Shown here in pieces: positions 1 through 64,000 of a DNA stretch of 64,000 nt. How positions within the stretch are numbered: position 1 is the stretch's first letter; the number at the start of each line of letters is the position of its first letter. The notes under the pieces are model-generated. The model was given only the letters and a program-made list of their open reading frames with translations, did no database searches and had not been told where the DNA came from. The DNA is taken from positions 19,721,260 through 19,785,259 of the forward strand of contig CM042087.1 of the NCBI GenBank assembly GCA_023512835.1. Direction: 5' to 3'. The position numbers and the translations under genes are program-made. Origin of the DNA: Taxillus chinensis (lineage: Eukaryota; Streptophyta; Magnoliopsida; Santalales; Loranthaceae).

Positions 1-471
1 ACTTCCTCCGGGGCACAATCAGGGCAGTATATCACGCAAGGTTATTACGGCGGGCAAACCATGGCATCTTATGCGGCATCAGCCCCACCACCACAATTCC
101 CGCAGTATCATCCACAAGGAGGAAGCTTGTACACGCCTCAGCCAAGCCAACCTCAGCTAGCCCAGCCTCAACCCGAGCAGTCGAAGCAGCCCCGGCAGAA
201 TTTGACTTTTGGAAAGACTGGGCAACAAAAGCTTGATCCAATTCCTGTCACATACACAGAAGCCTATACACGATTGTTAGCAGCAGGGCTCGCTAGTCCA
301 ATACCCCTAAAGGAACGGACTCCTCCATATCCTGACTGGTACAAAGCTGAGGCCCATTGTGCATACCATGGAGGCACAAGTGGACATGACAACGAGAATT
401 GTTTTGCTATGAAAAAGAAGGTCCAACACCTAAGAGATGTTGGATGGCTAGACTTCTCCAAGATGACCAAT
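1..471 (+). pseudogene. Tat/Ogre-like Ty3/gypsy gag, 5' part (split)
   Basis: Open from about position 61 (and probably from before the window) in a proline/glutamine-rich frame that leads to CAYHGGTSGHDNENC, a retroelement nucleocapsid-like CX2HX4GHX4C knot typical of plant Tat/Ogre-type gag. The role would be capsid and RNA packaging. Homology stops at 471, where TGTCACGCC of another element's LTR begins. The same reading frame resumes at 12238 after one copy of the 5-bp duplication ccaat, so this is an insertional break and not the natural end. The apparent stop at about 511 lies in LTR sequence. The element's 5' LTR is outside the window. Family call from motif recognition; the Tat/Ogre lineage is inferred mainly from the RT at 15624. 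Confidence 0.8.
467..471. repeat. Target-site duplication ccaat, left copy
   Basis: ccaat at 467-471 directly precedes TGTCACGCC; the right copy is at 12233-12237 directly after ...TCATTACA. Removing the element and one copy restores a continuous gag reading frame. Confidence 0.95.
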
Positions 472-1212
472 TGTCACGCCCCGGTTTTCCAACCCAAGGA
501 GACCGGAACGTGACCCTCCCTTTACCCGGGTTTGGATAAAGGGGTGGAACACAACATACACTTCAGAAACCAAAATCACACAATTATTTAATTGAAACCA
601 CATGCCTTTATTGTGTTTCAAACTTCATTACAATATCTCCCCGCTGGGGTTACAATGCCTCAATAAAATTACATAACGCAAATAACATAAAACAAAGCCA
701 CAAAATAGAACTCTTCCACCTTGGTGTTCCCACCTAACGCCTGTAGGTTCCTGCAAGAAAACACACCATAGTAGGAGGGGTGAGCATCCACGACTCGGTA
801 GGGATCATGTCTCCCCAACCCATCCCATGCTCCTAGCATCTACATGCCATGTGTACAAGTGCAGTGTCGTGTTACAATAATTCCAACAGACATTAACAAA
901 CCACATCAGTAGTCACAATTATCCACCACACAAACCACAAGTGATTTAACCGCCTCTTCAGGCCAATGATTTAACCGCCTCTCAGGCATAGTTTCCACAG
1001 TCAGTCTCATCGACATTAACTCAGCCTCTCAGGCTCCACAGTCAGTCTCACTGACATTAACTCAGCCTCTCAGGCTCCACAGGTACACAAGCATTGCCTC
1101 AGCCTCTCAGATTTCTTAGGCTCCACAGACAACAACAAACATTTAACATATATCTCAGTTATTCAGGCATAACAACAAACACTTAACATGCATGTCCACC
1201 CTGGTATAACAT

Positions 1213-3111
1213 TGTCACGCCCCCAAATTTCAGGGAACCCGGAACTAGGAACATGACTTCCCCTTGCCCGCACCCGATAGGTCAAGGGGTTGGTGACTAG
1301 CACCAATAGAGACTACACCGTGGGTGCTGTCTCAAATATGCAACCCTGTACCATCATACATCAAGGGTAATCCTGTACTTTCCCATACATCATCATGCAT
1401 ACAATAAGTCAAACAGTCATACAGACATCACATCACAAACAGTATGCAAATATAACTGTCCACGGACTCATATCCGGGATACAAACATAATACAATACAC
1501 AATACAGAATACGATCGTATCATACACATGAGTAGTGGGCACGTCCTCCTGGAAGAAAGTCCTCCACTAGTCTCGGGTCACACCTGAAAAAGGTAAACAA
1601 CAAGTAGGGGTGAGCGACAAGCTCAGTAGGTGACCCCAACACTCCACATCATGCAGACATACAAGTCTATACTACATGCTCTCTGTACTCGTGCACTGTG
1701 TAGTGTGCACAATCATCAGGACTCAGCCTGCAAACAAACATTAGGACCTAGCCTGCCCACACAGGACAGCTTGTCCACGATCCTCAACAGGATCCCAGCT
1801 CAGGGCACTCAGCCCTACCACAACGCTATATGCCCGGACACACTCGCCACACCGGCCTGCCATCGGTGCATATGCCTGCCATGTCAACCACATAGCACCA
1901 TCGGTGCATCACGGTGAGAACCCAGACAAGTCACAGAGTCCATGCCCCAATAACTCACACCAACATAGTAACATTCGTATGTGTAGATGGGTATAGGTTA
2001 CGATGTAAATAGGTTACGATGCCCCAATACCTCACACAGGATATGCGTGACTTATCAGGCAAATATCGCATATGCATACAATCATACCACTAGAGATGCG
2101 TCCATCCCCATATATGCTCCTAGGATGATCTAACTGACACCAACATAACCTAGAATACCTGTAAAGACTGCATTGATCAGGCGCCCTCCCTATAGTTTTC
2201 CAAGTCACACGAAATCAATTAACCACCCCTCACTAACCTAGGTCCACTAGACCATGCTCTGATACCAACTTGTCACGCCCCCAAATTCCAGGGAACCCGG
2301 AACTAGGAACATGACTTCCCCTTGCCCGCACCCGATAGGTCAAGGGGTTGGTGACTAGCACCAATAGAAAAACACGCATCAAATTCCAGATTTCCAGAAT
2401 TTCAGATCTAAACCCAAATTTCCATGGTGACTTATCAACCCTCATGAAAAACACAGTTAATCACAGAAACATATATCCACAATGATATAAAACCGTTCTT
2501 AACCACAAATCTTATATTAAACCATTAGATTTAACCCAAAATTGGTTTTCCCCAAATTCTAGGGTTCATGCTCAATTTCATAAATCATGATAAATTCGTG
2601 CATGCCAAGCATAGAATCAAGATAAGAAGTTCAAGGACACCTACCTGGAATGATTCTTGATGTTCGAACGAGCTCAAAACGCCCCAAATCGAAGGCTCCA
2701 AGCTTCCTTCTATTTCTCTCTCTAAGCTCTCCAACGTAGATGCAGAGACGCTAAAACGTAACGTGGAAGCTCTCTTTCCCCCTATTTGTATTTTTGCCAG
2801 TCAACTGACCTTGACCCAGTCAATAATTGACCTCCAAGGTCCCGAACTCCAAATTGAGTCAAACTACAGTCAAAACGCTCGAAATGACGAGCACAATACT
2901 AGACAGATATTATTACACTCAAATGACCGCTCAAACGCAAAGTCAACCAATAAACCCCGAAAAGTCAACAATCGGGTCAAACGGGACCCCGACTCGGAAT
3001 CGGGCCCAAGTACAGTCAAAATGCTCACATTGATGGCTACACTACCGTCCAGATAGTTACATTCCCATAGAATGACTATCTCTCAAGACTACCCAAATAC
3101 GAGTCTTTACA
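1213..3111 (-). mobile_element. Small deletion-derivative LTR element nested in the Tekay 3' LTR
   Basis: Starts TGTCACGCCCCC and ends GTCTTTACA. The flanking 5-mers aacat (1208-1212) and tacat (3112-3116) differ at one base, and the intact homologous LTR at 10560 shows the empty site. A second TGTCACGCCCCC start lies at 2271, preceded by a minus-strand tRNA-iMet-type PBS (2267-2256), so 2271-3111 is the 5' LTR side. The two LTR starts match for only about 95 bp and then diverge, and no second GTCTTTACA end is visible. Large internal deletions are therefore likely. No coding sequence was recognised. Confidence 0.75.
2256..2267 (-). promoter_or_regulatory. Primer-binding site of the small nested element
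   Basis: The minus strand reads TGGTATCAGAGC, the standard plant retroelement PBS complementary to the 3' end of initiator-Met tRNA, three bases from the LTR edge at 2271. Confidence 0.85.
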
Positions 3112-3506
3112 TACATCAAACACCTAGCATGCATATCCTCACAGACATTACATCAAACACCATTCAGGCATAACCACACTGGCATAACATCAATCGCATA
3201 ACATGCATGGCCTCACAGGCATAATATCAAACACCTAGTGTGCAGCGCCACACAGGCCTAATCTCAACCCATACTTGCCACTGAAGGCCAACATTCATAT
3301 AGGAGGTCACACCTATATGAATTTACATATATACGTATAACAATAACGGTAGAAGCTCTATAAATCCTCTACACACGGGCCTAACCCCGAACGGATCAGG
3401 TGAGATAGAGCCCCTACCTTGGAAATGTCTTCCTGCTCTTGCTCCCGTGCTAGACGCCGTCCTCCCCACGCAAGATGCTCCTGGCAAGCAAGCCAGCAGC
3501 TCTCCT

Positions 3507-3508
3507 CC

Positions 3509-3564
<56 letters not shown>
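3507..3564. repeat. Homopolymer C tract plus (CT)23 microsatellite
   Basis: Thirteen Cs (3507-3519) run into about 23 CT units inside the Tekay 3' LTR. The other LTR copies hold shorter CT tracts (10966, 11571) or a longer one (about 40640-40682), so the tract length varies between copies. The arginine/glutamate and leucine/serine ORFs over it are artefacts. Confidence 0.95.
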
Positions 3565-3566
<2 letters not shown>

Positions 3567-4248
3567 GACGGCTGGTGGAGCAACAAACCCTAAACCTAAA
3601 ACAGAGGGCTCTTCATCCTTATATAGACAACACAACATCAAAACAACGTAGTTTTGATTAAGTGAACCCCAGCATCAAAACGACGTAGTTTTGATTACAC
3701 AAGTTATAACCTTTCCGCATCCATACTCGATAAAATATCCATAATTCTAACATGGTCCTTTGGGAAAAGATGATTAGAATAACAAAACTAAGGTAACCAT
3801 GCAAAAATATGCCTGCACACCAATTTGAACGCCAATTCCCCAATTGGCGTGCAGCTCCAAATGCACTCAAACTTCACCCCAAGCCTCCTTGCATCTTGTA
3901 GAGGTCTGAGAAGCAAAAATATGCTTGCACGTGAAATGGGTGAATTCACGTGCAGCTCCAAATGCTCTGATATTTCTGTGGTAGATAGAGGACCTCATTC
4001 TAAGCAACTTTTGTTCTTGCACGCCAATTGTTTGAGGCCATCTACTATATCAAAAGTGAGCTCCAAAATCTGCCAAAACAGCTTAAAACCGCATGTATAT
4101 GCATAGCATCTTCCTAGGGCATAAATGTACGTTATCACTTGTCACATGCACCTCCCAAAAGTCCCCTCTTGGGCTCATCTCTTACCTCAAACTTGTGCAC
4201 CAACATCCAAGGTGTTTGTGGTTAACTTCTTACACACGGGTCATTACA

Positions 4249-4261
4249 TCCTCTCCCCCTT
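4249..4261 (-). other. Polypurine tract of the Tekay-like element
   Basis: The minus strand reads AAGGGGGAGAGGA and abuts the LTR start TGTAATGACC. This is the plus-strand DNA primer position expected just upstream of a 3' LTR. Confidence 0.88.
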
Positions 4262-4594
4262 AAGACTTTTCGTCCTTGAAAAGAAATGACATACGAGGAA
4301 AACAAACACAAGCTACCCATTTGCCACACGGCGAGCCACAACACCCAAATGGGTCATACACCGCGCACAACACATAACAGCACATAACAAGGTACCACCA
4401 TAATCCATAACCACATGCATCACAATAATGCATATAACACATATCCGCATGTCACATATACACATCTCAACACACATCACAAATATGAACACATGTCTAA
4501 AAGACAATACAAATACACCAAATCATACACAACTAATACACGAAAACACATCACTATCCCTTGGCCAATAGCCACCAACAGCCACCTCCCACTC
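4262..4594 (-). other. 3' untranslated segment of the Tekay-like element
   Basis: Between the end of the chromodomain-like tail (stop at 4597-4595) and the polypurine tract. AC-rich, with no coding signal or repeat recognised. Confidence 0.6.
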
Positions 4595-6445
4595 TTAAGA
4601 TTGTTTGTCCTCGAACAATTCTGGGTGCTGCTCACGCATCACGGACTCACGTTCCCATGTCTCCTCCTCAATGCCACGGTGCTGCCACAGCACGCGAACC
4701 AAAGGAATAGCACGACCACGCAAAAGCTTCTCTCACCGATCTAGGATACGGATAGGGGCCTCAACAATGGACATGTCATCCTTAATGTCTAATGTCCCCC
4801 AATCGATCACATGGGTGGGGTCAGGGTGATACTTCCGCAACTAGGACACGTGGAATACATTGTGCACCCTACTCAGCTATAGTGGCAAAGCTAACCGGTA
4901 AGCCACCGGCCCCACATGAGTCAGAACCTCAAAAGGACCAATAAACTGGGGAGATAGCTTGGAACCTCGCCCAAACCGTCAATGTCCACGACGTGGAGAG
5001 ACACGAAGGAACACATGATCGCCCACCGAAAACTCCAAAGGTCGCCGCCGCTGGTCCGCATAAGATTTCTGCCGACTCTGAGCTGATAACAACCACTGAC
5101 GAATCAACTTAACCTTCTCGGTAGCCTCTTGAACCAACTGTGGTCCCAAGAGAGCTGTCTCCCCCACCTCGGTCCAATACAAAGGTGATCGACACGACCG
5201 CCCATAAAACGCCTCAAAAGGAGCCATCCCAATGGATGCCTGATAACTGTTGTTGTAGGCAAACTCCACCAAAGCAAGGTGAGTTGCCCACGAACCCCCA
5301 AAATCTAACACATAGGCCCGTAACATGTCCTCCAAAGTCTGATTCGTCCTCTCTGTCTGGCCGTCAGTCTCAGGGTGAAAGGCTGTACTCAAGTGAAGTT
5401 TGGTCCCCATAGCCTCTTGTAAACTTGCCCAAAAACGGGAAGTGAACCTCGAATCCCGGTCAGAGACAACCGATGATGGTACGCCATGCAGTCTCACAAT
5501 CTCGTTCATGTATAGCTGACTCGAGGTCCCAATAGAGTCCCGCTCGCGAACAGCCAGGAAATGGGCAAACTTTGTGAGTCGATCCACAATCACCCAAATC
5601 ATATCCTTCCTCCCAGTGGTGGGTGGAATACCAGTCACAAAGTCCATCGTGATGTGGTCCCATTTCCACTCCGCTATTGGCAACGGCTGTAACATACCTG
5701 CCGGCCGCTGATATTCAGCTTTCACCTGCTGACACGTGAGGCACCGCGAAACAAAGGCAGCCACATCGTGTTTCATCCTACGCCACCAAAAATGTCCCCG
5801 AAGCGCATGGTACATCTTCGTACCCCCTAGATGCACAGCAACTCTAGACTGGTGAAACTCCCTCATCACCTCATCCCTGAGAGAAGAAGCCACTATTAAC
5901 CGCCCCTGAAAAGACAACTCATGCTCAGGACCCTCTGTCCAGTCCTCAGATAGCTCACCAGCCTCAATACGGGCACGGAGAACCTCACACTCAATGTCAC
6001 CCAACTGTCCCTCCCGGACGCGCTGGTACAACTCAAGCACAACCACCAAAGGACTCAGGACTGTCCCACCATCACGAACAACAGGATGCAGTTGCAACAT
6101 CGCCAACTGCTCCATTAGCTTCCACTCTCGCACGGCCACCTCAGCTTTCCCTTTTCTGCTCAACGCATCAGCCACAACATTACCCTTGCCCGGGGTATAA
6201 GCAAGAGTAAAGTCAAAGGTCTGCAAATACTCCACCCATCTCCTCTGCCTCAAATTCAAGTCCTTCTGGGTAAAGATGTACTGAAGGCTCTTGTGATCCG
6301 AGAACACTACAAACTTCTCCTCCAAGAGGTAATGCTGCCAACTCTTCAGGGCGAAGATGACAGCCGCCAACTCAAGGTCATGAGTAGGATAATTCTGCTC
6401 ATGAGGCTTCGGCTGCCTTGACCCATAAGCTACCACACTGTGCTC
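4595..6445 (-). pseudogene. RNase H-integrase-chromodomain part of Tekay-like pol
   Basis: From 6436 the minus strand encodes an RNase H end (VFSDHKSLQYIFTQKDLN, then VVADALSRK), an integrase zinc-binding region (CLTCQQVK), and a DDE core visible as ITMDFVTG, VVSDRDSRF and TDGQTERTNQ. The GPY-like part follows. The frame carries stops at 4981-4979 and at least three more, but then continues to a tail with IPLVRVLWQHRGIEEETWERE, the chromodomain-like end of chromoviral integrases, closing at 4595. A TAG near 6443 (a probable CAG codon, VLM*EHSVVAYGS) separates this part from RT. The enzyme would insert element cDNA and is inactivated here by nonsense codons. Confidence 0.9.
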
Positions 6446-7586
6446 CTACATAAGCACACACCCCAAACCAACCCTGGACGCATCACAGTACACCTCATAT
6501 GGGATATCCTCCCGAGGTAACCTCAACACCGGTGCAGTGGTCAAACGGGTTTTGAGACCCTCAAACGCCTGCTGACACTTATCAGTCCACTCAAACTTCA
6601 CTCCCTTCCGAGTCAACGCCGTCATAGGAGCTGCCAAACGGGAGAATCCCTCTACAAAACGACGGTAATAGCCTGCCAAGCCAAGAAAACTACGAATCTC
6701 GAAAACATTGGTTGGCCTCTCCCATGATGATACCGCCTCAATCTTGGCTGGGTCCACTCTAACCCCTTCAGCAGATACTACGTGGCCAAGGAAATGGACC
6801 TCCTGCATCCAAAACTCGCATTTGCTAAACTTAGCAAACAACCGCTGGTCCCTCAAGGTTTGCAACACTGTTGCCAAATGCTCCACATGCTCCCTCTCGG
6901 TCTTGGAATATACCAAGATATCATCTATAAACACCACCACGAACGAGTCTAAGTGTGGGGCAAAGACTTGGTTCATCAAATGCATAAACACTGCCGGTGC
7001 ATTAGTGAGCCCAAAAGGCATCACTATCCACTCATAGTGCCCATACCTGCACCGAAAGGCCGTCTTAGGGATGTCTTCCTCCCTAACCCTCAACTGATGA
7101 TACCCCAACCGTAGATCTATCTTGGAAAACCACCGGGCTCCACTCAACTGGTCAAACGGGTCATTGATTCGAGGCAACGGATACTTGTTCTTCACAGTCA
7201 CCAAATTCAGCTTCCTGTAATCTATGCAGAGGCGTAGTGTGCCATCTGCCTTCTTTGCAAAGAGCACCGGAGCACCCCAGGGTGAGGTACTCGGTCTGAT
7301 ATACCCCTGGTCCACCAACTCTTCTATTTGCCTCTGTAGCTCCCTCAACTCAGCTGGTCCCATCCGATAAGCTACTTGGGATATCGGTCCAGTCCCCGGT
7401 ACCAACTCAATGGTGAACTCTACACTCCTCAACTGGTCAGGAAAGACATCCTGAAATTAGTCAACAACTGCTGGCCACACTCTCTTTTCCACTTTCCCCT
7501 CCTCAGCAAAGGTCAGGGCTGCCAACCTGTGGGTAATGGCACCCCACCTGGTCTAGCACTGGCCCAGCCCGACTAGCCTCACGATC
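6446..7586 (-). pseudogene. Reverse transcriptase of the Tekay-like element
   Basis: Encodes a Ty3/gypsy RT with [11 protein letters not shown], the palm motif [10 protein letters not shown] (catalytic aspartates present), [16 protein letters not shown], and the start of RNase H ([13 protein letters not shown]). An in-frame TAA near 7458-7456 sits just before the conserved FQDVFPD segment, and a TAG ends the frame before RNase H. Both look like single-base nonsense changes and not the family's normal ends. RT motifs are otherwise well kept, implying fairly recent activity. Confidence 0.92.
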
Positions 7587-8276
7587 TCACTCCCCCTGCA
7601 AGGTGCAAGAAACCCTTATAGGTGACACAAAGGATACCCGCCGCCAATAACAGTCTATCTTGGCCTGGAAAGCCATAAGCCAATCCATACCCAAGATCAG
7701 GTCAAAAGCACGCAAGGGCAATACATGCAGGTCGAAGCTCAGCTCCACACTTCCTATGGTTAACACAGAGTCACGGCAAACACACCGCATTTCAATCATA
7801 CCCCCCACTGAAGACTCAACAACTAGGGGCTTTGCTGCCTCCACACAAGCTAACCCCAAGCTATCTATCACAAGCTCAGCAACAAAAGAACACGATGCAC
7901 CCGTATCGAAAAGAACAGAAGCTAATGTACGGGAGATCAAAAGGGTACCTCTAACCACCGATGGTCCTGCTCCACCCTCAGCCGGTGGGGGTGGTAGCTC
8001 AGCCTCCTCCTGGTACGTCGCCTCCAGCGCAAACACCCTCCCTTGGCCTGTGCCACTGGTCGGCTCACTCAGTGGGCGCTTCCCGCCATGGCTGCCTCCA
8101 ACTTCAGTCTGCTGACGCTCTTGCCTCCCCTGAGGTCGGGTCTGGCTAGATCCCGCCTGGCTAGCCTGCCACTGTCGAGCTGGCCTCTCCGATGGAGCGC
8201 GGAAACTAGCATCACTCCTCATGCTGGATGCCACGCCTCCTGCTCCTCTGTTGCCACTCCTGCACACCCGGCTCAA
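7587..8276 (-). pseudogene. Zinc knuckle and aspartic protease of the Tekay-like element
   Basis: Begins in the last nucleocapsid knuckle (...HLSRVCRSGNRG). After a glycine/glutamine/arginine-rich linker it gives a pepsin-like retroviral protease with the active-site motif LFDTGASCSFV and the flap/hydrophobic segment FDLILGMDWL. It would cleave the gag-pol polyprotein. The frame is open for 229 codons but is offset from the upstream knuckle, which shows a frameshift near 8275. Confidence 0.88.
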
Positions 8277-9365
8277 GTGGCCTTCTCGCCCACAGTTGTT
8301 ACACCGCCAGTCCTTCTTGGGACATTCCCTCTTGAAGTGACCTTGCCTCCCACAACAAAGACAACCAAGGGGAGACCTCCTGTTGAACCTCCCTGCCCAC
8401 TACCGCCAAGGGTGAACCTCCCTGGGTTCACAGATGATAGACCCCGGCTGCGGAAAGAACTATTATCTCTCTCCTCAGTCTTGGGCCTCTTGGACCCAGA
8501 ATTGCGTTCCGACCCACCTTGCAACTGGCGACCCTGGTGAACCTGCCTCCCATCATCCAGTTCCCTCTCAGCTATGCGCGCTGTCTCAACAACCTCAGCA
8601 TAAGTCCCCAAACGCAGAATCGCCACCCCTCGCCTAAGAGCCGGCTCCGAGACCCAAGGTGAACTTGTGGGCTTTCAGGTCCTCCTTTGCCACAGTCTCA
8701 GGGGCAAACCTACTCAGGCTCCGGAACTCCTGCTCATACTCGGGCACCGTCTTTGATCCTTGCTTCAGGCTGCCAAATTCTTCTCTCTTCTGCCATCTCA
8801 AGAACTCAGGGAAAAACTCATCGTGGAAGAGTTACAAGAACTCCTCCCACAGCATAAACTGCACCGCACGGCTCCCCGCGACACTCTGCCACCACTCTAG
8901 AGCATTCCCCTCTAGCTGCCGAACGGCCAGCCTCACCTTATCCTCCTCCCGGGGTAGGAGAAAGGAAAACACATGTTCGATCTGCCTCAGCCAGTGCTCA
9001 GCTAACACTGGGTCCTCCTCTCCTTTGAATCGCGGAGGTTGTTCCTTTCGGAACCGTGTCACTACGTCATCCTCTGCACGAATCGGTATACCACTCAGCG
9101 AACCCTCACGCTCCCGGGGTAGCTCGCCCACTAGTGGTGGTGGTGGTGGCACCACCTGCTGGGCTGCCATCTCGCGGTGCACCTCCTCCCGTACCTCTTG
9201 CCGGATACCCTCCCTCAGCTCTAGGACTTCGAGCCGGATGCCTTCTCGCAGCTACGCCAGCAACAGTGCATGTCTTCCAACGGACTGCCCCGCACCCGGG
9301 CCCTCATGGGCAGATGACTCATTAGCCACTGCCCCGGACGCACGTGTCACTCTCCTCGGTGGCAT
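8273..9365 (-). pseudogene. gag of the Tekay-like element
   Basis: The likely start is the ATG at 9365-9363 (MPPRRVTRAS...). A TAG near 9255 breaks the leader. The core runs GIPIRAEDDVVTRF...ALEWWQS (a retrotransposon gag capsid region), hits a TAA near 8832, and continues in frame as FHDEFFPEFLRWQK. A shift near 8640 follows, then a C-terminal basic region with two CCHC knuckles in an offset frame. The protein would form the capsid and bind genomic RNA. Broken by at least two stops and two frameshifts. Confidence 0.85.
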
Positions 9366-9814
9366 TCTTACTACAGGAAGTAAGAAGCATAAACGTCAAA
9401 ACGCGTTCGACAATTATCGGGTTTCATTACCTCTACCCCACTATCAAGTCAAGTAGTACATGGCATCACACACATTTTACACATTGCACCAATCAACATT
9501 GCACACAGTTCAAATAAACAAGGACCTTTCCTTGTAACCATGCTCAAGGTACTTCAAATAACATCAGAGTTGCACAGTTCACACCTTATCACATTATTCA
9601 CATTTTGCTCAAGGTATCCACACCTTCACATACAACAACCAATGCAACTAGTGCCCTAATGCCAATGTATGCAAATCCTACCTCAGGTCTGGACTACCCC
9701 AAGTACACCTTAGAGGCTCCAAGAGGACCGTGTTGATCAGGCACGTCCCTCCTGGTTCCTCCAAAGGACTCAAGATAACCAGATCCGCCCACTACCCTAG
9801 GCCATCTAGACCAT
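9366..9814 (-). other. 5' leader of the Tekay-like element
   Basis: Untranslated stretch between PBS and gag start on the minus strand. AC-rich with no ORF. Its PBS-proximal part resembles the leader of the small nested element at about 2100-2255, showing the two belong to related families. Confidence 0.6.
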
Positions 9815-9826
9815 GCTCTGATACCA
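9815..9826 (-). promoter_or_regulatory. Primer-binding site of the Tekay-like element
   Basis: The minus strand reads TGGTATCAGAGC (initiator-Met tRNA type), three bases inside the 5' LTR edge at 9830. It fixes the element's orientation as minus. Confidence 0.93.
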
Positions 9827-9829
9827 TAT

Positions 9830-12232
9830 TGTCACGCCTCGGTTTTCCAACCCAAGGAGACCGGAACGTGACCCTCCCTTTACCCGGGTTTGGATAAAGG
9901 GGTGGAACACAACATACACTTCAGAAACCAAAATCACACAATTATTTAATTGAAACCACATGCCTTTATTGTGTTTCAAACTTCATTACAATATCTCCCC
10001 GCTGGGGTTGCAATGCCTCAATAAAATTACATAACGCAAATAACATAAAACAAAGCCACAAAATAGAACTCTTCCACCTTGGTGTTCCCACCTAACGCCT
10101 GTAGGTTCCTGCAAGAAAACACACCATAGTAGGAGGGGTGAGCATCCACAGCTCAGTAGGGATCATGTCTCCCCAACCCATCCCATGCTCCTAGCATGTA
10201 CATGCCATGTGTACAAGTGCAGTGTCGTGTTACAATAATTCCAACAGACATTAACAAACCACATCAGTAGTCACAATTATCCACCACACAAACCACAAGT
10301 GATTTAACCGCCTCTTCAGACCAATGATTTAACCGCCTCTCAGGCATAGTTTCCACAGTCAGTCTCACTGACATTAACTCAGCCTCTCAGGCTCCACAGT
10401 CAGTCTCACTGACATCAACTCAGCCACTCAGGCTCCACAGGTACACAAGCATTGCCTCAGCCTCTCAGGCTTCTTAGGCTCCACAGACAACAACAAACAT
10501 TTAACATATATCTCAGTTATTCAGGCATAACAACAAACACTTAACATACATGTCCACCCTGGTATAACATCAAACACCTAGCATGCATATCCTCACAGAC
10601 ATTACATCAAACACTATTCAGACATAACCACACTGGCATAACATCAATTGCATAACATGCATGGCCTCACAGGCATAATATCAAACACCTAGTGTGCAGC
10701 GCCACACAAGCCTAATCTCAACCCATACTTGCCACTGAAGGCCAACATTCATATAGGAGGTCACACCTATATGAATTTACATATATATAGTATAACAATA
10801 ACAGTAGAAGCTCTATAAATCCTCTACACAGGGCCTAACCCCAGAACAGATCAGGTGAGATAGAGCCCCTACCTTGGAAACGTCTTCCTGCTCTTGCTCC
10901 CGCGCTAGACGCCGTCCACCCCACGCAAGATGCTCCGACAGCAAGCCAGCAGCTCTCCTTCCCTCTCTCTCTCTCTCTGCGACGGCTGGTGGAGCAACAA
11001 ACCCAAAACCTAAAACACAGGGCTCTTCATCCTTATATAGACAACACAACATCAAAACGACGTAGTTTTGATTACACAAGTTACAACCTTTCCGCATCCA
11101 TACTCTACAAAATATCCGTAATTCCAACATGGTCCTTGGGAAAAGATGATTAGAATAATGTCCACCCTGGTATAACATCAAACACCTAGCATGCATATCC
11201 TCACAGACATTACATCAAACACCATTCAGGCATAACCACACTGGCATAACATCAATTGCATAACATGCATGGCCTCACAGGCATAATATCAAACACCTAG
11301 TGTGCAGCGCCACACAGGCCTAATCTCAACCCATACTTGCCACTGAAGGCCAACATTCATATAGGAGGTCACACCTATATGAATTTACATATATACAGTA
11401 TAACAATAACAGTAGAAGCTCTATAAATCCTCTACACAGGGCCTAACCCCAGAACAGATCAGGTGAGATAGAGCCCCTACCTTGGAAATGTCTTCCTGCT
11501 CTTGCTCCCGCGCTAGACGCCGTCCTCCCCACGCAAGATGCTCCGGCAGCAAGCCAGCAGCTCTCCTTCCCTCTCTCTCTCTCTCTGCGACGGCTGGTGG
11601 AGCAACAAACCCTAAACCTAAAACACAGGGCTCTTCATCCTTATATAGACAACACAACATCAAAATGACGTAGTTTTGATTACACAAGTTACAACCTTTC
11701 CGCATCCATACTCTACAAAATATCCGTAATTCCAACATGGTCCTTGGGAAAAGATGATTAGAATAACAAAACTAAGGTAACCATGCAAAAATATGCCTGC
11801 ACGCCAATTTGAACGCCAATTCCCTAATTGGCGTGCAGCTCCAAATGCACTCAAACTTCACCCCAAGCCTCCTTGCATCTTGTAGAGGTCTGAGAAGCAA
11901 AAATATGCTTGCACGTGAAATGGGTGAATTCACGTGCAGCTCCAAATGCTCTGAAATTTCTGTGGTAGATAGAGGACCTCATTCTAAGCAACTTTTGTTC
12001 TTGCACGCCAATTGTTTGAGGCCATCTACTATATCAAAAGTGAGCTCCAAAATCTGCCAAAACAGCTTAAAACCGCATGTATATGCATAACATCTTCCTA
12101 GGGCATAAATGTACGTTATCCCTTGTCACATGCACCTCCCAAAAGTCCCCTCTTGGGCTCATCTCTTACCTCAAACTTGTGCACCAACATCCAAGGTGTT
12201 TATGGTTAACTTCTTACACACGGGTCATTACA
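9830..12232 (-). repeat. 5' LTR of the Tekay-like element
   Basis: Matches 472-4248 over its whole length apart from the nested insertion there and a local tandem duplication here. TG...CA ends; TSD ccaat follows at 12233. Contains the TATA-like element, palindromic AAAACNACGTNGTTTT motif and short CT tract twice because of the duplication. The segment about 11774-12120 is homologous to the Athila LTR. Confidence 0.93.
10551..11766. repeat. 608-bp tandem duplication inside the 5' LTR
   Basis: The block starting TGTCCACCCTGGTATAACATC at 10551 recurs at 11159 and runs through the CT tract, TATA and palindrome region to GAAAAGATGATTAGAATAA. The 3' LTR at 472-4248 has the block once, so the duplication arose after integration or during assembly. 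Confidence 0.88.
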
Positions 12233-12237
12233 CCAAT

Positions 12238-12567
12238 ACTCCTAATGTGGGCACCAACCCTCTACCTAAACACTCGGGCAATGTCACCAATATAACAACT
12301 AGGCATGGAAATCCTCCTGGAAAGGTTTCTAAGATCAAGATAGGCAAGGATCTACTATTCCGTATGCTACATAAGAACGGGTTCTTAGTAACCAATGAGG
12401 TGACTGAAACCACGAGAGGCACAGACTGGGAAAAATGTTGTGTCTACCATAAATCAGCTTATGGACATGATATTGAAGAATGCAGTGAATTCCAGGAAGC
12501 TGTGCAAGCTCTCATTAACTCCTGAAGGCTGGAAATCACACGCAAGTTAGAAGAACATGAGGCCTGT
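12238..12567 (+). pseudogene. Tat/Ogre-like gag, 3' part
   Basis: Resumes the frame broken at 471 (TNTPNVGTNPLP...) and ends in a second Cys/His segment, CCVYHKSAYGHDIEEC, followed by EFQEAVQALINS and a TGA at 12523-12525. The same frame then runs without interruption into the protease region, so the TGA is probably a nonsense mutation of an Arg codon. The segment would be a nucleocapsid/linker region of the polyprotein. Confidence 0.78.
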
Positions 12568-14007
12568 ATGGCTTTGATAGAGCATACAAAGGCATTAGAG
12601 ACGCCCAGGCCTTTAATTATCGAATATGAGGAAAAACCAAAAATCACCACCTTGGCACAAGGAATCCGATCTCTTGTCATCCAAACTCCCGCTCCATTCC
12701 CTTACAAAGATGATAAATCAGTGCCCTGGAAGTACCACTGCGAATCAGTCATTAGAGGAGACCCTACAGCCGAGAAGAAAACAAGAAGCGGTCATGTCTA
12801 TGGATCGGAAGAAGGCATTGAGGTCAACAAAAGCAAAGGAGGAGAGTATGATCTACCTCCCGTACCTGCACCAGGTAGTAAGAATGCTCCTGTCATTGAC
12901 GGGGATCCCACAGAATTCCTTAAACTAATCAAGCAGAGCGAGTACAACATTGTGGACCAACTCAGTCGGCAGCCGACTCGTATCTCTTTGTTGTCCTTGC
13001 TCATGGATTCGACTCCACATAGAGAAGCCCTCATGAAGGTTTTGAGCAAGGCCTACATTCCTTTGACTATATCCTTGGAAAATCTGAGTAGTCTTGTTAA
13101 CAATATCGTGGTGGATAACTTCCTTAGTTTTGGCGAAGATGAGTTACCATCAGAGGGTATTAGTTACGTCAAAGCCTTACACATATCTGTCAAATGTAAG
13201 GATCGCATTATCTCCCGTGTGCTGATCGACAATGGGTCGTCCCTAAACATCATGCCAACTCAAATCCTCAAGCAACTGCCAATAGACTCCTCTCACGTAC
13301 GTCCCACTAATATGGTTGTAAGAGCCTTTGACGGTGAAAAGCGAGAAGTAGTGGGTACACTAGATATCCCTTTGCAAATTGGTCCAAGTGAGTTTATGGT
13401 TGAGTTCCAGGTGATGGACATCGCTCCATACTACAGCTGTCTGCTGGGAAGACCATGGATTCACTCAGCATGGGCAGTGCCATCGACACTACATCAAAAG
13501 GTTAAATTTATGGTAAATGGCCAACTCATCTGTGTATACGGAGAAGCGGAGCTTCTGGTTACCAAGCCTATGTCTGTTCCTTACATTGAAAACAATGAAG
13601 ACATACCAGAATGCTCTTACCGATCGTTCGAAGTGGTTAATGCGGCCTATGCCCCAAACACCGGAAAGTCACTGGATATGGCAATCTTGTTCCCAAAGAC
13701 CGCAAGGATGGTTGCTACGATCATGCTTAAACCGGGGCATAAGGAAGGTCAAAGCCTGGGTGCACGAGCACAAGGAATTAAGAAACCCTTAGTCATACAA
13801 AACACTAGAGAAAGGTACGGATTGGGCTACAAGCCTACCAAAGCTGACAAATCAAGGGAAGCCGCGAGAAAAAGGGAGTCCCGCTTAGCTAGACTAGAGA
13901 AGAGGCCTCTCCAAGAGCAAAGGATGACGTTCCCACCCCCTTGGGGCTATATTCCAGAGCGCCGGTTTTATCCATGTTGTTCCAAGTGCTTTGTGGTGAA
14001 ATTATAG
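12568..14007 (+). pseudogene. Protease region of the Tat/Ogre-like element, copy 1
   Basis: Frame of about 479 codons with a lysine-rich linker, then an aspartic protease signature VLIDNGSSLNIMP (retroviral-type D[NT]G) followed by the C-terminal ...YYSCLLGRPWIHSAWAVPSTLHQ. Downstream is a basic region with KPTKADKSREAARKR. It would process the polyprotein. The final ~33 bp before the stop belong to filler after a duplication breakpoint, so the natural continuation is at 15035 onward, behind copy 2. Confidence 0.82.
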
Positions 14008-15034
14008 AGCATTCTGGGGTCGCGTGAGAGATGCTCGTACCTCTTTGTTGTCCTATGTCATGGATTAGACTCCACAAAAGAGAAGCCCTCATGAAGGTTT
14101 TGAGCAAGGCCTACATTCCTTCGACTATATCCATGGAAAAATCTGAGAGTCTTGTTAACAATATCGTGGTGGATAACTTCCTTAGTTTTGGCGAAGATGA
14201 GTTACCATCGGAGGGTATTAGTTACGTCAAAGCCTTACACATATCCTGTCAAATGTAAGGATCGCATTATCTCCCCGTGTCTTTGATCGACAATGGGTCA
14301 TCCCTAAACATCATGCCAACTCAAATCCTCAAGCAACTGCCAATAGACTCCTCTCACGTACGTCCCACTAATATGGTTGTAAGAGCCTTTGACGGTGAAA
14401 AGCGAGAAGTAGTGGGTACACTAGATATCCCTTTGCAAATTGGTCCAAGTGAGTTTATGGTTGAGTTCCAGGTGATGGACATCGCTCCATACTACAGCTG
14501 TCTGGGAAGACCATGGATTCACTCGGCATGGTCCTCTCAGGATGCCATTACATCAAAAAGGTTAAATTTATGGTAAATGGCCAACTCATCTGTGTATACG
14601 GAGAAGCGGAGCTTCCGGTTACCAAGCCTATGTCTGTTCCTTACATTGAAAACAATGAAGACATACCAGGAATGCTCTTACCGATCGTTCGAAGTGGTTA
14701 ATGCGGCCTATGCCCCAAACACCGGAAAGTCACTGGATATGGCAATCTTGTTCCCAAAGACTGCAAGGATGGTTGCTACAGTCATGCTTAAACTGGGGCA
14801 TAAGGAAGGTCAAAGCCTGGGTGCACGAGCACAAGGAATTAAGAAACCCTTAGTCATACAAAACACTAGAGAAAGGTACGGATTGGGCTACAAGCCTACC
14901 AAAGCTGACAAATCAAGGGAAGCCGCGAGAAAAAGGGAGTCCCGCTTAGCTAGACTAGAGAAGAGGCCTCTCCAAGAGCAAAGGATGACGTTCCCACCCC
15001 TTGGGGCTATATTCCAGAGCGCCGGTTTTATCCA
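12977..15034 (+). repeat. ~1-kb tandem duplication of the protease region
   Basis: Copy 1 (about 12977-13975) and copy 2 (about 14034-15034) both run from CTCTTTGTTGTCC through GCGCCGGTTTTATCCAT. They are separated by about 58 bp of unmatched filler. Copy 2 differs from copy 1 mostly by 1-3-nt insertions and deletions. Confidence 0.88.
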
Positions 15035-15092
15035 TCAGAGGAAAGAATGCGCCATAGCCATGCTGAGGGCCAGCCATGGAGAGCAAGAATAG
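14034..15092 (+). pseudogene. Protease region of the Tat/Ogre-like element, copy 2
   Basis: Repeats copy 1 including LIDNGSSLNIMP and SEFMVEFQVMDIAPYYSC, but small indels shift the frame at least three times (near 14250, 14510 and 14670). It continues past the copy-1 breakpoint into the original downstream sequence, HQRKECAIAMLRA. Non-functional. Confidence 0.82.
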
Positions 15093-15368
15093 ATGGGGCG
15101 GGTATGCCAAGGACCCCCAGGGCACCAGCTGAACAATTGAAGTATTGTGGACCTCCCGGCCAAGTAATGATCAAAGAAGTTTGCTGGGGAATGTTCTGTT
15201 TTTATTATGTTTTCAAATTCCCAACAACGGTTGTAACCTTTTCAGAATATTTATGAAATAAGACTTTTGCCAAAAACGCATCTTCTTACATTGCATGACA
15301 TGTGCATCATCATACTTTGTTAAACTATTCAAACTTTTACCAACAAGTGCGATAAAGTTAAAAAGGAT
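15093..15368 (+). other. Spacer between protease and RT of the Tat-like element
   Basis: No convincing coding frame; AT-rich around 15240-15360. In Ogre-type elements this interval can hold a small intron, but no clear splice pair could be chosen here by eye. Confidence 0.4.
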
Positions 15369-16319
15369 ATGTTAAGTAAAGAAGAAACGAGTTGCTTAGG
15401 GTTTGATCATAATCCAGATTGGGAGCAACCAGTATTTGGAGCAGAGGAAGCTGACGTCGAAGAAGACTTTGAGCCTCCGGAGGACATCATACGCATGTTG
15501 AAAAAGGAGGATAAACCCATTGTTCCTAGCGAAGTTCCGATCGAGACTGTCAACTTTGGTACAACTACTGAGCCAAAAGAACTGCGATTAGGATCTTTAA
15601 TCAATGAGGATGTCAAGGGCTGATTGGTCGATCTCCTAAAAGCCTATATCGATGTTTTTGCGTGGTCTTACAAGGATATGCCGGGACTAAATACCGACAT
15701 AGTGCAGCAACAGCTGCCACTGAATCCAGAATGCGTGCCCGTACAACAGAAGTTACGACGAATGAGACCAGCAATGATATTGAAGGTCAGAGAAGAGGTT
15801 CGGAAACAATGGGACGCTGGATTCCTTAGTGTAGCTCGATACCCAAAATGGGTCGCTAACATCGTGCCCGTCCCAAAGAAGGGTGGGAAGGTCCGTATGT
15901 GCATAGACTACCGCGACCTTAACAAGGCTAGCCCAAAAGACAACTTTTCACTACCTCACATCGACACCTTGGTAGATAACACCGCCAAACATGCTATGTT
16001 TTCTTTCATGGACGGATTCTCCGGCTACAACCAAATTCGGATGGACCCCGATTACAAAGAAAAGACCACCTTCACAACTATCTGGGGTACCTTCTGCCAC
16101 AATGTCATGTCTTTTGGACTCAAAAATGCCGGGGCAACATATCAGAGAGCCATGGTGACACTCTTCTATGATATGATGTATAAAGAAGTGGAGGTTTACG
16201 TCGTTGATATGATTGCCAAGTCAGGAAAGGAGGAAGACCACGTGGAGGTATTGCATAAAGTATTCAACAGATTACGCAAATACCAGCTAAAGCTAAATCC
16301 TACCCATCGAGGTGGAAAT
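15369..16319 (+). pseudogene. Reverse transcriptase of the Tat/Ogre-like element (C-terminus deleted)
   Basis: An acidic connector (to a TGA at 15621-15623) is followed in the same frame by FAWSYKDMPGLNTDIVQ, KVRMCIDYRDLNKASPKDNF, FMDGFSGYNQIRMD and a palm motif reading VEVYVVDMIAKS. The expected YVDD has lost its first aspartate (GTT for GAT), so the polymerase would be dead. After QLKLNP the frame joins the integrase C-terminus directly, so the RT thumb, RNase H and integrase core are deleted. The RT wording is what supports the Tat/Ogre assignment. Confidence 0.88.
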
Positions 16320-16689
16320 CTCGTCACTCAGAATTCTTAGGGATACTCAGCCGGATGAAGCCGAATGGGTCAGAGACCGTTTTGAGCAACTGAATCTAAT
16401 TGAAGGGAAACGTCTCGCCGCAGTCGGTCGAGGCCAATTGTATCAACAAAGGATGATGGCCAGCTTCAACAAAAAAGTGAAACCCCGAACCTTCAAAGAA
16501 GGGGACTTGGTCTTGAAGAAGATACTGCCGATACAACATGATCACCGTGGCAAGTGGACTCCGAACTATGAAGGTCCCTATGTGGTAAAAAGAGCATTCT
16601 CAGGAGGGACCTTAATCTTCACAGAAATGGACGGAGTTGAGCTGCGAAATCCTATAAACAGTGACACTGTAATGAACTTTTATGCTTAA
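16309..16689 (+). pseudogene. Integrase C-terminal fragment of the Tat/Ogre-like element
   Basis: Frame beginning PIEVEISSLRILRDTQPDEA runs through a basic helix region to FKEGDLVLKK...GKWTPNYEGPYVVKRAF...NFYA and stops at 16687-16689. It would be the DNA-binding end of integrase. It is joined to RT in another frame by an internal deletion of roughly two kilobases, judged from complete relatives of this family. Confidence 0.85.
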
Positions 16690-17703
16690 CTTCCCATTTC
16701 AAAATCCTTTACCCCCAGCTGAGTCAAAACCTCATGTTTTGGTCCTTCACATGAATGGGCCAAATCTTGCCCTCACCATGGGCATATGGCAATCAAGTTT
16801 GAGTATGACCCAACAAACGAATCTCGTAGCCCAAGAGCGGACTTGGTGAAAACCTGAAAGGGCACCAAGGGTAGAACACAAAGCTCAATAAAAAGAAAGA
16901 AAAGGCGGACTTGGTGAAAACCCGAAAGGGCGCCAAGGGTAAATTACAAAGCCAACAAAAAGTACAACAACATCAGGATCTCCGATCTTCTAAGAGAACC
17001 AAGGTGGAGTACAAGTCTTGAACTCCCAAGCAGATAGTCGCGGGAATATCGCCACACTACTTCAAACCAGGGACTGGGCTGTGAACCAAAGGACTGGTCA
17101 AATCTTAAGCATACTCTGATCAACTTTACAAGACATGTCTTTTGAAGCTATTGTCCTTGTTCTACAAAAGGAGTTTAGTTTAACTTTGCATGATGATAAA
17201 CACCATGTGCCATATGTAATGATGTAATTGTAAATGCAAAATGTTTTGTCAAATAAATATGGTTTTGGCTTTTTTAAATCATTTTAAAATTGAGCATTTA
17301 CCCGCTGGAGTTTCTTAAACCTTGCTTGTTCGTGAGGTTTGCATGAGGCGACAACAAAAGCCCTAGACCTTTGCCTAAACGAAGCTATGACTCAAGATAC
17401 TTAACAGTTTGCTCGCCAGTAGGAGAAGAGAACACCAAGTCATTTGGGAGCGTACTTTTCCGAAGAAATGACACCAGAATCTCCTTAAGATCATCTCTGC
17501 CCCGTATTTTATACACCTAATGCACATTCTCAAAAGGTTTTGCGCACCTCATGCATCAACCACATTTCACGCATCATTCCTACGTATGGCATGCTTGCTC
17601 CTGTCCAATTGCAGGACTGTTGTCACGGCACGGCGTCCCAAACTCCCAGTGGATAAGCCTTAGAACTCAAGAAATGAAGGAAGTTTCATCCCCAACAGAG
17701 AAA
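16690..17703 (+). other. 3' untranslated region of the Tat-like element
   Basis: No gene. Holds two near-identical ~48-bp direct repeats (16837-16884 and 16905-16952) with the core GCGGACTTGGTGAAAAC. The rest is non-coding sequence leading to the minisatellite. Confidence 0.7.
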
Positions 17704-18027
17704 CCCGCATGCCAATTATCCAAAGCCATGCTCACCCGCATGCCAATTATCCAAAGTCATGCTCACCCGCATGCCAATTATTCCAAAGCCATGCTCACCC
17801 GCATGCCAATTATCCAAGCCATGCTCACCTGCATGCCAATTATCCAAAGCCATGCTCACCCGTATGCCAATTATCCGAAGCCATGCTCGCCCGCATGCCA
17901 ATTATCCGAAGCCATGCTCACCCGCATGCCAATTATCCAAAGCCATGCTCGCCCGCATGCCAAATATCCAAAGCCATGCTCGCCCGCATGCTCAATATCC
18001 AAAGTCATGCTCACCCGCATGCCAAAC
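17704..18027 (+). repeat. 31-bp minisatellite in the Tat-like 3' UTR
   Basis: About 10.5 head-to-tail copies of a 31-bp unit with core CCGCATGCCAATTATCC and AAAGCCATGCTC. Units differ by one or two bases or a 1-nt indel. Because 31 is not a multiple of 3, a long ORF across it cycles through three peptide versions; this is not a protein gene. Tandem repeats in the 3' UTR are a known habit of Ogre elements. Confidence 0.95.
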
Positions 18028-18126
18028 CACACCAAAACCGCAAAATATCAACCCCTGAGAGGAGAATCAACTGGTCAAAATGGGTATGGTCTTATCTTTG
18101 CACATCATTCGTACACAAACAACACG

Positions 18127-18140
18127 CAAAGAGGGGCAGC
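18127..18140 (+). other. Polypurine tract of the Tat-like element
   Basis: CAAAGAGGGGCAGC directly before the LTR start TGTTGGACCCC. Confidence 0.8.
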
Positions 18141-18436
18141 TGTTGGACCCCATTTTGACCGGGCCAGATCACAGCCGAGAAATCCAAAAAATGAAAGTCA
18201 TTTCTAAGGGATCTCAAAATGTCGCAAGGTCAACACCAAAGGACAGAGGATGAAATTTGGAAACCAACGCACTTGACCGTGCCCAAATCCGACTTGAAAT
18301 GAAGAAGTTATGACGAAAATAATTTTGGGCATGAAAGGTCAAACCTGCGGAAAGATGGTCAATGCCCTCGGTCAAACCGACTTAAAATGTGATTGCAAAA
18401 ATCCCCAGAAACAGTTCCGGTGAATTTATGGCCACT

Positions 18437-18720
18437 GCCTCGAAGACTCGTAGTCCAAGCTTGTACTTGCAGCACTCACTCGAAGACTCGTAGTCCAATC
18501 CTGCACTCGCAGCACTTACATTCGAAGCCTCGCAGGCAGCCTCGAAGACTCGCAGCAGTCAGCCTCGAAGCCTTGTAGCCAAGCCTGCACCCGCAGCACT
18601 CACACTCGAAGATTCGTAGCTGCTGCCGCGAAGACTCGTAGTCCAAGCCTGCGCTCGAAGCTTCGTAGCCTCGTAGCTCACTTGCCCTCACACTCGAAGA
18701 CTCATGGTCAAAGACTCACA
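18437..18720 (+). repeat. CGAAGACTCGTAG repeat cluster in the Tat-like LTR
   Basis: The motif CGAAGACTCGTAGTCCAAG and variants recur about seven times, interleaved with CTCGCAGCACTCAC. The same 13-mer sense motif appears in the copia LTRs at 27000-28142 and 31200-32390. Confidence 0.85.
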
Positions 18721-18774
18721 GTGCAGCCTCGTAGCCACAACTGTGCAGCACCGCCTCGTAGCCTCGTAGTCTCA

Positions 18775-19345
18775 ACCTTCGACCCTACGACCTTCGAGGC
18801 AACCTCCGACCCTTCGAAGCAGGCTACGACCTTCAACCCTTTGAGGTAACCTTCAGCTCCAACCTTCGACGCTCCGAGGCAACCTACGACCTTCAACTCT
18901 TCAAGGCAACCTTCAGCTCCGACCCCACGACCTTTGAGGCAACCTCCGACCCTTCGAAGCAGGCTACGACCTTCAACCCTTTGAGGCAACCTTCAGCTCC
19001 GACCCTACGACCTTCGAGGCAACCTTCAGCTCCAACCCTACGACCTTCGAGGCAACCTTTAGCTCCGACCCCACGACCTTCGAGGCAACCTTCGACCCCT
19101 GACCTGCAGCTGCAACCTTTGACTGTTCGAGGCAGTTGCGACCTTCGATCCTTCAAGGAAGCCTTCAGCTACGACCTTCGAGGCAGCCTCCAACCTTCGA
19201 TCCCTGACCTTCAGCTGTAACCTTTGACCCTTCGAGGCAGCTGCAACCTTCGATCCTTCGAGGCAGCCTTCAGCTACGACCTTCGAGGCAGCCTCCAACC
19301 TCCGACCTATGACCTTCGAGGCAGCCTCCAGCCGTCAACCTTGCG
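18775..19345 (+). repeat. 33-bp tandem repeat array in the Tat-like LTR
   Basis: Degenerate units around ACCTTCGAGGCAACCTTCAG; clean 33-bp periodicity between about 18980 and 19090, looser elsewhere. The period gives an 11-residue repeat (QPSAPTLRPSR) in one frame and glycine-rich repeats on the other strand; neither is taken as a protein. Confidence 0.88.
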
Positions 19346-19589
19346 ATCTGCAAACCCCAGAATGACACCGTTTTTGCTTCCCTTTTAAGTGCACAGTAAA
19401 GCGGGCGTTGTGCCTCTCGGAATTAATTCTAAATGGCTCAGAACGTGTGTTTAATGCCTGGGGACCCGTTTTCACCTCCTAAATGCATATGTCATTCTTG
19501 AAACTTGCTGTCAATGCATTGGAACTCCAAAGGTCACATCATTTAATTCTCCAAGTTCCCAAGAAGCCGTCTATCCCCTCCAAAACTTC

Positions 19590-19598
19590 TATAAATAG
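19590..19598 (+). promoter_or_regulatory. TATA box of the Tat-like LTR
   Basis: TATAAATAG follows the repeat arrays and precedes a stretch with no repeats, the usual U3/R layout of a plant LTR. Confidence 0.65.
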
Positions 19599-20612
19599 TC
19601 ATTTGCTCCACCAAACAAGGGGAGGAGATCTTTTTATCTTTTGAGACTGACGGCTGCCATATAGAGAGTCCAACAAGGAGTTCAAGGATTCAACAAGCGT
19701 GGTGCTGTTCTTAGAATAAATTCTTGCGGGTTGAAGCTGAAAAGGACATCAAGTATTCCCCTTACTGGGTTTTGGTCCTTGCACTCGTCAAGCATTCAAA
19801 AAAGGAATAAGGCACTGGCAGGAACATCGACTTCGATTTCCTGGTTCTTATTCCCTTCTCTCTCACATTTTTATCATAAAATATATCAGAAATCTCCCCC
19901 CTTTTTTATTCAAAAATACACAAAAATGTTTTCAAAGGCCCGGTGGCCGTGGGATTGAGCTTTCATGCTCATATCCTTGCCACTTGGCCAACATTGGGTC
20001 CGATAGTGAATCTGAGCTTCATAGTATGCTCTTCACGACATCAGACCCTACTTCTTCGTTTTTACGATAAAACTCCAAATTCTTTTTAAACAAACTCAGG
20101 CTTTTGTGGATGTGAGATTAAGTCCTATTGCTTATATCTTCACCACCTGGCCAACATCAACTGTGGTAATGAATCCGAGCTCCACGCTGTGCTCTTCATG
20201 CTACGGGCTTTCTTTCCGTTTTCCTCGATAAAACAAAAGAATAGCATTCTTTTTTTCTAAATAAACCAACCATAGTTTTTACAATGAGATAAAAGGAAAG
20301 AAAGGGAAATTAAAATAAGCAAGCACCCATAGACAAAGACTAGGTACCACCAATTTTGGGCGTTGTGGGCGTGCAAGAGCCTATTTTTCCTTCCCCACAC
20401 ATAACCGACTCCCGAACCTTTTCTCTGGAATCGTAGACCCTCCTAGGTGGCCAAACACACCTTCATCTTTGTTTGGTGGCGACTCTGTTTCTTCTATCTC
20501 TCTTTTTGGTTTTGTCTGAGCTATGGCAATGATGGCTCAATGACCAAATCTCCATCCAAAGGAGTAATCTCAAGCTAGTCACGAGCCCGGACAACACCGG
20601 GTGATGACAACA

Positions 20613-20744
20613 ACTGGTCATTGTATTCTAGCAATCATGTCTCCGGGCTCTCGTCCACCGCTGGAACCTTGGATCGCCGGCCTTGGATCATCCTCGCCGT
20701 CTTAGGCTGTGTCTCCCTCTTTCCGGCAGTCTCCCTCTCTGGCC

Positions 20745-20788
<44 letters not shown>

Positions 20789-21195
20789 GGCTGACAGCTA
20801 CTAGGGTTTTGGAATGAGAATCCCCTAATTTTGAAGCCTTTTTCCTTTATATATTTTCCCACATAATCAAAACGACATAGTTTTCATTAATTTAAAGCCC
20901 AGCATCTATAAGCCCAAAGGCCAAGGTTTTCTAATCCACTTCGTTAAGCTCTACAACCCAACAATTATGCCTAAATCATATTTTAAATAAAACTCTCAAA
21001 TATATATTAATTGGGATATTTTAATTCGTGTGAAACTCCCAAAATACCCCTCAGGGCCTTGAACTCCGAATCGAGCCCAAGCATAGTCAAGATTCTCCAT
21101 TTGACGAGCACATCACTGTGCTGATGTTCAGTCTCTAAAACAAGGCCTCTTACTCAAGGCTAACTCCAAGAACCCCTCAAATACGGGTCCTTACA
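20613..21195 (-). repeat. LTR fragment related to the small element at 2271-3111
   Basis: Ends GGGTCCTTACA at 21195. Its last ~150 bp align with 2990-3111 (shared CGAATCGRGCCCAAG and CTCAAATACGGGTC-like blocks). Contains a CT microsatellite at about 20747-20785 and an AAAACGACATAGTTTT palindrome near 20868. The left part is cut by the end of the Tat-like LTR, so that element probably inserted into this LTR. Confidence 0.75.
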
Positions 21196-21503
21196 CAAGT
21201 GATATTCACTCAGAATGGAACCAACAGATAATGGGAACATCAAATAGTTGAAGTATGATGGGACTTGCACTCTCTTCACTTTAGACTTGAAGATTCATGA
21301 TAGGTTGTGCAAGAAAACTTATACCAGGTTCAGAGGTAGCAGGTTTCATCCATATGATTTCTCAGTGTCCCACAGTAGAAATGTATGAATCACACTTAGG
21401 CATTGCTAATATTCATGGAGAGATAGATAATATTAACAATGTCATACTTATGTTCATGCACAGGCATTGAGGTTGAAATGAAACATAATACATGTAATAA
21501 GCA
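21196..21503 (-). other. 3' flank of pol in copia element 1
   Basis: Non-coding sequence after the RNase H stop, alignable with 37330-37640 of element 2 (shared GTGATATTC.CTCAGAAT block). The alignment stops at 21195 where an LTR fragment begins. Confidence 0.7.
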
Positions 21504-22160
21504 TTATGAAGTTAGGTCTAGCACGCCAAGTTTTATCAGAAGTTCATTGAACCTGGTTTCGTGTAGTGGTTTGGGGAATATGTTGGCAAGCTGGTCATCA
21601 GTGGCTATATATTCAAGGGAAATGTCCTTCTTCAGCACATGGTCACGTATAAAATGATGTCTGACCTCGATGTGCTTGGTTTCGGGATGCATGATAGGAT
21701 TGTTGGAAATTGCAATGGCACTTGTGTTGTCACAGTATAGTGGCATAGCCTTCAGGTTAAATCCATAGTTTGAAAGTTGACTGGCCATCCAAAGCAATTG
21801 AGCACAGCAACTTCCTGCAGCAATATATTCAGCTTCAGCTGTTGAAGTTGAAACTAAATTCTATTTCTTGCTGAACCAGGACACAAGTCTGTTGCCAAGC
21901 AGTTGGCAGGTTCCACTTGTGCTCTTTCTATCAATCCTGCAACCAGCAAAGTCTGCATCTGAAAAGCCTCTCCATTTGAATTCAGATTCTTTTGGGTACC
22001 AAAGTCCCAAATTTTCAGTTCCCTTGAGATACAGCATAATCCTTTTGACATGAGACATGTGAGACTCCTTGGGATTTGCTTGGTATCTTGCACAGATGCA
22101 TGTTGCAAATATTATATCAGGTCTGCTTGCTGTGAGATACAATAAGGATCCAGTTGTTGT
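21504..22160 (-). pseudogene. RT C-terminus and RNase H of copia element 1
   Basis: Encodes TGSLLYLTASRPDI and YLKGTENLGLWYP from the RT/RNase H connection, the RNase H acidic motif SDADFAGCRIDRKSTSG, and the closing CDNTSAIAISNNPIMH...HIEVRHHFIRDHV...FNELLIKLGVL. A frame change occurs near 21830. RNase H would remove RNA from the hybrid. The fingers and palm of RT, including YVDD, are absent because of an internal deletion just upstream. Confidence 0.9.
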
Positions 22161-23570
22161 CGGATTATCTGTGTCTTGGTCTTCCACTATGATGGTATCC
22201 TGCACTTCATTTACATTTTGGTCTCCTTTCTGCATACCATGGTTAGTCTTATCAAATGATACATGAATAGACTCTTCAACAATTTTAGTCCTTCTATTAA
22301 ACACATGATAAGCCTTACTAGTCATGGAATATCCAACAAGATACCCATCATCCGACTTGGCATCAAACTTATTCAAGTAGTCCTTGCCATTGTTCAGAAT
22401 ATAGCAAGTACACCCGAAGATCCTTAGGTGACCAATGTTTGGTCTCCTTCCCTTCCATAACTCATAGGGTATTTTCACGGCTCATTTGTTAATTAGAGTT
22501 CTATTTTGTACATAACAAGCAGTGGCAACAGCTTCAGCCCATAAGGATTTTGGGAACTGAGCACCTATCAACATGGTTCTAGCTGCTTCAACTAAGGTCC
22601 TATTTTTTCTTTCAGCGACTCCATTTTATTGTGGAGTTCTAGGTGTTGATAAATTATGCTGAATACCATATTCAGTACAAAACTCTAGCATGTCAGAAAA
22701 TTCAAATTCCTTGCCATGATGATGCATTTAATAGAGAGACTTTTAACATTAGTTCTCCAATTAAAGAGTTAACCACGATTTTCAAATGTTTCAGTTTTGT
22801 TCCTGAGAAACATAACCCATGTATATCTGATATAGTCATCTACAACTGTAAGGAATTATCATGCACCAGAGAATGAAGACACATTTATTGGTCCACATAG
22901 GTCCGTGTGCAGAAGTTCAAGTGGTTGTGTGATCGAGGTTTTATCCACACTCTTAAAGGAATGCTTCACTTGCTTACCCAACTAACAAACTCTACAACGG
23001 TGTTCTTTCTCATAAACATGCTTAGGTAAGCTCTTAACCAAATCAAGAGATGCCAATTTAGACATAGTCTTAAAGTTTAAATGACAAAATCTCTTGTGCC
23101 ATAACCAACTAATGTCAGGAGAAGCTTTGGACAGAAAGCAAATTGGTTCATTAGATTGAGCATTTCCAAAGACCAATTTATAGACATTGCCTTGTCTATG
23201 TCCATTCAGCTTTACCTCATTGGAGACAGGATCTATAATAGTGCAGGTGTGTTTAGTGAACAACACTTCATAACTCTTGTCAGACAATTGACTTATGCTC
23301 AATAGGTTATATTTGAGACCTTGAACAACAGATACATTCTGGATTGAAACAAAACCATTAGAGAGAGTACCCTTACCAACAATCTTACCCTTTTTGTTGT
23401 CCCTGAATGTGATAGATGAAGCTGTAACCTCCCTTACTTCACTCAACAAAGAGGCATCATCTGTTATGTGTATAGAACAGACACTGTCAAGGTACCACTG
23501 GCTGGAATTGATCTTTTGTTTCCAGTGGCTACTTTCAGCCTCATGTACCTATTCCTGCACAACTGGCAAC
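22161..23570 (-). pseudogene. Protease-integrase of copia element 1
   Basis: The protease region is recognisable as WYLDSVCSIHITDDASLL; the expected catalytic DSG reads DSV, so it would be inactive. Then come the integrase HHCC-like zinc domain (WHKRFCHLNF...HRCRVC), a decayed catalytic core between 22980 and 22490, and the C-terminal YELWKGRRPNIGHLRIFGC...YLVGYSMTSKAY part. At ...VEDQDTDNPTT the sequence passes straight into the RT C-terminus, marking the deletion joint. Several frameshifts and stops. Confidence 0.86.
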
Positions 23571-24262
23571 TAAGTCTTGGGGGCCCAAACATGCTTGGGC
23601 TTTGGGTAAGTGAAAGCTACAGTTAACAATTTTGGTTTCCAATAAGTGGGAGATGATTTGACTTTCCATGCTAAGTTATGTGATTCCTCATTAAATTTGT
23701 TAGCAATTTTGTTCTTTGGGCTCTTTTCAGATTCTCCTTCCTTATGGTTACTCTTAGCAGCTTTACTGGGCACATAGTTGTCATATTTCTTCACAGGTCT
23801 AGTAGTTGGCTCCTTTGGTGAGGTAAACTGTGTGTGCCTGGTTGCTTTCTTCTTCCTATCTGAGTTATGAGGTTGCAGATTTTCAGTGATGTGTAATTGC
23901 TTAAGGCTTATCCTGATTTCTGTGGCAATCTCATTCTTAAGATACTCAAGGTAGAATCTGCACTGATAGGAAAGGTGTCCAACTTTACAACAAATGGGGC
24001 AGTTAATAGGATTAGGTTAGACATTTTGCCTCAAGGGTGTGATTGGAGTGTTAAGAGGCTTCTAGGTTTTCTTACATATCCTAGACCGTTCTTAACTCTC
24101 CCACCAGGAAAAAATAGGCTTGGAGGAAACAGTCTTGCTGGATGAGCTAGTCTCAAACGTAGCAGTAAGTCTGCTTGAGTTTGTCTCCATCAAAACTACA
24201 CCCTTACTCTTGCATTGGGATATAGAGGACAGGTTGACTAAAGGTTCAGCTTTTAGTTCTGT
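23571..24262 (-). pseudogene. Second zinc knuckle and linker of copia element 1 gag
   Basis: A CX2CX4HX4C knuckle (CPICCKVGHLSYQC) lies near 24003-23960, followed by a basic linker rich in Lys, Pro and Ser that leads to the protease. Frames are broken several times. A second knuckle far downstream of the first is what one expects of the extended Sirevirus gag. Confidence 0.7.
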
Positions 24263-26121
24263 CTAATGAACTGCTACATCACTGTCCTGAGATGCAACAG
24301 TACCCATGTCTCTATGTTCGGGTGTTATAGGTTTGGGTGGACAAGTAACAACCATTTGTACCTCCTTTCCACAATCAAGAAGCACACTGCCAGCAGGAAC
24401 AAAGCCAGCAAGACACTTGGTCTGCACAGGGTAAGTCTGGGCCTTGGCTATCTGGTCTTCAGAGAAACCTAGACCTAAGGCTAGACCTTTAACATCTGGA
24501 GTGGTCCTAAAGTGGGCTGCAATTTCAGCAAAATCTTGACACTTTTTACTGATTTGTCTTTCTTTCTCCATTTCTGCTTTGGCTTCAGCTAGTTCCTTTT
24601 CAAGCCTATCGATGTCTTTATTAGCCATTTTCAATTGTCCAGCTTTGTCCAAAAGATCATAGTGTGCATTTCTCATCTCACTCACTTCAGCTCTTAATCT
24701 TCTCTCTGTTCTCTCATAGTCATCTATGGAGTCTCTATATTCACATGAAAGCCTTTCTAGTTTAGAGTAATATCTTTCTTTGTCAGCTTTCATAGGAAGA
24801 AATTGTTCCTCTATTTCTTTAAGAGCTCTATAGGTATCTCCATATTCAATGTAGAGTTGTTCATAAGTTCTTACCTTGAGAGGAGGTGAATGGTCAGCCA
24901 TGAAGCAGATGAGACCTTTTTCCTTCTTCTCCTCATCAGATGATTCTTCTCCCTCCTCAGTTTCACTATTAAACTTGTTGGTGACAAGAGCCTTCTTCCT
25001 CTTGTCATCCTTTCTGCTTGAGGAGGCTTTGGTCTTCTTCTTCTGCTCAGCTGCCTCCTTTTCCTCCCTCTTCAGCTTGTAACAGTCGGTAGCGAAGTGG
25101 CCGGGCCGATTGCAGTGGTAACATTGCAACTTCTCCTTATCTTTCCCCTTCTCTTCAGTAGTTTGTTGATCAGAAATGCCACTTCTTCATCTGAGGCACT
25201 ATCTGAAACAAGTTCTTTAGCTTAATCTTCTTCCTCTTTTGAAGATGGTTCCCTTGGTTCAGCAGCGGCCTTAAAGGCAACAGAGTTCTCCTTTTTCTTA
25301 GAAGGATTCTCAAATGCGTCAATTTCTTCCTTTTGCATTTCAAACGTCTTGAGGTCCCCGTATAATGCTTCCAAGGCACAGGTTTTCCATTCCTTCAGCT
25401 AACGGATGGCTGATGTGTTTATCAGCAGTCTCAAGGGTAGAGATCTCAGAAACTTGTCATTCTTGTCCTTCTGAGAGATCTCAACATTGTAAGTCTTCAT
25501 CTGTTGAATCAGACCTGTGAACCTTTTATAGATACTGTCCAGTGACTCCTTTGGTTCACATTCGAAGGCTTCATACTCTTGCTTGAGCATGGAGATCTTG
25601 TTGTCCTGTATTTGTTTATCTCCTTCGTAGATGAGACATAGCTTGTCCCATACCTCCTTTGCGGTCTCTAAGTCCTACACATCCGTGAACATGTTGTCAT
25701 CGAGCGCAGAGAAAAGTATGGCTTTTGCCTTGAAGCCAAGTTTTACTTTCCTCTGCTCCACTTTAGACCAGCTGTCTGGGTCTTTCGTCATCAACCGGCC
25801 TCTTTGCATACTCTTTGGGGTGAAAGGTCCGTTCTTTATTGTTTCCCAGAGATAGGTGTCGAGCATGTCTAGGTGTACTCTCATTCTCACTTTCCATTTG
25901 CAAAAGCGTGCGGTTGTGCACATAGGTACTTGGGAGGATGAGCCAGGCAGGACATCATAAAAGTCTTCTTGTTCTTTCTTGTTATTGATGGTACTCGGTT
26001 CTTCCTGCTCCTGATCTCCAGTTGCTCCTTCTTCTGGAACACGACTGGCTTCAACTTCTTTAATAGGCGCTGGAGCGTTCTCGGGAGCTGGAGCTGCACT
26101 GCTGCAATCCATGTCGTCCAT
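24263..26121 (-). pseudogene. gag of copia element 1
   Basis: One frame of about 620 codons, interrupted only by in-frame stops near 25675, 25399 and 25230. An acidic/alanine-rich N-terminus (MDDMDCSSAAPAPENAP) is followed by the copia gag core (LWETIKNGPFTP, KVKLGFKAKAILFSALDD, YEAFECEPKESLDSIYKRF), then the CCHC knuckle CYHCNRPGHFATDC and a ~170-residue charged heptad-like segment with predicted coiled-coil character. At least the TAG stops fit CAG-to-TAG changes. It would form the capsid and package RNA. Confidence 0.88.
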
Positions 26122-26149
26122 TTAGGGATCTCTATGGAGTTGTAGAACT

Positions 26150-26161
26150 GCTCTGATACCA
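26150..26161 (-). promoter_or_regulatory. Primer-binding site of copia element 1
   Basis: The minus strand reads TGGTATCAGAGC, two bases from the LTR edge at 26164. Confidence 0.93.
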
Positions 26162-26163
26162 AT

Positions 26164-28142
26164 TGTAGGTCCCAAAGTGAGTCTAGAGGGGGGGGCGGGT
26201 GAATAGACTTTCTTCGTGCGCGGAAGCTAGACTGTTAGGTGGTATGTGGTACTCCTAAGGATAACTATGCTGGAAGTATTTATGTAGAAGATAACAGTAG
26301 TAATTTGAGTGATAATGTGAGTTATGGACTATGAAACAAATCTAAGATATAGTAAATGCTCCTTGTTAAACAGATCTCAGATGTCACAGGAATACACTGT
26401 GATAGTTTGGATTGTGGGAAACAACACAGAGAGTAGACTAGATAATCATGCTGAATCTTGGGCGAACAAGAGTATATGATGGATTGTAAAGTTTGATCTT
26501 GATCTTGGTTCAACGCGGCGCACAACACTTGGAAGTTCCTTTTCTCTCGCTTAGTCTCTCTCTCTAGCGTTCGAGCTCTCTTCTTGATTCTCCAAGATAT
26601 AGATCTTGATGTCTGTGAGAATCCTTCTTCTTGTGTTTTGTGCATTCCATGCTCTTTTAGAAAGAGGCTAACTCCACACTTTGTCATTTTGTGTTAGAGA
26701 GATATATATTTTAAGTTTAGATTGTTGTGCACCTAGTTGTCTATGCGACAAACTGACTTCCCGCCACTGGATATGCTGGATGTTAGGGGATGGGTTAATC
26801 TGCTCTGATTTGCATATCTGTTGCCCATGCTGTGCAGTTGCATGGCCATACTTGCGCAGTTGATCTTGACCGTTCATCTATGGAAAGTGGTTGATCGCAA
26901 TTAATGTGGCATTAATTGCACTCCAGCTATTCGAGATGGCGCAAGCTTACTGTACAAGCCCTAGCTGAAGATATCACTAAGTGTGTATGCTCAGGGTTTT
27001 AAACATGCCTTGAAGGCGGGTGCCTCGTAAGTTTAACAACTCGAAGGTTTCAGTTAGAGCCTGTTGAGGTTGCGGAAGTTTACTTTAGGCTTTATAGTGT
27101 TGGTATCTGCGAGTCTACGACTCACATATCTTCGAGTCTTCGAGGCTAGACTTTGAGTTAGATTCAGTCTGTTGTGTCACGCTATTAATTAAAAGTCTGC
27201 AACTCTGCGAGTCTACGACTCTACGAGTCTGTAACTATCCTAATGGCTCTTAGAGTGACTTCTTCGAAGTGCGTCTAATTTACCCGTTGTTACAGCTGCG
27301 AGTCTTCGACCCTAGCTCTGTGGATCTACAACCCTCAGGTTTCTCAGTTTATTTTACTTGACTAAGAAGTTCTTCGACTCCGCGAGTCTTCGACCTTGAA
27401 ACTCTTCAACTCTACGAGTCTTAGACTTTACATTTCTTCCTTAGCCTTTCGCAGTTGCGTATGCACTAAGTTTCCATTTCTACGAGTTTTCGACTTTAAG
27501 GGTATGACCCTTCAGTTGTAACTCTCTGCCTTTATGATCTTCGAGTCTGTGATATGTCTGACAAGTTCTTTAACATACCCGTATCCCTTGAGTCTACGAC
27601 TCTACAACTCTCGAGTTACAGATTCATTTAGGTTGGTCAGTCTTTTTGGCTTTGACTCTTCGACCTTCGACCTACGAGTCTGCGAGTCTTGTTTTCTTAA
27701 CAGTGTTTCAAGGCTGCAACTCTATGACCCTTGAGTCTACGAGTCTAGGGGTACTTTAAGTTCTGTTAAGTGACATGAGCACTCTAGGGATTTTACAGTT
27801 CTACAGGCTTCGAGTCTTCGAGTTATTTAAGTTTGGTTACTGTTCTTTTAGAATTCATCGACTCTACGAGTCTCTGAATTGAATTATCGCTTAGAGTAAC
27901 GCTCTCTTTTTCGTACTGCGACTCTACGACCTTCGACCTGGGATCTATGAGTCGCAATGTGTTATGTCACAAATATGCTTCGAGTCTCCAGACCCTACGA
28001 GTCTACGAGCCTCTCGCCAATATGTCCTGTGACAGTTTTACTTCTACGAACTACGACTCTTCGACCCTACGACCTTCGGATCTTCGAGTCTCAAGACTTA
28101 GACTATATGTTGGCAGCTTCATCAAATCCTATATTTTCAACA
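26164..28142 (-). repeat. 5' LTR of copia element 1
   Basis: Plus-strand start TGTAGGTCCCAAAG, end ATTTTCAACA; the minus strand therefore reads TGTTG...CCTACA. Alignable end to end with the 3' LTR of element 2 (30345-32387). From about 27000 to 28100 it is packed with permutations of CTACGAGTCTTCGAC and CTACGACTC, on the sense strand CGAAGACTCGTAG-type repeats with GACTC/GAGTC arms. A run of Gs near 26189 marks the inner end. Confidence 0.9.
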
Positions 28143-28261
28143 TGATCCACTTGATGTGGACGGAAGTGTTTTTCTCGAAATATCTAAGTATGCCGCATCC
28201 AATGCTGAGAGAAGATGCCTTTCTGACTTATACCCCTTATCCCTTAAAGAGATTTAGACTA
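28143..28261. other. Unassigned bases between copia LTR and protease remnant
   Basis: No clear homology seen; probably upstream sequence of the same degenerate ORF, cut off by insertion of copia element 1. Confidence 0.4.
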
Positions 28262-28906
28262 TGTGTTCTGAGAAGGGCCTTTTTAGCACAGAAGACATTG
28301 AAAACTTCTCTCGAGCAGTTAAGATGGAGATGAGGCTGTTTCCGTCCTTATACAAGGATGGACACTTGTTTGATATTGTGCCTTGTTGGTCTAAGGGTTA
28401 CCTTTGAAAAGTATCCTTCATTCGCACCGTCATCGACGGAACTGCTGAGGACAGCAAACCCTGGAAGAATCTTTCAACTGTCCTCATTCTGTATCGGATT
28501 TTGACACCACACTTCATACTGGTTGTTTTCATGATCCAGCTCTAAGCAGTTGATCCTGATTGATTCTCATCAGGTTGTGGATAACAACATTCAAAAGAAT
28601 CAATGGGAACCTCTGCGTCTATGTCTGACCGAAGTAGTGAAGTAATCCGGACTGTATGAAGAAATGGGCCTGACTCCCTTGGCCCCAAATAAAAAGCTGA
28701 AGGCGTCGGTCTGCAATAAGAAACAAGTGCCACAACAGCTGGATGGAGATAGCTACGGAGCCTTTGTCTGCTTCTTCATCAAATCGCTCGTTCAAATGAA
28801 TAAGAGTTAGAACAACATCCGCAATTATACACTGGAGCTAGCAATGGAGCTGAGGGAGAAAGCTGCAATGATAATCTTCAAGTATAGTATGCCTTATGTA
28901 CCTTAG
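28262..28906 (+). pseudogene. Degenerate Ulp1-like C48 protease ORF, 3' end of a plus-strand element
   Basis: Broken frames read ...FSRAVKMEMRLFPSLYKDG..., then KPWKNLSTVLILYRILTPHFILVV, IDSHQVVDN, PQQLDGDSYGAFVCFFIKS and LREKAAMIIFKYSMPY, closing at TAG 28904-28906. The layout matches Ulp1-family (C48) peptidases: His codon 28510-28512, Asp codon 28562-28564 (17 codons plus a 1-nt shift), Gln in PQQ, and SxG where SCG is expected. The catalytic Cys is a Tyr (28754-28756). Two or more stops and a frameshift make it dead. It is followed by a polypurine tract and an LTR in the same orientation, so it was the last ORF of an LTR element. Confidence 0.72.
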
Positions 28907-29049
28907 TGAAAATTTTGTATAAACGCTAAATTGTACTATGTTGCTGCTTAATGGATATGGACGTTATTTCTATTCTGTATACTATCTTTGTGCTTCGCTT
29001 ACCAGATCAGATTACAAAAGGTTTTGACATATCCATAATTGGGGGAGAT
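28907..29049 (+). other. 3' UTR and polypurine tract of the plus-strand element
   Basis: AT-rich trailer ending in AATTGGGGGAGAT (to 29049) directly before TGTTGGATTAAGCC. The PPT plus LTR start fixes plus orientation. Confidence 0.75.
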
Positions 29050-30344
29050 TGTTGGATTAAGCCTAGAATTTGGATAATGTAGATAAAACCCTATGTAATT
29101 TGATCTGAGACTTTGGTTGTTTTATCTTAAGTTGTTGCAGAAGATATGATCTTAATCTGGACCTACACTTATGAGGGTAAAGCTAAGGACAGGATACATA
29201 ATCCTGATCCGAACAAGAGTGAGTGTCTTCAAGCACTTGGTAAATAAACAAGTCTCTCCTTCATATGGAATAAGGATCATTCGTGTGGACTAATCACTTA
29301 AACCTACGGACTAAGGAAACTGCGCCTAACACCTTAAACGGACTAAGTCAAATAGATACGGAATAAGAATCCTAGTCTACAAGTCGCACGGAGTAAGAGA
29401 TAGTCATCACAGAATAAAAAGCTAAGTCTTCCACTCAAGCGGACTAAGGAAAAGAAGACACAGAGTAAGGAATCCGAGTCTTCCATACATGCGAAGTAAG
29501 GAACGACTTGTGCGGAATAAGGACTCGAGTCTTTATTTGCATGGAGTAAGGAAACTAGATGCGGAGTAAGGAATCCAAACCTGTTACTCATGCGGAGTAA
29601 GGATGTGCTGATACGGAGTAAGCCATCCGATCCTTTAACTCATGCGGAGTAAGGAACTCTTGCGGAGTAAGAAAGCACTGATACGGAGTAAGCACTCTGA
29701 CCTTCTCATTTATACAGAGTAATGAAGCGGTGACACGAAATAAGGATTCATATACTAAATTGATACGGAGTAAGCAATCACTGACATAGAGTAAGGATCC
29801 CAGCTTCAATAACACGAAGTAAGGAACCTTGCACCAGATTAAGAAGACGCTACTTCTACTTATCTCCTCACATTCAAAGTCACCAGCTCGCTGTTTCCCG
29901 ATGTAAGACAAACTCGTTGAGAACCTAAAGGATTTTACACGTGGATCACCCGGATATGTGGACACAACTTTAACTGAACTTAGGAACTCACAAAGGCACT
30001 TATGCTTTGCAAAACCAAGACCTTGAGCTCCACATCCACAGCATTCAAGGCAGAGAGAATTCCGAGAAACAGTCAATGTTTCACAAAGTCCGGAAGAATA
30101 AGTTCCTAGATTGTCTCTCAAGGATGTTTCTATATATATTGTAACACTTGTACATTATGTGTGTGTTGAATGTGTTGATCGTTCGTGAGTTGAAAATAAG
30201 TGTGTATATACAAGAGCTCATTGAGATCATAAAGGCCAGTGTGTGAGTCATTTGTAAACAGAGTGTATGAAAGTCGTAAAAGTAGATCGAAAAGTTTTAC
30301 AAGCTTTAATTTGCTTTATTTTGTTGTATTTATCAGTTGATAAT
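29050..30344 (+). repeat. LTR of a plus-strand copia-like element
   Basis: Begins TGTTGGATTAAGCC after a polypurine tract. The other end is not seen because a copia LTR starts at 30345; this LTR is probably interrupted there. Contains about 20 copies of a CGGAGTAAGGA-like motif between 29267 and 29842 and a TATATATATT stretch near 30130. No genes; ORFs on the minus strand here are spurious. Confidence 0.7.
29267..29842. repeat. Dispersed CGGAGTAAGGA repeats
   Basis: About 20-22 variants of [AG]CGGA[GC]TAAGGA at irregular spacing of roughly 20-45 bp, often preceded by CTCATG or CTGATA. Looks like an LTR-internal repeat array and not coding sequence. Confidence 0.85.
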
Positions 30345-32387
30345 TGTAGGCCCCAAAGTGAGTCTAGAGGGGGGGGGGGTGAATAGACTTTCTTCGTGTG
30401 CGGAAGCTAGACTATTAGCTCGTTCTGGATTGCTCTACAGATGACTATGATGGAAGTATTTATGGAGAAGACGACAGCAGTATTATGAAGATAACGTGAG
30501 TGATGATGAACTATCAGAAAAAACTGAGATAAGAGTAAATGCTCTTTTCTCAACAGATCTCAGTTGTGAAAGAGATGGTTTATGATAGATCGAAGTGTGG
30601 AAAACAAACAACACAGAGATTAAGACCTAATGCAAGTGCTAGATCTTTGATGAACAAAAGGTTCGTGAATAATCAGATGGATTACTCTTGTTCTTGATTA
30701 AACGCGGTGCACAGCACTTAGAAGGATTCTCACTCAGTGTCTCTCTCGGTAGCATTGGAACACACTCTTAGTTGGTTCTGCAAAGGATTATTTATTTCAA
30801 GTGTGTCAGAACCATTTTCTTGTGTTATGTGTGTTTCCTTCTTTTGAGAGAGAGGTTAAACTCTTGATTTTGTCGTTAAGTACGTGAGAGATATATTTTT
30901 AAGATTAAAGTGCTCGTGCGCCATGATGTCCATCCCGACAGACTGACTTCCCGCCACTGAAAATGCGGAATGTCTGGGGATGGGTTGATCTACTTTGATT
31001 TGCAGATCAGATGCCCATACTGCGTATTTGGCATGCAGTCGATCTTGGCCATTCATCTGTGGATGGTAGTTGCTAGCAATTAATGTGTCATTAATGCGCT
31101 CAACTACTCGGGATGACGCAGACTTGCTGTACAAACCCTAGCTGACAATATCGCTAAGTGGATGTGTTTAGGGTTGTCAATCTGCCTCGGAGGTAGATGC
31201 CTCGTAGGTTCGGTGACTCGAAGATTTAAGTTAGAACCTGTAGGAAGTTGTGAAATTTTGCTACAGGCTTTATGGTGTTTCTGCGAGTCTACGACTCATA
31301 TCTTCGAGTCTTTGAGGCTATAGTTCAGGTTGGATAAGCTTTTTGTGTCACTTCGTTAACTAAAGTCTATGACTCTGCAGTCTGCGACTCTTCGAATAAC
31401 GCTTAGAGTGACTTCTTTGTAGTCCGTATAATTTACTTGGTATTATAGCTACGAGTCTACGACCCTAGTTCTACGAGTCTACGACCTTCAGGTCTTTCAG
31501 TTTACTATATTTGACTAAGTGGTTCTAAAAATCTTTGACTCTACGAGTCTTAAACTTCGCTTTTCTTACTTAGTCTTTCACAGAGGCTCATAAACTGAGT
31601 TTCTGTATGGCTACGACCCTTCAGCTATAACTCTCAGCCATCGATCTCCGAGTCTGAAAGTGTGGCAATTTTTTTATAGTGACTATATCCCTTGAGTCTA
31701 CGAGTCTACGACTCTACGACCCTTGAGTTACAGTTTCATTTGTTTGCCAGTCTTTATAGCATTGACTCTTCGACCTTCAACCTATGAGTCTACGGGTCCA
31801 GTTTTCTTAAGAGTGTTCGAAGGCTTCGACTCTACGACTTTCAATCTACGAGTCTACGAGTCCGGTTTTCTTAACACTGTTCGAAGGCTTCGACTCTGCG
31901 ACTTTCGATCTACGAGTCTACGAGTCCTGTTTTCTTAATAATGTTCGAAGGCTTCGACTTTACGACTCGACGAGTCTTCGAGTATAGTGGTAGTTTAAGT
32001 TCTGTTAATTGACTTAAGTATTTTTTGGGGACTCTACAGTTCTACGGGCTACGAGTCTACGAGTCTATGAGTCTACGAGTCATTTAGCTTTGGTTACTGT
32101 TCTTAAGAATTCTTCGACTCTACGAGTCTCTGAACTTATTGACGCGTACAGTAATGCTCTCTTTTCCATACTGACTCTACGACCTTCAACCCTGGATCTA
32201 CGAGTCGCAATGTTGTGTCACTGTTTCGCCTTGAGTCTCCAGACCCTACGAGTCTACGAGTCTCTTGCCAATACGTCCTATGACAGTTGCACTTCTACGA
32301 ACTCGACTCTTCGACCCTACGACCTTCGGTTCTTCGAGTCTCCAGACTTATATTTTGGAAGCTTCATCAAATCCTATATTTCCAACA
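30345..32387 (-). repeat. 3' LTR of copia element 2
   Basis: TGTAGGCCCCAAAG...TTTCCAACA, 2043 bp, homologous to 26164-28142. Rich in CTACGAGTC/CTTCGAC repeats from about 31200 to 32360, including three near-identical ~65-bp units between about 31800 and 31990 containing TTCGAAGGCTTCGACTCT. A G run occurs near 30371. Confidence 0.92.
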
Positions 32388-32798
32388 GTCTCCCCCTATT
32401 TAATGTAAGCTGACAACTGGTGAATTTATGAAGTCTGAGACTATGAAATTGATGGGAAATTTTAGATTAATCAGAAGATATCTTTGCATGTAAAGAATTT
32501 GGAGGAGTTCAAAATTTTCAAAATACACACTCCTCTCCCCCATAGGCATGAAGGCTGCGTTAGCTGGCTCCTGTCAAAGAGAACTCCCCCTACGAACTTG
32601 CTCCCCCTGAGAAACACTCCCCCTTTCTGGGGTGAGGAACAAGCACCAGAACACAAACCTCATGGGAGCAATGGAATAAATTACAAAACAGCAGGCAGCG
32701 GAGCAAAGACATACATAAAAGGTAACTGACAGAAAGTAAGTACATAGAGAAGTGAAAAGCAAGAAATGTAGTGTACAAAGAATTAGAGTACAAAATAG
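32388..32798 (-). other. 3' UTR with multiple polypurine tracts, copia element 2
   Basis: The LTR-adjacent tract AATAGGGGGAGAC (minus strand, 32400-32388) is followed upstream by at least four more AGGGGGAGT-like tracts on the minus strand (near 32534, 32584, 32600 and 32617). Clusters of polypurine tracts next to the 3' LTR are a described Sirevirus trait. No coding potential. Confidence 0.82.
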
Positions 32799-35792
32799 TT
32801 ATGGGTTAAATTCAAAGTAGAGTACACTCTGTGTAAACAGAAAAATAGTAGCTTGCTCGCGCAGGAGTTGAGCAGGAGTCAAGTGTAACGAGGCCGCTCG
32901 ACTGCTCACACAATCAAATTCAGGCACGAGAGCTGGGAACCCGTTGGTGGTCAGGATGCGAATGTAATGGCAAACATAGAAGCCGCAGCTATGAGCATCA
33001 TCCTGAGCAGGAACGCTTTGCTTGACCCGAGTAATTTCCATTGGTTTGGAGAGATGATAGCCACCACAACCATGCGAATATCTTTGCATGACACGGGTGA
33101 GAGTGCGATTGAATTCACGCAGTTGTTCACGCCGATGGATCAGTAAAGTACTAGGTTTGGAGTCGAAGATGACGATCTGTTGGTTCTTGAAGTCAAGATC
33201 GAGAAGAAACCAGTGCGGGGATGTGGACAAGTAGGGGATGAGCACATGGTCTACCTCATTCCAGGGACGGAAGGAGTTCTCATATCTGCGACCTTGTATA
33301 ATCTCGATCATTGTTGCATCATCGAGGAGCTGAGCCTGCATGATCGGCAAACAGAGTTCTACCCTAGTATCTCTGCGGATATGGAGAGGTAACTTCTCGA
33401 GGAATGACTTCTATGCGAAGATGAACTGAGTCATCTCAATATTATCCATTTCTTCACCGTCATGTAGTAGGCGACACAGGTCATGTCCGGTGAATAAGGT
33501 TTCATAGCCACAAGTCCTCGCAGTGGTATCCCCAGCAACATAAGTGTTGAATGCAGCCAGTTCAGCTGAGGTCCCTCCAGTTGTTACAATGCGAGGTGGG
33601 GTAAATGGTTGGTTAGTGGTAGTAGCATCTGGTTTAGTAGGGGAAGCAGGCATGGTGTACTCAGCCGCACTTGGATGGGTAGTGGAAGGACCAGGCTGAG
33701 TGGAAGAAGAGGGTTGGTAGGAAGCAGCTGACTGCTTCTTCATGCGGGTTGCAATGGGAACATCATCATCATCATCAGAATCGGTGATGACAGTGGTTCT
33801 ATGTGCACACTTTTGCCCATGCATGTAAGTGGTAGTAGATAGAGGTGGTGAGTGGCTCGGGGAAGGCACAGCTGGCTGTGGAGTATCTACTGGTTCAGGT
33901 GCAGGTCGGTCAGATGACTGTGGGAGTGTGTTTTTGACAGTAAGAGATATTTCGCCACTGGCAAGACGATGACATTCCGACAGAATAGCTCCCAGAGTTT
34001 TACTGAGTCCTTTGTATTGTCTCTGGTAAGCTCCTTTGATGTCTTCACAGTGTTCCTCCAGATGTCTAAACCCATCTGTGGTCACACTTGTGAGTGATGT
34101 CATTTCTTGTTGCACCTTGTCGAGGGTACGGTCTAATAATTCAACTTGAGTTCGTACCTCTTCCATACTTGACTCCATGGTAGCAAGTCGTTCTTCAAAG
34201 GCCTGAGATACTGATGTCTTGAGGATGCCAGAGGAAATCAGTTTCTCAATGACCTTGCTTGCCAGAAGATCTACTTCTTCAGCCGTCAGAGAACGTGAGT
34301 GAGACGCAGTTGGTACTGGGATAGCCATTGGGATATTGGCTACGAACTCCTCACTCACTTGAGTGGCCACTTGATGAATGACAGGTGCAGATGGTGTGGC
34401 TGTCTCAGTCCTTTCCACAGTCTCAGGGACTTGTGGGACAGCTCCTGCATCGGAGTCACTGGCTGCGGCACCAAGAGTTTCTTCTTCTTCTGCTTCTTCT
34501 TCTACAACAATTCCTACCACTTCAACATCATGTGGAGTAGATGTGGCAGGTGAGTCCACCATGATGGGAGATGGGGTAACCACTGATATGGCTTCCACTA
34601 GGTCTCTTCTTACAAGACCCTGTTCAACTAACCAATTAATCAGATGGTCTCTATCTACCATCTGTTTACCAAAGGCGATCTATGCCTTTCGTAAATCTGC
34701 GGGGGTCATATGAGCCTTGGCATATTCCATATAAAGTCTTCTAGCTCAGACTCCCCAAGAGTGCTCAATAGTACAGGTGTAGTACCCCCTATCCTCTGTG
34801 GTTTCCTATGCTGGTGTCTGCCCTTCATCTGCAGGTTCTCTTACTTCTGTAGTATCCTTGGGCAGCTCGGAAGTAGGGGCCTCCTCTGGTGTAGAATCAT
34901 TGGGGAGATGAGTTCAGGCAATGTTCCCCACCACTTCAGCTATATGTATTGTTGCGGCGGATGCAGAGGAGCCCCTAGAAGTCTGTGAGACACGGACCGG
35001 TTGTCGTGGTATGCGAGCTGGGGCTCGTACAGAGTTGGCTGTGTCTCCTGCATGACTTCTAGCACTCGACTTAGGCCACTTCATTGACTTGATCTCCAGC
35101 CGACCATCCTCATAAATGCTTTTAAATATGTATTTGGTCGGCAGTGGCACTGAAGGTTTGTTGTAGAATACGTCAAGGTGCAAGAACCTTAGGACTTTGG
35201 TGAGAAGTAGTCCAAAGTGTCCCTTCTTGCTTTTGATCATGGAGTGTATCTGAGTTCCCCAGTCTACTTGTCTTCCCTGTAGAACACTACACATGATCTT
35301 CATCTGCTCATGACTTGCAGAGTCATGAGCAGTCTTCTTACACAGTAGGCACTGTCTGGTGACTATGAGAGTCGCCAGTGCCTGACCAGAAAACCCAATC
35401 TTCAGGGCTCCCCGACCTTGCTTTCCGGGATTGGAATACCCAAGAAAAGACTTACACTCTTCTCTGGAGAGACTAGGAAGAGGATCAAAGTTACCTTTCG
35501 GGAGTGGAAGTGCATTTCTGAGCATTTCGGCAGAGATTCGAATCTCCACTCCATGTACAGTTCCCATAAGGTCGTCTCCAGCGAATGCCATGGTCTCATA
35601 AAATTCCGCGACATCTTCTATTAGCAAGTCTTGCATTCCTGAGCAGACAGACGCAATACCGGTTTCATTGAGGCGACTTCTGAATTCGTCCAGCCAGCGG
35701 ACTTTGGCGTCGCCTATGGCTTCCCAGTCGATGATGAATCCCGGGACGATGTTGCGTAGGTCGTCGGCCATCGATGAGCTTGGTCCTGCCAT
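32799..35792 (-). pseudogene. Post-pol ORF with plant-transposon-type N-terminus and Ulp1-like C48 protease (Sirevirus ORF2)
   Basis: A single frame of about 998 codons from ATG 35792-35790, broken only by five nonsense codons (34916, 34808, 34748, 34682 and 33413, first bases on the minus strand) and no frameshift. The N-terminal ~290 residues include DDLMGTVHGVEIRISAEML and VDWGTQIHS, shared with the Athila ORF2 and resembling the family annotated as putative plant transposon protein. The middle is acidic/Ser-Thr-Pro rich with a coiled-coil-like stretch (about 34200-34050) and DSDDDDD. The last 184 codons (33350-32799) form a C48 peptidase with PHWFLLDLD, VIFDSKP and AQDDAHSCGFYVC. His 46, Asp 63, Gln 116 and Cys 122 of that segment have the spacing of Ulp1 (17 and 6). 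Such enzymes cut SUMO/ubiquitin-like proteins or polyproteins; the substrate here is unknown. Confidence 0.85.
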
Positions 35793-36189
35793 TGAGCTTG
35801 TAGAGAGAGAAAGAGACACTCATAGAGAGAGATTGTAAGGTTCGAAGGTGGTCAAGGGAGAGAGAAAGAGAGAAAGAGACAAAATCGAAGAGAGAGAGAA
35901 AGAGAGAGAGTTCTAGGGTTAAGGTTCGAGTGTGAAAACGACGAACATACCTTTGAGCTCCATCTCTATCAGTGACTTATATATGAGTTGAGAAGTGTAC
36001 CGTAGAAGTCACTCACTCTGTCCGTTCGTCTTCATGGTCCGCGTTCTTTTCTCTGACCCGCCTCTTTTTCATCCAGATCCCCCCATTGGAATATTCAAGC
36101 AATGAGTCCACGTCACCCCTTATGTCGGTGTAACTTCCATTTTAAGTGCACAGTGACGTGCTGACGTGTCTGCGATGCTTGAATAGTAA
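35793..36189 (-). promoter_or_regulatory. Putative own promoter and leader of the copia-element ORF2
   Basis: The minus strand shows TATATAAG (35983-35976) about 185 bp before the ORF2 ATG, followed by a GA/CT-rich leader (35805-35930). No coding sequence. An ORF after pol needs either a subgenomic spliced RNA or its own promoter; this arrangement favours the latter but is inference. Confidence 0.5.
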
Positions 36190-36340
36190 GTGACAGACAC
36201 CGTCTCGCTTCGATCCTTTGGACTACGACTCTACGAAGCTGCATTAGGATGCTTCGAGGCTACGACCCTCGAAGCTTCGAAGCAGCAGTCTTCGATCCCG
36301 CAGTTCTTCGATGCAGTTTGCTTCAAGGTCAACTACGAAT
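36190..36340 (-). repeat. LTR-type CTTCGA/CTACGA repeat patch upstream of ORF2
   Basis: GACTACGACTCTACGAAGC, CTTCGAGGCTACGACCC and CGAAGCTTCGAAGC echo the repeat vocabulary of the copia and Tat LTRs but lie in the pol-ORF2 spacer, about 400-540 bp upstream of the ORF2 start. Confidence 0.7.
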
Positions 36341-37172
36341 TCAGCGAACGGTGGATTTCTCTGGACCTTTTCCAACACTTAACAACACACATGAGATGCA
36401 TATGAGAATTCACATAATATTATTCATGATGAACAGTGTTGTGAGTGGAATTGAAATTACATGCCCAGAACTTGATTTCTTTCAACCGTAATACCTGGTT
36501 TACATGTATGGCTACTGCATCACTACGATTCAACTTTCCATTTACCTTAGAAATGATTAAGTATTTCATCACACTACATCATGTGCCAGAAAGTGATCAC
36601 TATGTTAACATAGCATCCAGTAAACCATGGTTTATCAAGCAACCCAATCATGAATTTTGAGTCTCCTCACATATTTAGCAAAACTCACTCAGTGGAGGCC
36701 TGACCCTCTCACTCTCGGATCAGCATGTGAGCTTGATTCAAGAACTAGAATTACACTGTTTGGTAAGCTCATGGTCAACCGAATCTTACCACAACCCTGA
36801 TCCAACAATGATTTTTAGTTCAGCATAGATAACTTGAGAAACAAGATGGCCCTATTGATAATTAGAACTCATACTCTATCATTGCCTAATTTATAACATA
36901 GTACAGGTAGAGTTTGGAGTTTGATCATTCAGCTTGTCTATGTGAGTTGTCACTTTTCTTTTGTGGAGCACAATTTTTCAGTGCTTATTCATGAGCCTTT
37001 TTACAAGGACAGAGCTCAACATAGTATCTTTTTGAATCACAAGATCATACAATTTGACCTCCAACTATTACTCTAACAGAGACACAATCTGGGGGAATAG
37101 TGAGGACTCCTCCTAAGATAGGCAGTCAATCTATTGTCTATTATCATTTTACCTTTTTCACCTTGCCTTTTC
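36341..37172 (-). other. pol-ORF2 spacer of copia element 2
   Basis: AT-rich non-coding sequence; short ORFs only, none with recognisable motifs. Confidence 0.6.
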
Positions 37173-38385
37173 CAGTGAAAGGTAGTGGCTCTTCTTAAGT
37201 AATAAGCTTTTTATGATTCTCAAATACTACAATCTCAGTCATCCTTTGAGCATTAAATCATTGAGGATCCTTTCCGTGCAAGCCAACAGTACCATGAGAT
37301 ACAATAGTTCCTGCTAGTTAATGAATGCAATACCACACAGGTGATATTCGCTCAGAATAAAATGACAAGTAGTGGGAATATCATTTAATTTAAACATAAA
37401 GGGAATTGCACTCATTTCACTCAAGACTTGAGGATTCATGACAGATTGCATAAAAGTCTTGAACCAGGTTCTGAAGTGGCAAGTTTCATCCATGTGATTT
37501 CTCACTTTCCCGAGTAGACATGCATGAATCACACTTAGCCAGTACTAATTTTCATGGAGACATAAACAGTTATTAACAGTGTCATACTTATGTTCATGCA
37601 CAGGTAATTAGGTTGAAATGAAACACAAGACATGCTGTGAGACTTATGAATTTAAATCTAACATGCCAAGTTTTGTCAGAAGTTCATTGAACCTGGCTTC
37701 TTGCAGTGGTTTGGTAAATATGTCGGCAAGTTGATCATTAGTGGATATATACTCCAGGGAAATGTCTTTCTTCAGCACATGGTCACTTATGAAGTGATGT
37801 CTGACCTCAATGTGCTTGGTTTTGGGATGCATAACAGGATTGTTGGAGATTGCAATGGCACTTGTATTGTCACAATACAGAGGCACGGGCTTCAGGTTAA
37901 ACCCATAGTCTAAAAGTTGACTGGCCATCCAAAGAAATTGAGCACAATAGCTTCCTACAACAATATATTCAGCTTCAGCTGTGGAGGTTGAAACTAAATT
38001 CTGTTTCTTGCTATACCAGGATATAAGTCTATTGCCTAGAAGTTGGCATGTTCCACTTGTGCTCTTTCTATCAATCCTGCATCCTGCAAAGTCTGCATTT
38101 GAATATCCTCTTAGTTTGAAATCAGACTCTCTTGGATACTATAGTCCCAAATTCTCAGTTCCCTTCAAATACCGCACAATCCTTTTGACATGTGACAAGT
38201 GGGATTCCTTGGGATTAGCTTGGTATCTGGCACAGATACATGTTGCAAACATTATGTCAGGTCTGCTTGCTGTCAGGTACAGCAAGGATCCAATCATGCT
38301 TCTGTATTCTGAGATATCCACCTCCTTGCCTGCTTCATCCATATCCAGTTTGGCGTTTGTAGGAACGGGAGTTTTCATGTGTGTC
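37173..38385 (-). repeat. 1.2-kb duplicated copia segment, original copy
   Basis: Nearly identical to 59279-60493, with only a handful of differences seen by eye (e.g. 37471 region, CCCGAGTAG versus CCCGCAGTAG near 37512, and 37633). Followed in both places by the start of an Athila LTR, TGATAATGTGC. Here it is in its original context, contiguous with the rest of copia element 2. Confidence 0.93.
37644..38385 (-). pseudogene. RT C-terminus and RNase H of copia element 2
   Basis: Runs from MKTPVPTNAKLDMDEAGKEVD through SMIGSLLYLTASRPDIMFATCICARY, RKSTSGTCQLLGNR, AEAEYIVVG, CDNTSAIAISNNPVMHPKTKH, to LADIFTKPLQEARFNELLTKLGM. A TAG after TENLGL (near 38139) breaks it; otherwise motifs are complete. 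The upstream RT half lies at 61997-62792, separated by the Athila insertion. Role: RNA removal during cDNA synthesis. Confidence 0.9.
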
Positions 38386-38473
38386 TGATAATGTGCATTT
38401 TATGCCGTTATTCTAGTGTTTATTTAGGATGTTTAAGAGCATGATTAGAGCCTTATTGCTTCATATATCATAT
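38386..38473 (+). repeat. 88-bp duplication of the LTR start
   Basis: TGATAATGTGC...CATATATCATAT is repeated beginning at 38474 (TGATAACGTGC...). The copy at 60494 has the unit once, so the duplication is specific to this LTR. Confidence 0.9.
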
Positions 38474-39532
38474 TGATAACGTGCATTTTATGCCGTTATT
38501 CTAGTGTTTATTTAGGATGTTTAAGAGCATGATTAGAGCCTTATTGCTTCATATATCATATATATTTGCTCTAACCCCTAGGAAGATGCTATTTGCAAAT
38601 ACATGCGTTTTTAAGTTGTTTTGGCAGATTTTGGACCTCACTTTTGACATAGTAGATGGCCTCAAACAATTGGCGTGCAAGAACAAAAGTTTCTTAGAAT
38701 GATGGCCTCTACCTACCAGAAATTTCAGAGCATTTGGAGCATTTGGAGTTGCACGTGAATTCACCCATTTCACGTGCAAGCATATTTTTGCCTCTCAGGC
38801 CTCTACATGATGCAAGGAAGCTTGGGGAGAAGTTTAAGCTGATTTGGAGCTACACGTGAATTCACCATATCACGTGCAAATTGGCGTGCAGAGATATTTT
38901 TGGACCGATCCAATCGTTTTTCCATGCCGATCATTTGTTTCTGAAGGCCCATGTCCAAATTGTGGATGGAAGATAGAGATTTTAAAGTTTCGAGTGTTAC
39001 TTATCAAAACTACGTCGTTTTGATAAATGGGCTAGGTTACACACCTCAAGGCCCATCCAACCTCTATAAATACAGCCTCCATGCCCCCTGCTATGTATCC
39101 TAGACCCCCTACACATTTTTAGAGAAAGAGAGAGGCTTCACGACTTGGAGGTTGCTCCTTGACCTAGGAGAGCAGCCGTCGCAGCCGTCGCAGCAGCCGT
39201 TGCGGATTTTGGAGCCTGGATTTCAAGCTTTGTTGCACACGTGGATTAGAAGAAGATGTTTAGCTTTTCTGCTATGGTTTTGCTTGTAATCATGCGTGAA
39301 TAGTTCTTATAATCTGGGGGAGCAATGTAGCCCCCTTGTTGCTTTGCTGTGTTTATGAATATTGGGTTTGGATGATTGAGTTTTGCATGTTTTATGAATC
39401 TGTTCTTAAGTTCTATCTTTGGATGTACACCTTGGTATTCTTAGCCCTAGTCTGGGGCGGATTGAGATTCATAATTTATTTGTAATTGGTGTGATCATTA
39501 TCCTTTTGCAAGTATAATTTATTGGCTTTGCA

Positions 39533-40640
39533 TGTCACGCCCCGGATTTCTAACCCTAGGAAACCGGTACGTGACTCCCCTTTTACCCACACGGAGGGCA
39601 AAGGGGTTAGGATACAAACCAAGAATATTACATTTTAAACATCCACCACACATTCAAGAAACTAATGTTCATAAAAGCAATCCAAACCAGTTTATTACAA
39701 CAAAATCCTTTCCAAATCCCATCCCCACTGGGGTTACATCAATTCCCATAAAAAAAAAAACAAAACATAAATGGAAGAGAGTAAAATAATTATGGTCTTC
39801 CACCTTGGTGTATCCACCTAACGCCTGTAAGTCCCTGGAAAACAAGCAAACACAGTAGGAGGGGTGAGCAACCACAGCTCAGTAGGGATCAAGTCTCCCT
39901 AACCCTTCCCATGCTCCTAGCGGCTACATGCATGTGCACAGGTGTAGTGACGTGACAATATTAGGAAAAAGAAAATAAAACATCACACAAGTGGGCGTAA
40001 CCCCAGCCCCAGCCACACTGGCTAACAAAACACATCTCAAGCAAGTAGTTTAACCGCCTCTTCAGGCCACTGATTTAACCGCCTCTCAGGCAAAGTAGTT
40101 TAACCGCCTCTTCAGGCCACTGGTTTAACCGCCTCTCAGGCAAAGTAGTCTAACCGCCTCTTCAGGCCAGATAGCACAGTCATGCACACAACACACACCA
40201 CGGTCACTCAAGCATAAAACCAAACACTTGGTGTGCACCCATTCACAAGTGCACAAACCCAGCCATTCAGGTCATAGAACAAACACCCAGCATACATACA
40301 TACACTAAATCACAAGTCCAGCCACACAGACATATTACCAAACACGTAATGGCCATAAACACACAGCTATATTCACACAGGCATTTCATCGAACATATAG
40401 CATGTAACAACAAAATCACACCAAAATGCCACTGAAGGCCAACATCCATATAGGATATCACAACTATATGGATTACATATGTATATATAAATAGATATAA
40501 CTCCACAATCTGCCCTAGAACCCTAGGACAGAGGAGGATTTAGGAGAACAGAACCCCTACCTTGTATGTTCTCCTACTCCCGCTTCCACGCAAGACTCCG
40601 ACCACCCACGCAAGACGCTCCGGCAGCCACCAGAAGCTCT

Positions 40641-40684
<44 letters not shown>

Positions 40685-41362
40685 GATGGCTGGTGGAGCA
40701 ACAAATCCTAAACCTAAAACAGAGGGGCTTCTCCTCCTTATATAGACAACACAACATCAAAACAACGTAGTTTTGATTAAGTGAATCGCAGCATCAAAAC
40801 GACGTAGTTTTGATGGAACAAGCTATGACCTTCCCACATCCATACACACCAAAATACTCACAATTCCAACATGGTCCTTTGGGAAAAGATGATTAGAATG
40901 ACAAAACCAAGATAACTATGCAAAAACATGCTTGCACGCCAATTTGAACGCCAATTCCCCAATTGACGTGCAGCTCCAAATGCACTCAAACTTCACCCCA
41001 AGCCTCCTTGCATCTTGTAGAGGTCTAGGAAGCAAAAATATGCTTGCACGTGAAATGAGTGAATTCACGTGCAGCTCCAAATGCTCTGAAATTTCTGTGG
41101 TAGATAGAGGACCTCATTCTAAGAAACTTTTGTTCTTGCACGCCAATTGTTTGAGGCCATCTACTAGGTCAAAAGTGAGCTCTATGATCAGCCAAAACAG
41201 CTTAAAACCGCCTGTATACGCATAGCATCTTCCTAGGGCATAAAGGTACGTTATCACTTGTCACATGCACCTCCCAATCATCTCTTACCTCAAACTTGTG
41301 CACCAACATCCAAGGTGTTTGTGGTTAACTTCATACACACGGGTTACACACAGGTCATTACA
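39533..41362 (-). mobile_element. Solo LTR of the Tekay-like family
   Basis: TGTCACGCCCCGG...GTCATTACA, 1830 bp, flanked by a perfect TSD ttgca (39528-39532 and 41363-41367); the empty site is seen at about 61514-61518. Same family as the LTRs at 472-4248 and 9830-12232, with a (CT)n tract (about 40640-40682), a TATA on the minus strand (about 40738-40746) and the Athila-like segment at about 40912-41255. No internal region, so it arose by LTR-LTR recombination. Confidence 0.94.
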
Positions 41363-41833
41363 TTGCATGTCTGTGTGTTTAGATGACCATTCTGGCATAC
41401 AACTCTTAAAAGGACCTCAATGACCATTTGTTGTCCTTGGCTTATGTTTAGCATGTTTTCAATCAGACAACCCTAATACCCTGAACCAGTAGAGATAACA
41501 TAGAGAGGTGAAATTGTGATCCTAGATGCTTTAATCCTTGAATCTTAATCCTAAAATCAATTTGCTTTCTTTGTTTATTCAGAAAATCAAATAAAAATTA
41601 GATCTTTAGTTAAAAAAAAGAATTCGTTTTTGCCAAGACATTGTTTTAAGCAAGATTAATTTGGTGATTTGAGTTAAAGCTAGATAACTTGGTAATCTAT
41701 ATGGGATCGACCCCTTTCTTGTCGCTATTCTAATTAGCATTAGTTAAGGGAATTAATATTTTGAGAAGGGATTTAAATGACAATAGCTTAATCCTCACTT
41801 GGGTTTCGCTCACGAAATACCCGTTCGTCAAAT

Positions 41834-41851
41834 TGGCGCCGTTGCCGGGGA
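41834..41851 (+). promoter_or_regulatory. Primer-binding site of the Athila-like element
   Basis: TGGCGCCGTTGCCGGGGA, the PBS typical of Athila-lineage elements, three bases after the LTR end. Confidence 0.92.
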
Positions 41852-42047
41852 TTCAATGGTTAACTAGCTTTAGAAATCAACATTGAGTGAAATTGTTTGA
41901 ATTCTGATGTTGGTGTTTATTTTGTCTTTTATTTTCTGTTGTTTTGTGTTCTTTATTTGTTTATTTTGCATTGCTCGGAGCTGCTGGGTGTGTTCTTGTT
42001 GTTTTACAGGAACATACACCAAGTGTTGGAGGAATTCCTAGTTGTGC
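41852..42047 (+). other. Leader of the Athila-like element
   Basis: T-rich untranslated stretch between PBS and the gag ATG; no ORF. Confidence 0.6.
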
Positions 42048-43940
42048 ATGCCAAGACAAGAGTTTATACCATTTAATCAGGAACCTGAAAGATTGTTCAG
42101 AGCTCGGCATAGAGCAGCTAGGGAAGCAGCACGTGAGGCTGAAGAAGCATTGCAAGGCTTAGAGCTTTCAGTTGGTGAATTGATGGCAGATTTAAGGCCT
42201 GATGGTGGTGCACCGCAAGGAGGGGCCAATTACAATGGCCAATATCCAGAAGAAGAGGGTAATAGGTTTATACCCAGAACCTTCTTAGACTATGCGAGGC
42301 CAATGATGTCAGACCATTATTCTAGGATTCGGCAAACAAGAGTCCAAGCAAATAGCTTCGAGCTGAAGCCGGCGTTGATCAACATGGTGAGCAACAACGC
42401 GTTTGGAGGAACAGCCGTTGATGATCCACACCAGCATTTGATGAGGTTCTACCAGATGTGCGACACCATAAAGATCAACAATGTATCGGAGGAGGCAATA
42501 AAGCTAAGGCTTTTCCCTTTCTCTTTAAGGGATAGAGCTCTTGGCTGGTTCAACAGTCTGCCAGCAGGTTCAATCAATACTTGGGAGGAGATGCAGACCA
42601 AGTTCATGTCAAAGTACTTCCTTCCTTCCAAGGTGATCCAGCTCAGAGGGGAGATTAGCAGATTCAGGCAAGATGAGATGGAGACTCTTCATGAAGCTTG
42701 GGAGGGTTTCAAAGACTTAGTGAGAAGATGCCCTGATCATGGAAGACCCCAGTGGATTCAAATTGAATCTTTCTACACAGGTCTTCAGTCCCACTCACAA
42801 GACAAGGTGAATGCAGCTGCTGGAGGATGGTTGATGAATCTAGAGCCTGACACAGCAGCAGAGCTCTTGGAGAGGCTGTCATTAGCTGATTGGCAGTGGT
42901 CTAATGTGCGCACTTCAAGGCCAAGGGAGAAGATATCTTCAGTTGATACTCCCTCCAATGATATGCAAGGGCAGATCCAAGCTTTAGCAAAAAGCATGGA
43001 AGTGTTGGCTCTTAAAGTTGGAGTATCACAACACGCCTCACCAGTAGCTAAGCAAGGATGGAGTGGAGCTGAAGATGCAAATTATGTTGGAGGGAAAGGC
43101 TTGTACCAGAAGCAGCAATTTTATGCTCACCAATAAGGACAAGGGTACAATTAGAACCAACAACAATCTCAGGGATATCAGAAGAATTAGAACCGAGGGG
43201 GAGATACATCAGCTCAGTATAAATATGTGCCTCCAGGGATGAAGCAAAATCCGTATGCTACTAATAATTTCTTACATCCACCTCTTGGATTCGAGCAATA
43301 GCAGCCTCAGCCTTAGCAGCAAAGAAGAACATATCAGCATGAGGATGAGACAGCTAGAAGAGAGGTGGGTGATTTGAAGGAAAGGGTAGGTAGTATGGAG
43401 TCTTCAATTAAAAATATGGAGAAGTTACTTGTGAGTATGGCACAGAATGCTAATCAAAGGGTGTCAACCAACACTTTTCCAAGTGACACTGAGGTGAACC
43501 CCAAGGAGAGCTGCAAGGCTATCACTCTAAGGAGTGGGAAAGCATTGAAGGAAGCTGAAGAGCCTAAGAAAAGGGCTATTCCAGAAGAACAAAGCAGACC
43601 TTTGGAAGCTGATGACCAAGGAAAATCAGATAAAGAAGAAGAAAGGTTGCAAGACAAGAAGGAACATCAGCTGACTAAAGGCAAAATAATTGAAGAACCA
43701 AGGCAAGAGCTCAAGCCTACCATGCCATTTCCTCAGCGGATGAGGAACCAAAGGGTTAAGGAAGAGTATGAGCGCTTCCTTAGTTTGTTCAAGAAGCTTG
43801 AAATTAACATTCCATTTGTGGAAATTTTGGAGCAGATGCCTAGATACAGAAAGTACATTAAAGATTTTGTGAAGAAGAAGAGGAAATATGGGGATCATGA
43901 GACGGTGGCAGTCACTAACGAGGTGAGCAGTGTTGTTTAA
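42048..43940 (+). pseudogene. gag of the Athila-like element
   Basis: ATG at 42048 gives MPRQEFIPFNQEPERLF, then an Ala/Glu helix, the Athila gag core (FIPRTFLDYARPMMS, NMVSNNAFGGTAVDDPHQHL, LFPFSLRDRALGWFNSLPAGSI, KFMSKYFLPSKVIQLR) and a Gln-rich tail. The same frame continues to 43940 and beyond into protease, broken by stops at 43134 and four more before 43330 and by TAA at 43938-43940. Each replaces CAA or CAG in a Gln-rich stretch, so all fit C-to-T changes. Role: capsid. Confidence 0.9.
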
Positions 43941-44620
43941 CAGAGTTTGGCCATCAAGCATAAAGATCCGGGCAGTTTTAATCTCCCTTGTGTGATTGGC
44001 AATGCACCGCAGCAGCAGGCCCTATGTGATTTAGGGGCCAGCATCAATTTGATCTCCTTTGCTTTGTACAAGCAGCTTGGGCTTAAGGGCATGAAGCCCA
44101 CTTCCATATCATTGCGGTTCTCGACCGGTCTCCTGGAAGGCCTGAAGGGATAATTGAAGACGTGTTAGTCAAAGTGGGATCCTTCATATTTCCAACGGAC
44201 TTTGTAGTTTTGGAGATGGAAGAAGATAGAGGAGTTCAGCTACTCCTTGGAAGACCGTTTCTCAGAACGGGTTGTGCATTGATTGATGTTGCTCAAGGGC
44301 AGCTAACTCTGAGAATTAATGAGGAGACCTTAGTCTTCCACATGGGGAAGGCTTTGCAAGGTCAAGAGGAGGAGGACTGCCTTTGGGTTGAAGACCTTGA
44401 GGAATTGGTGGAAGATTATTTGGCAGAAGAAATTACCACCACTAATAATGGAGCCCTTCAGCTTATAGAAGCTCAACAAGATGAAGAGATGTACTTGACA
44501 GCTGAGGAAAATGAGCAAACTACAAACTCTCTGGAGCAAGCTGAGGAGGAGAAAGAAGATGACATGCCTCCAGCTCTGGAACCGAAGGAGCTGCCTAGAC
44601 ACCTAAGGTACGAATTTCTA
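43941..44620 (+). pseudogene. Protease and acidic linker of the Athila-like element
   Basis: FNLPCVIGNAPQQQALCDLGASINLIS holds the Athila-type protease motif (DLGA). A frameshift near 44120-44140 moves the rest (IIEDVLVKVGSFIFPTDFVVLEMEED, LLLGRPFLRTGCALIDV) to another frame, followed by a Glu-rich linker. It would cleave gag-pol. Confidence 0.87.
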
Positions 44621-45751
44621 GACTCTACAAATCAATTCCCTGTCATTGTTGCTTCTAATTTGAATGATGTGGAGTGTACTCAATTGCTAGAAGTCCTTAG
44701 GAAACACAAAAAGGCCCTAGGATGGAACATTGAAGACATTAGGGGTATTAGTCCAGGGATTTGCATGCATAAAATTTTGATGAATGATGATTTTAAACCC
44801 ACTGCTAAAAGACAAAGAAGATTAAACCCTGCCATGAAAGAAGTTGTTAGAAAAGAAATTTTAAAATGGAAAAATGCGGGTATAATTTATGCTATTTCAG
44901 ATAGTGAGTGGGTGAGTCCATTGCATGTTGTGCCCAAGAAAGGGGGCATGACCGTGATTAAAAATGAGAAAAATAAATTGATCCCATCTCGCACTGTGAC
45001 GGGGTGGAGAGTGTGTGTTGACTATAGAAAGCTGAACAAGGCTACTAGGAAGGATCATTTTCCTCTTCCTTTCATTGATCAATTGTTGGATAGGTTAGCT
45101 GGCTATAGTCACTACTGCTTTTTAGATGGCTATTCCGGGTATAATCAGATCATGGTTAAGCCTGAGGACCAAGAAAAGACCACCTTTACGTGCCCTTTTG
45201 GCACTTTTGCATTTTGGAGAATGCCATTTGGGCTTTGTAATGCCCCTGCCACCTTTCAAAGGTGTTTGATGGCCATTTTTCAGGGTTTGGTTGAGGAGAT
45301 CATGGAGGTCTTCATGGATGACTTCTCGGTGTTTGGTTCCTCTTACCAATAGTGCTTGAAAAATCTAGATGTGGTCTTAGAGAGATGTGAGGAGAAGGAA
45401 GTAGTTCTAAATTGGGAGAAATGCCATTTCATGGTAACTGAGGGGATAGTTCTAGGGCACAAGGTGTCTACACATGGTTTGGAGGTAGACAAGGCAAAAA
45501 TCTCCACTATTGAGACTCTGCCACCTCCAACCAATGAAAAAGGAGTGAGAAGTTTCCTTGGCCATGCTGGCTTTTATAGGAGATTCATTAAGGACTTCTC
45601 AAAAATTGCAAAACCCATGAGTAGGTTGTTAGAAAAAGACACAAGCTTTGAGTTTAATGCAGATTGCTTAGAAGCTTTCAACACCCTCAAGGGTAAGTTA
45701 GTCATCGCACCTGTTATAGTCACACCTGACTGGGCTCACCTTTTGAGCTAA
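44621..45751 (+). pseudogene. Reverse transcriptase of the Athila-like element
   Basis: Contains GWNIEDIRGISPGICMHKI, VSPLHVVPKKGG, WRVCVDYRKLNKATRKDHFPLPFI, FLDGYSGYNQI, MPFGLCNAPATFQRC and the palm MEVFMDDFSVFG (both catalytic Asp kept). A TAG at 45350-45352 (probable CAG) interrupts it, and it continues in frame with GHAGFYRRFIKDFSKI. Ends at 45749-45751 after a shift near APDWAHLL. Confidence 0.93.
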
Positions 45752-46076
45752 TGTGTGATGCGAGTGATTATCTTGTGGGGGTAGTCTTAGGGCAAAGGCG
45801 AGAAAAGGTGTTTAGGGTCATTTACTATGCTAGTAAGACCTTAGATGATGCTCACAGAACTATACCACCACCGAGAAAGAATTGCTAGCCGTGGTTTATG
45901 GTCGCAACAAGTTTAGACCCTACCTTTTTGGGTCTAAAGTCATTGTTTATACTGATCATGCTGCATTGAAATATTTGTTTGCTAAAAAATAAGCTAAGCC
46001 ACGCTTGATTAGGTGGGTTCTCCTCTTATAGGAATTTGACCTTGAAATTAGAGACACAAAGGGAGCCCTAAATTCT
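45752..46076 (+). pseudogene. RNase H of the Athila-like element (decayed)
   Basis: Reads ELMCDASDYLVGVVLGQR and FRVIYYASKTLDDAHRT, then frameshifts within TTKKE-like and LAVVY-like parts. A TAA near 45991 and a TAG near 46030 occur before [22 protein letters not shown]. Non-functional. Confidence 0.85.
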
Positions 46077-47058
46077 GTGGCTGATCACCTCTCCCGTGTG
46101 GAGAATACACCTAAGTCTCTACCCATTGTAGATGACTTTCCTGATGAGAAGTTGTTTAAGGTGCATCATCTTCCTTGGTTTGCTGACATAGCAAATTATT
46201 TAGCCACAGGGTTCATACCCATGCAGTTAGACTACCACCAGAGAAAGAAATTGTTAGTGGATGCTAAGAAATTCATTTGGGAAGACCCAATTCTTTATAG
46301 GAGGTGTCCAGACCAAATCATTAGAAAGTGTGTCCTTGAGGAGGAGATAGATGACATAATACATCATTGTCATGCATCACATTATGGGGGCCACTTTGGG
46401 GTGCAAAGAACTATGGCTAAAATCATGCAGTGTGGCTTCTATTGGCCTCACATGGTGAAAGACACCTATATCTACATTAAAAAGTGTGATAGATGTCAAA
46501 GGGTAGGTGGTCTGTCTAGGAAAAATGAGATGCCCTTAACTGGAATCCTTCCAGTTGAAATTTTTGACATTTGGGGCATTGACTTCATGGGGCCATTCCC
46601 CAATTCTGATGGGTATTCATACATTTTGCTTGCTGTGGATTATGTGTCTAAGTGGGTAGAAGCTATTCCTACTGGAGTGAATAATGCTAGGGTTGTGACT
46701 CACTTCCTTACTAGGAACATCTTTAGCCGTTTTGGGACACCAAGGGCTATAATCAGTGATGAGGGTAGTCATTTCTGCAACAAATTGTTTGACAAATTAT
46801 TGAACAAGTTTGGTGTCACTCATAGGAAGTCTTTAGCTTACCACCCACAAGCTAATGGACAAGCAGAAGTGTCCAACAGAGAGATTAAGGCCATTTTAGA
46901 GAAAACTGTTGGAGGCAATAGGAAAGATTGGTCTCAAAGGCTTGATGAAGCCTTATGGGCATATAGGACAGCTTACAAAACTCCTATTAGGATGTCACCT
47001 TACCGTATTCTATATGGTAAGGCATGTCACTTGCCTGTGGAACTAGAACACAAGGCTC
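46077..47058 (+). pseudogene. Integrase of the Athila-like element, 5' part
   Basis: Open frame with the zinc-binding H-H-C-C region ([13 protein letters not shown]...[10 protein letters not shown]), and the DDE core seen as [19 protein letters not shown] and [14 protein letters not shown], up to LPVELEHKA. At 47059 another element begins. The last codons of the apparent ORF are LTR sequence. The reading frame continues at 53745 (AHWALKKLNF). Confidence 0.92.
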
Positions 47059-48560
47059 TGACCCGGATAAATTATGTCTGAAGGTTTTGCAGCAAGTGCA
47101 CTGGTCAAGTAATAAAATGGAGTATTAAGACTCCGGTTGTCGAACCCACAGGGAGGTAGCTAATGCTGTTAAGCAGCAAGCACTAAGCTAACAAGTTGAT
47201 TTTATGTCTGGACAATTGATGTTTGTTGTGCAAATATTTTGAACAAAAAGATATTAAATCAGAATGTTGGCAAGCGGTTGGTATAGACATCTAGGGTCAC
47301 AATGATTACCACCCAATCGATTGTACTAATCTGGTTATGGCTCTTGTTCTTGAGTTATGTTCTAGTTCAAGTTCATGTTGATTATCTCCTACCTATCTTA
47401 CATTTGGTCCATGCTAAGATAGATTTAAGGCTTTTATCCCATTTGATCCATGCGAATAAAAGTGATCAAGGTAGACAAACAATCTAATAGTTGCCGACTT
47501 GGTCTATCATGCAATATTAAATCTAATTCACTAGTGTTCCACCCTAGACAAGGGCTAAGATTACCTAATCATGCATAAATCAGGCATTTGCTTTCATACA
47601 AGTGAATTAAACAAGAACTGAATTCTATTTTATTGAACAACCATAACCAAACCGACTACAATTTCTTGGGGGCTACATTGCTCCCCTAGACTAACAAGAC
47701 TACTCCATAATCATGATAAAAACAATAACAATCATAGGAAAGAACATGATTATAGTACCAGGACAATAAAGGAAGACCCCAAGATGAACCAGGACTCCGG
47801 CCTCCAAAGACTCCAAGGCTGCTGCCCAAACTCACTCCTTGCCAAGGACAATCCGATCTTTTAGCAATGGCTATAGCTCTTTTCAGAACTCAGATCAGAT
47901 TCTCCCACTCAAGATGATTTACAATGCCTCCAAAGACCCCTATTTATAGGTTTTAGTGGGCCAACTTAGGGTTACAAAAGGTGTGCCCTAATTATAAATG
48001 TGGTCGTGACCAAAACGACGTCGTTTTGGTTAGTGACACTAATCGACGTTCTAGGCGAAATAAAACTCAAACTACACCAAATTTGACCCCAGTTCTTTAG
48101 AGGAAAATGATTAAAACAACAAAATACATCATTGGGAGCACAAAAATGCTTGCACGTGAGAATGCACGTGAGAAGACCCTTTTCACGTGCAGCTCCAATT
48201 TGACTCAAATTTGCTCCAAAGCTTCCTCTTGAGTTGTAGAAGGCATCTATGCAATAAAATCCTTGCCCGTGAGAATGCACGTGAGAAGGCATTTCACGTG
48301 CACCTTGATTTTGCCTTCATTTTGCTTCCATCTTCTTCCTATAGCTTCCTTGTGAGTTGATGGAGTGATCTAGCCAAAGTGTGTGGGACAAGGTTGCTCC
48401 AAAACCTGCCAAAAACACTCAAAAAGTACCACTATACACCAAACAGGGTCTTCCTAGGGGTTAGAGCAAATATGTCAAAAATAACATGCAAATAGGTACA
48501 AAACATACGCTAAAACACCCTATATAAGGCATAGGATAACGGCATAAATGCACGTTGTCA
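47059..48560 (-). repeat. 3' LTR of the non-autonomous Athila-type element
   Basis: TGACCCGGATAAATTATG...CACGTTGTCA on the plus strand (minus: TGACAACGTGCATTTATGCC, related to the Athila LTR start). Holds CCAAAACGACGTCGTTTTGG (about 48010-48029), several CACGTG motifs (48150-48300) and a TATAAATAGG (minus, about 47949-47940). Confidence 0.94.
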
Positions 48561-49897
48561 AATTCCCCCATACTTGAACCTTTGCTTGTCCTCAAGCAAA
48601 AAGAAATAAACACATCAAACGGAAAAGAACGAATAAACTAACAAACAAGAGAGGCATGGTTTCCCAAGGCATACAATCCTATCATGATGAAGTAGACATT
48701 CCAATAGCTAAAAATGAATCATAAGTTAATCAACACATGCCCTTACTATTAAGTCCAACAACCATGTAATATCGTTACTAACAGTCCAGATAGAAGCAAA
48801 CATGCCAGGATAAAATGAACTTAGCTCCCCCTGAAAGTCCGCACCAAGGTTAGAGCAGCCTCACTTAAATGTCACTTTCTTTTCTCTCCTTTCAGGCCCT
48901 ACTATCAATGCCTAGCAGCTAAGGATTTACTCTTTCACCCACTACTAACTATTGATTAAGTTTTGCCATGTAAACATAAGAGATCCCCACTGTGCTCGTC
49001 AAGGGAGACACACCCTCTAGTCTACTTTAGGACCAACACTTGGAGCTAAAGATGGAAGCTCACACTTGTGAAACAAATTGCAAGACAAACAGCTTAGCCA
49101 TTATGGCTGCAGCACGAAAACAAAAATACATAGAAACAGTAAGCCATTGTGACTTTTATTCTGGCAAACACCCTTTTTTTTTCCTGTGTTTTTTTTTTTT
49201 CACACTTATTTTTAGTAATAACCTTACAAGGTTGCATTTTATGCTCTCCCTTGATGGATTATTCACTCTGCTATTGTCCTCACACAAGCCCCCCCTTTTT
49301 TTTTTTTTTTTTTTTTTGAACAAGAACTAGAACTGAGCGAGAATACCTGGAATCGCGAACACCATACACCAAACACGGAGCACAACAGTACTTCTTATGC
49401 CTAAGTAACTCCAACTATCAAATAGCTAGTAATGAATATTAAGAGCGAATTGATAACCCAATAACCCATAAAATACACTCAAAGGTAAGATAATGGTGCT
49501 CTCAAAAAGTATATGCCTATTCTACACTCAACTTCAGGGTTTACAAAGCTCATCCTAACATAACATGCTCAGCTTTACTATTCAAACGTCAGCTCCAAAA
49601 TCATGGTGATATCATTCAACAAGTAAAGACATGCTCAACTAACTTATAACACACCTTAACAAGTGAAACATCCTTATCACAACAAGATACTAAGGTGGTC
49701 AGTATAGGCAACCAGAATTGTCATACCTTGGTAGCCATTGCACCTCACAGGCAAAACAAACATTCACAGCAAAAACATAAAATAAAAGTAACGCATGCAG
49801 GCAACCAAACAAGCAACCGGTTCAAGGGAAATCCCCCCCCCATACTTAAACGAAGCGATGTCCTCAGAGCATGGAAAAAGTAAAAGGAAAAAGAGCG
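48561..49897 (-). other. 3' UTR and polypurine tract of the non-autonomous element
   Basis: The minus strand ends in AAGTATGGGGGAATT before the LTR. Contains T-rich runs (49170-49200, 49295-49317). Segments such as GATGGATTATTCACTC (about 49252) match the reverse complement of 58140-58160, so this 3' UTR is shared with the Athila element. No gene. Confidence 0.75.
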
Positions 49898-50566
49898 TTA
49901 CCGGTTGGTGGGAAGGCTATAGTAGAAGATAACATGGGCCACCATGCGTCGAAGACGTGCGACAAAGTCAGCCGAGGTTTCTCCTGTGAGTGCCCAAGTA
50001 TCCTTATGCTGTAATAGAGCTATCAAATAATAGCAGACAAAAATCCCACAACTGAATTGATCAGGTTGTTGGGGAAGCTCCATTTCATTGAAGTGCACCA
50101 GAGGTAACTTGGATGTCAACAGCCCTTCTTTTCGGAGTGCGGTTTTGATTTTTTTCAAGAAACCATGGACCAGCTTCTTCTTTCGTGTGGAAAACCCATG
50201 GGCTTGGCTCGGGTCATAAAGGACGGCATGGCCCACAGTCAGGTCCAACTGCAAGAGTACAAAGTGTCGTTCAAGGAGGACCGGTATAAGAACCTCGTGG
50301 ACCTGGTGCCAAGAGCGATGTCCTTCTGCAGCTCCATTCATCCGCCGGCGGAAGATATGTTCCTCTAAGGGCTGCTCATAAATCTCACACAGCATGATAG
50401 AAGTGTACTGAGCCATAGGGTAGTCGTTGGGCTCGGCTTCCACCACATGTCGCATCGTACGGCAGAATAAGTCAACGTCATCGGAAGATAAGTACTCATC
50501 AGCTAGGATACGCTGTAAATAAGATGACGTGAAGACTTCTGAATCACGTGTAAAACGGGCTTGCAA
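49898..50566 (-). CDS. Ulp1-like C48 cysteine protease domain of the non-autonomous element
   Basis: 222 codons open without interruption in this part of ORF2. Begins inside a conserved helical region (RFTRDSEVFTSSYLQRILADEYLSSDDVDLF) shared with 56219-57319. The protease core shows ERHFVLLQLDL, AVLYDPSQ and LPQQPDQFSCGIFVCYYL. Counted from the first residue of this segment, His 101, Asp 118, Gln 167 and Cys 173 match the Ulp1 pattern in spacing (17 and 6). The C-terminus FVARLRRMVAHVIFYYSL resembles the host-element copy. Likely a deSUMOylase-like or polyprotein-cleaving enzyme; the substrate is unknown. Treat as the intact C-terminal end of a partly broken ORF. Confidence 0.85.
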   Translation of the reverse strand: MQARFTRDSEVFTSSYLQRILADEYLSSDDVDLFCRTMRHVVEAEPNDYPMAQYTSIMLCEIYEQPLEEHIFRRRMNGAAEGHRSWHQVHEVLIPVLLERHFVLLQLDLTVGHAVLYDPSQAHGFSTRKKKLVHGFLKKIKTALRKEGLLTSKLPLVHFNEMELPQQPDQFSCGIFVCYYLIALLQHKDTWALTGETSADFVARLRRMVAHVIFYYSLPTNR

Positions 50567-51746
50567 GGTGTCTCCATAAGTAAACTCTTGAAAAGCATCG
50601 TGGCATCAGCAGTGGAGAGGGCCGGATGAAGATGAATATAAACGGGCTCCCCTAGGTCATCTTCCTGGGGAGCTTCGGAAGATGCGCCAGACCACCATTG
50701 CAACGGCTGAATTAAGGGAACTAGGGCCTGTGAAGAGTGGGCCCGGCTGGTGGTGGGAAATAAACCGGAACTGCTGGAGGGAAGGGTGACGCGGTGTAGG
50801 GCTCCGCCTCTTGCGGATACTGTGGATACTCCGGTGTCTCTTCGCTATGCGCAGCGTGCTGCTGTACCGGAGGTGACGGTGCGTCAAATGGATCCTCCAC
50901 AGGAGGTGTAGGAGTTGTCTTCTTCTTTTTCCCCAGGGCTCTCCAGATCTTACCGAGCAGCCCTTTGACTTCCTTCTGCTCCTTGAGGATTAGAGTTTGA
51001 TTTTTCTTCAACAGCCCAATCTCCTGAACGGTTTCCGCTTGTGCCTCTTGTAGTTAAGCGGTTGCTTCGTAAGTCTTCATAAGAAGCAGCAGGAGTTGGC
51101 TCGGGGCTTCCCATGGTCGGGTAGATGGACGAGACGTTGCTTGTTGATCTTGAGTGATGTACTCGAGCAGCTCATCCAGCTGAAGTCTCGTGATGTGGCC
51201 ATTAGTGAAAGCCCAGTTAAGAACGTCAACTTCACTGATAACTTGGCCACTGATGCCTTGGAAGAAATTGTAGATTTCCTCCTTGTGAACATTGAACTGC
51301 ATGTACATGGCGATCAATCTGGAAAATGTGCTTTGTCGGCGGGCATTCATGGGAGTGGAGGTGTCCCGAAACTGCTCCGTGGGTCGCTCCATATGCACGC
51401 TATGACGTGAAGGCTGTGGTGCAACGTGGATACTATCTCCCCATTTGCCCTTGTAGCTAACTCCTAAAGCACCCCTGGATGGAGAACTTGTAACCGCAAG
51501 TTATCCGGGAAAACAAGGGGGACTACTTGAGCACTAAGATGACCATATTGATATTGCAGAAGCATGCTAAGTAGTCGACCATATAAGCATTTATGAATAT
51601 CCCGTTTCCACAATTTAAAAATTTCCGCAGCCCAATCAATGTGTAACTGGCGATCGATGCAAAACATAAACTCCAAATGGGATTTAGGGACTGAGTCTAC
51701 GCCACTAGTTTGTAACAGTAAGCACCTCCCTACCAAATTGGCAAGG
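50567..51746 (-). pseudogene. N-terminal and middle part of ORF2 in the non-autonomous element
   Basis: Starts by fusion with gag at about 51746: CLANLVGRCLLLQTSGVDSVPKSHLEF...HIDWAAEIFKLWKR matches 55440-55600 of the Athila ORF2. Then come FNVHKEEIYNFFQGISGQVISEVDVLNWAFTNGHI, a coiled-coil/charged stretch (NQTLILKEQKEVKGLLGKIWRALGKKKK) and a Pro-rich linker. Stops and frame changes occur near 51464, 51060 and 50721. The first ~150 residues of ORF2 are missing. Confidence 0.8.
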
Positions 51747-51749
51747 CAA

Positions 51750-52046
51750 CTAGTGTGTTAGCTCGAAGTTGTTTGCTTGGACCGGCACCCTTCTGATGCC
51801 TGAATACTCATCCGATAATACAGGTCTAGCATAATCCATGAAGGTCCTTGGCTGATAACCTCCTTGGCCGTTGTGTCCCTGATCTTCCCTTGCTCTGTTT
51901 TCAGCCATGATTTCTTCACACATGGTATGTAAGCCTTCCAACTGCTGTTCAGCTGCAGCCAATACCCTCTGAGCTCTTCGCTGCTCTCGCAATGTTCGTT
52001 CGATTTCGGGATCGTATGGTAATAGCTCACCCCTGGTGTGACGCAT
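51750..52046 (-). pseudogene. gag N-terminal fragment of the non-autonomous element
   Basis: ATG at 52046-52044 gives MRHTRGELLPYDPEIERTL, a charged helix, then YQPRTFMDYARPVLSDEYSGIRRVPVQANNFEL. This matches the first ~100 residues of the Athila gag at 42048. The match stops exactly where gag is joined to ORF2. Retaining the leader and gag start suggests these bases hold packaging signals; that is inference. Confidence 0.85.
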
Positions 52047-52211
52047 ACACAGAGGAATTTTCTCAAACACCTAAGGTGCACTCCTGACACGTAGCAAAAA
52101 CAAAAAGATACCAGGTAACACCGTACTAGCAAAAGTACAAGAAAATAAAATTCCAGATCACAAATAAACTTGAGCACCTAATGTCACTTAGTCCTAACAA
52201 CGTTTGGCGTG

Positions 52212-52230
52212 CCTCCCGGCAACGGCGCCA
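52212..52230 (-). promoter_or_regulatory. Primer-binding site of the non-autonomous element
   Basis: The minus strand reads TGGCGCCGTTGCCGGGAGG, the Athila-type PBS, six bases inside the LTR edge at 52237. Confidence 0.9.
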
Positions 52231-52236
52231 AAAACT

Positions 52237-53739
52237 TGACCCGGATAAATTATGTCTGAAGGTTTTGCGGCAAGTGCACTGGTCAAGTAATAAAATGGAG
52301 TATTAAGACTCCGGTTGTCGAACCCACAGGGAGGTAGCTAATGCTGTTAAGCAGCAAGCACTAAGCTAACAAGTTGATTTTATGTCTGGACAATTGATGT
52401 TTGTTGTGCAAATATTTTGAACAAAAAGATATTAAATCAGAATGTTGGCAAGCGGTTGGTATAGACATCTAGGGTCACAATGATTACCACCCAATCGATT
52501 GTACTAATCTGGTTATGGCTCTTGTTCTTGATTTATGTTCTAGTTCAAGTTCATGTTGATTATCTCCTACCTATCTTACATTTGGTCCATGCTAAGATAG
52601 ATTTAAGGCTTTTATCCCATTTGGTCCATGCGAATAAAAGTGATCAAGGTAGACAAACAATCTAATAGTTGCCGACTTGGTCTATCATGCAATATTAAAT
52701 CTAATTCACTAGTGTTCCACCCTAGACAAGGGCTAAGATTACCTAATCATGCATAAATCAGGCATTTGCTTTCATACAAGTGAATTAAACAAGAACTGAA
52801 TTCTATTTTATTGAACAACCATAACCAAACTGACTACAATTTCTTGGGGGCTACATTGCTCCCCTAGACTAACAAGACTACTCCATAATCATGATAAAAA
52901 CAATAACAATCATAGGAAAGAACATGATTACAGTACCAGGACAATAAAGGAAGACCCCAAGATGAACCAGGACTCCAGCCTCCAAAGACTCCAGCGTCTG
53001 CTGCCCAAACTCACTCCTTGCCAAGGACAATCCGATCTTTTAGCAATGGCTATAGCTCTTTTCAGAACTCAGATCAGATTCTCCCACTCAAGATGATTTA
53101 CAATGCCTCCAAAGACCCCTATTTATAGGTTTTAGTGGGCCAACTTAGGGTTACAAAAGGTGTGCCCTAATTATAAATGTGGTCGCGACCAAAACGACGT
53201 CGTTTTGGTTAGTGACACTAATCGACGTTCTAGGCGAAATAAAACTCAAAACTACACCAAATTTGACCCCAGTTCTTTAGAGGAAAATGATTAAAACAAC
53301 AAATACATCATTGGGAGCACAAAAATGCTTGCACGTGAGAATGCACGTGAGAAGACCCTTTTCACGTGCAGCTCCAATTTGACTCAAATTTGCTCCAAAG
53401 CTTCCTCTTGAGTTGTAGAAGGCATCCATGCAATAAAATCCTTGCCCGTGAGAATGCACGTGAGAAGGCATTTCACGTGCACCTTGATTTTGCCTTCATT
53501 TTGCTTCCATCTTCTTCCTATAAATTCCTTGTGAGTTGATGGAGTGATCTAGCCAAAGTGTGTGGGACAAGGTTGCTCCAAAACCTGCCAAAAACACTCA
53601 AAAAGTACCACTATACACCAAACAGGGTCTTCCTAGGGGTTAGAGCAAATATGTCGAAAATAACATGCAAATAGGTACAAAACATACGCTAAAACACCCT
53701 ATATAAGGCATAGGATAACGGCATAAATGCACTTTGTCA
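52237..53739 (-). repeat. 5' LTR of the non-autonomous Athila-type element
   Basis: Nearly identical to 47059-48560; differences seen include GCGGCAAG/GCAGCAAG, a CTCCAGCGTCTGC/CTCCAAGGCTGC change and CACTTTG/CACGTTG at the end. Same palindrome (about 53188-53210) and CACGTG motifs. Confidence 0.94.
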
Positions 53740-53744
53740 GGCTC

Positions 53745-54103
53745 ATTGGGCCTTGAAGAAGTTAAATTTTAACCCACAAGAGATCAAGGAGCTTAGGATG
53801 ACTCAATTAATTGAGTTAGATGAACTTAGGCTGGATGGCTATGATAGTGCTAAATTTTACAAAGAAAGAACTAAGAAATGGCACGATAGGCAACTCAACA
53901 ATGAACCTTTAACCTTAGGGCAGAAAGTTCCTCTATTTAACACAAGGTTGAGGTTATTTCCTGGAAAATTAAGGTCCAAGTGGATGGGACCTTTTGTGAT
54001 AGTTGATAAGAAGCCATATGGGAGCTTTGAGCTCCAAGCTATAGATGGCAAGAAATTTTGGGTGAATGGCAACAGACTGAAACCATACTTTGATTCAACT
54101 TAG
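53745..54103 (+). pseudogene. Integrase C-terminus of the Athila-like element
   Basis: Continues the frame broken at 47058: AHWALKKLNFNPQEIKELR, then QLIELDELRLDGYDSAKFYKERTKKWHD, KVPLFNTRLRLFPGKLRSKWMGPFVI and KFWVNGNRLKPYF, closing at TAG 54101-54103. This SH3-like/GPY end binds DNA. Intact over this segment. Confidence 0.92.
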
Positions 54104-54997
54104 AGGGAGATAGTCGATTCCCTCTCTTTCACCATTGCATGATCATAACTGAAAGTCTAGCTACAGACTTTAAATAAAGCGCTGGTTGGGAGGCAACCCA
54201 ATGTTTATTGCTATGTTTTATTTTATGTTATTTTCTTTTATTTATTATATTCAATAAATTTGTTTGCAAGCTAACCATTGTCCAGGAGACTTTGCTTCTT
54301 TCTTAACTAACCATTTGCAAGATGAGCAAATTATTGGGTCCTGAACTTGTGGAATTATTTTTAAAGTCAAAGTCAAGGAGCAAGGAGCAAGTGAAGCCCA
54401 AAAGTGCTTGAAGATGGGCTCAAACAATTCACGTGCAAGACTTAAAGATGGTCCATAATGCACAAGCAACAAAGTGGAGAAATTTGGGCCAATTTGGGCC
54501 TGAACGTGAATTTGCACGTGAATTGCCCAATTCACGTGCACCTCCTTTTGAGCTGTAACTTTCTGGAATGGTAGATGAAGACCATGTGAATCACGTTTAC
54601 TCTTACACGCGAATTGCTAGCTGTCATATGGAGGCTCAAAAATACAAAATACCGATTTTAGCCATCCTAGAAGCTTCAAACAATTCACGTGCAGAAGGGA
54701 CTATTGCTTGCCAGCTCAAGGGGGACCCACCACCAAAGTTTGGGACGATTCTGACTCGCACGCCAATTCAACTAATTCACGTGCAAGGGATATTTTGGTC
54801 AGAACACTCTGAAAATTTAGGGGCACGTGTATCACGCCAATTGGAGCATCTTTCCTTCTGCACGCTATATAAAGAGAGGCCATCTTCAAAGGCTTCCACA
54901 CCAAAATCACTCCACATCCGAGTATTAGAGAAACTCTGCTCTTTTGCTCTCTTGCTCTTCGGTTTTCCGCTCTTTGCTCTTTATTCTCATTCTAAAG
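54104..54997 (+). promoter_or_regulatory. Intergenic region with LTR-like promoter ahead of Athila ORF2
   Basis: Non-coding. From about 54420 it carries at least six CACGTG/TTCACGTGCA motifs, phrases like those of the Athila LTR U3 (CACGTGCAAGGGATATTTTGG), and TATATAAAG at 54866-54874, 132 bp before the ORF2 ATG. This looks like a separate promoter derived from LTR-type sequence. Confidence 0.6.
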
Positions 54998-57319
54998 ATG
55001 GTGCGCACAAGGAGGACTGGCCAGGAGGAGGTGCACTCACCTAGTGCTGATAGCCAACCTGAAGAGGAGATACTCTTGAGGCATGCTCTTGATATGCAGG
55101 CTTTGGAGGCTTTGGAGGCTTCAAAGCCGGGCGGGCTAGAGAGGTGGCTCTTAAAATTCAAAATTTGGGATTACAAAGGTTAGTATCCTTGACCCGGCTA
55201 TTTCCTACTCGCCCTACAAGAATTTTATGCATCTGTCTCTGTGAGTGAGGATGAACTGATAGGGGTTGTGCAAGGGGTTTATGTCAGAATTACCCCTGAA
55301 ATTATTAGACATTGCTTTAACCTCCCTGCACCCAGTGATAGCCTTCCTCAGCTAAGTCTAGGAGAATTTGGTACTGCATGCAACTATGCTAGAAAATTTC
55401 AAAGTAGAAGGCAGTATACCAAGAATGGTTTTGTTGGAAAATTTAGATGCCTAGCATACCTAGTAGGAAAATGCTTATTGATTCAGACCAGTGGGATAGA
55501 TAGTGTGCCTAAGCCACACCTGGAGTTGATGTATAGCATTGAGCATATGCTAAATGTGGATTGGGCCACTACCATTTTTAAATGGTGGAAGAAAAACTCA
55601 TCAAAATAGATAAATGGCAGATTTTTGTGTTTGATATTTCAAAGCATGCCTGCTTTGCATTTTTCCTCCATGGATAGCATCACTTTTCCTTCTCACTGGG
55701 TGTTACGAGTATTGCATGCTGAAGGAGGTTTGGGGATCAGTACCAGAGGACATTGGGCAACCAATGTTCCTCCTCCATCACAGCCCGCTAGGCACAGTGT
55801 TTATGTGGAGTGATCCACTGACTTTGCAAGGGAGACCTCTCCTCATGTGGATCCAAGGAAGCAGACTCTATACAGACTCACTGCCATGTACATGCAGTTC
55901 AACGTACACAAAGAAGATATTTTCAATTTCTTTCAAGGCATTAGTGGGCAGGTGGTGAGGGAAGTGGAGGTCATCAATTGGGCAGTCACTAATGGGCACA
56001 TCACTAGTGCCCAATTTGAAGAATTAATGGCCCTCATCTCTGGAGACCAACAAGCTACTTCATAACCTAGAACCAGAGCATGGGAGGCCCCAGATGTAGC
56101 TGCTCATGCATCTCCTAGAGCATGGGAAGCCCCAGAAGCTCCTCCTACTGCATCTAACGAAGCTTGGAGGCAAGAAACACAGCAGCTCAAGGAGGCAAAT
56201 GCTAGAACCCAGCGCGAGGTGGAAGCCCTGAGGAAGGACAACAAAGAAGTCAAAGGCCTCCTAGGCAAAATCTGGAAGGCCTTGAGCAAGAGGAAAGCAT
56301 CAAAATGTTCTCCTATAGTGGAGATATTTGATAAAGAACCCTCTCCATCTCCTGAAGTTTCTTATCCAGCCCAGGCGGATCCACCTCAACCAGAATCTTC
56401 AGCTAGGCCATCCTACTATCAGCCTCAAGAGGAGAAAGAGCCAACAGAAGGGTATTCACCCTTCCAGCCTTTTACTGATCCTGCATATTCTCAGGCTATT
56501 GTGCCTGTTATACATCCTGTCTCTTGGGGTACATACATGCCTGCTGAACCTGAAGACCTTCTTGGCCCTCCTATCTATTTAATCATTAACCCAGCCTTAT
56601 CATCTACTGAAAGTCAAGCAGCATTTGAAGACTTCATTAATTCTCAGGTGTTAAGGGCTCGATTTGCAAGGGACATGGACCTCTTCACCTCGTTTGTCCT
56701 TCAAAGGATTTTAGGCGATGAATATCTATATTCAGATGAGGTGGACTTGTTTTATAGGACTATGCATTTTGTTGTGGAGGCTGAGCATCATAATTACCCA
56801 CTGTCCCAGTATACCTCTATTATGTTGTGCGAGCTTTATGAGCAACCTTTGACTGAAAGTGTGTGGCGCCAGCGTATAAATGGGCAGAATGAAGGGCACC
56901 GTCCTTGGCATGGTATACTCGAGGTGTTGATCCCTATGCACATTGATCGTCACTATGTCTTGGTGCGTGTGGATTTGAGTGCAGGGCATGCGGTGCTTTA
57001 TGATCCAAGCCAAGGCGAAGGGTTCACCAGAAGAAAGAGACGGCTTGTTCATGGGCTCATAAAAAGAATCAAGGATGCGATGAAACAAGAAAGATTGTTG
57101 CAGGATAAGCTCCCTCTTATTCACCTCAACAAAATGGAAATTCCTCAGCAGCCTGACCAATTCAGCTGTGGGATCTTTGCTTGCTACTACATGATGGCTA
57201 TTCTGCAAGGGAAGGAAACTTGGGAAGTGCGCGGCGAGACGTCGGTTGACTTTGTGGCTCAGGTGCGACGAATGGTGGCTAATGTCATCTACTATTACAG
57301 CTTGCTAACTGAGGGGTAA
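54998..57319 (+). pseudogene. Athila ORF2: plant-transposon-type N-terminus, coiled coil, Ulp1-like C48 protease
   Basis: ATG at 54998 (MVRTRRTGQEEVHSPSADSQ), then after a stop at about 55180: FYASVSVSEDELIGVVQGVYVRITPEII...DSLPQLSLGEFG, CLAYLVGKCLL and LNVDWATTIFKWWKK, homologous to the copia ORF2. A TAG at 55607-55609 and frame changes follow; next come MYMQFNVHKEDIFNFFQGISGQVV and a TAA near 56063. The last 366 codons (56219-57319) are open: charged coiled coil, Pro-rich linker, helical domain, then protease with DRHYVLVRVDL, AVLYDPSQ and IPQQPDQFSCGIFACYYM. Within that segment His 245, Asp 262, Gln 311 and Cys 317 give Ulp1 spacing (17 and 6). No signal peptide or membrane segment seen, so it is not an envelope protein. 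Confidence 0.88.
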
Positions 57320-58887
57320 GTATTTTCCTACTCCCTATTTTATGCCATGAGGACATAGCATATTTTAAGTGTGGTGTATGGACAGTAACTTGAACTACTT
57401 GCTTGTCTTTTATGTTGTGATTGCATGTTTTATTTATAATTTTAAAAAAAAAAAAAAAAACAAAAAAAAATATTTTTAGTTGCATGATTGTTTGAGTTGT
57501 TTGCTTGAATGATTTGCTTGTGGAGACATGGATATTAAGTATGCAATTTTGGCCTACAAATTTTACTTTTTGGGCCACATTAGTATCATGTTGTGATAAG
57601 GGTGTTCAAGTAGTTAAAAGGTGCTCTGAATTGGTTTAATCATGTCTTTATCTTTTGAATGATATCACCATGTTTTTGGAGCTGAGTTTTGAATATTAGC
57701 TGAGCATGAAATGCTATGATAGACCTAAGTAACCCTTAAAGTTGAGTGAAAAAGAAATGAAAAATGAGAACAGCTTCTTTTAGCCTTTGAGTGCCATTTT
57801 AGGGTATGGGTAATAATTGCTACTCTTCTTGCATTCAACATTGGTTATTTAATGGTTGGAGTCAAGTAAGCATGTGATTATTTATTAGTGCTCAATGTTT
57901 GGTGTCTGGAGTTAGGATGCAAGACCTTTACGTCACTTTGACTTCCTATGTATCCTAATTTTTTGTTTGTTGTATTGTAAACATAAAAGGCTGTGATATA
58001 GAATGTGAAAAAGCCATCACTTAATTGGGAAATGGGATGTGAGACATCAATGAATTTCTGTCTCCCCTTATGTAGCAAAATGGCGAGGGGTATACATTAG
58101 AAAAATCAGTCTTATTTATGTGTTATGTGAAAAAGAGAGAGTGAATAATCCATCATGGGAGAGCATAAAATGCAACCTTGTAAGGTTATTACTTAAAAAA
58201 AAGAAAAAAAGAAAAAAAAGAAAGAAAGATTCAGAATAAAAGCCACATTGGCTTGATGTTTATGTGTGATTGTTTAGATTTGTAGCTACATTGGCTGAAT
58301 TGTGTTTTGTTTTAAGAGTGTTGAGCTCAATTCTTTAGCTCATGGTTTTGTTTTATCAGTTATTAGAATAGAGTGTGAGTTTATTGAGTTTAGACTAGCG
58401 TGTGAGTTCAAATAAAGTAGAATAGAGGGTGTGTTTTCTTTGATGAGCACAATAGGGAACTCTCATGATTGCTTGGCAAATACTTAATCAATAGCTGATG
58501 GTGAGTGTAGAGATAAAGTTTTCTATCCATTGTTCATTGATAGGTATTGGGCTTCAGAATTATTATATTTGAGTGAGGCTGCTTATCCTTGGTAAGCACT
58601 TAAAGGGAAACTAGGTGCTATTTTATCATGGATTGCTTGCTCATATCTGAAATTTAAGTGGTGATATTGCATGGTTGTTGGACTAGGGATATGGACATGA
58701 ATGAACTAAGCTATGACTCATTTTTGATGCTTAAACATTTTATCATGATAGAGTTGCATGCTTAGGAAACCATGATTCTCCTTGATTGTTATTTTATTTT
58801 TCTTCCGTTTGACTGCGTGTTTATTTTATTTTTGCATGCTTGTATGTTTTTGCTTGAGGACAAGCAGTGGTTCAAGTGTGGTGTATT
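57320..58887 (+). other. 3' UTR and polypurine tract of the Athila-like element
   Basis: Non-coding, AT-rich, with an A-tract at about 57444-57470 and an A/G run at 58195-58230. Shares blocks with 48561-49897 in reverse complement. Ends AAGTGTGGTGTATT, the G/T-interrupted purine tract common before Athila LTRs. Confidence 0.75.
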
Positions 58888-59278
58888 TGATAACGTGCAT
58901 TTTATGCCGTTATTCTAGTGTTTATTTAGGATGTTTAAGAGCATGATTAGAGCCTTATTGCTTCATATATCATATATATTTGCTCTAACCCCTATGAAGA
59001 TGCTATTTGCAAATACATGTGTTTTTAAGTTATTTTGGCAGATTTTGGAGCTCACTTTTGACATAGTAGATGGCCTCAAACAATTGGCGTGCAAGAACAA
59101 AAGTTACTTAGAATGATGTCCTCTACCTACCACAGAAATTTCAGAGCATTTGGAGCTGCACGTGAATTCACCCATTTCACGTGCAAGCATATTTTTGCTT
59201 CTCAGGCCTCTACAGGATGCAAGGAAGCTTGGGGAGAAGTTTGAGCTGATTTGGAGCTGCACGTGAATTCACCATATC
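58888..59278 (+). repeat. Truncated 3' LTR of the Athila-like element
   Basis: TGATAACGTGCATTTTATGCC to ATTCACCATATC, the first 391 bp of the LTR; then the sequence jumps to copia (CAGTGAAAGG). The full LTR continues with ACGTGCAAATTC. A TC dinucleotide is shared at the joint. Confidence 0.92.
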
Positions 59279-60493
59279 CAGTGAAAGGTAGTGGCTCTTC
59301 TTAAGTAATAAGCTTTTTATGATTCTCAAATACTACAGTCTCAGTCATCCTTTGAGCATTAAATCATTGAGGATCCTTTCCGTGCAAGCCAACAGTACCA
59401 TGACATACAATAGTTCCTGCTAGTTAATGAATGCAATACCACACAGGTGATATTCGCTCAGAATAAAATGACAAGTAGTGGGAATATCATTTAATTTAAA
59501 CATAAAGGGAATTGCACTCATTTCACTCAAGACTTGAGGATTCATGACAGATTGCACAAAAGTCTTGAACCAGGTTCAGAAGTGGCAAGTTTCATCCATG
59601 TGATTTCTCACTTTCCCGCAGTAGACATGCATGAATCACACTTAGCCAGTACTAATTTTCATGGAGACATAAACAGTTATTAACAGTGTCATACTTATGT
59701 TCATGCACAGGTAATTAGGTTGAAATGAAACACAAGACATCTTTGTGAGACTTATGAATTTAAATCTAACATGCCAAGTTTTGTCAGAAGTTCATTGAAC
59801 CTGGCTTCTTGCAGTGGTTTGGTAAATATGTCGGCAAGTTGATCATTAGTGGATATATACTCCAGGGAAATGTCTTTCTTCAGCACATGGTCACTTATGA
59901 AGTGATGTCTGACCTCAATGTGCTTGGTTTTGGGATGCATAACAGGATTGTTGGAGATTGCAATGGCACTTGTATTGTCACAATACAGAGGCACGGGCTT
60001 CAGGTTAAACCCATAGTCTAAAAGTTGACTGGCCATCCAAAGAAATTGAGCACAATAGCTTCCTACAACAATATATTCAGCTTCAGCTGTGGAGGTTGAA
60101 ACTAAATTCTGTTTCTTGCTATACCAGGATATAAGTCTATTGCCTAGAAGTTGGCATGTTCCACTTGTGCTCTTTCTATCAATCCTGCATCCTGCAAAGT
60201 CTGCATTTGAATATCCTCTTAGTTTGAAATCAGACTCTCTTGGATACTATAGTCCCAAATTCTCAGTTCCCTTCAAATACCGCACAATCCTTTTGACATG
60301 TGACAAGTGGGATTCCTTGGGATTAGCTTGGTATCTGGCACAGATACATGTTGCAAACATTATGTCAGGTCTGCTTGCTGTCAGGTACAGCAAGGATCCA
60401 ATCATGCTTCTGTATTCTGAGATATCCACCTCCTTGCCTGCTTCATCCATATCCAGTTTGGCGTTTGTAGGAACGGGAGTTTTCATGTGTGTC
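59279..60493 (-). repeat. 1.2-kb duplicated copia segment, second copy
   Basis: Near-identical copy of 37173-38385, including the RNase H end (60036-59752) and the RT C-terminal piece (60486-60247) with the same stop after TENLGL. It is followed by an Athila LTR at the same base as the original. Confidence 0.93.
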
Positions 60494-61996
60494 TGATAAT
60501 GTGCATTTTATGCCGTTATTCTAGTGTTTATTTAGGATGTTTAAGAGCATGATTAGAGCCTTATTGCTTCATATATCATATATATTTGCTCTAACCCCTA
60601 GGAAGATGCTATTTGCAAATACATGTGTTTTTAAGTTGTTTTGGCAGATTTTGGAGCTCACTTTTGACATAGTAGATGGCCTCAAACAATTAGCGTGCAA
60701 GAACAAAAGTTTCTTAGAATGATGTCCTCTACCTACCACAGAAATTTCAGAGCATTTGGAGCTGCACGTGAATTCGCCCATTTCACGTGCAAGCATATTT
60801 TTGCTTCTCAGGCCTCTACAGAATGCAAGGAAGCTTGGGGAGAAGTTTAAGCTGATTTGGAGCTACACGTGAATTCACCATATCACGTGCAAATTCACGT
60901 GCAGAGATATTTTTGGACCGATCCTATCGTTTTTCCATGTCCAAATTGTGGATGGAAGATAGAGATTTTAAAGTTTCGAGTGTTACTTATCAAAACTACG
61001 TCGTTTTGATAAATGGGCTAGGTTACACACCTCAAGGCCCATCCAACCTCTATAAATACAGCCTCCACGCCCCCTGCTATGTATCCTAGACCCCCCTACA
61101 CGTTTTTAGAGAAAGAGAGAGACTTCACGACTTGGAGGTTGCTCCTTGACCTAGGAGAGCAGCCGTCGCAGCCGTTGCAGCAGCCGTCGCGGATTTTGGA
61201 GCCTGGATTTGAAGCTTTGTTGCACACGTGGATTAGAAGAAGATGTTTAGCTTTTCTGCTATGGTTTTGCTTGTAATCATGCGTGAGTAGTTCTTATAAT
61301 CTAGGGGAGCAATGTAACCCCCTTGTTGCTTTGCTGTGTTTATGAATATTGGGTTTGGATGATTGAGTTTTGCATGCTTTATGAATCTGTTCTTAAGTTC
61401 TATCTTTGGATGTACACCTTGGTATTCTTAGCCCTAGTCTGGGGCGGATTGAGATTCATAATTTATTTGTAATTGGTGTGATCATTATCCTTTTGCAAGT
61501 ATGATTTATTGGCTTTGCATGTCTGTGTGTTTAGATGACCATTCTGGCATACAACTCTTAAAAGGACCTCAATGACCATTTGTTGTCCTTGGCTTATGTT
61601 TAGCATGTTTTCAATCAGACAACCCTAATACCCTGAACCAGTAGAGATAACATAGGGAGGTGAGATTGTGATTCTAGATGCTTTAATCCTTGAATCTTAA
61701 TCCTTGAATCTTAATCCTAAAATCAATTTGCTTTCTTTGTTTATTCAGAAAACCAAATAAAAATTAGATCTTTAGTTAAAAAAAAGAATTCGTTTTTGCC
61801 AAGACATTGTTTTAAGCAAGATTAATTTGGTGATTTGAGTTAAAGCTAGATAACTTGGTAATCTCTATGGGATCGACCCCTTTCTTGTCACTATTCTAAT
61901 TAGCATTAGTTAAGGGAATTAATATTTTGAGAAGGGATTTAAACGACAGTAGCTTAACCCTCACTTGGGTTTCGCTCACGAAATACCCGTTCGTCA
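60494..61996 (+). mobile_element. Solo LTR of the Athila-like family
   Basis: TGATAATGTGC...CGTTCGTCA, 1503 bp, flanked by copia RT sequence with gtgtc (60489-60493) and atgtc (61997-62001). Palindrome at about 60987-61012 and CTATAAATA near 61052. This is complete where the LTR at 58888 is cut. Confidence 0.9.
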
Positions 61997-62800
61997 ATGT
62001 CACATCAGTCATCTTAGACTTCTTCAGTATCTCCTTTATGTATTTGGTTTGACTGGTAAAAATCCCATCCTCCAACTACTTGATCTCCAATCCAAGGAAG
62101 AATGAGAGTTCTCCCATCATACTCATTTCATATTCACTTTTCATTAGATGGGAGAAGTCTTCACATTGCTTTTTGTCCCTTGATCTGAAAATGATGTCAT
62201 CCACATAAATTTGGACTATCAAGGGTGATCCTTTTCCTTCCTTGAGAAACAGTGTGGGGTCAATTTTGCCTTTTCTGAACTTATTCTTGATCAAAAACTC
62301 TGACAATGTTTCATACCACGCTCTGGGAGCTTGTTTTAGTCCACAAAGAGCCTTTTTCAGTTTGTATACCTTGTGCTCTTGGTTTGGCTCTAGAAATCCG
62401 GGTGGTTGTTCAATATAGACTTCTTCTTGGAGGTCTCCATTCAAGAAAGCACTCTTGACATCCATCTGATAAACTTTGAAGTCCTTGAATGCTGTATATG
62501 CTAAGAACATGCGAATGGCCTCTAGTCTAGCAACTGGTGCGAAGGTTTCATCATAGTCGATTCCTTCTTCTTGTTTGTATCCTTTTTTAACTAGTCTGGC
62601 CTTGTTTCTGATTACAACACCATCAGCATCAAGTTTGTTTTTGAAGATCCATTTTATGCCAATGACTTGCTGTGATCTGGGCCTATTGACCAACTCCCAT
62701 ACTTTCTGTCTTTTGAACTGATTTAATTCTTCTTGCATCGCATCAATCCAATGGTGATCCTGAACTGCATCATCAACTGATTTTGGCTCCACTTATGATA
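61997..62800 (-). pseudogene. Reverse transcriptase of copia element 2, N-terminal and palm part
   Basis: Encodes [90 protein letters not shown] and the palm [10 protein letters not shown] with both Asp present. A TAG near 62076 (after LGLEIK) is followed in frame by sequence up to ILKKSKMTDVT at the Athila insertion site. The polypeptide would continue at 38385. Confidence 0.92.
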
Positions 62801-64000
62801 GGAAACACATATACAGATTTTCATGAAGTGTGGCAGCCCATGTTTTAACTCGTGCAGCAGGATCTCTAATTATTAGTTCAGAAGGGTGGTCCTTTAACCT
62901 TCTTCTTGCCTTTGGAAGGTCTTCTCTTTCTTCATGATGAATGCCCAATTGCTCGATGTCAGGCTCTTGGGCTGGTAGAAGTGGTAGATTCTAAACAAGT
63001 TGAATGTTAGAGTCATGATTTTCTACTGGTTTTTGACTTGGTTCCTCAGCAACTGGTTCAGCTCTATGTACATCAGGTTCAGGTACGTCTTCCATTGTTT
63101 CTGTAGTAGTGGGATTATCTATGTCTTGGTGTTCTACAACGACAATGTCCTGCACTTCATTTACATTTGGGTCTCCTCTTTGCATTCCATGGTTAGTCTC
63201 ATCAAAAGAAACATGAATAGACTCTTCAACAACTTTGGTTCTTGTATTAAATACACGATAAGCCTTGCTAGTCATGGAATATCCAACAAGATATCCATCA
63301 TCTGATTTGGCATCAAACTTGTTCAAGTAATCCTTGCCATTGTTCAGAATGTAGCAAGTACACCCGAAGATCCTTAGATGACCAATGTTTGGTCTCCTTC
63401 CCTTCCATAACTCATAGGGTGTTTTCATGGCTCGTTTGTTAATTAGAGTTCTGTTTTATACATAACAAGCAATGGCAACAGCTTCAGCCCATAAGGATTT
63501 TGGGAACTGAGCTCCTGTCAACATGGTTGTAGCTGCTTCAACTAATGTTCGATTCTTTCTTTCAGCCACTCCATTTTGTTGTGGAGTTCTTGCTGCTGAG
63601 AAATTATGCTAGATATCATGTTCAGTACAAACTCTAACATATCATAAAATTCAAATTCCTTGCCATGATCGTAGCGAATGTAGTTAATAGAAAGACTCTT
63701 AACATTTGTGACCCAATTGAAGAGTTCAACAAGATTCTCAAATGTTTTAGTTTTGTTTTTGAGAAACATGACCCATGTGTATCTGGTATAGTCATCTACT
63801 ACTGCAAGAAAGTATCGTGCACCAGATAAGGAAGACACATTTATTGGTCCACATAGGTCCATGTGCAGAAGTTCGAGTGGTTGTATGATTGAGGTTTTAT
63901 CTACATTCTTAAAAGAATGTTTAACCTGCTTACCCAGCTGACAATCCCTACAAGGGTGTTTTTTCTCATAAACATGCTTGGGTAAGCCCTCAACTAAATC
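62801..64000 (-). pseudogene. Integrase of copia element 2 (runs off the window)
   Basis: From the right edge: a zinc-domain remnant, then core motifs MDLCGPINVSSLSGARYFLAVVDDYTRYTW and SINYIRYDHGKEF, with a frameshift near 63650-63600 before the RNRTLVEAA-type region. The C-terminal part YELWKGRRPNIGHLRIFGCTCYILN...YLVGYSMTSKAYRVFN (63428-62991) and an acidic/Pro linker follow, ending in stops near 62991 and 62800. Closely similar to element 1 at 22478-22161. Confidence 0.88.

Follow-up and report, generated by a model that had tools for sequence, protein, structure and literature searches.

A C48 protease ORF in the post-pol position of copia and gypsy retrotransposons of Taxillus chinensis: domains, history, and predicted role

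Where plant envelope-like genes come from, how they are expressed, and what they do is treated as an open matter in the available portions of three accounts (PMC3414828, PMC2829016, PMC6317226). The systems closest to the one described here are summarized as far as such portions of the cited papers present them. In SIRE elements, envelope-like genes termed eORF-3'F occur in 74% of the surveyed elements and form 19 groups that show no similarity to one another and whose origin is described as unknown; the main text of that survey does not mention C48 or a peptidase (PMC6317226). In contrast, the ORFs described in this article carry a C48 domain and are homologous across families. The 3' additional ORF of a sunflower Athila element likewise contains a PF20167-like domain in a post-pol ORF in sense orientation, whereas C48, present in the ORFs here, goes unmentioned in the available text (PMC11728184). 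An Ulp1 domain within an accessory gene of plant mobile elements is known from the VANC proteins of Vandal-type MULEs (KIU, Kaonashi), where it is linked to reduced DNA methylation in related copies (PMC13317346); however, those carriers are DNA transposons, and the carriers here are LTR retrotransposons. C48 is also found in Ginger1 transposases, whose integrase groups near Athila/Tat, but Ginger1 elements are animal DNA transposons with C48 as part of the transposase rather than of an accessory ORF (PMC2836005). The ORF3 types of rotifers similarly represent one extra ORF across unrelated classes, LTR and Penelope-like. They encode a GDSL esterase or a DEDDy exonuclease, for which no departure from neutrality was found (PMC5408684), as opposed to a C48 domain under selection. 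Grande gene23 is an accessory gene located in the 3' part of the internal region and has a promoter of its own, as is probable for the ORFs here; it is, however, antisense and encodes a nuclear protein for which the available text states no protease (PMC7264820), whereas the present ORFs are sense. Against this background, envelope-like genes gain one identity in the Taxillus genome: a C48 protease under selection with a candidate promoter and a history that appears to cross superfamilies.

Retrotransposons of the window

The window, that is, the whole stretch of DNA analyzed, comprises 64,000 nucleotides of contig CM042087.1. Copia element 2, which we take to belong to the SIRE lineage, lies on the minus strand. 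Its integrase pieces (64000–62994) precede the reverse transcriptase (RT; RVT_2, 62079–62792) and the RNase H at the end of pol (37647–38000; read by eye and then used as a query), which is the pol order of copia elements. A nested gypsy element divides integrase and RT from the RNase H. Downstream of the RNase H follow a noncoding gap of 1.85 kb, the post-pol ORF2 (32799–35792), and a probable 3' LTR (30342–32387) that was inferred from similarity to 28142–26161 and has approximate boundaries. ORF2 is composed of an N domain (34917–35792), a linker (33411–34679), and a C48 domain (32799–33410), and its frame contains five stops.

The Athila-like gypsy element lies on the plus strand in the order gag, RT, and integrase (42042–47081), then the envelope-like ORF (54998–57319), which has five in-frame stops; herein the N block spans 55193–55609 and C48 lies within 56066–57319. 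A Pfam chromodomain was not matched in the integrase piece, the end of which is cut off by a pol-less Athila derivative inserted between the pol genes and the post-pol ORF (47059–53739, minus strand). The derivative possesses two LTRs of 98.9% identity (47059–48560 and 52237–53739) and is flanked on both sides by the 5-bp repeat GGCTC. It retains an N-terminal gag fragment (52049–51759, 44% identical) adjoining 51748–51590, which corresponds to residues 86 to 138 of the 138-residue gypsy N-block piece (62%), and a C48 piece with a Pfam match (49898–50605). The earlier note had read 51746–49898 as a single ORF, but the derivative is frame-shifted; all three window copies are broken. The note's observation that the ORF occupies the post-pol slot in both superfamilies holds: it lies after RNase H in copia and after gag, RT, and integrase in gypsy.

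Domains of the post-pol ORF

With a PF02902 cut-off of 20.7 bits, the C48 domains reach 52.0 (copia), 47.9 (gypsy), and 37.1 bits (derivative), which confirms the claim that all three ORFs end in C48. The copia and gypsy domains match each other with 37.7 bits (25% over 138 amino acids) and a profile–profile probability of 99.7%. The catalytic His, Asp, Gln, and Cys are aligned in order and with the usual spacing in all three copies. The gaps of 17 (His–Asp) and 6 (Gln–Cys), previously taken as a sign of sharing, are identical in human SENP1 (hand count on the alignment); being generic to C48, they do not speak for any particular kinship of the three ORFs. Among solved structures, SUMO proteases come closest. 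The AlphaFold model of the domain is poor (pLDDT 47), and a Foldseek search with it ranks SENP5, SENP3, SENP1, and Ulp1 on top at a TM score of only about 0.25.

The N-terminal blocks of copia and gypsy are homologous, as had been proposed: BLASTP gives 71.2 bits (31% over 127 amino acids; the E value of 3e-20 holds for a single pairwise comparison), and the profile comparison yields a probability of 99.9% over 223 columns versus 0.1% for an unrelated-domain control. The Pfam check suggested earlier succeeds for C48 and falls short for PF20167 (Transposase_32, cut-off 45 bits), for which the window copies score 13.5 (copia) and 22.7 bits (gypsy) and the best of ten rows 36.4 bits; a kindred place, C9:26777757, passes with 45.6 bits. 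The AlphaFold model of the N domain is likewise poor (pLDDT 36), and a PDB profile search returned no match at E values up to 1. At least 7 of 147 Transposase_32 places in the genome have a C48 place 1.3 to 1.75 kb downstream, a lower bound in that the comparison covered only 42 of 150 C48 places and 100 of 143 other stretches. One strong Transposase_32 place (L056) shows no match to the C48 queries in 2.9 kb; hence, one domain can occur without the other nearby. A gypsy-C-like C48 place (L005) is without an N-domain match in the preceding 3 kb. Pfam searches of the ORFs found no envelope family above cut-off, with one weak match to PF02710 (E 0.067).

Families, selection, and history

Beyond the earlier note, further families and promoter-like blocks upstream of the ORFs were found. 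The two-domain ORF occurs in six families of the 521-Mb genome, copia A–C and gypsy A–C. A pol of the matching superfamily is present at the same locus for copia A, B (L012), and C (L039) and for gypsy A (in the window) and B (L019, L031), and gypsy C is assigned through ORF kinship only. The 20 loci were picked by eye from the genome list, chiefly for long open frames, and are therefore not a random sample. All ORF comparisons are confined to this one genome; neither a protein-database search nor scans of viral contigs gave relatives outside it. Within copia A, the C48 dN/dS is 0.13 to 0.40 (10 pairs), between copia A and A2 0.09 to 0.16 (5 pairs), and in copia B, gypsy A, and gypsy B 0.16, 0.20, and 0.25 (one pair each), dS being saturated in comparisons between families. 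These values fall in the range of RT within copia A (0.13–0.42, 21 pairs). The C48 protease is under purifying selection and kept working.

Five further stretches upstream of family A2 ORFs contain no SIRE pol. Among the A2 upstream stretches, that of L054 has weak copia-like pieces and that of L052 a chromovirus. A chromovirus integrase also lies upstream of the ORF at L013 and L040. The two loci have a common chromovirus end, but no match from there to the ORF, and among 150 scored chromovirus places (9644 first-look candidates; compared by eye) only L013's own adjoins one of the listed copia-A2 ORFs. The chromovirus was rejected as an ORF carrier, a nested insertion being probable.

The proposed comparison of ORF and RT phylogenies, run within this genome, gives discordant distances. 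Summed branch lengths of the ORF are 3.2 (copia A–C), 3.1 (copia A–gypsy A), and 2.3 (gypsy A–B), as opposed to 0.31, 6.8, and 0.37 for RT; between superfamilies the ORF distance equals that within them, whereas the RT distance is about 20-fold larger. Descent of the ORF together with pol in both superfamilies is therefore very unlikely. Inheritance since a copia–gypsy ancestor is thus highly improbable, even though a branch parts copia from gypsy rows (56/85 in the N tree, 76/82 in the joined tree): that branch is short, and the discordance, although weakened by saturation of the ORF distances, is not overturned by it. A common ORF in unrelated superfamilies suggests passage between elements or acquisition from one source. 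This much of the earlier proposal, movement or capture, stands; the choice between the two does not follow from the ORF trees (N, C48, and joined), which are near-star and do not resolve deep splits. In the C48 tree, from which 3 of 25 rows were dropped, neither copia (p-AU 0.218) nor gypsy (0.206) is rejected as one clade. Several separate captures of a gene in which N domain and C48 had been fused beforehand, all from one donor (a host gene or a MULE-type transposon), would fit such trees as well as exchange, and capture of Ulp1 is described in the available text on MULEs (PMC13317346). Such captures are a plausible alternative, if short of an even chance: an incidental view brought up no such fused gene beyond LTR elements, and those Transposase_32 places with a downstream C48 that were read belong to the retrotransposon families.

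Expression and predicted function

A TATA box lies about 90 to 220 bp upstream of the ORF start in five of the six families, compared with a background of 5.8% of windows, which overlap one another and take in the element copies as well. The ORF therefore probably has its own promoter, which is supported though not proven. In the window, the candidates are the leader of copia ORF2 (35793–36007, minus strand), with TATATAAG at −191, AACCCTA at −128, and a CT-rich stretch, and the leader of the gypsy ORF (54866–54997, plus strand), with TATATAAA at −132. An internal promoter of Sireviruses was suspected before but, according to the available text, not identified (PMC2829016); the present candidate is probably new.

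The post-pol ORF is one homologous accessory gene, and we consider it reasonably probable that it encodes a trans-acting deconjugase and spread by exchange or capture. In its product, a linker of variable sequence connects a Transposase_32-like domain at the N terminus to a cysteine protease of the C48 (Ulp1/SENP) type at the C terminus; the protein may act in trans on SUMO or ubiquitin-like conjugates, with the N domain targeting the protease. The ORF would have reached both superfamilies by exchange between elements or by capture from a single donor gene in which the two domains were joined beforehand. A trans-acting deconjugase, perhaps directed against silencing, is the leading interpretation of the sequences. 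Its targets would most likely be host factors in the nucleus, silencing proteins for example, as with the Ulp1-bearing VANC, or else element proteins. Basic clusters K[KR]x[KR] are sparse (three of seven scanned pieces, one of them within the catalytic domain; absent from copia A and gypsy B) and hence lend a nuclear location weak support. Should SUMO or some other modifier prove to be removed by the protease, this would mark a host pathway manipulated in parallel by several very abundant element families. More tentatively, and with some doubt, such a self-contained counter-silencing cassette of promoter, targeting domain, and SUMO-type protease, traded across superfamilies, could be the true identity of many envelope-like genes in Sireviruses and Athila elements; the missing mutual similarity of these genes would then reflect fast evolution and not separate origins.

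Maturation of Gag or other particle proteins, instead of action on host conjugates, is unlikely. Viral particle proteases are distant clan kin of C48, a weak match to the adenovirus protease PF00770 (E 0.14, below cut-off) was obtained with the derivative ORF, and the derivative retains both a gag fragment and the ORF; however, SUMO proteases are nearest among solved structures, both the copia and the gypsy element possess the usual pol genes, and a separate promoter would uncouple the protease from Gag. Expression driven by the LTR, through either splicing or read-through, with an envelope-like or movement role, has precedents among envelope-like genes, with splicing reported in Bagy2 and Athila and stop suppression in SIRE1 (PMC2829016, available text), and donor-like GGTAAGT or GGTATGT motifs are present in the copia A leaders. 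It is nevertheless distinctly unlikely in view of the TATA boxes ahead of the ORFs, the enzyme domain under selection, and the gap between copia pol and ORF2, the noncoding 1.85 kb of which exclude simple stop suppression in this copia family.

Nested elements and identity of the ORF domains

The window (C4:19721260–19785259 of the 521-Mb assembly) is filled with LTR retrotransposons that are nested in one another. A minus-strand copia element (integrase, 64000–62994; RT, 62792–62079; RNase H, 38000–37647; ORF2, 35792–32799; probable 3′ LTR, 32387–30342) is interrupted by a plus-strand Athila-like gypsy element with gag at 42042, RT at 44087, integrase at 46032–47081, and a post-pol ORF at 54998–57319. 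The latter is in turn interrupted by a pol-less derivative, whose LTRs (47059–48560 and 52237–53739) are 98.9% identical and bear GGCTC on both flanks. The copia element is taken to be SIRE and the gypsy element Athila, both lineage names being provisional.

Flanking the nested gypsy element, the copia RNase H region occurs in two copies (37171–38473 and 59277–60581) that are 99.4% identical across 1305 aligned columns, probably through a local duplication. A gypsy-type protease ORF with an added G-patch domain (PF01585) lies at 12526–14007 and 14577–15092, and about 1 kb including this region is tandemly duplicated at 96% identity. A tandem array with a period of ~31 bp occupies 17703–18026.

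The C48 peptidase that the earlier note had read into all three window ORFs, those of the copia element, the gypsy element, and the derivative, scores far above the Pfam cut-off in each, and the catalytic residues align. Searches of a structure database by sequence and profile place it nearest to SENP1, SENP2, and Ulp1, the best E being 0.017 with the copia piece, 3.7e-5 with the gypsy piece, and 7.4e-7 with a copia profile. The proposed common N-terminal block is likewise borne out: copia and gypsy share 31% over 127 aa in BLASTP, and profile-to-profile comparison gives 99.9% probability over 223 columns for the N domains and 99.7% over 220 columns for C48, with alignments of only 4 to 6 rows each, all from one genome. 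The control, N domain against C48 profile, gives 0.1%. By sequence, the N domain is Transposase_32-like; PF20167 is matched at E ≤0.1 in 5/6 copia and 3/4 gypsy rows, the best of the ten reaching 36.4 bits against a cut-off of 45. A kindred place at C9:26777757 reaches 45.6 bits and is followed 1.7 kb further on, in the same orientation, by C48.

Descent of the ORF and further families

A first look gave 4308 candidates with PF02902, 5031 with the copia piece, and 8022 with the gypsy piece, most of them without a score; identities were 87–100% for the best 150 and 78–100% for the best 100 scored places. Around C48 matches, 20 loci of ~9.5 kb each were examined for pol. Copia pol pieces lie upstream of the ORF in the same orientation in 12, gypsy gag, RT, and integrase in one (L019), and seven carry no pol assignment. 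Intact copies of the ORF exist, since that of L019 runs uninterrupted for 674 aa and includes both domains. Among the further families, copia C comprises L039 and L033 (RT 72% identical to copia A, the family of the window copy), gypsy B includes L019 and L031, the latter likewise with pol, and gypsy C is L055, placed by ORF similarity, its pol unseen.

Summed ORF branch lengths are 3.2 for copia A–copia C, 3.1 for copia A–gypsy A (the window gypsy family), and 2.3 for gypsy A–gypsy B; those of RT are 0.31, 6.8, and 0.37. Judged from these distances, the ORF did not simply co-descend with pol. This agrees with the earlier proposal that it moved between superfamilies or was captured, as far as its distances do not follow RT; the number and direction of transfers are not inferred because the ORF distances are saturated. 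In the joined N and C48 tree (10 rows), a short branch separates copia from gypsy (support 76/82), and placing copia A (p-AU 0.399) or copia B (0.401) with gypsy is not rejected; the separate trees are likewise without resolution. A survey sorts SIRE eORFs into 19 groups that show no similarity to one another, and allows fast evolution or separate acquisition (PMC6317226). The ORFs of copia A, B, and C are diverged but homologous, being only about 25–31% alike, which favors fast evolution over separate acquisition in these cases.

Two loci hold other open frames. At L010:1058–1981 (C2, about 27761038–27761961), ~3 kb upstream of a copia-B-type ORF, lies an open stretch resembling geminivirus Rep (PF00799, 87.2 bits; PF08283, 76.4 bits), by its look an endogenous geminivirus fragment. 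L009:1402–4677, on the 209-kb unplaced contig C191, is open for 1092 aa, contains C48 over its full length (79.7 bits), and has no element match; the contig is perhaps foreign.

Constraint and putative role

The dN/dS of C48 is 0.13–0.40 within copia A (10 pairs), 0.09–0.16 between copia A and A2 (5 pairs, dS close to saturation), and 0.16, 0.20, and 0.25 in copia B, gypsy A, and gypsy B (one pair each). RT gives 0.13–0.42 in copia A (21 pairs) and 0.08 in gypsy B. The N domain ranges over 0.24–0.58 within copia A and 0.16–0.19 against A2, with 0.17 in gypsy B, and the linker over 0.15–0.29, with 1.46 in one recent pair. Two comparisons of gypsy A with the derivative, in which dS is saturated, give 0.07 and an undefined value. 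Dead copies raise dN/dS, so the mobile lineages were genuinely under constraint.

Tentatively favored for the ORF protein is a putative trans-acting deconjugase, possibly counter-silencing; it may instead process Gag or have an env-like role. Basic clusters are patchy among the pieces scanned, and the predicted models of both domains are poor. Among mobile elements the closest parallel is VANC of Vandal MULEs, which bears Ulp1 and is linked with hypomethylation of related copies (PMC13317346).

None of the titles and abstracts found places C48 in an ORF behind pol in plant copia or Athila elements; the domain may have been noted earlier in print. Steinbauerova et al. 2011 is reportedly a survey of extra ORFs.

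A candidate internal promoter

Upstream of copia ORF2 lie TATATAAG at −191, AACCCTA at −128, and a CT-rich leader. The TATA block was first seen in copia A, and the remaining families were checked afterwards for TATAWAWR within 250 bp upstream of the ORF. It occurs in 6/8 copies of copia A, 1/2 of copia B (inside a TA repeat), the window copy of gypsy A, 2/2 of gypsy B (positions counted from about 5 bp upstream of the ATG), and 1/1 of gypsy C (−153). It is absent from this interval in both A2 copies; copia C has only TATTTAAA. Six of seven further gypsy A copies carry CTATATAAAG, the alignment of the seventh stopping within the motif. The background is 5.8% of 4386 windows, which overlap and contain element copies themselves. 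Families besides copia A have TATA in 4/5 (binomial P about 5e-5), and 3/4 without copia B as well (P 7e-4). AACCCTA is found in 12/12 copies of copia A, A2, and B (background 2.4% of windows) and not in copia C, gypsy A, or gypsy B leaders.

Between the window copy and the A2 copy L015, 171/196 aligned bases of the 215-bp leader are identical, a figure inflated by CT-rich stretches; about half of synonymous N-domain sites differ (pS 0.52). For the Sirevirus env-like gene, an internal promoter was proposed but not identified (PMC2829016), and a review has the 5′ LTR driving env-like genes (PMC7264820). Printed copia A leaders (e.g., L018 and L028) contain GGTAAGT or GGTATGT, resembling a 5′ splice site, downstream of the TATA box; a short intron is possible herein.
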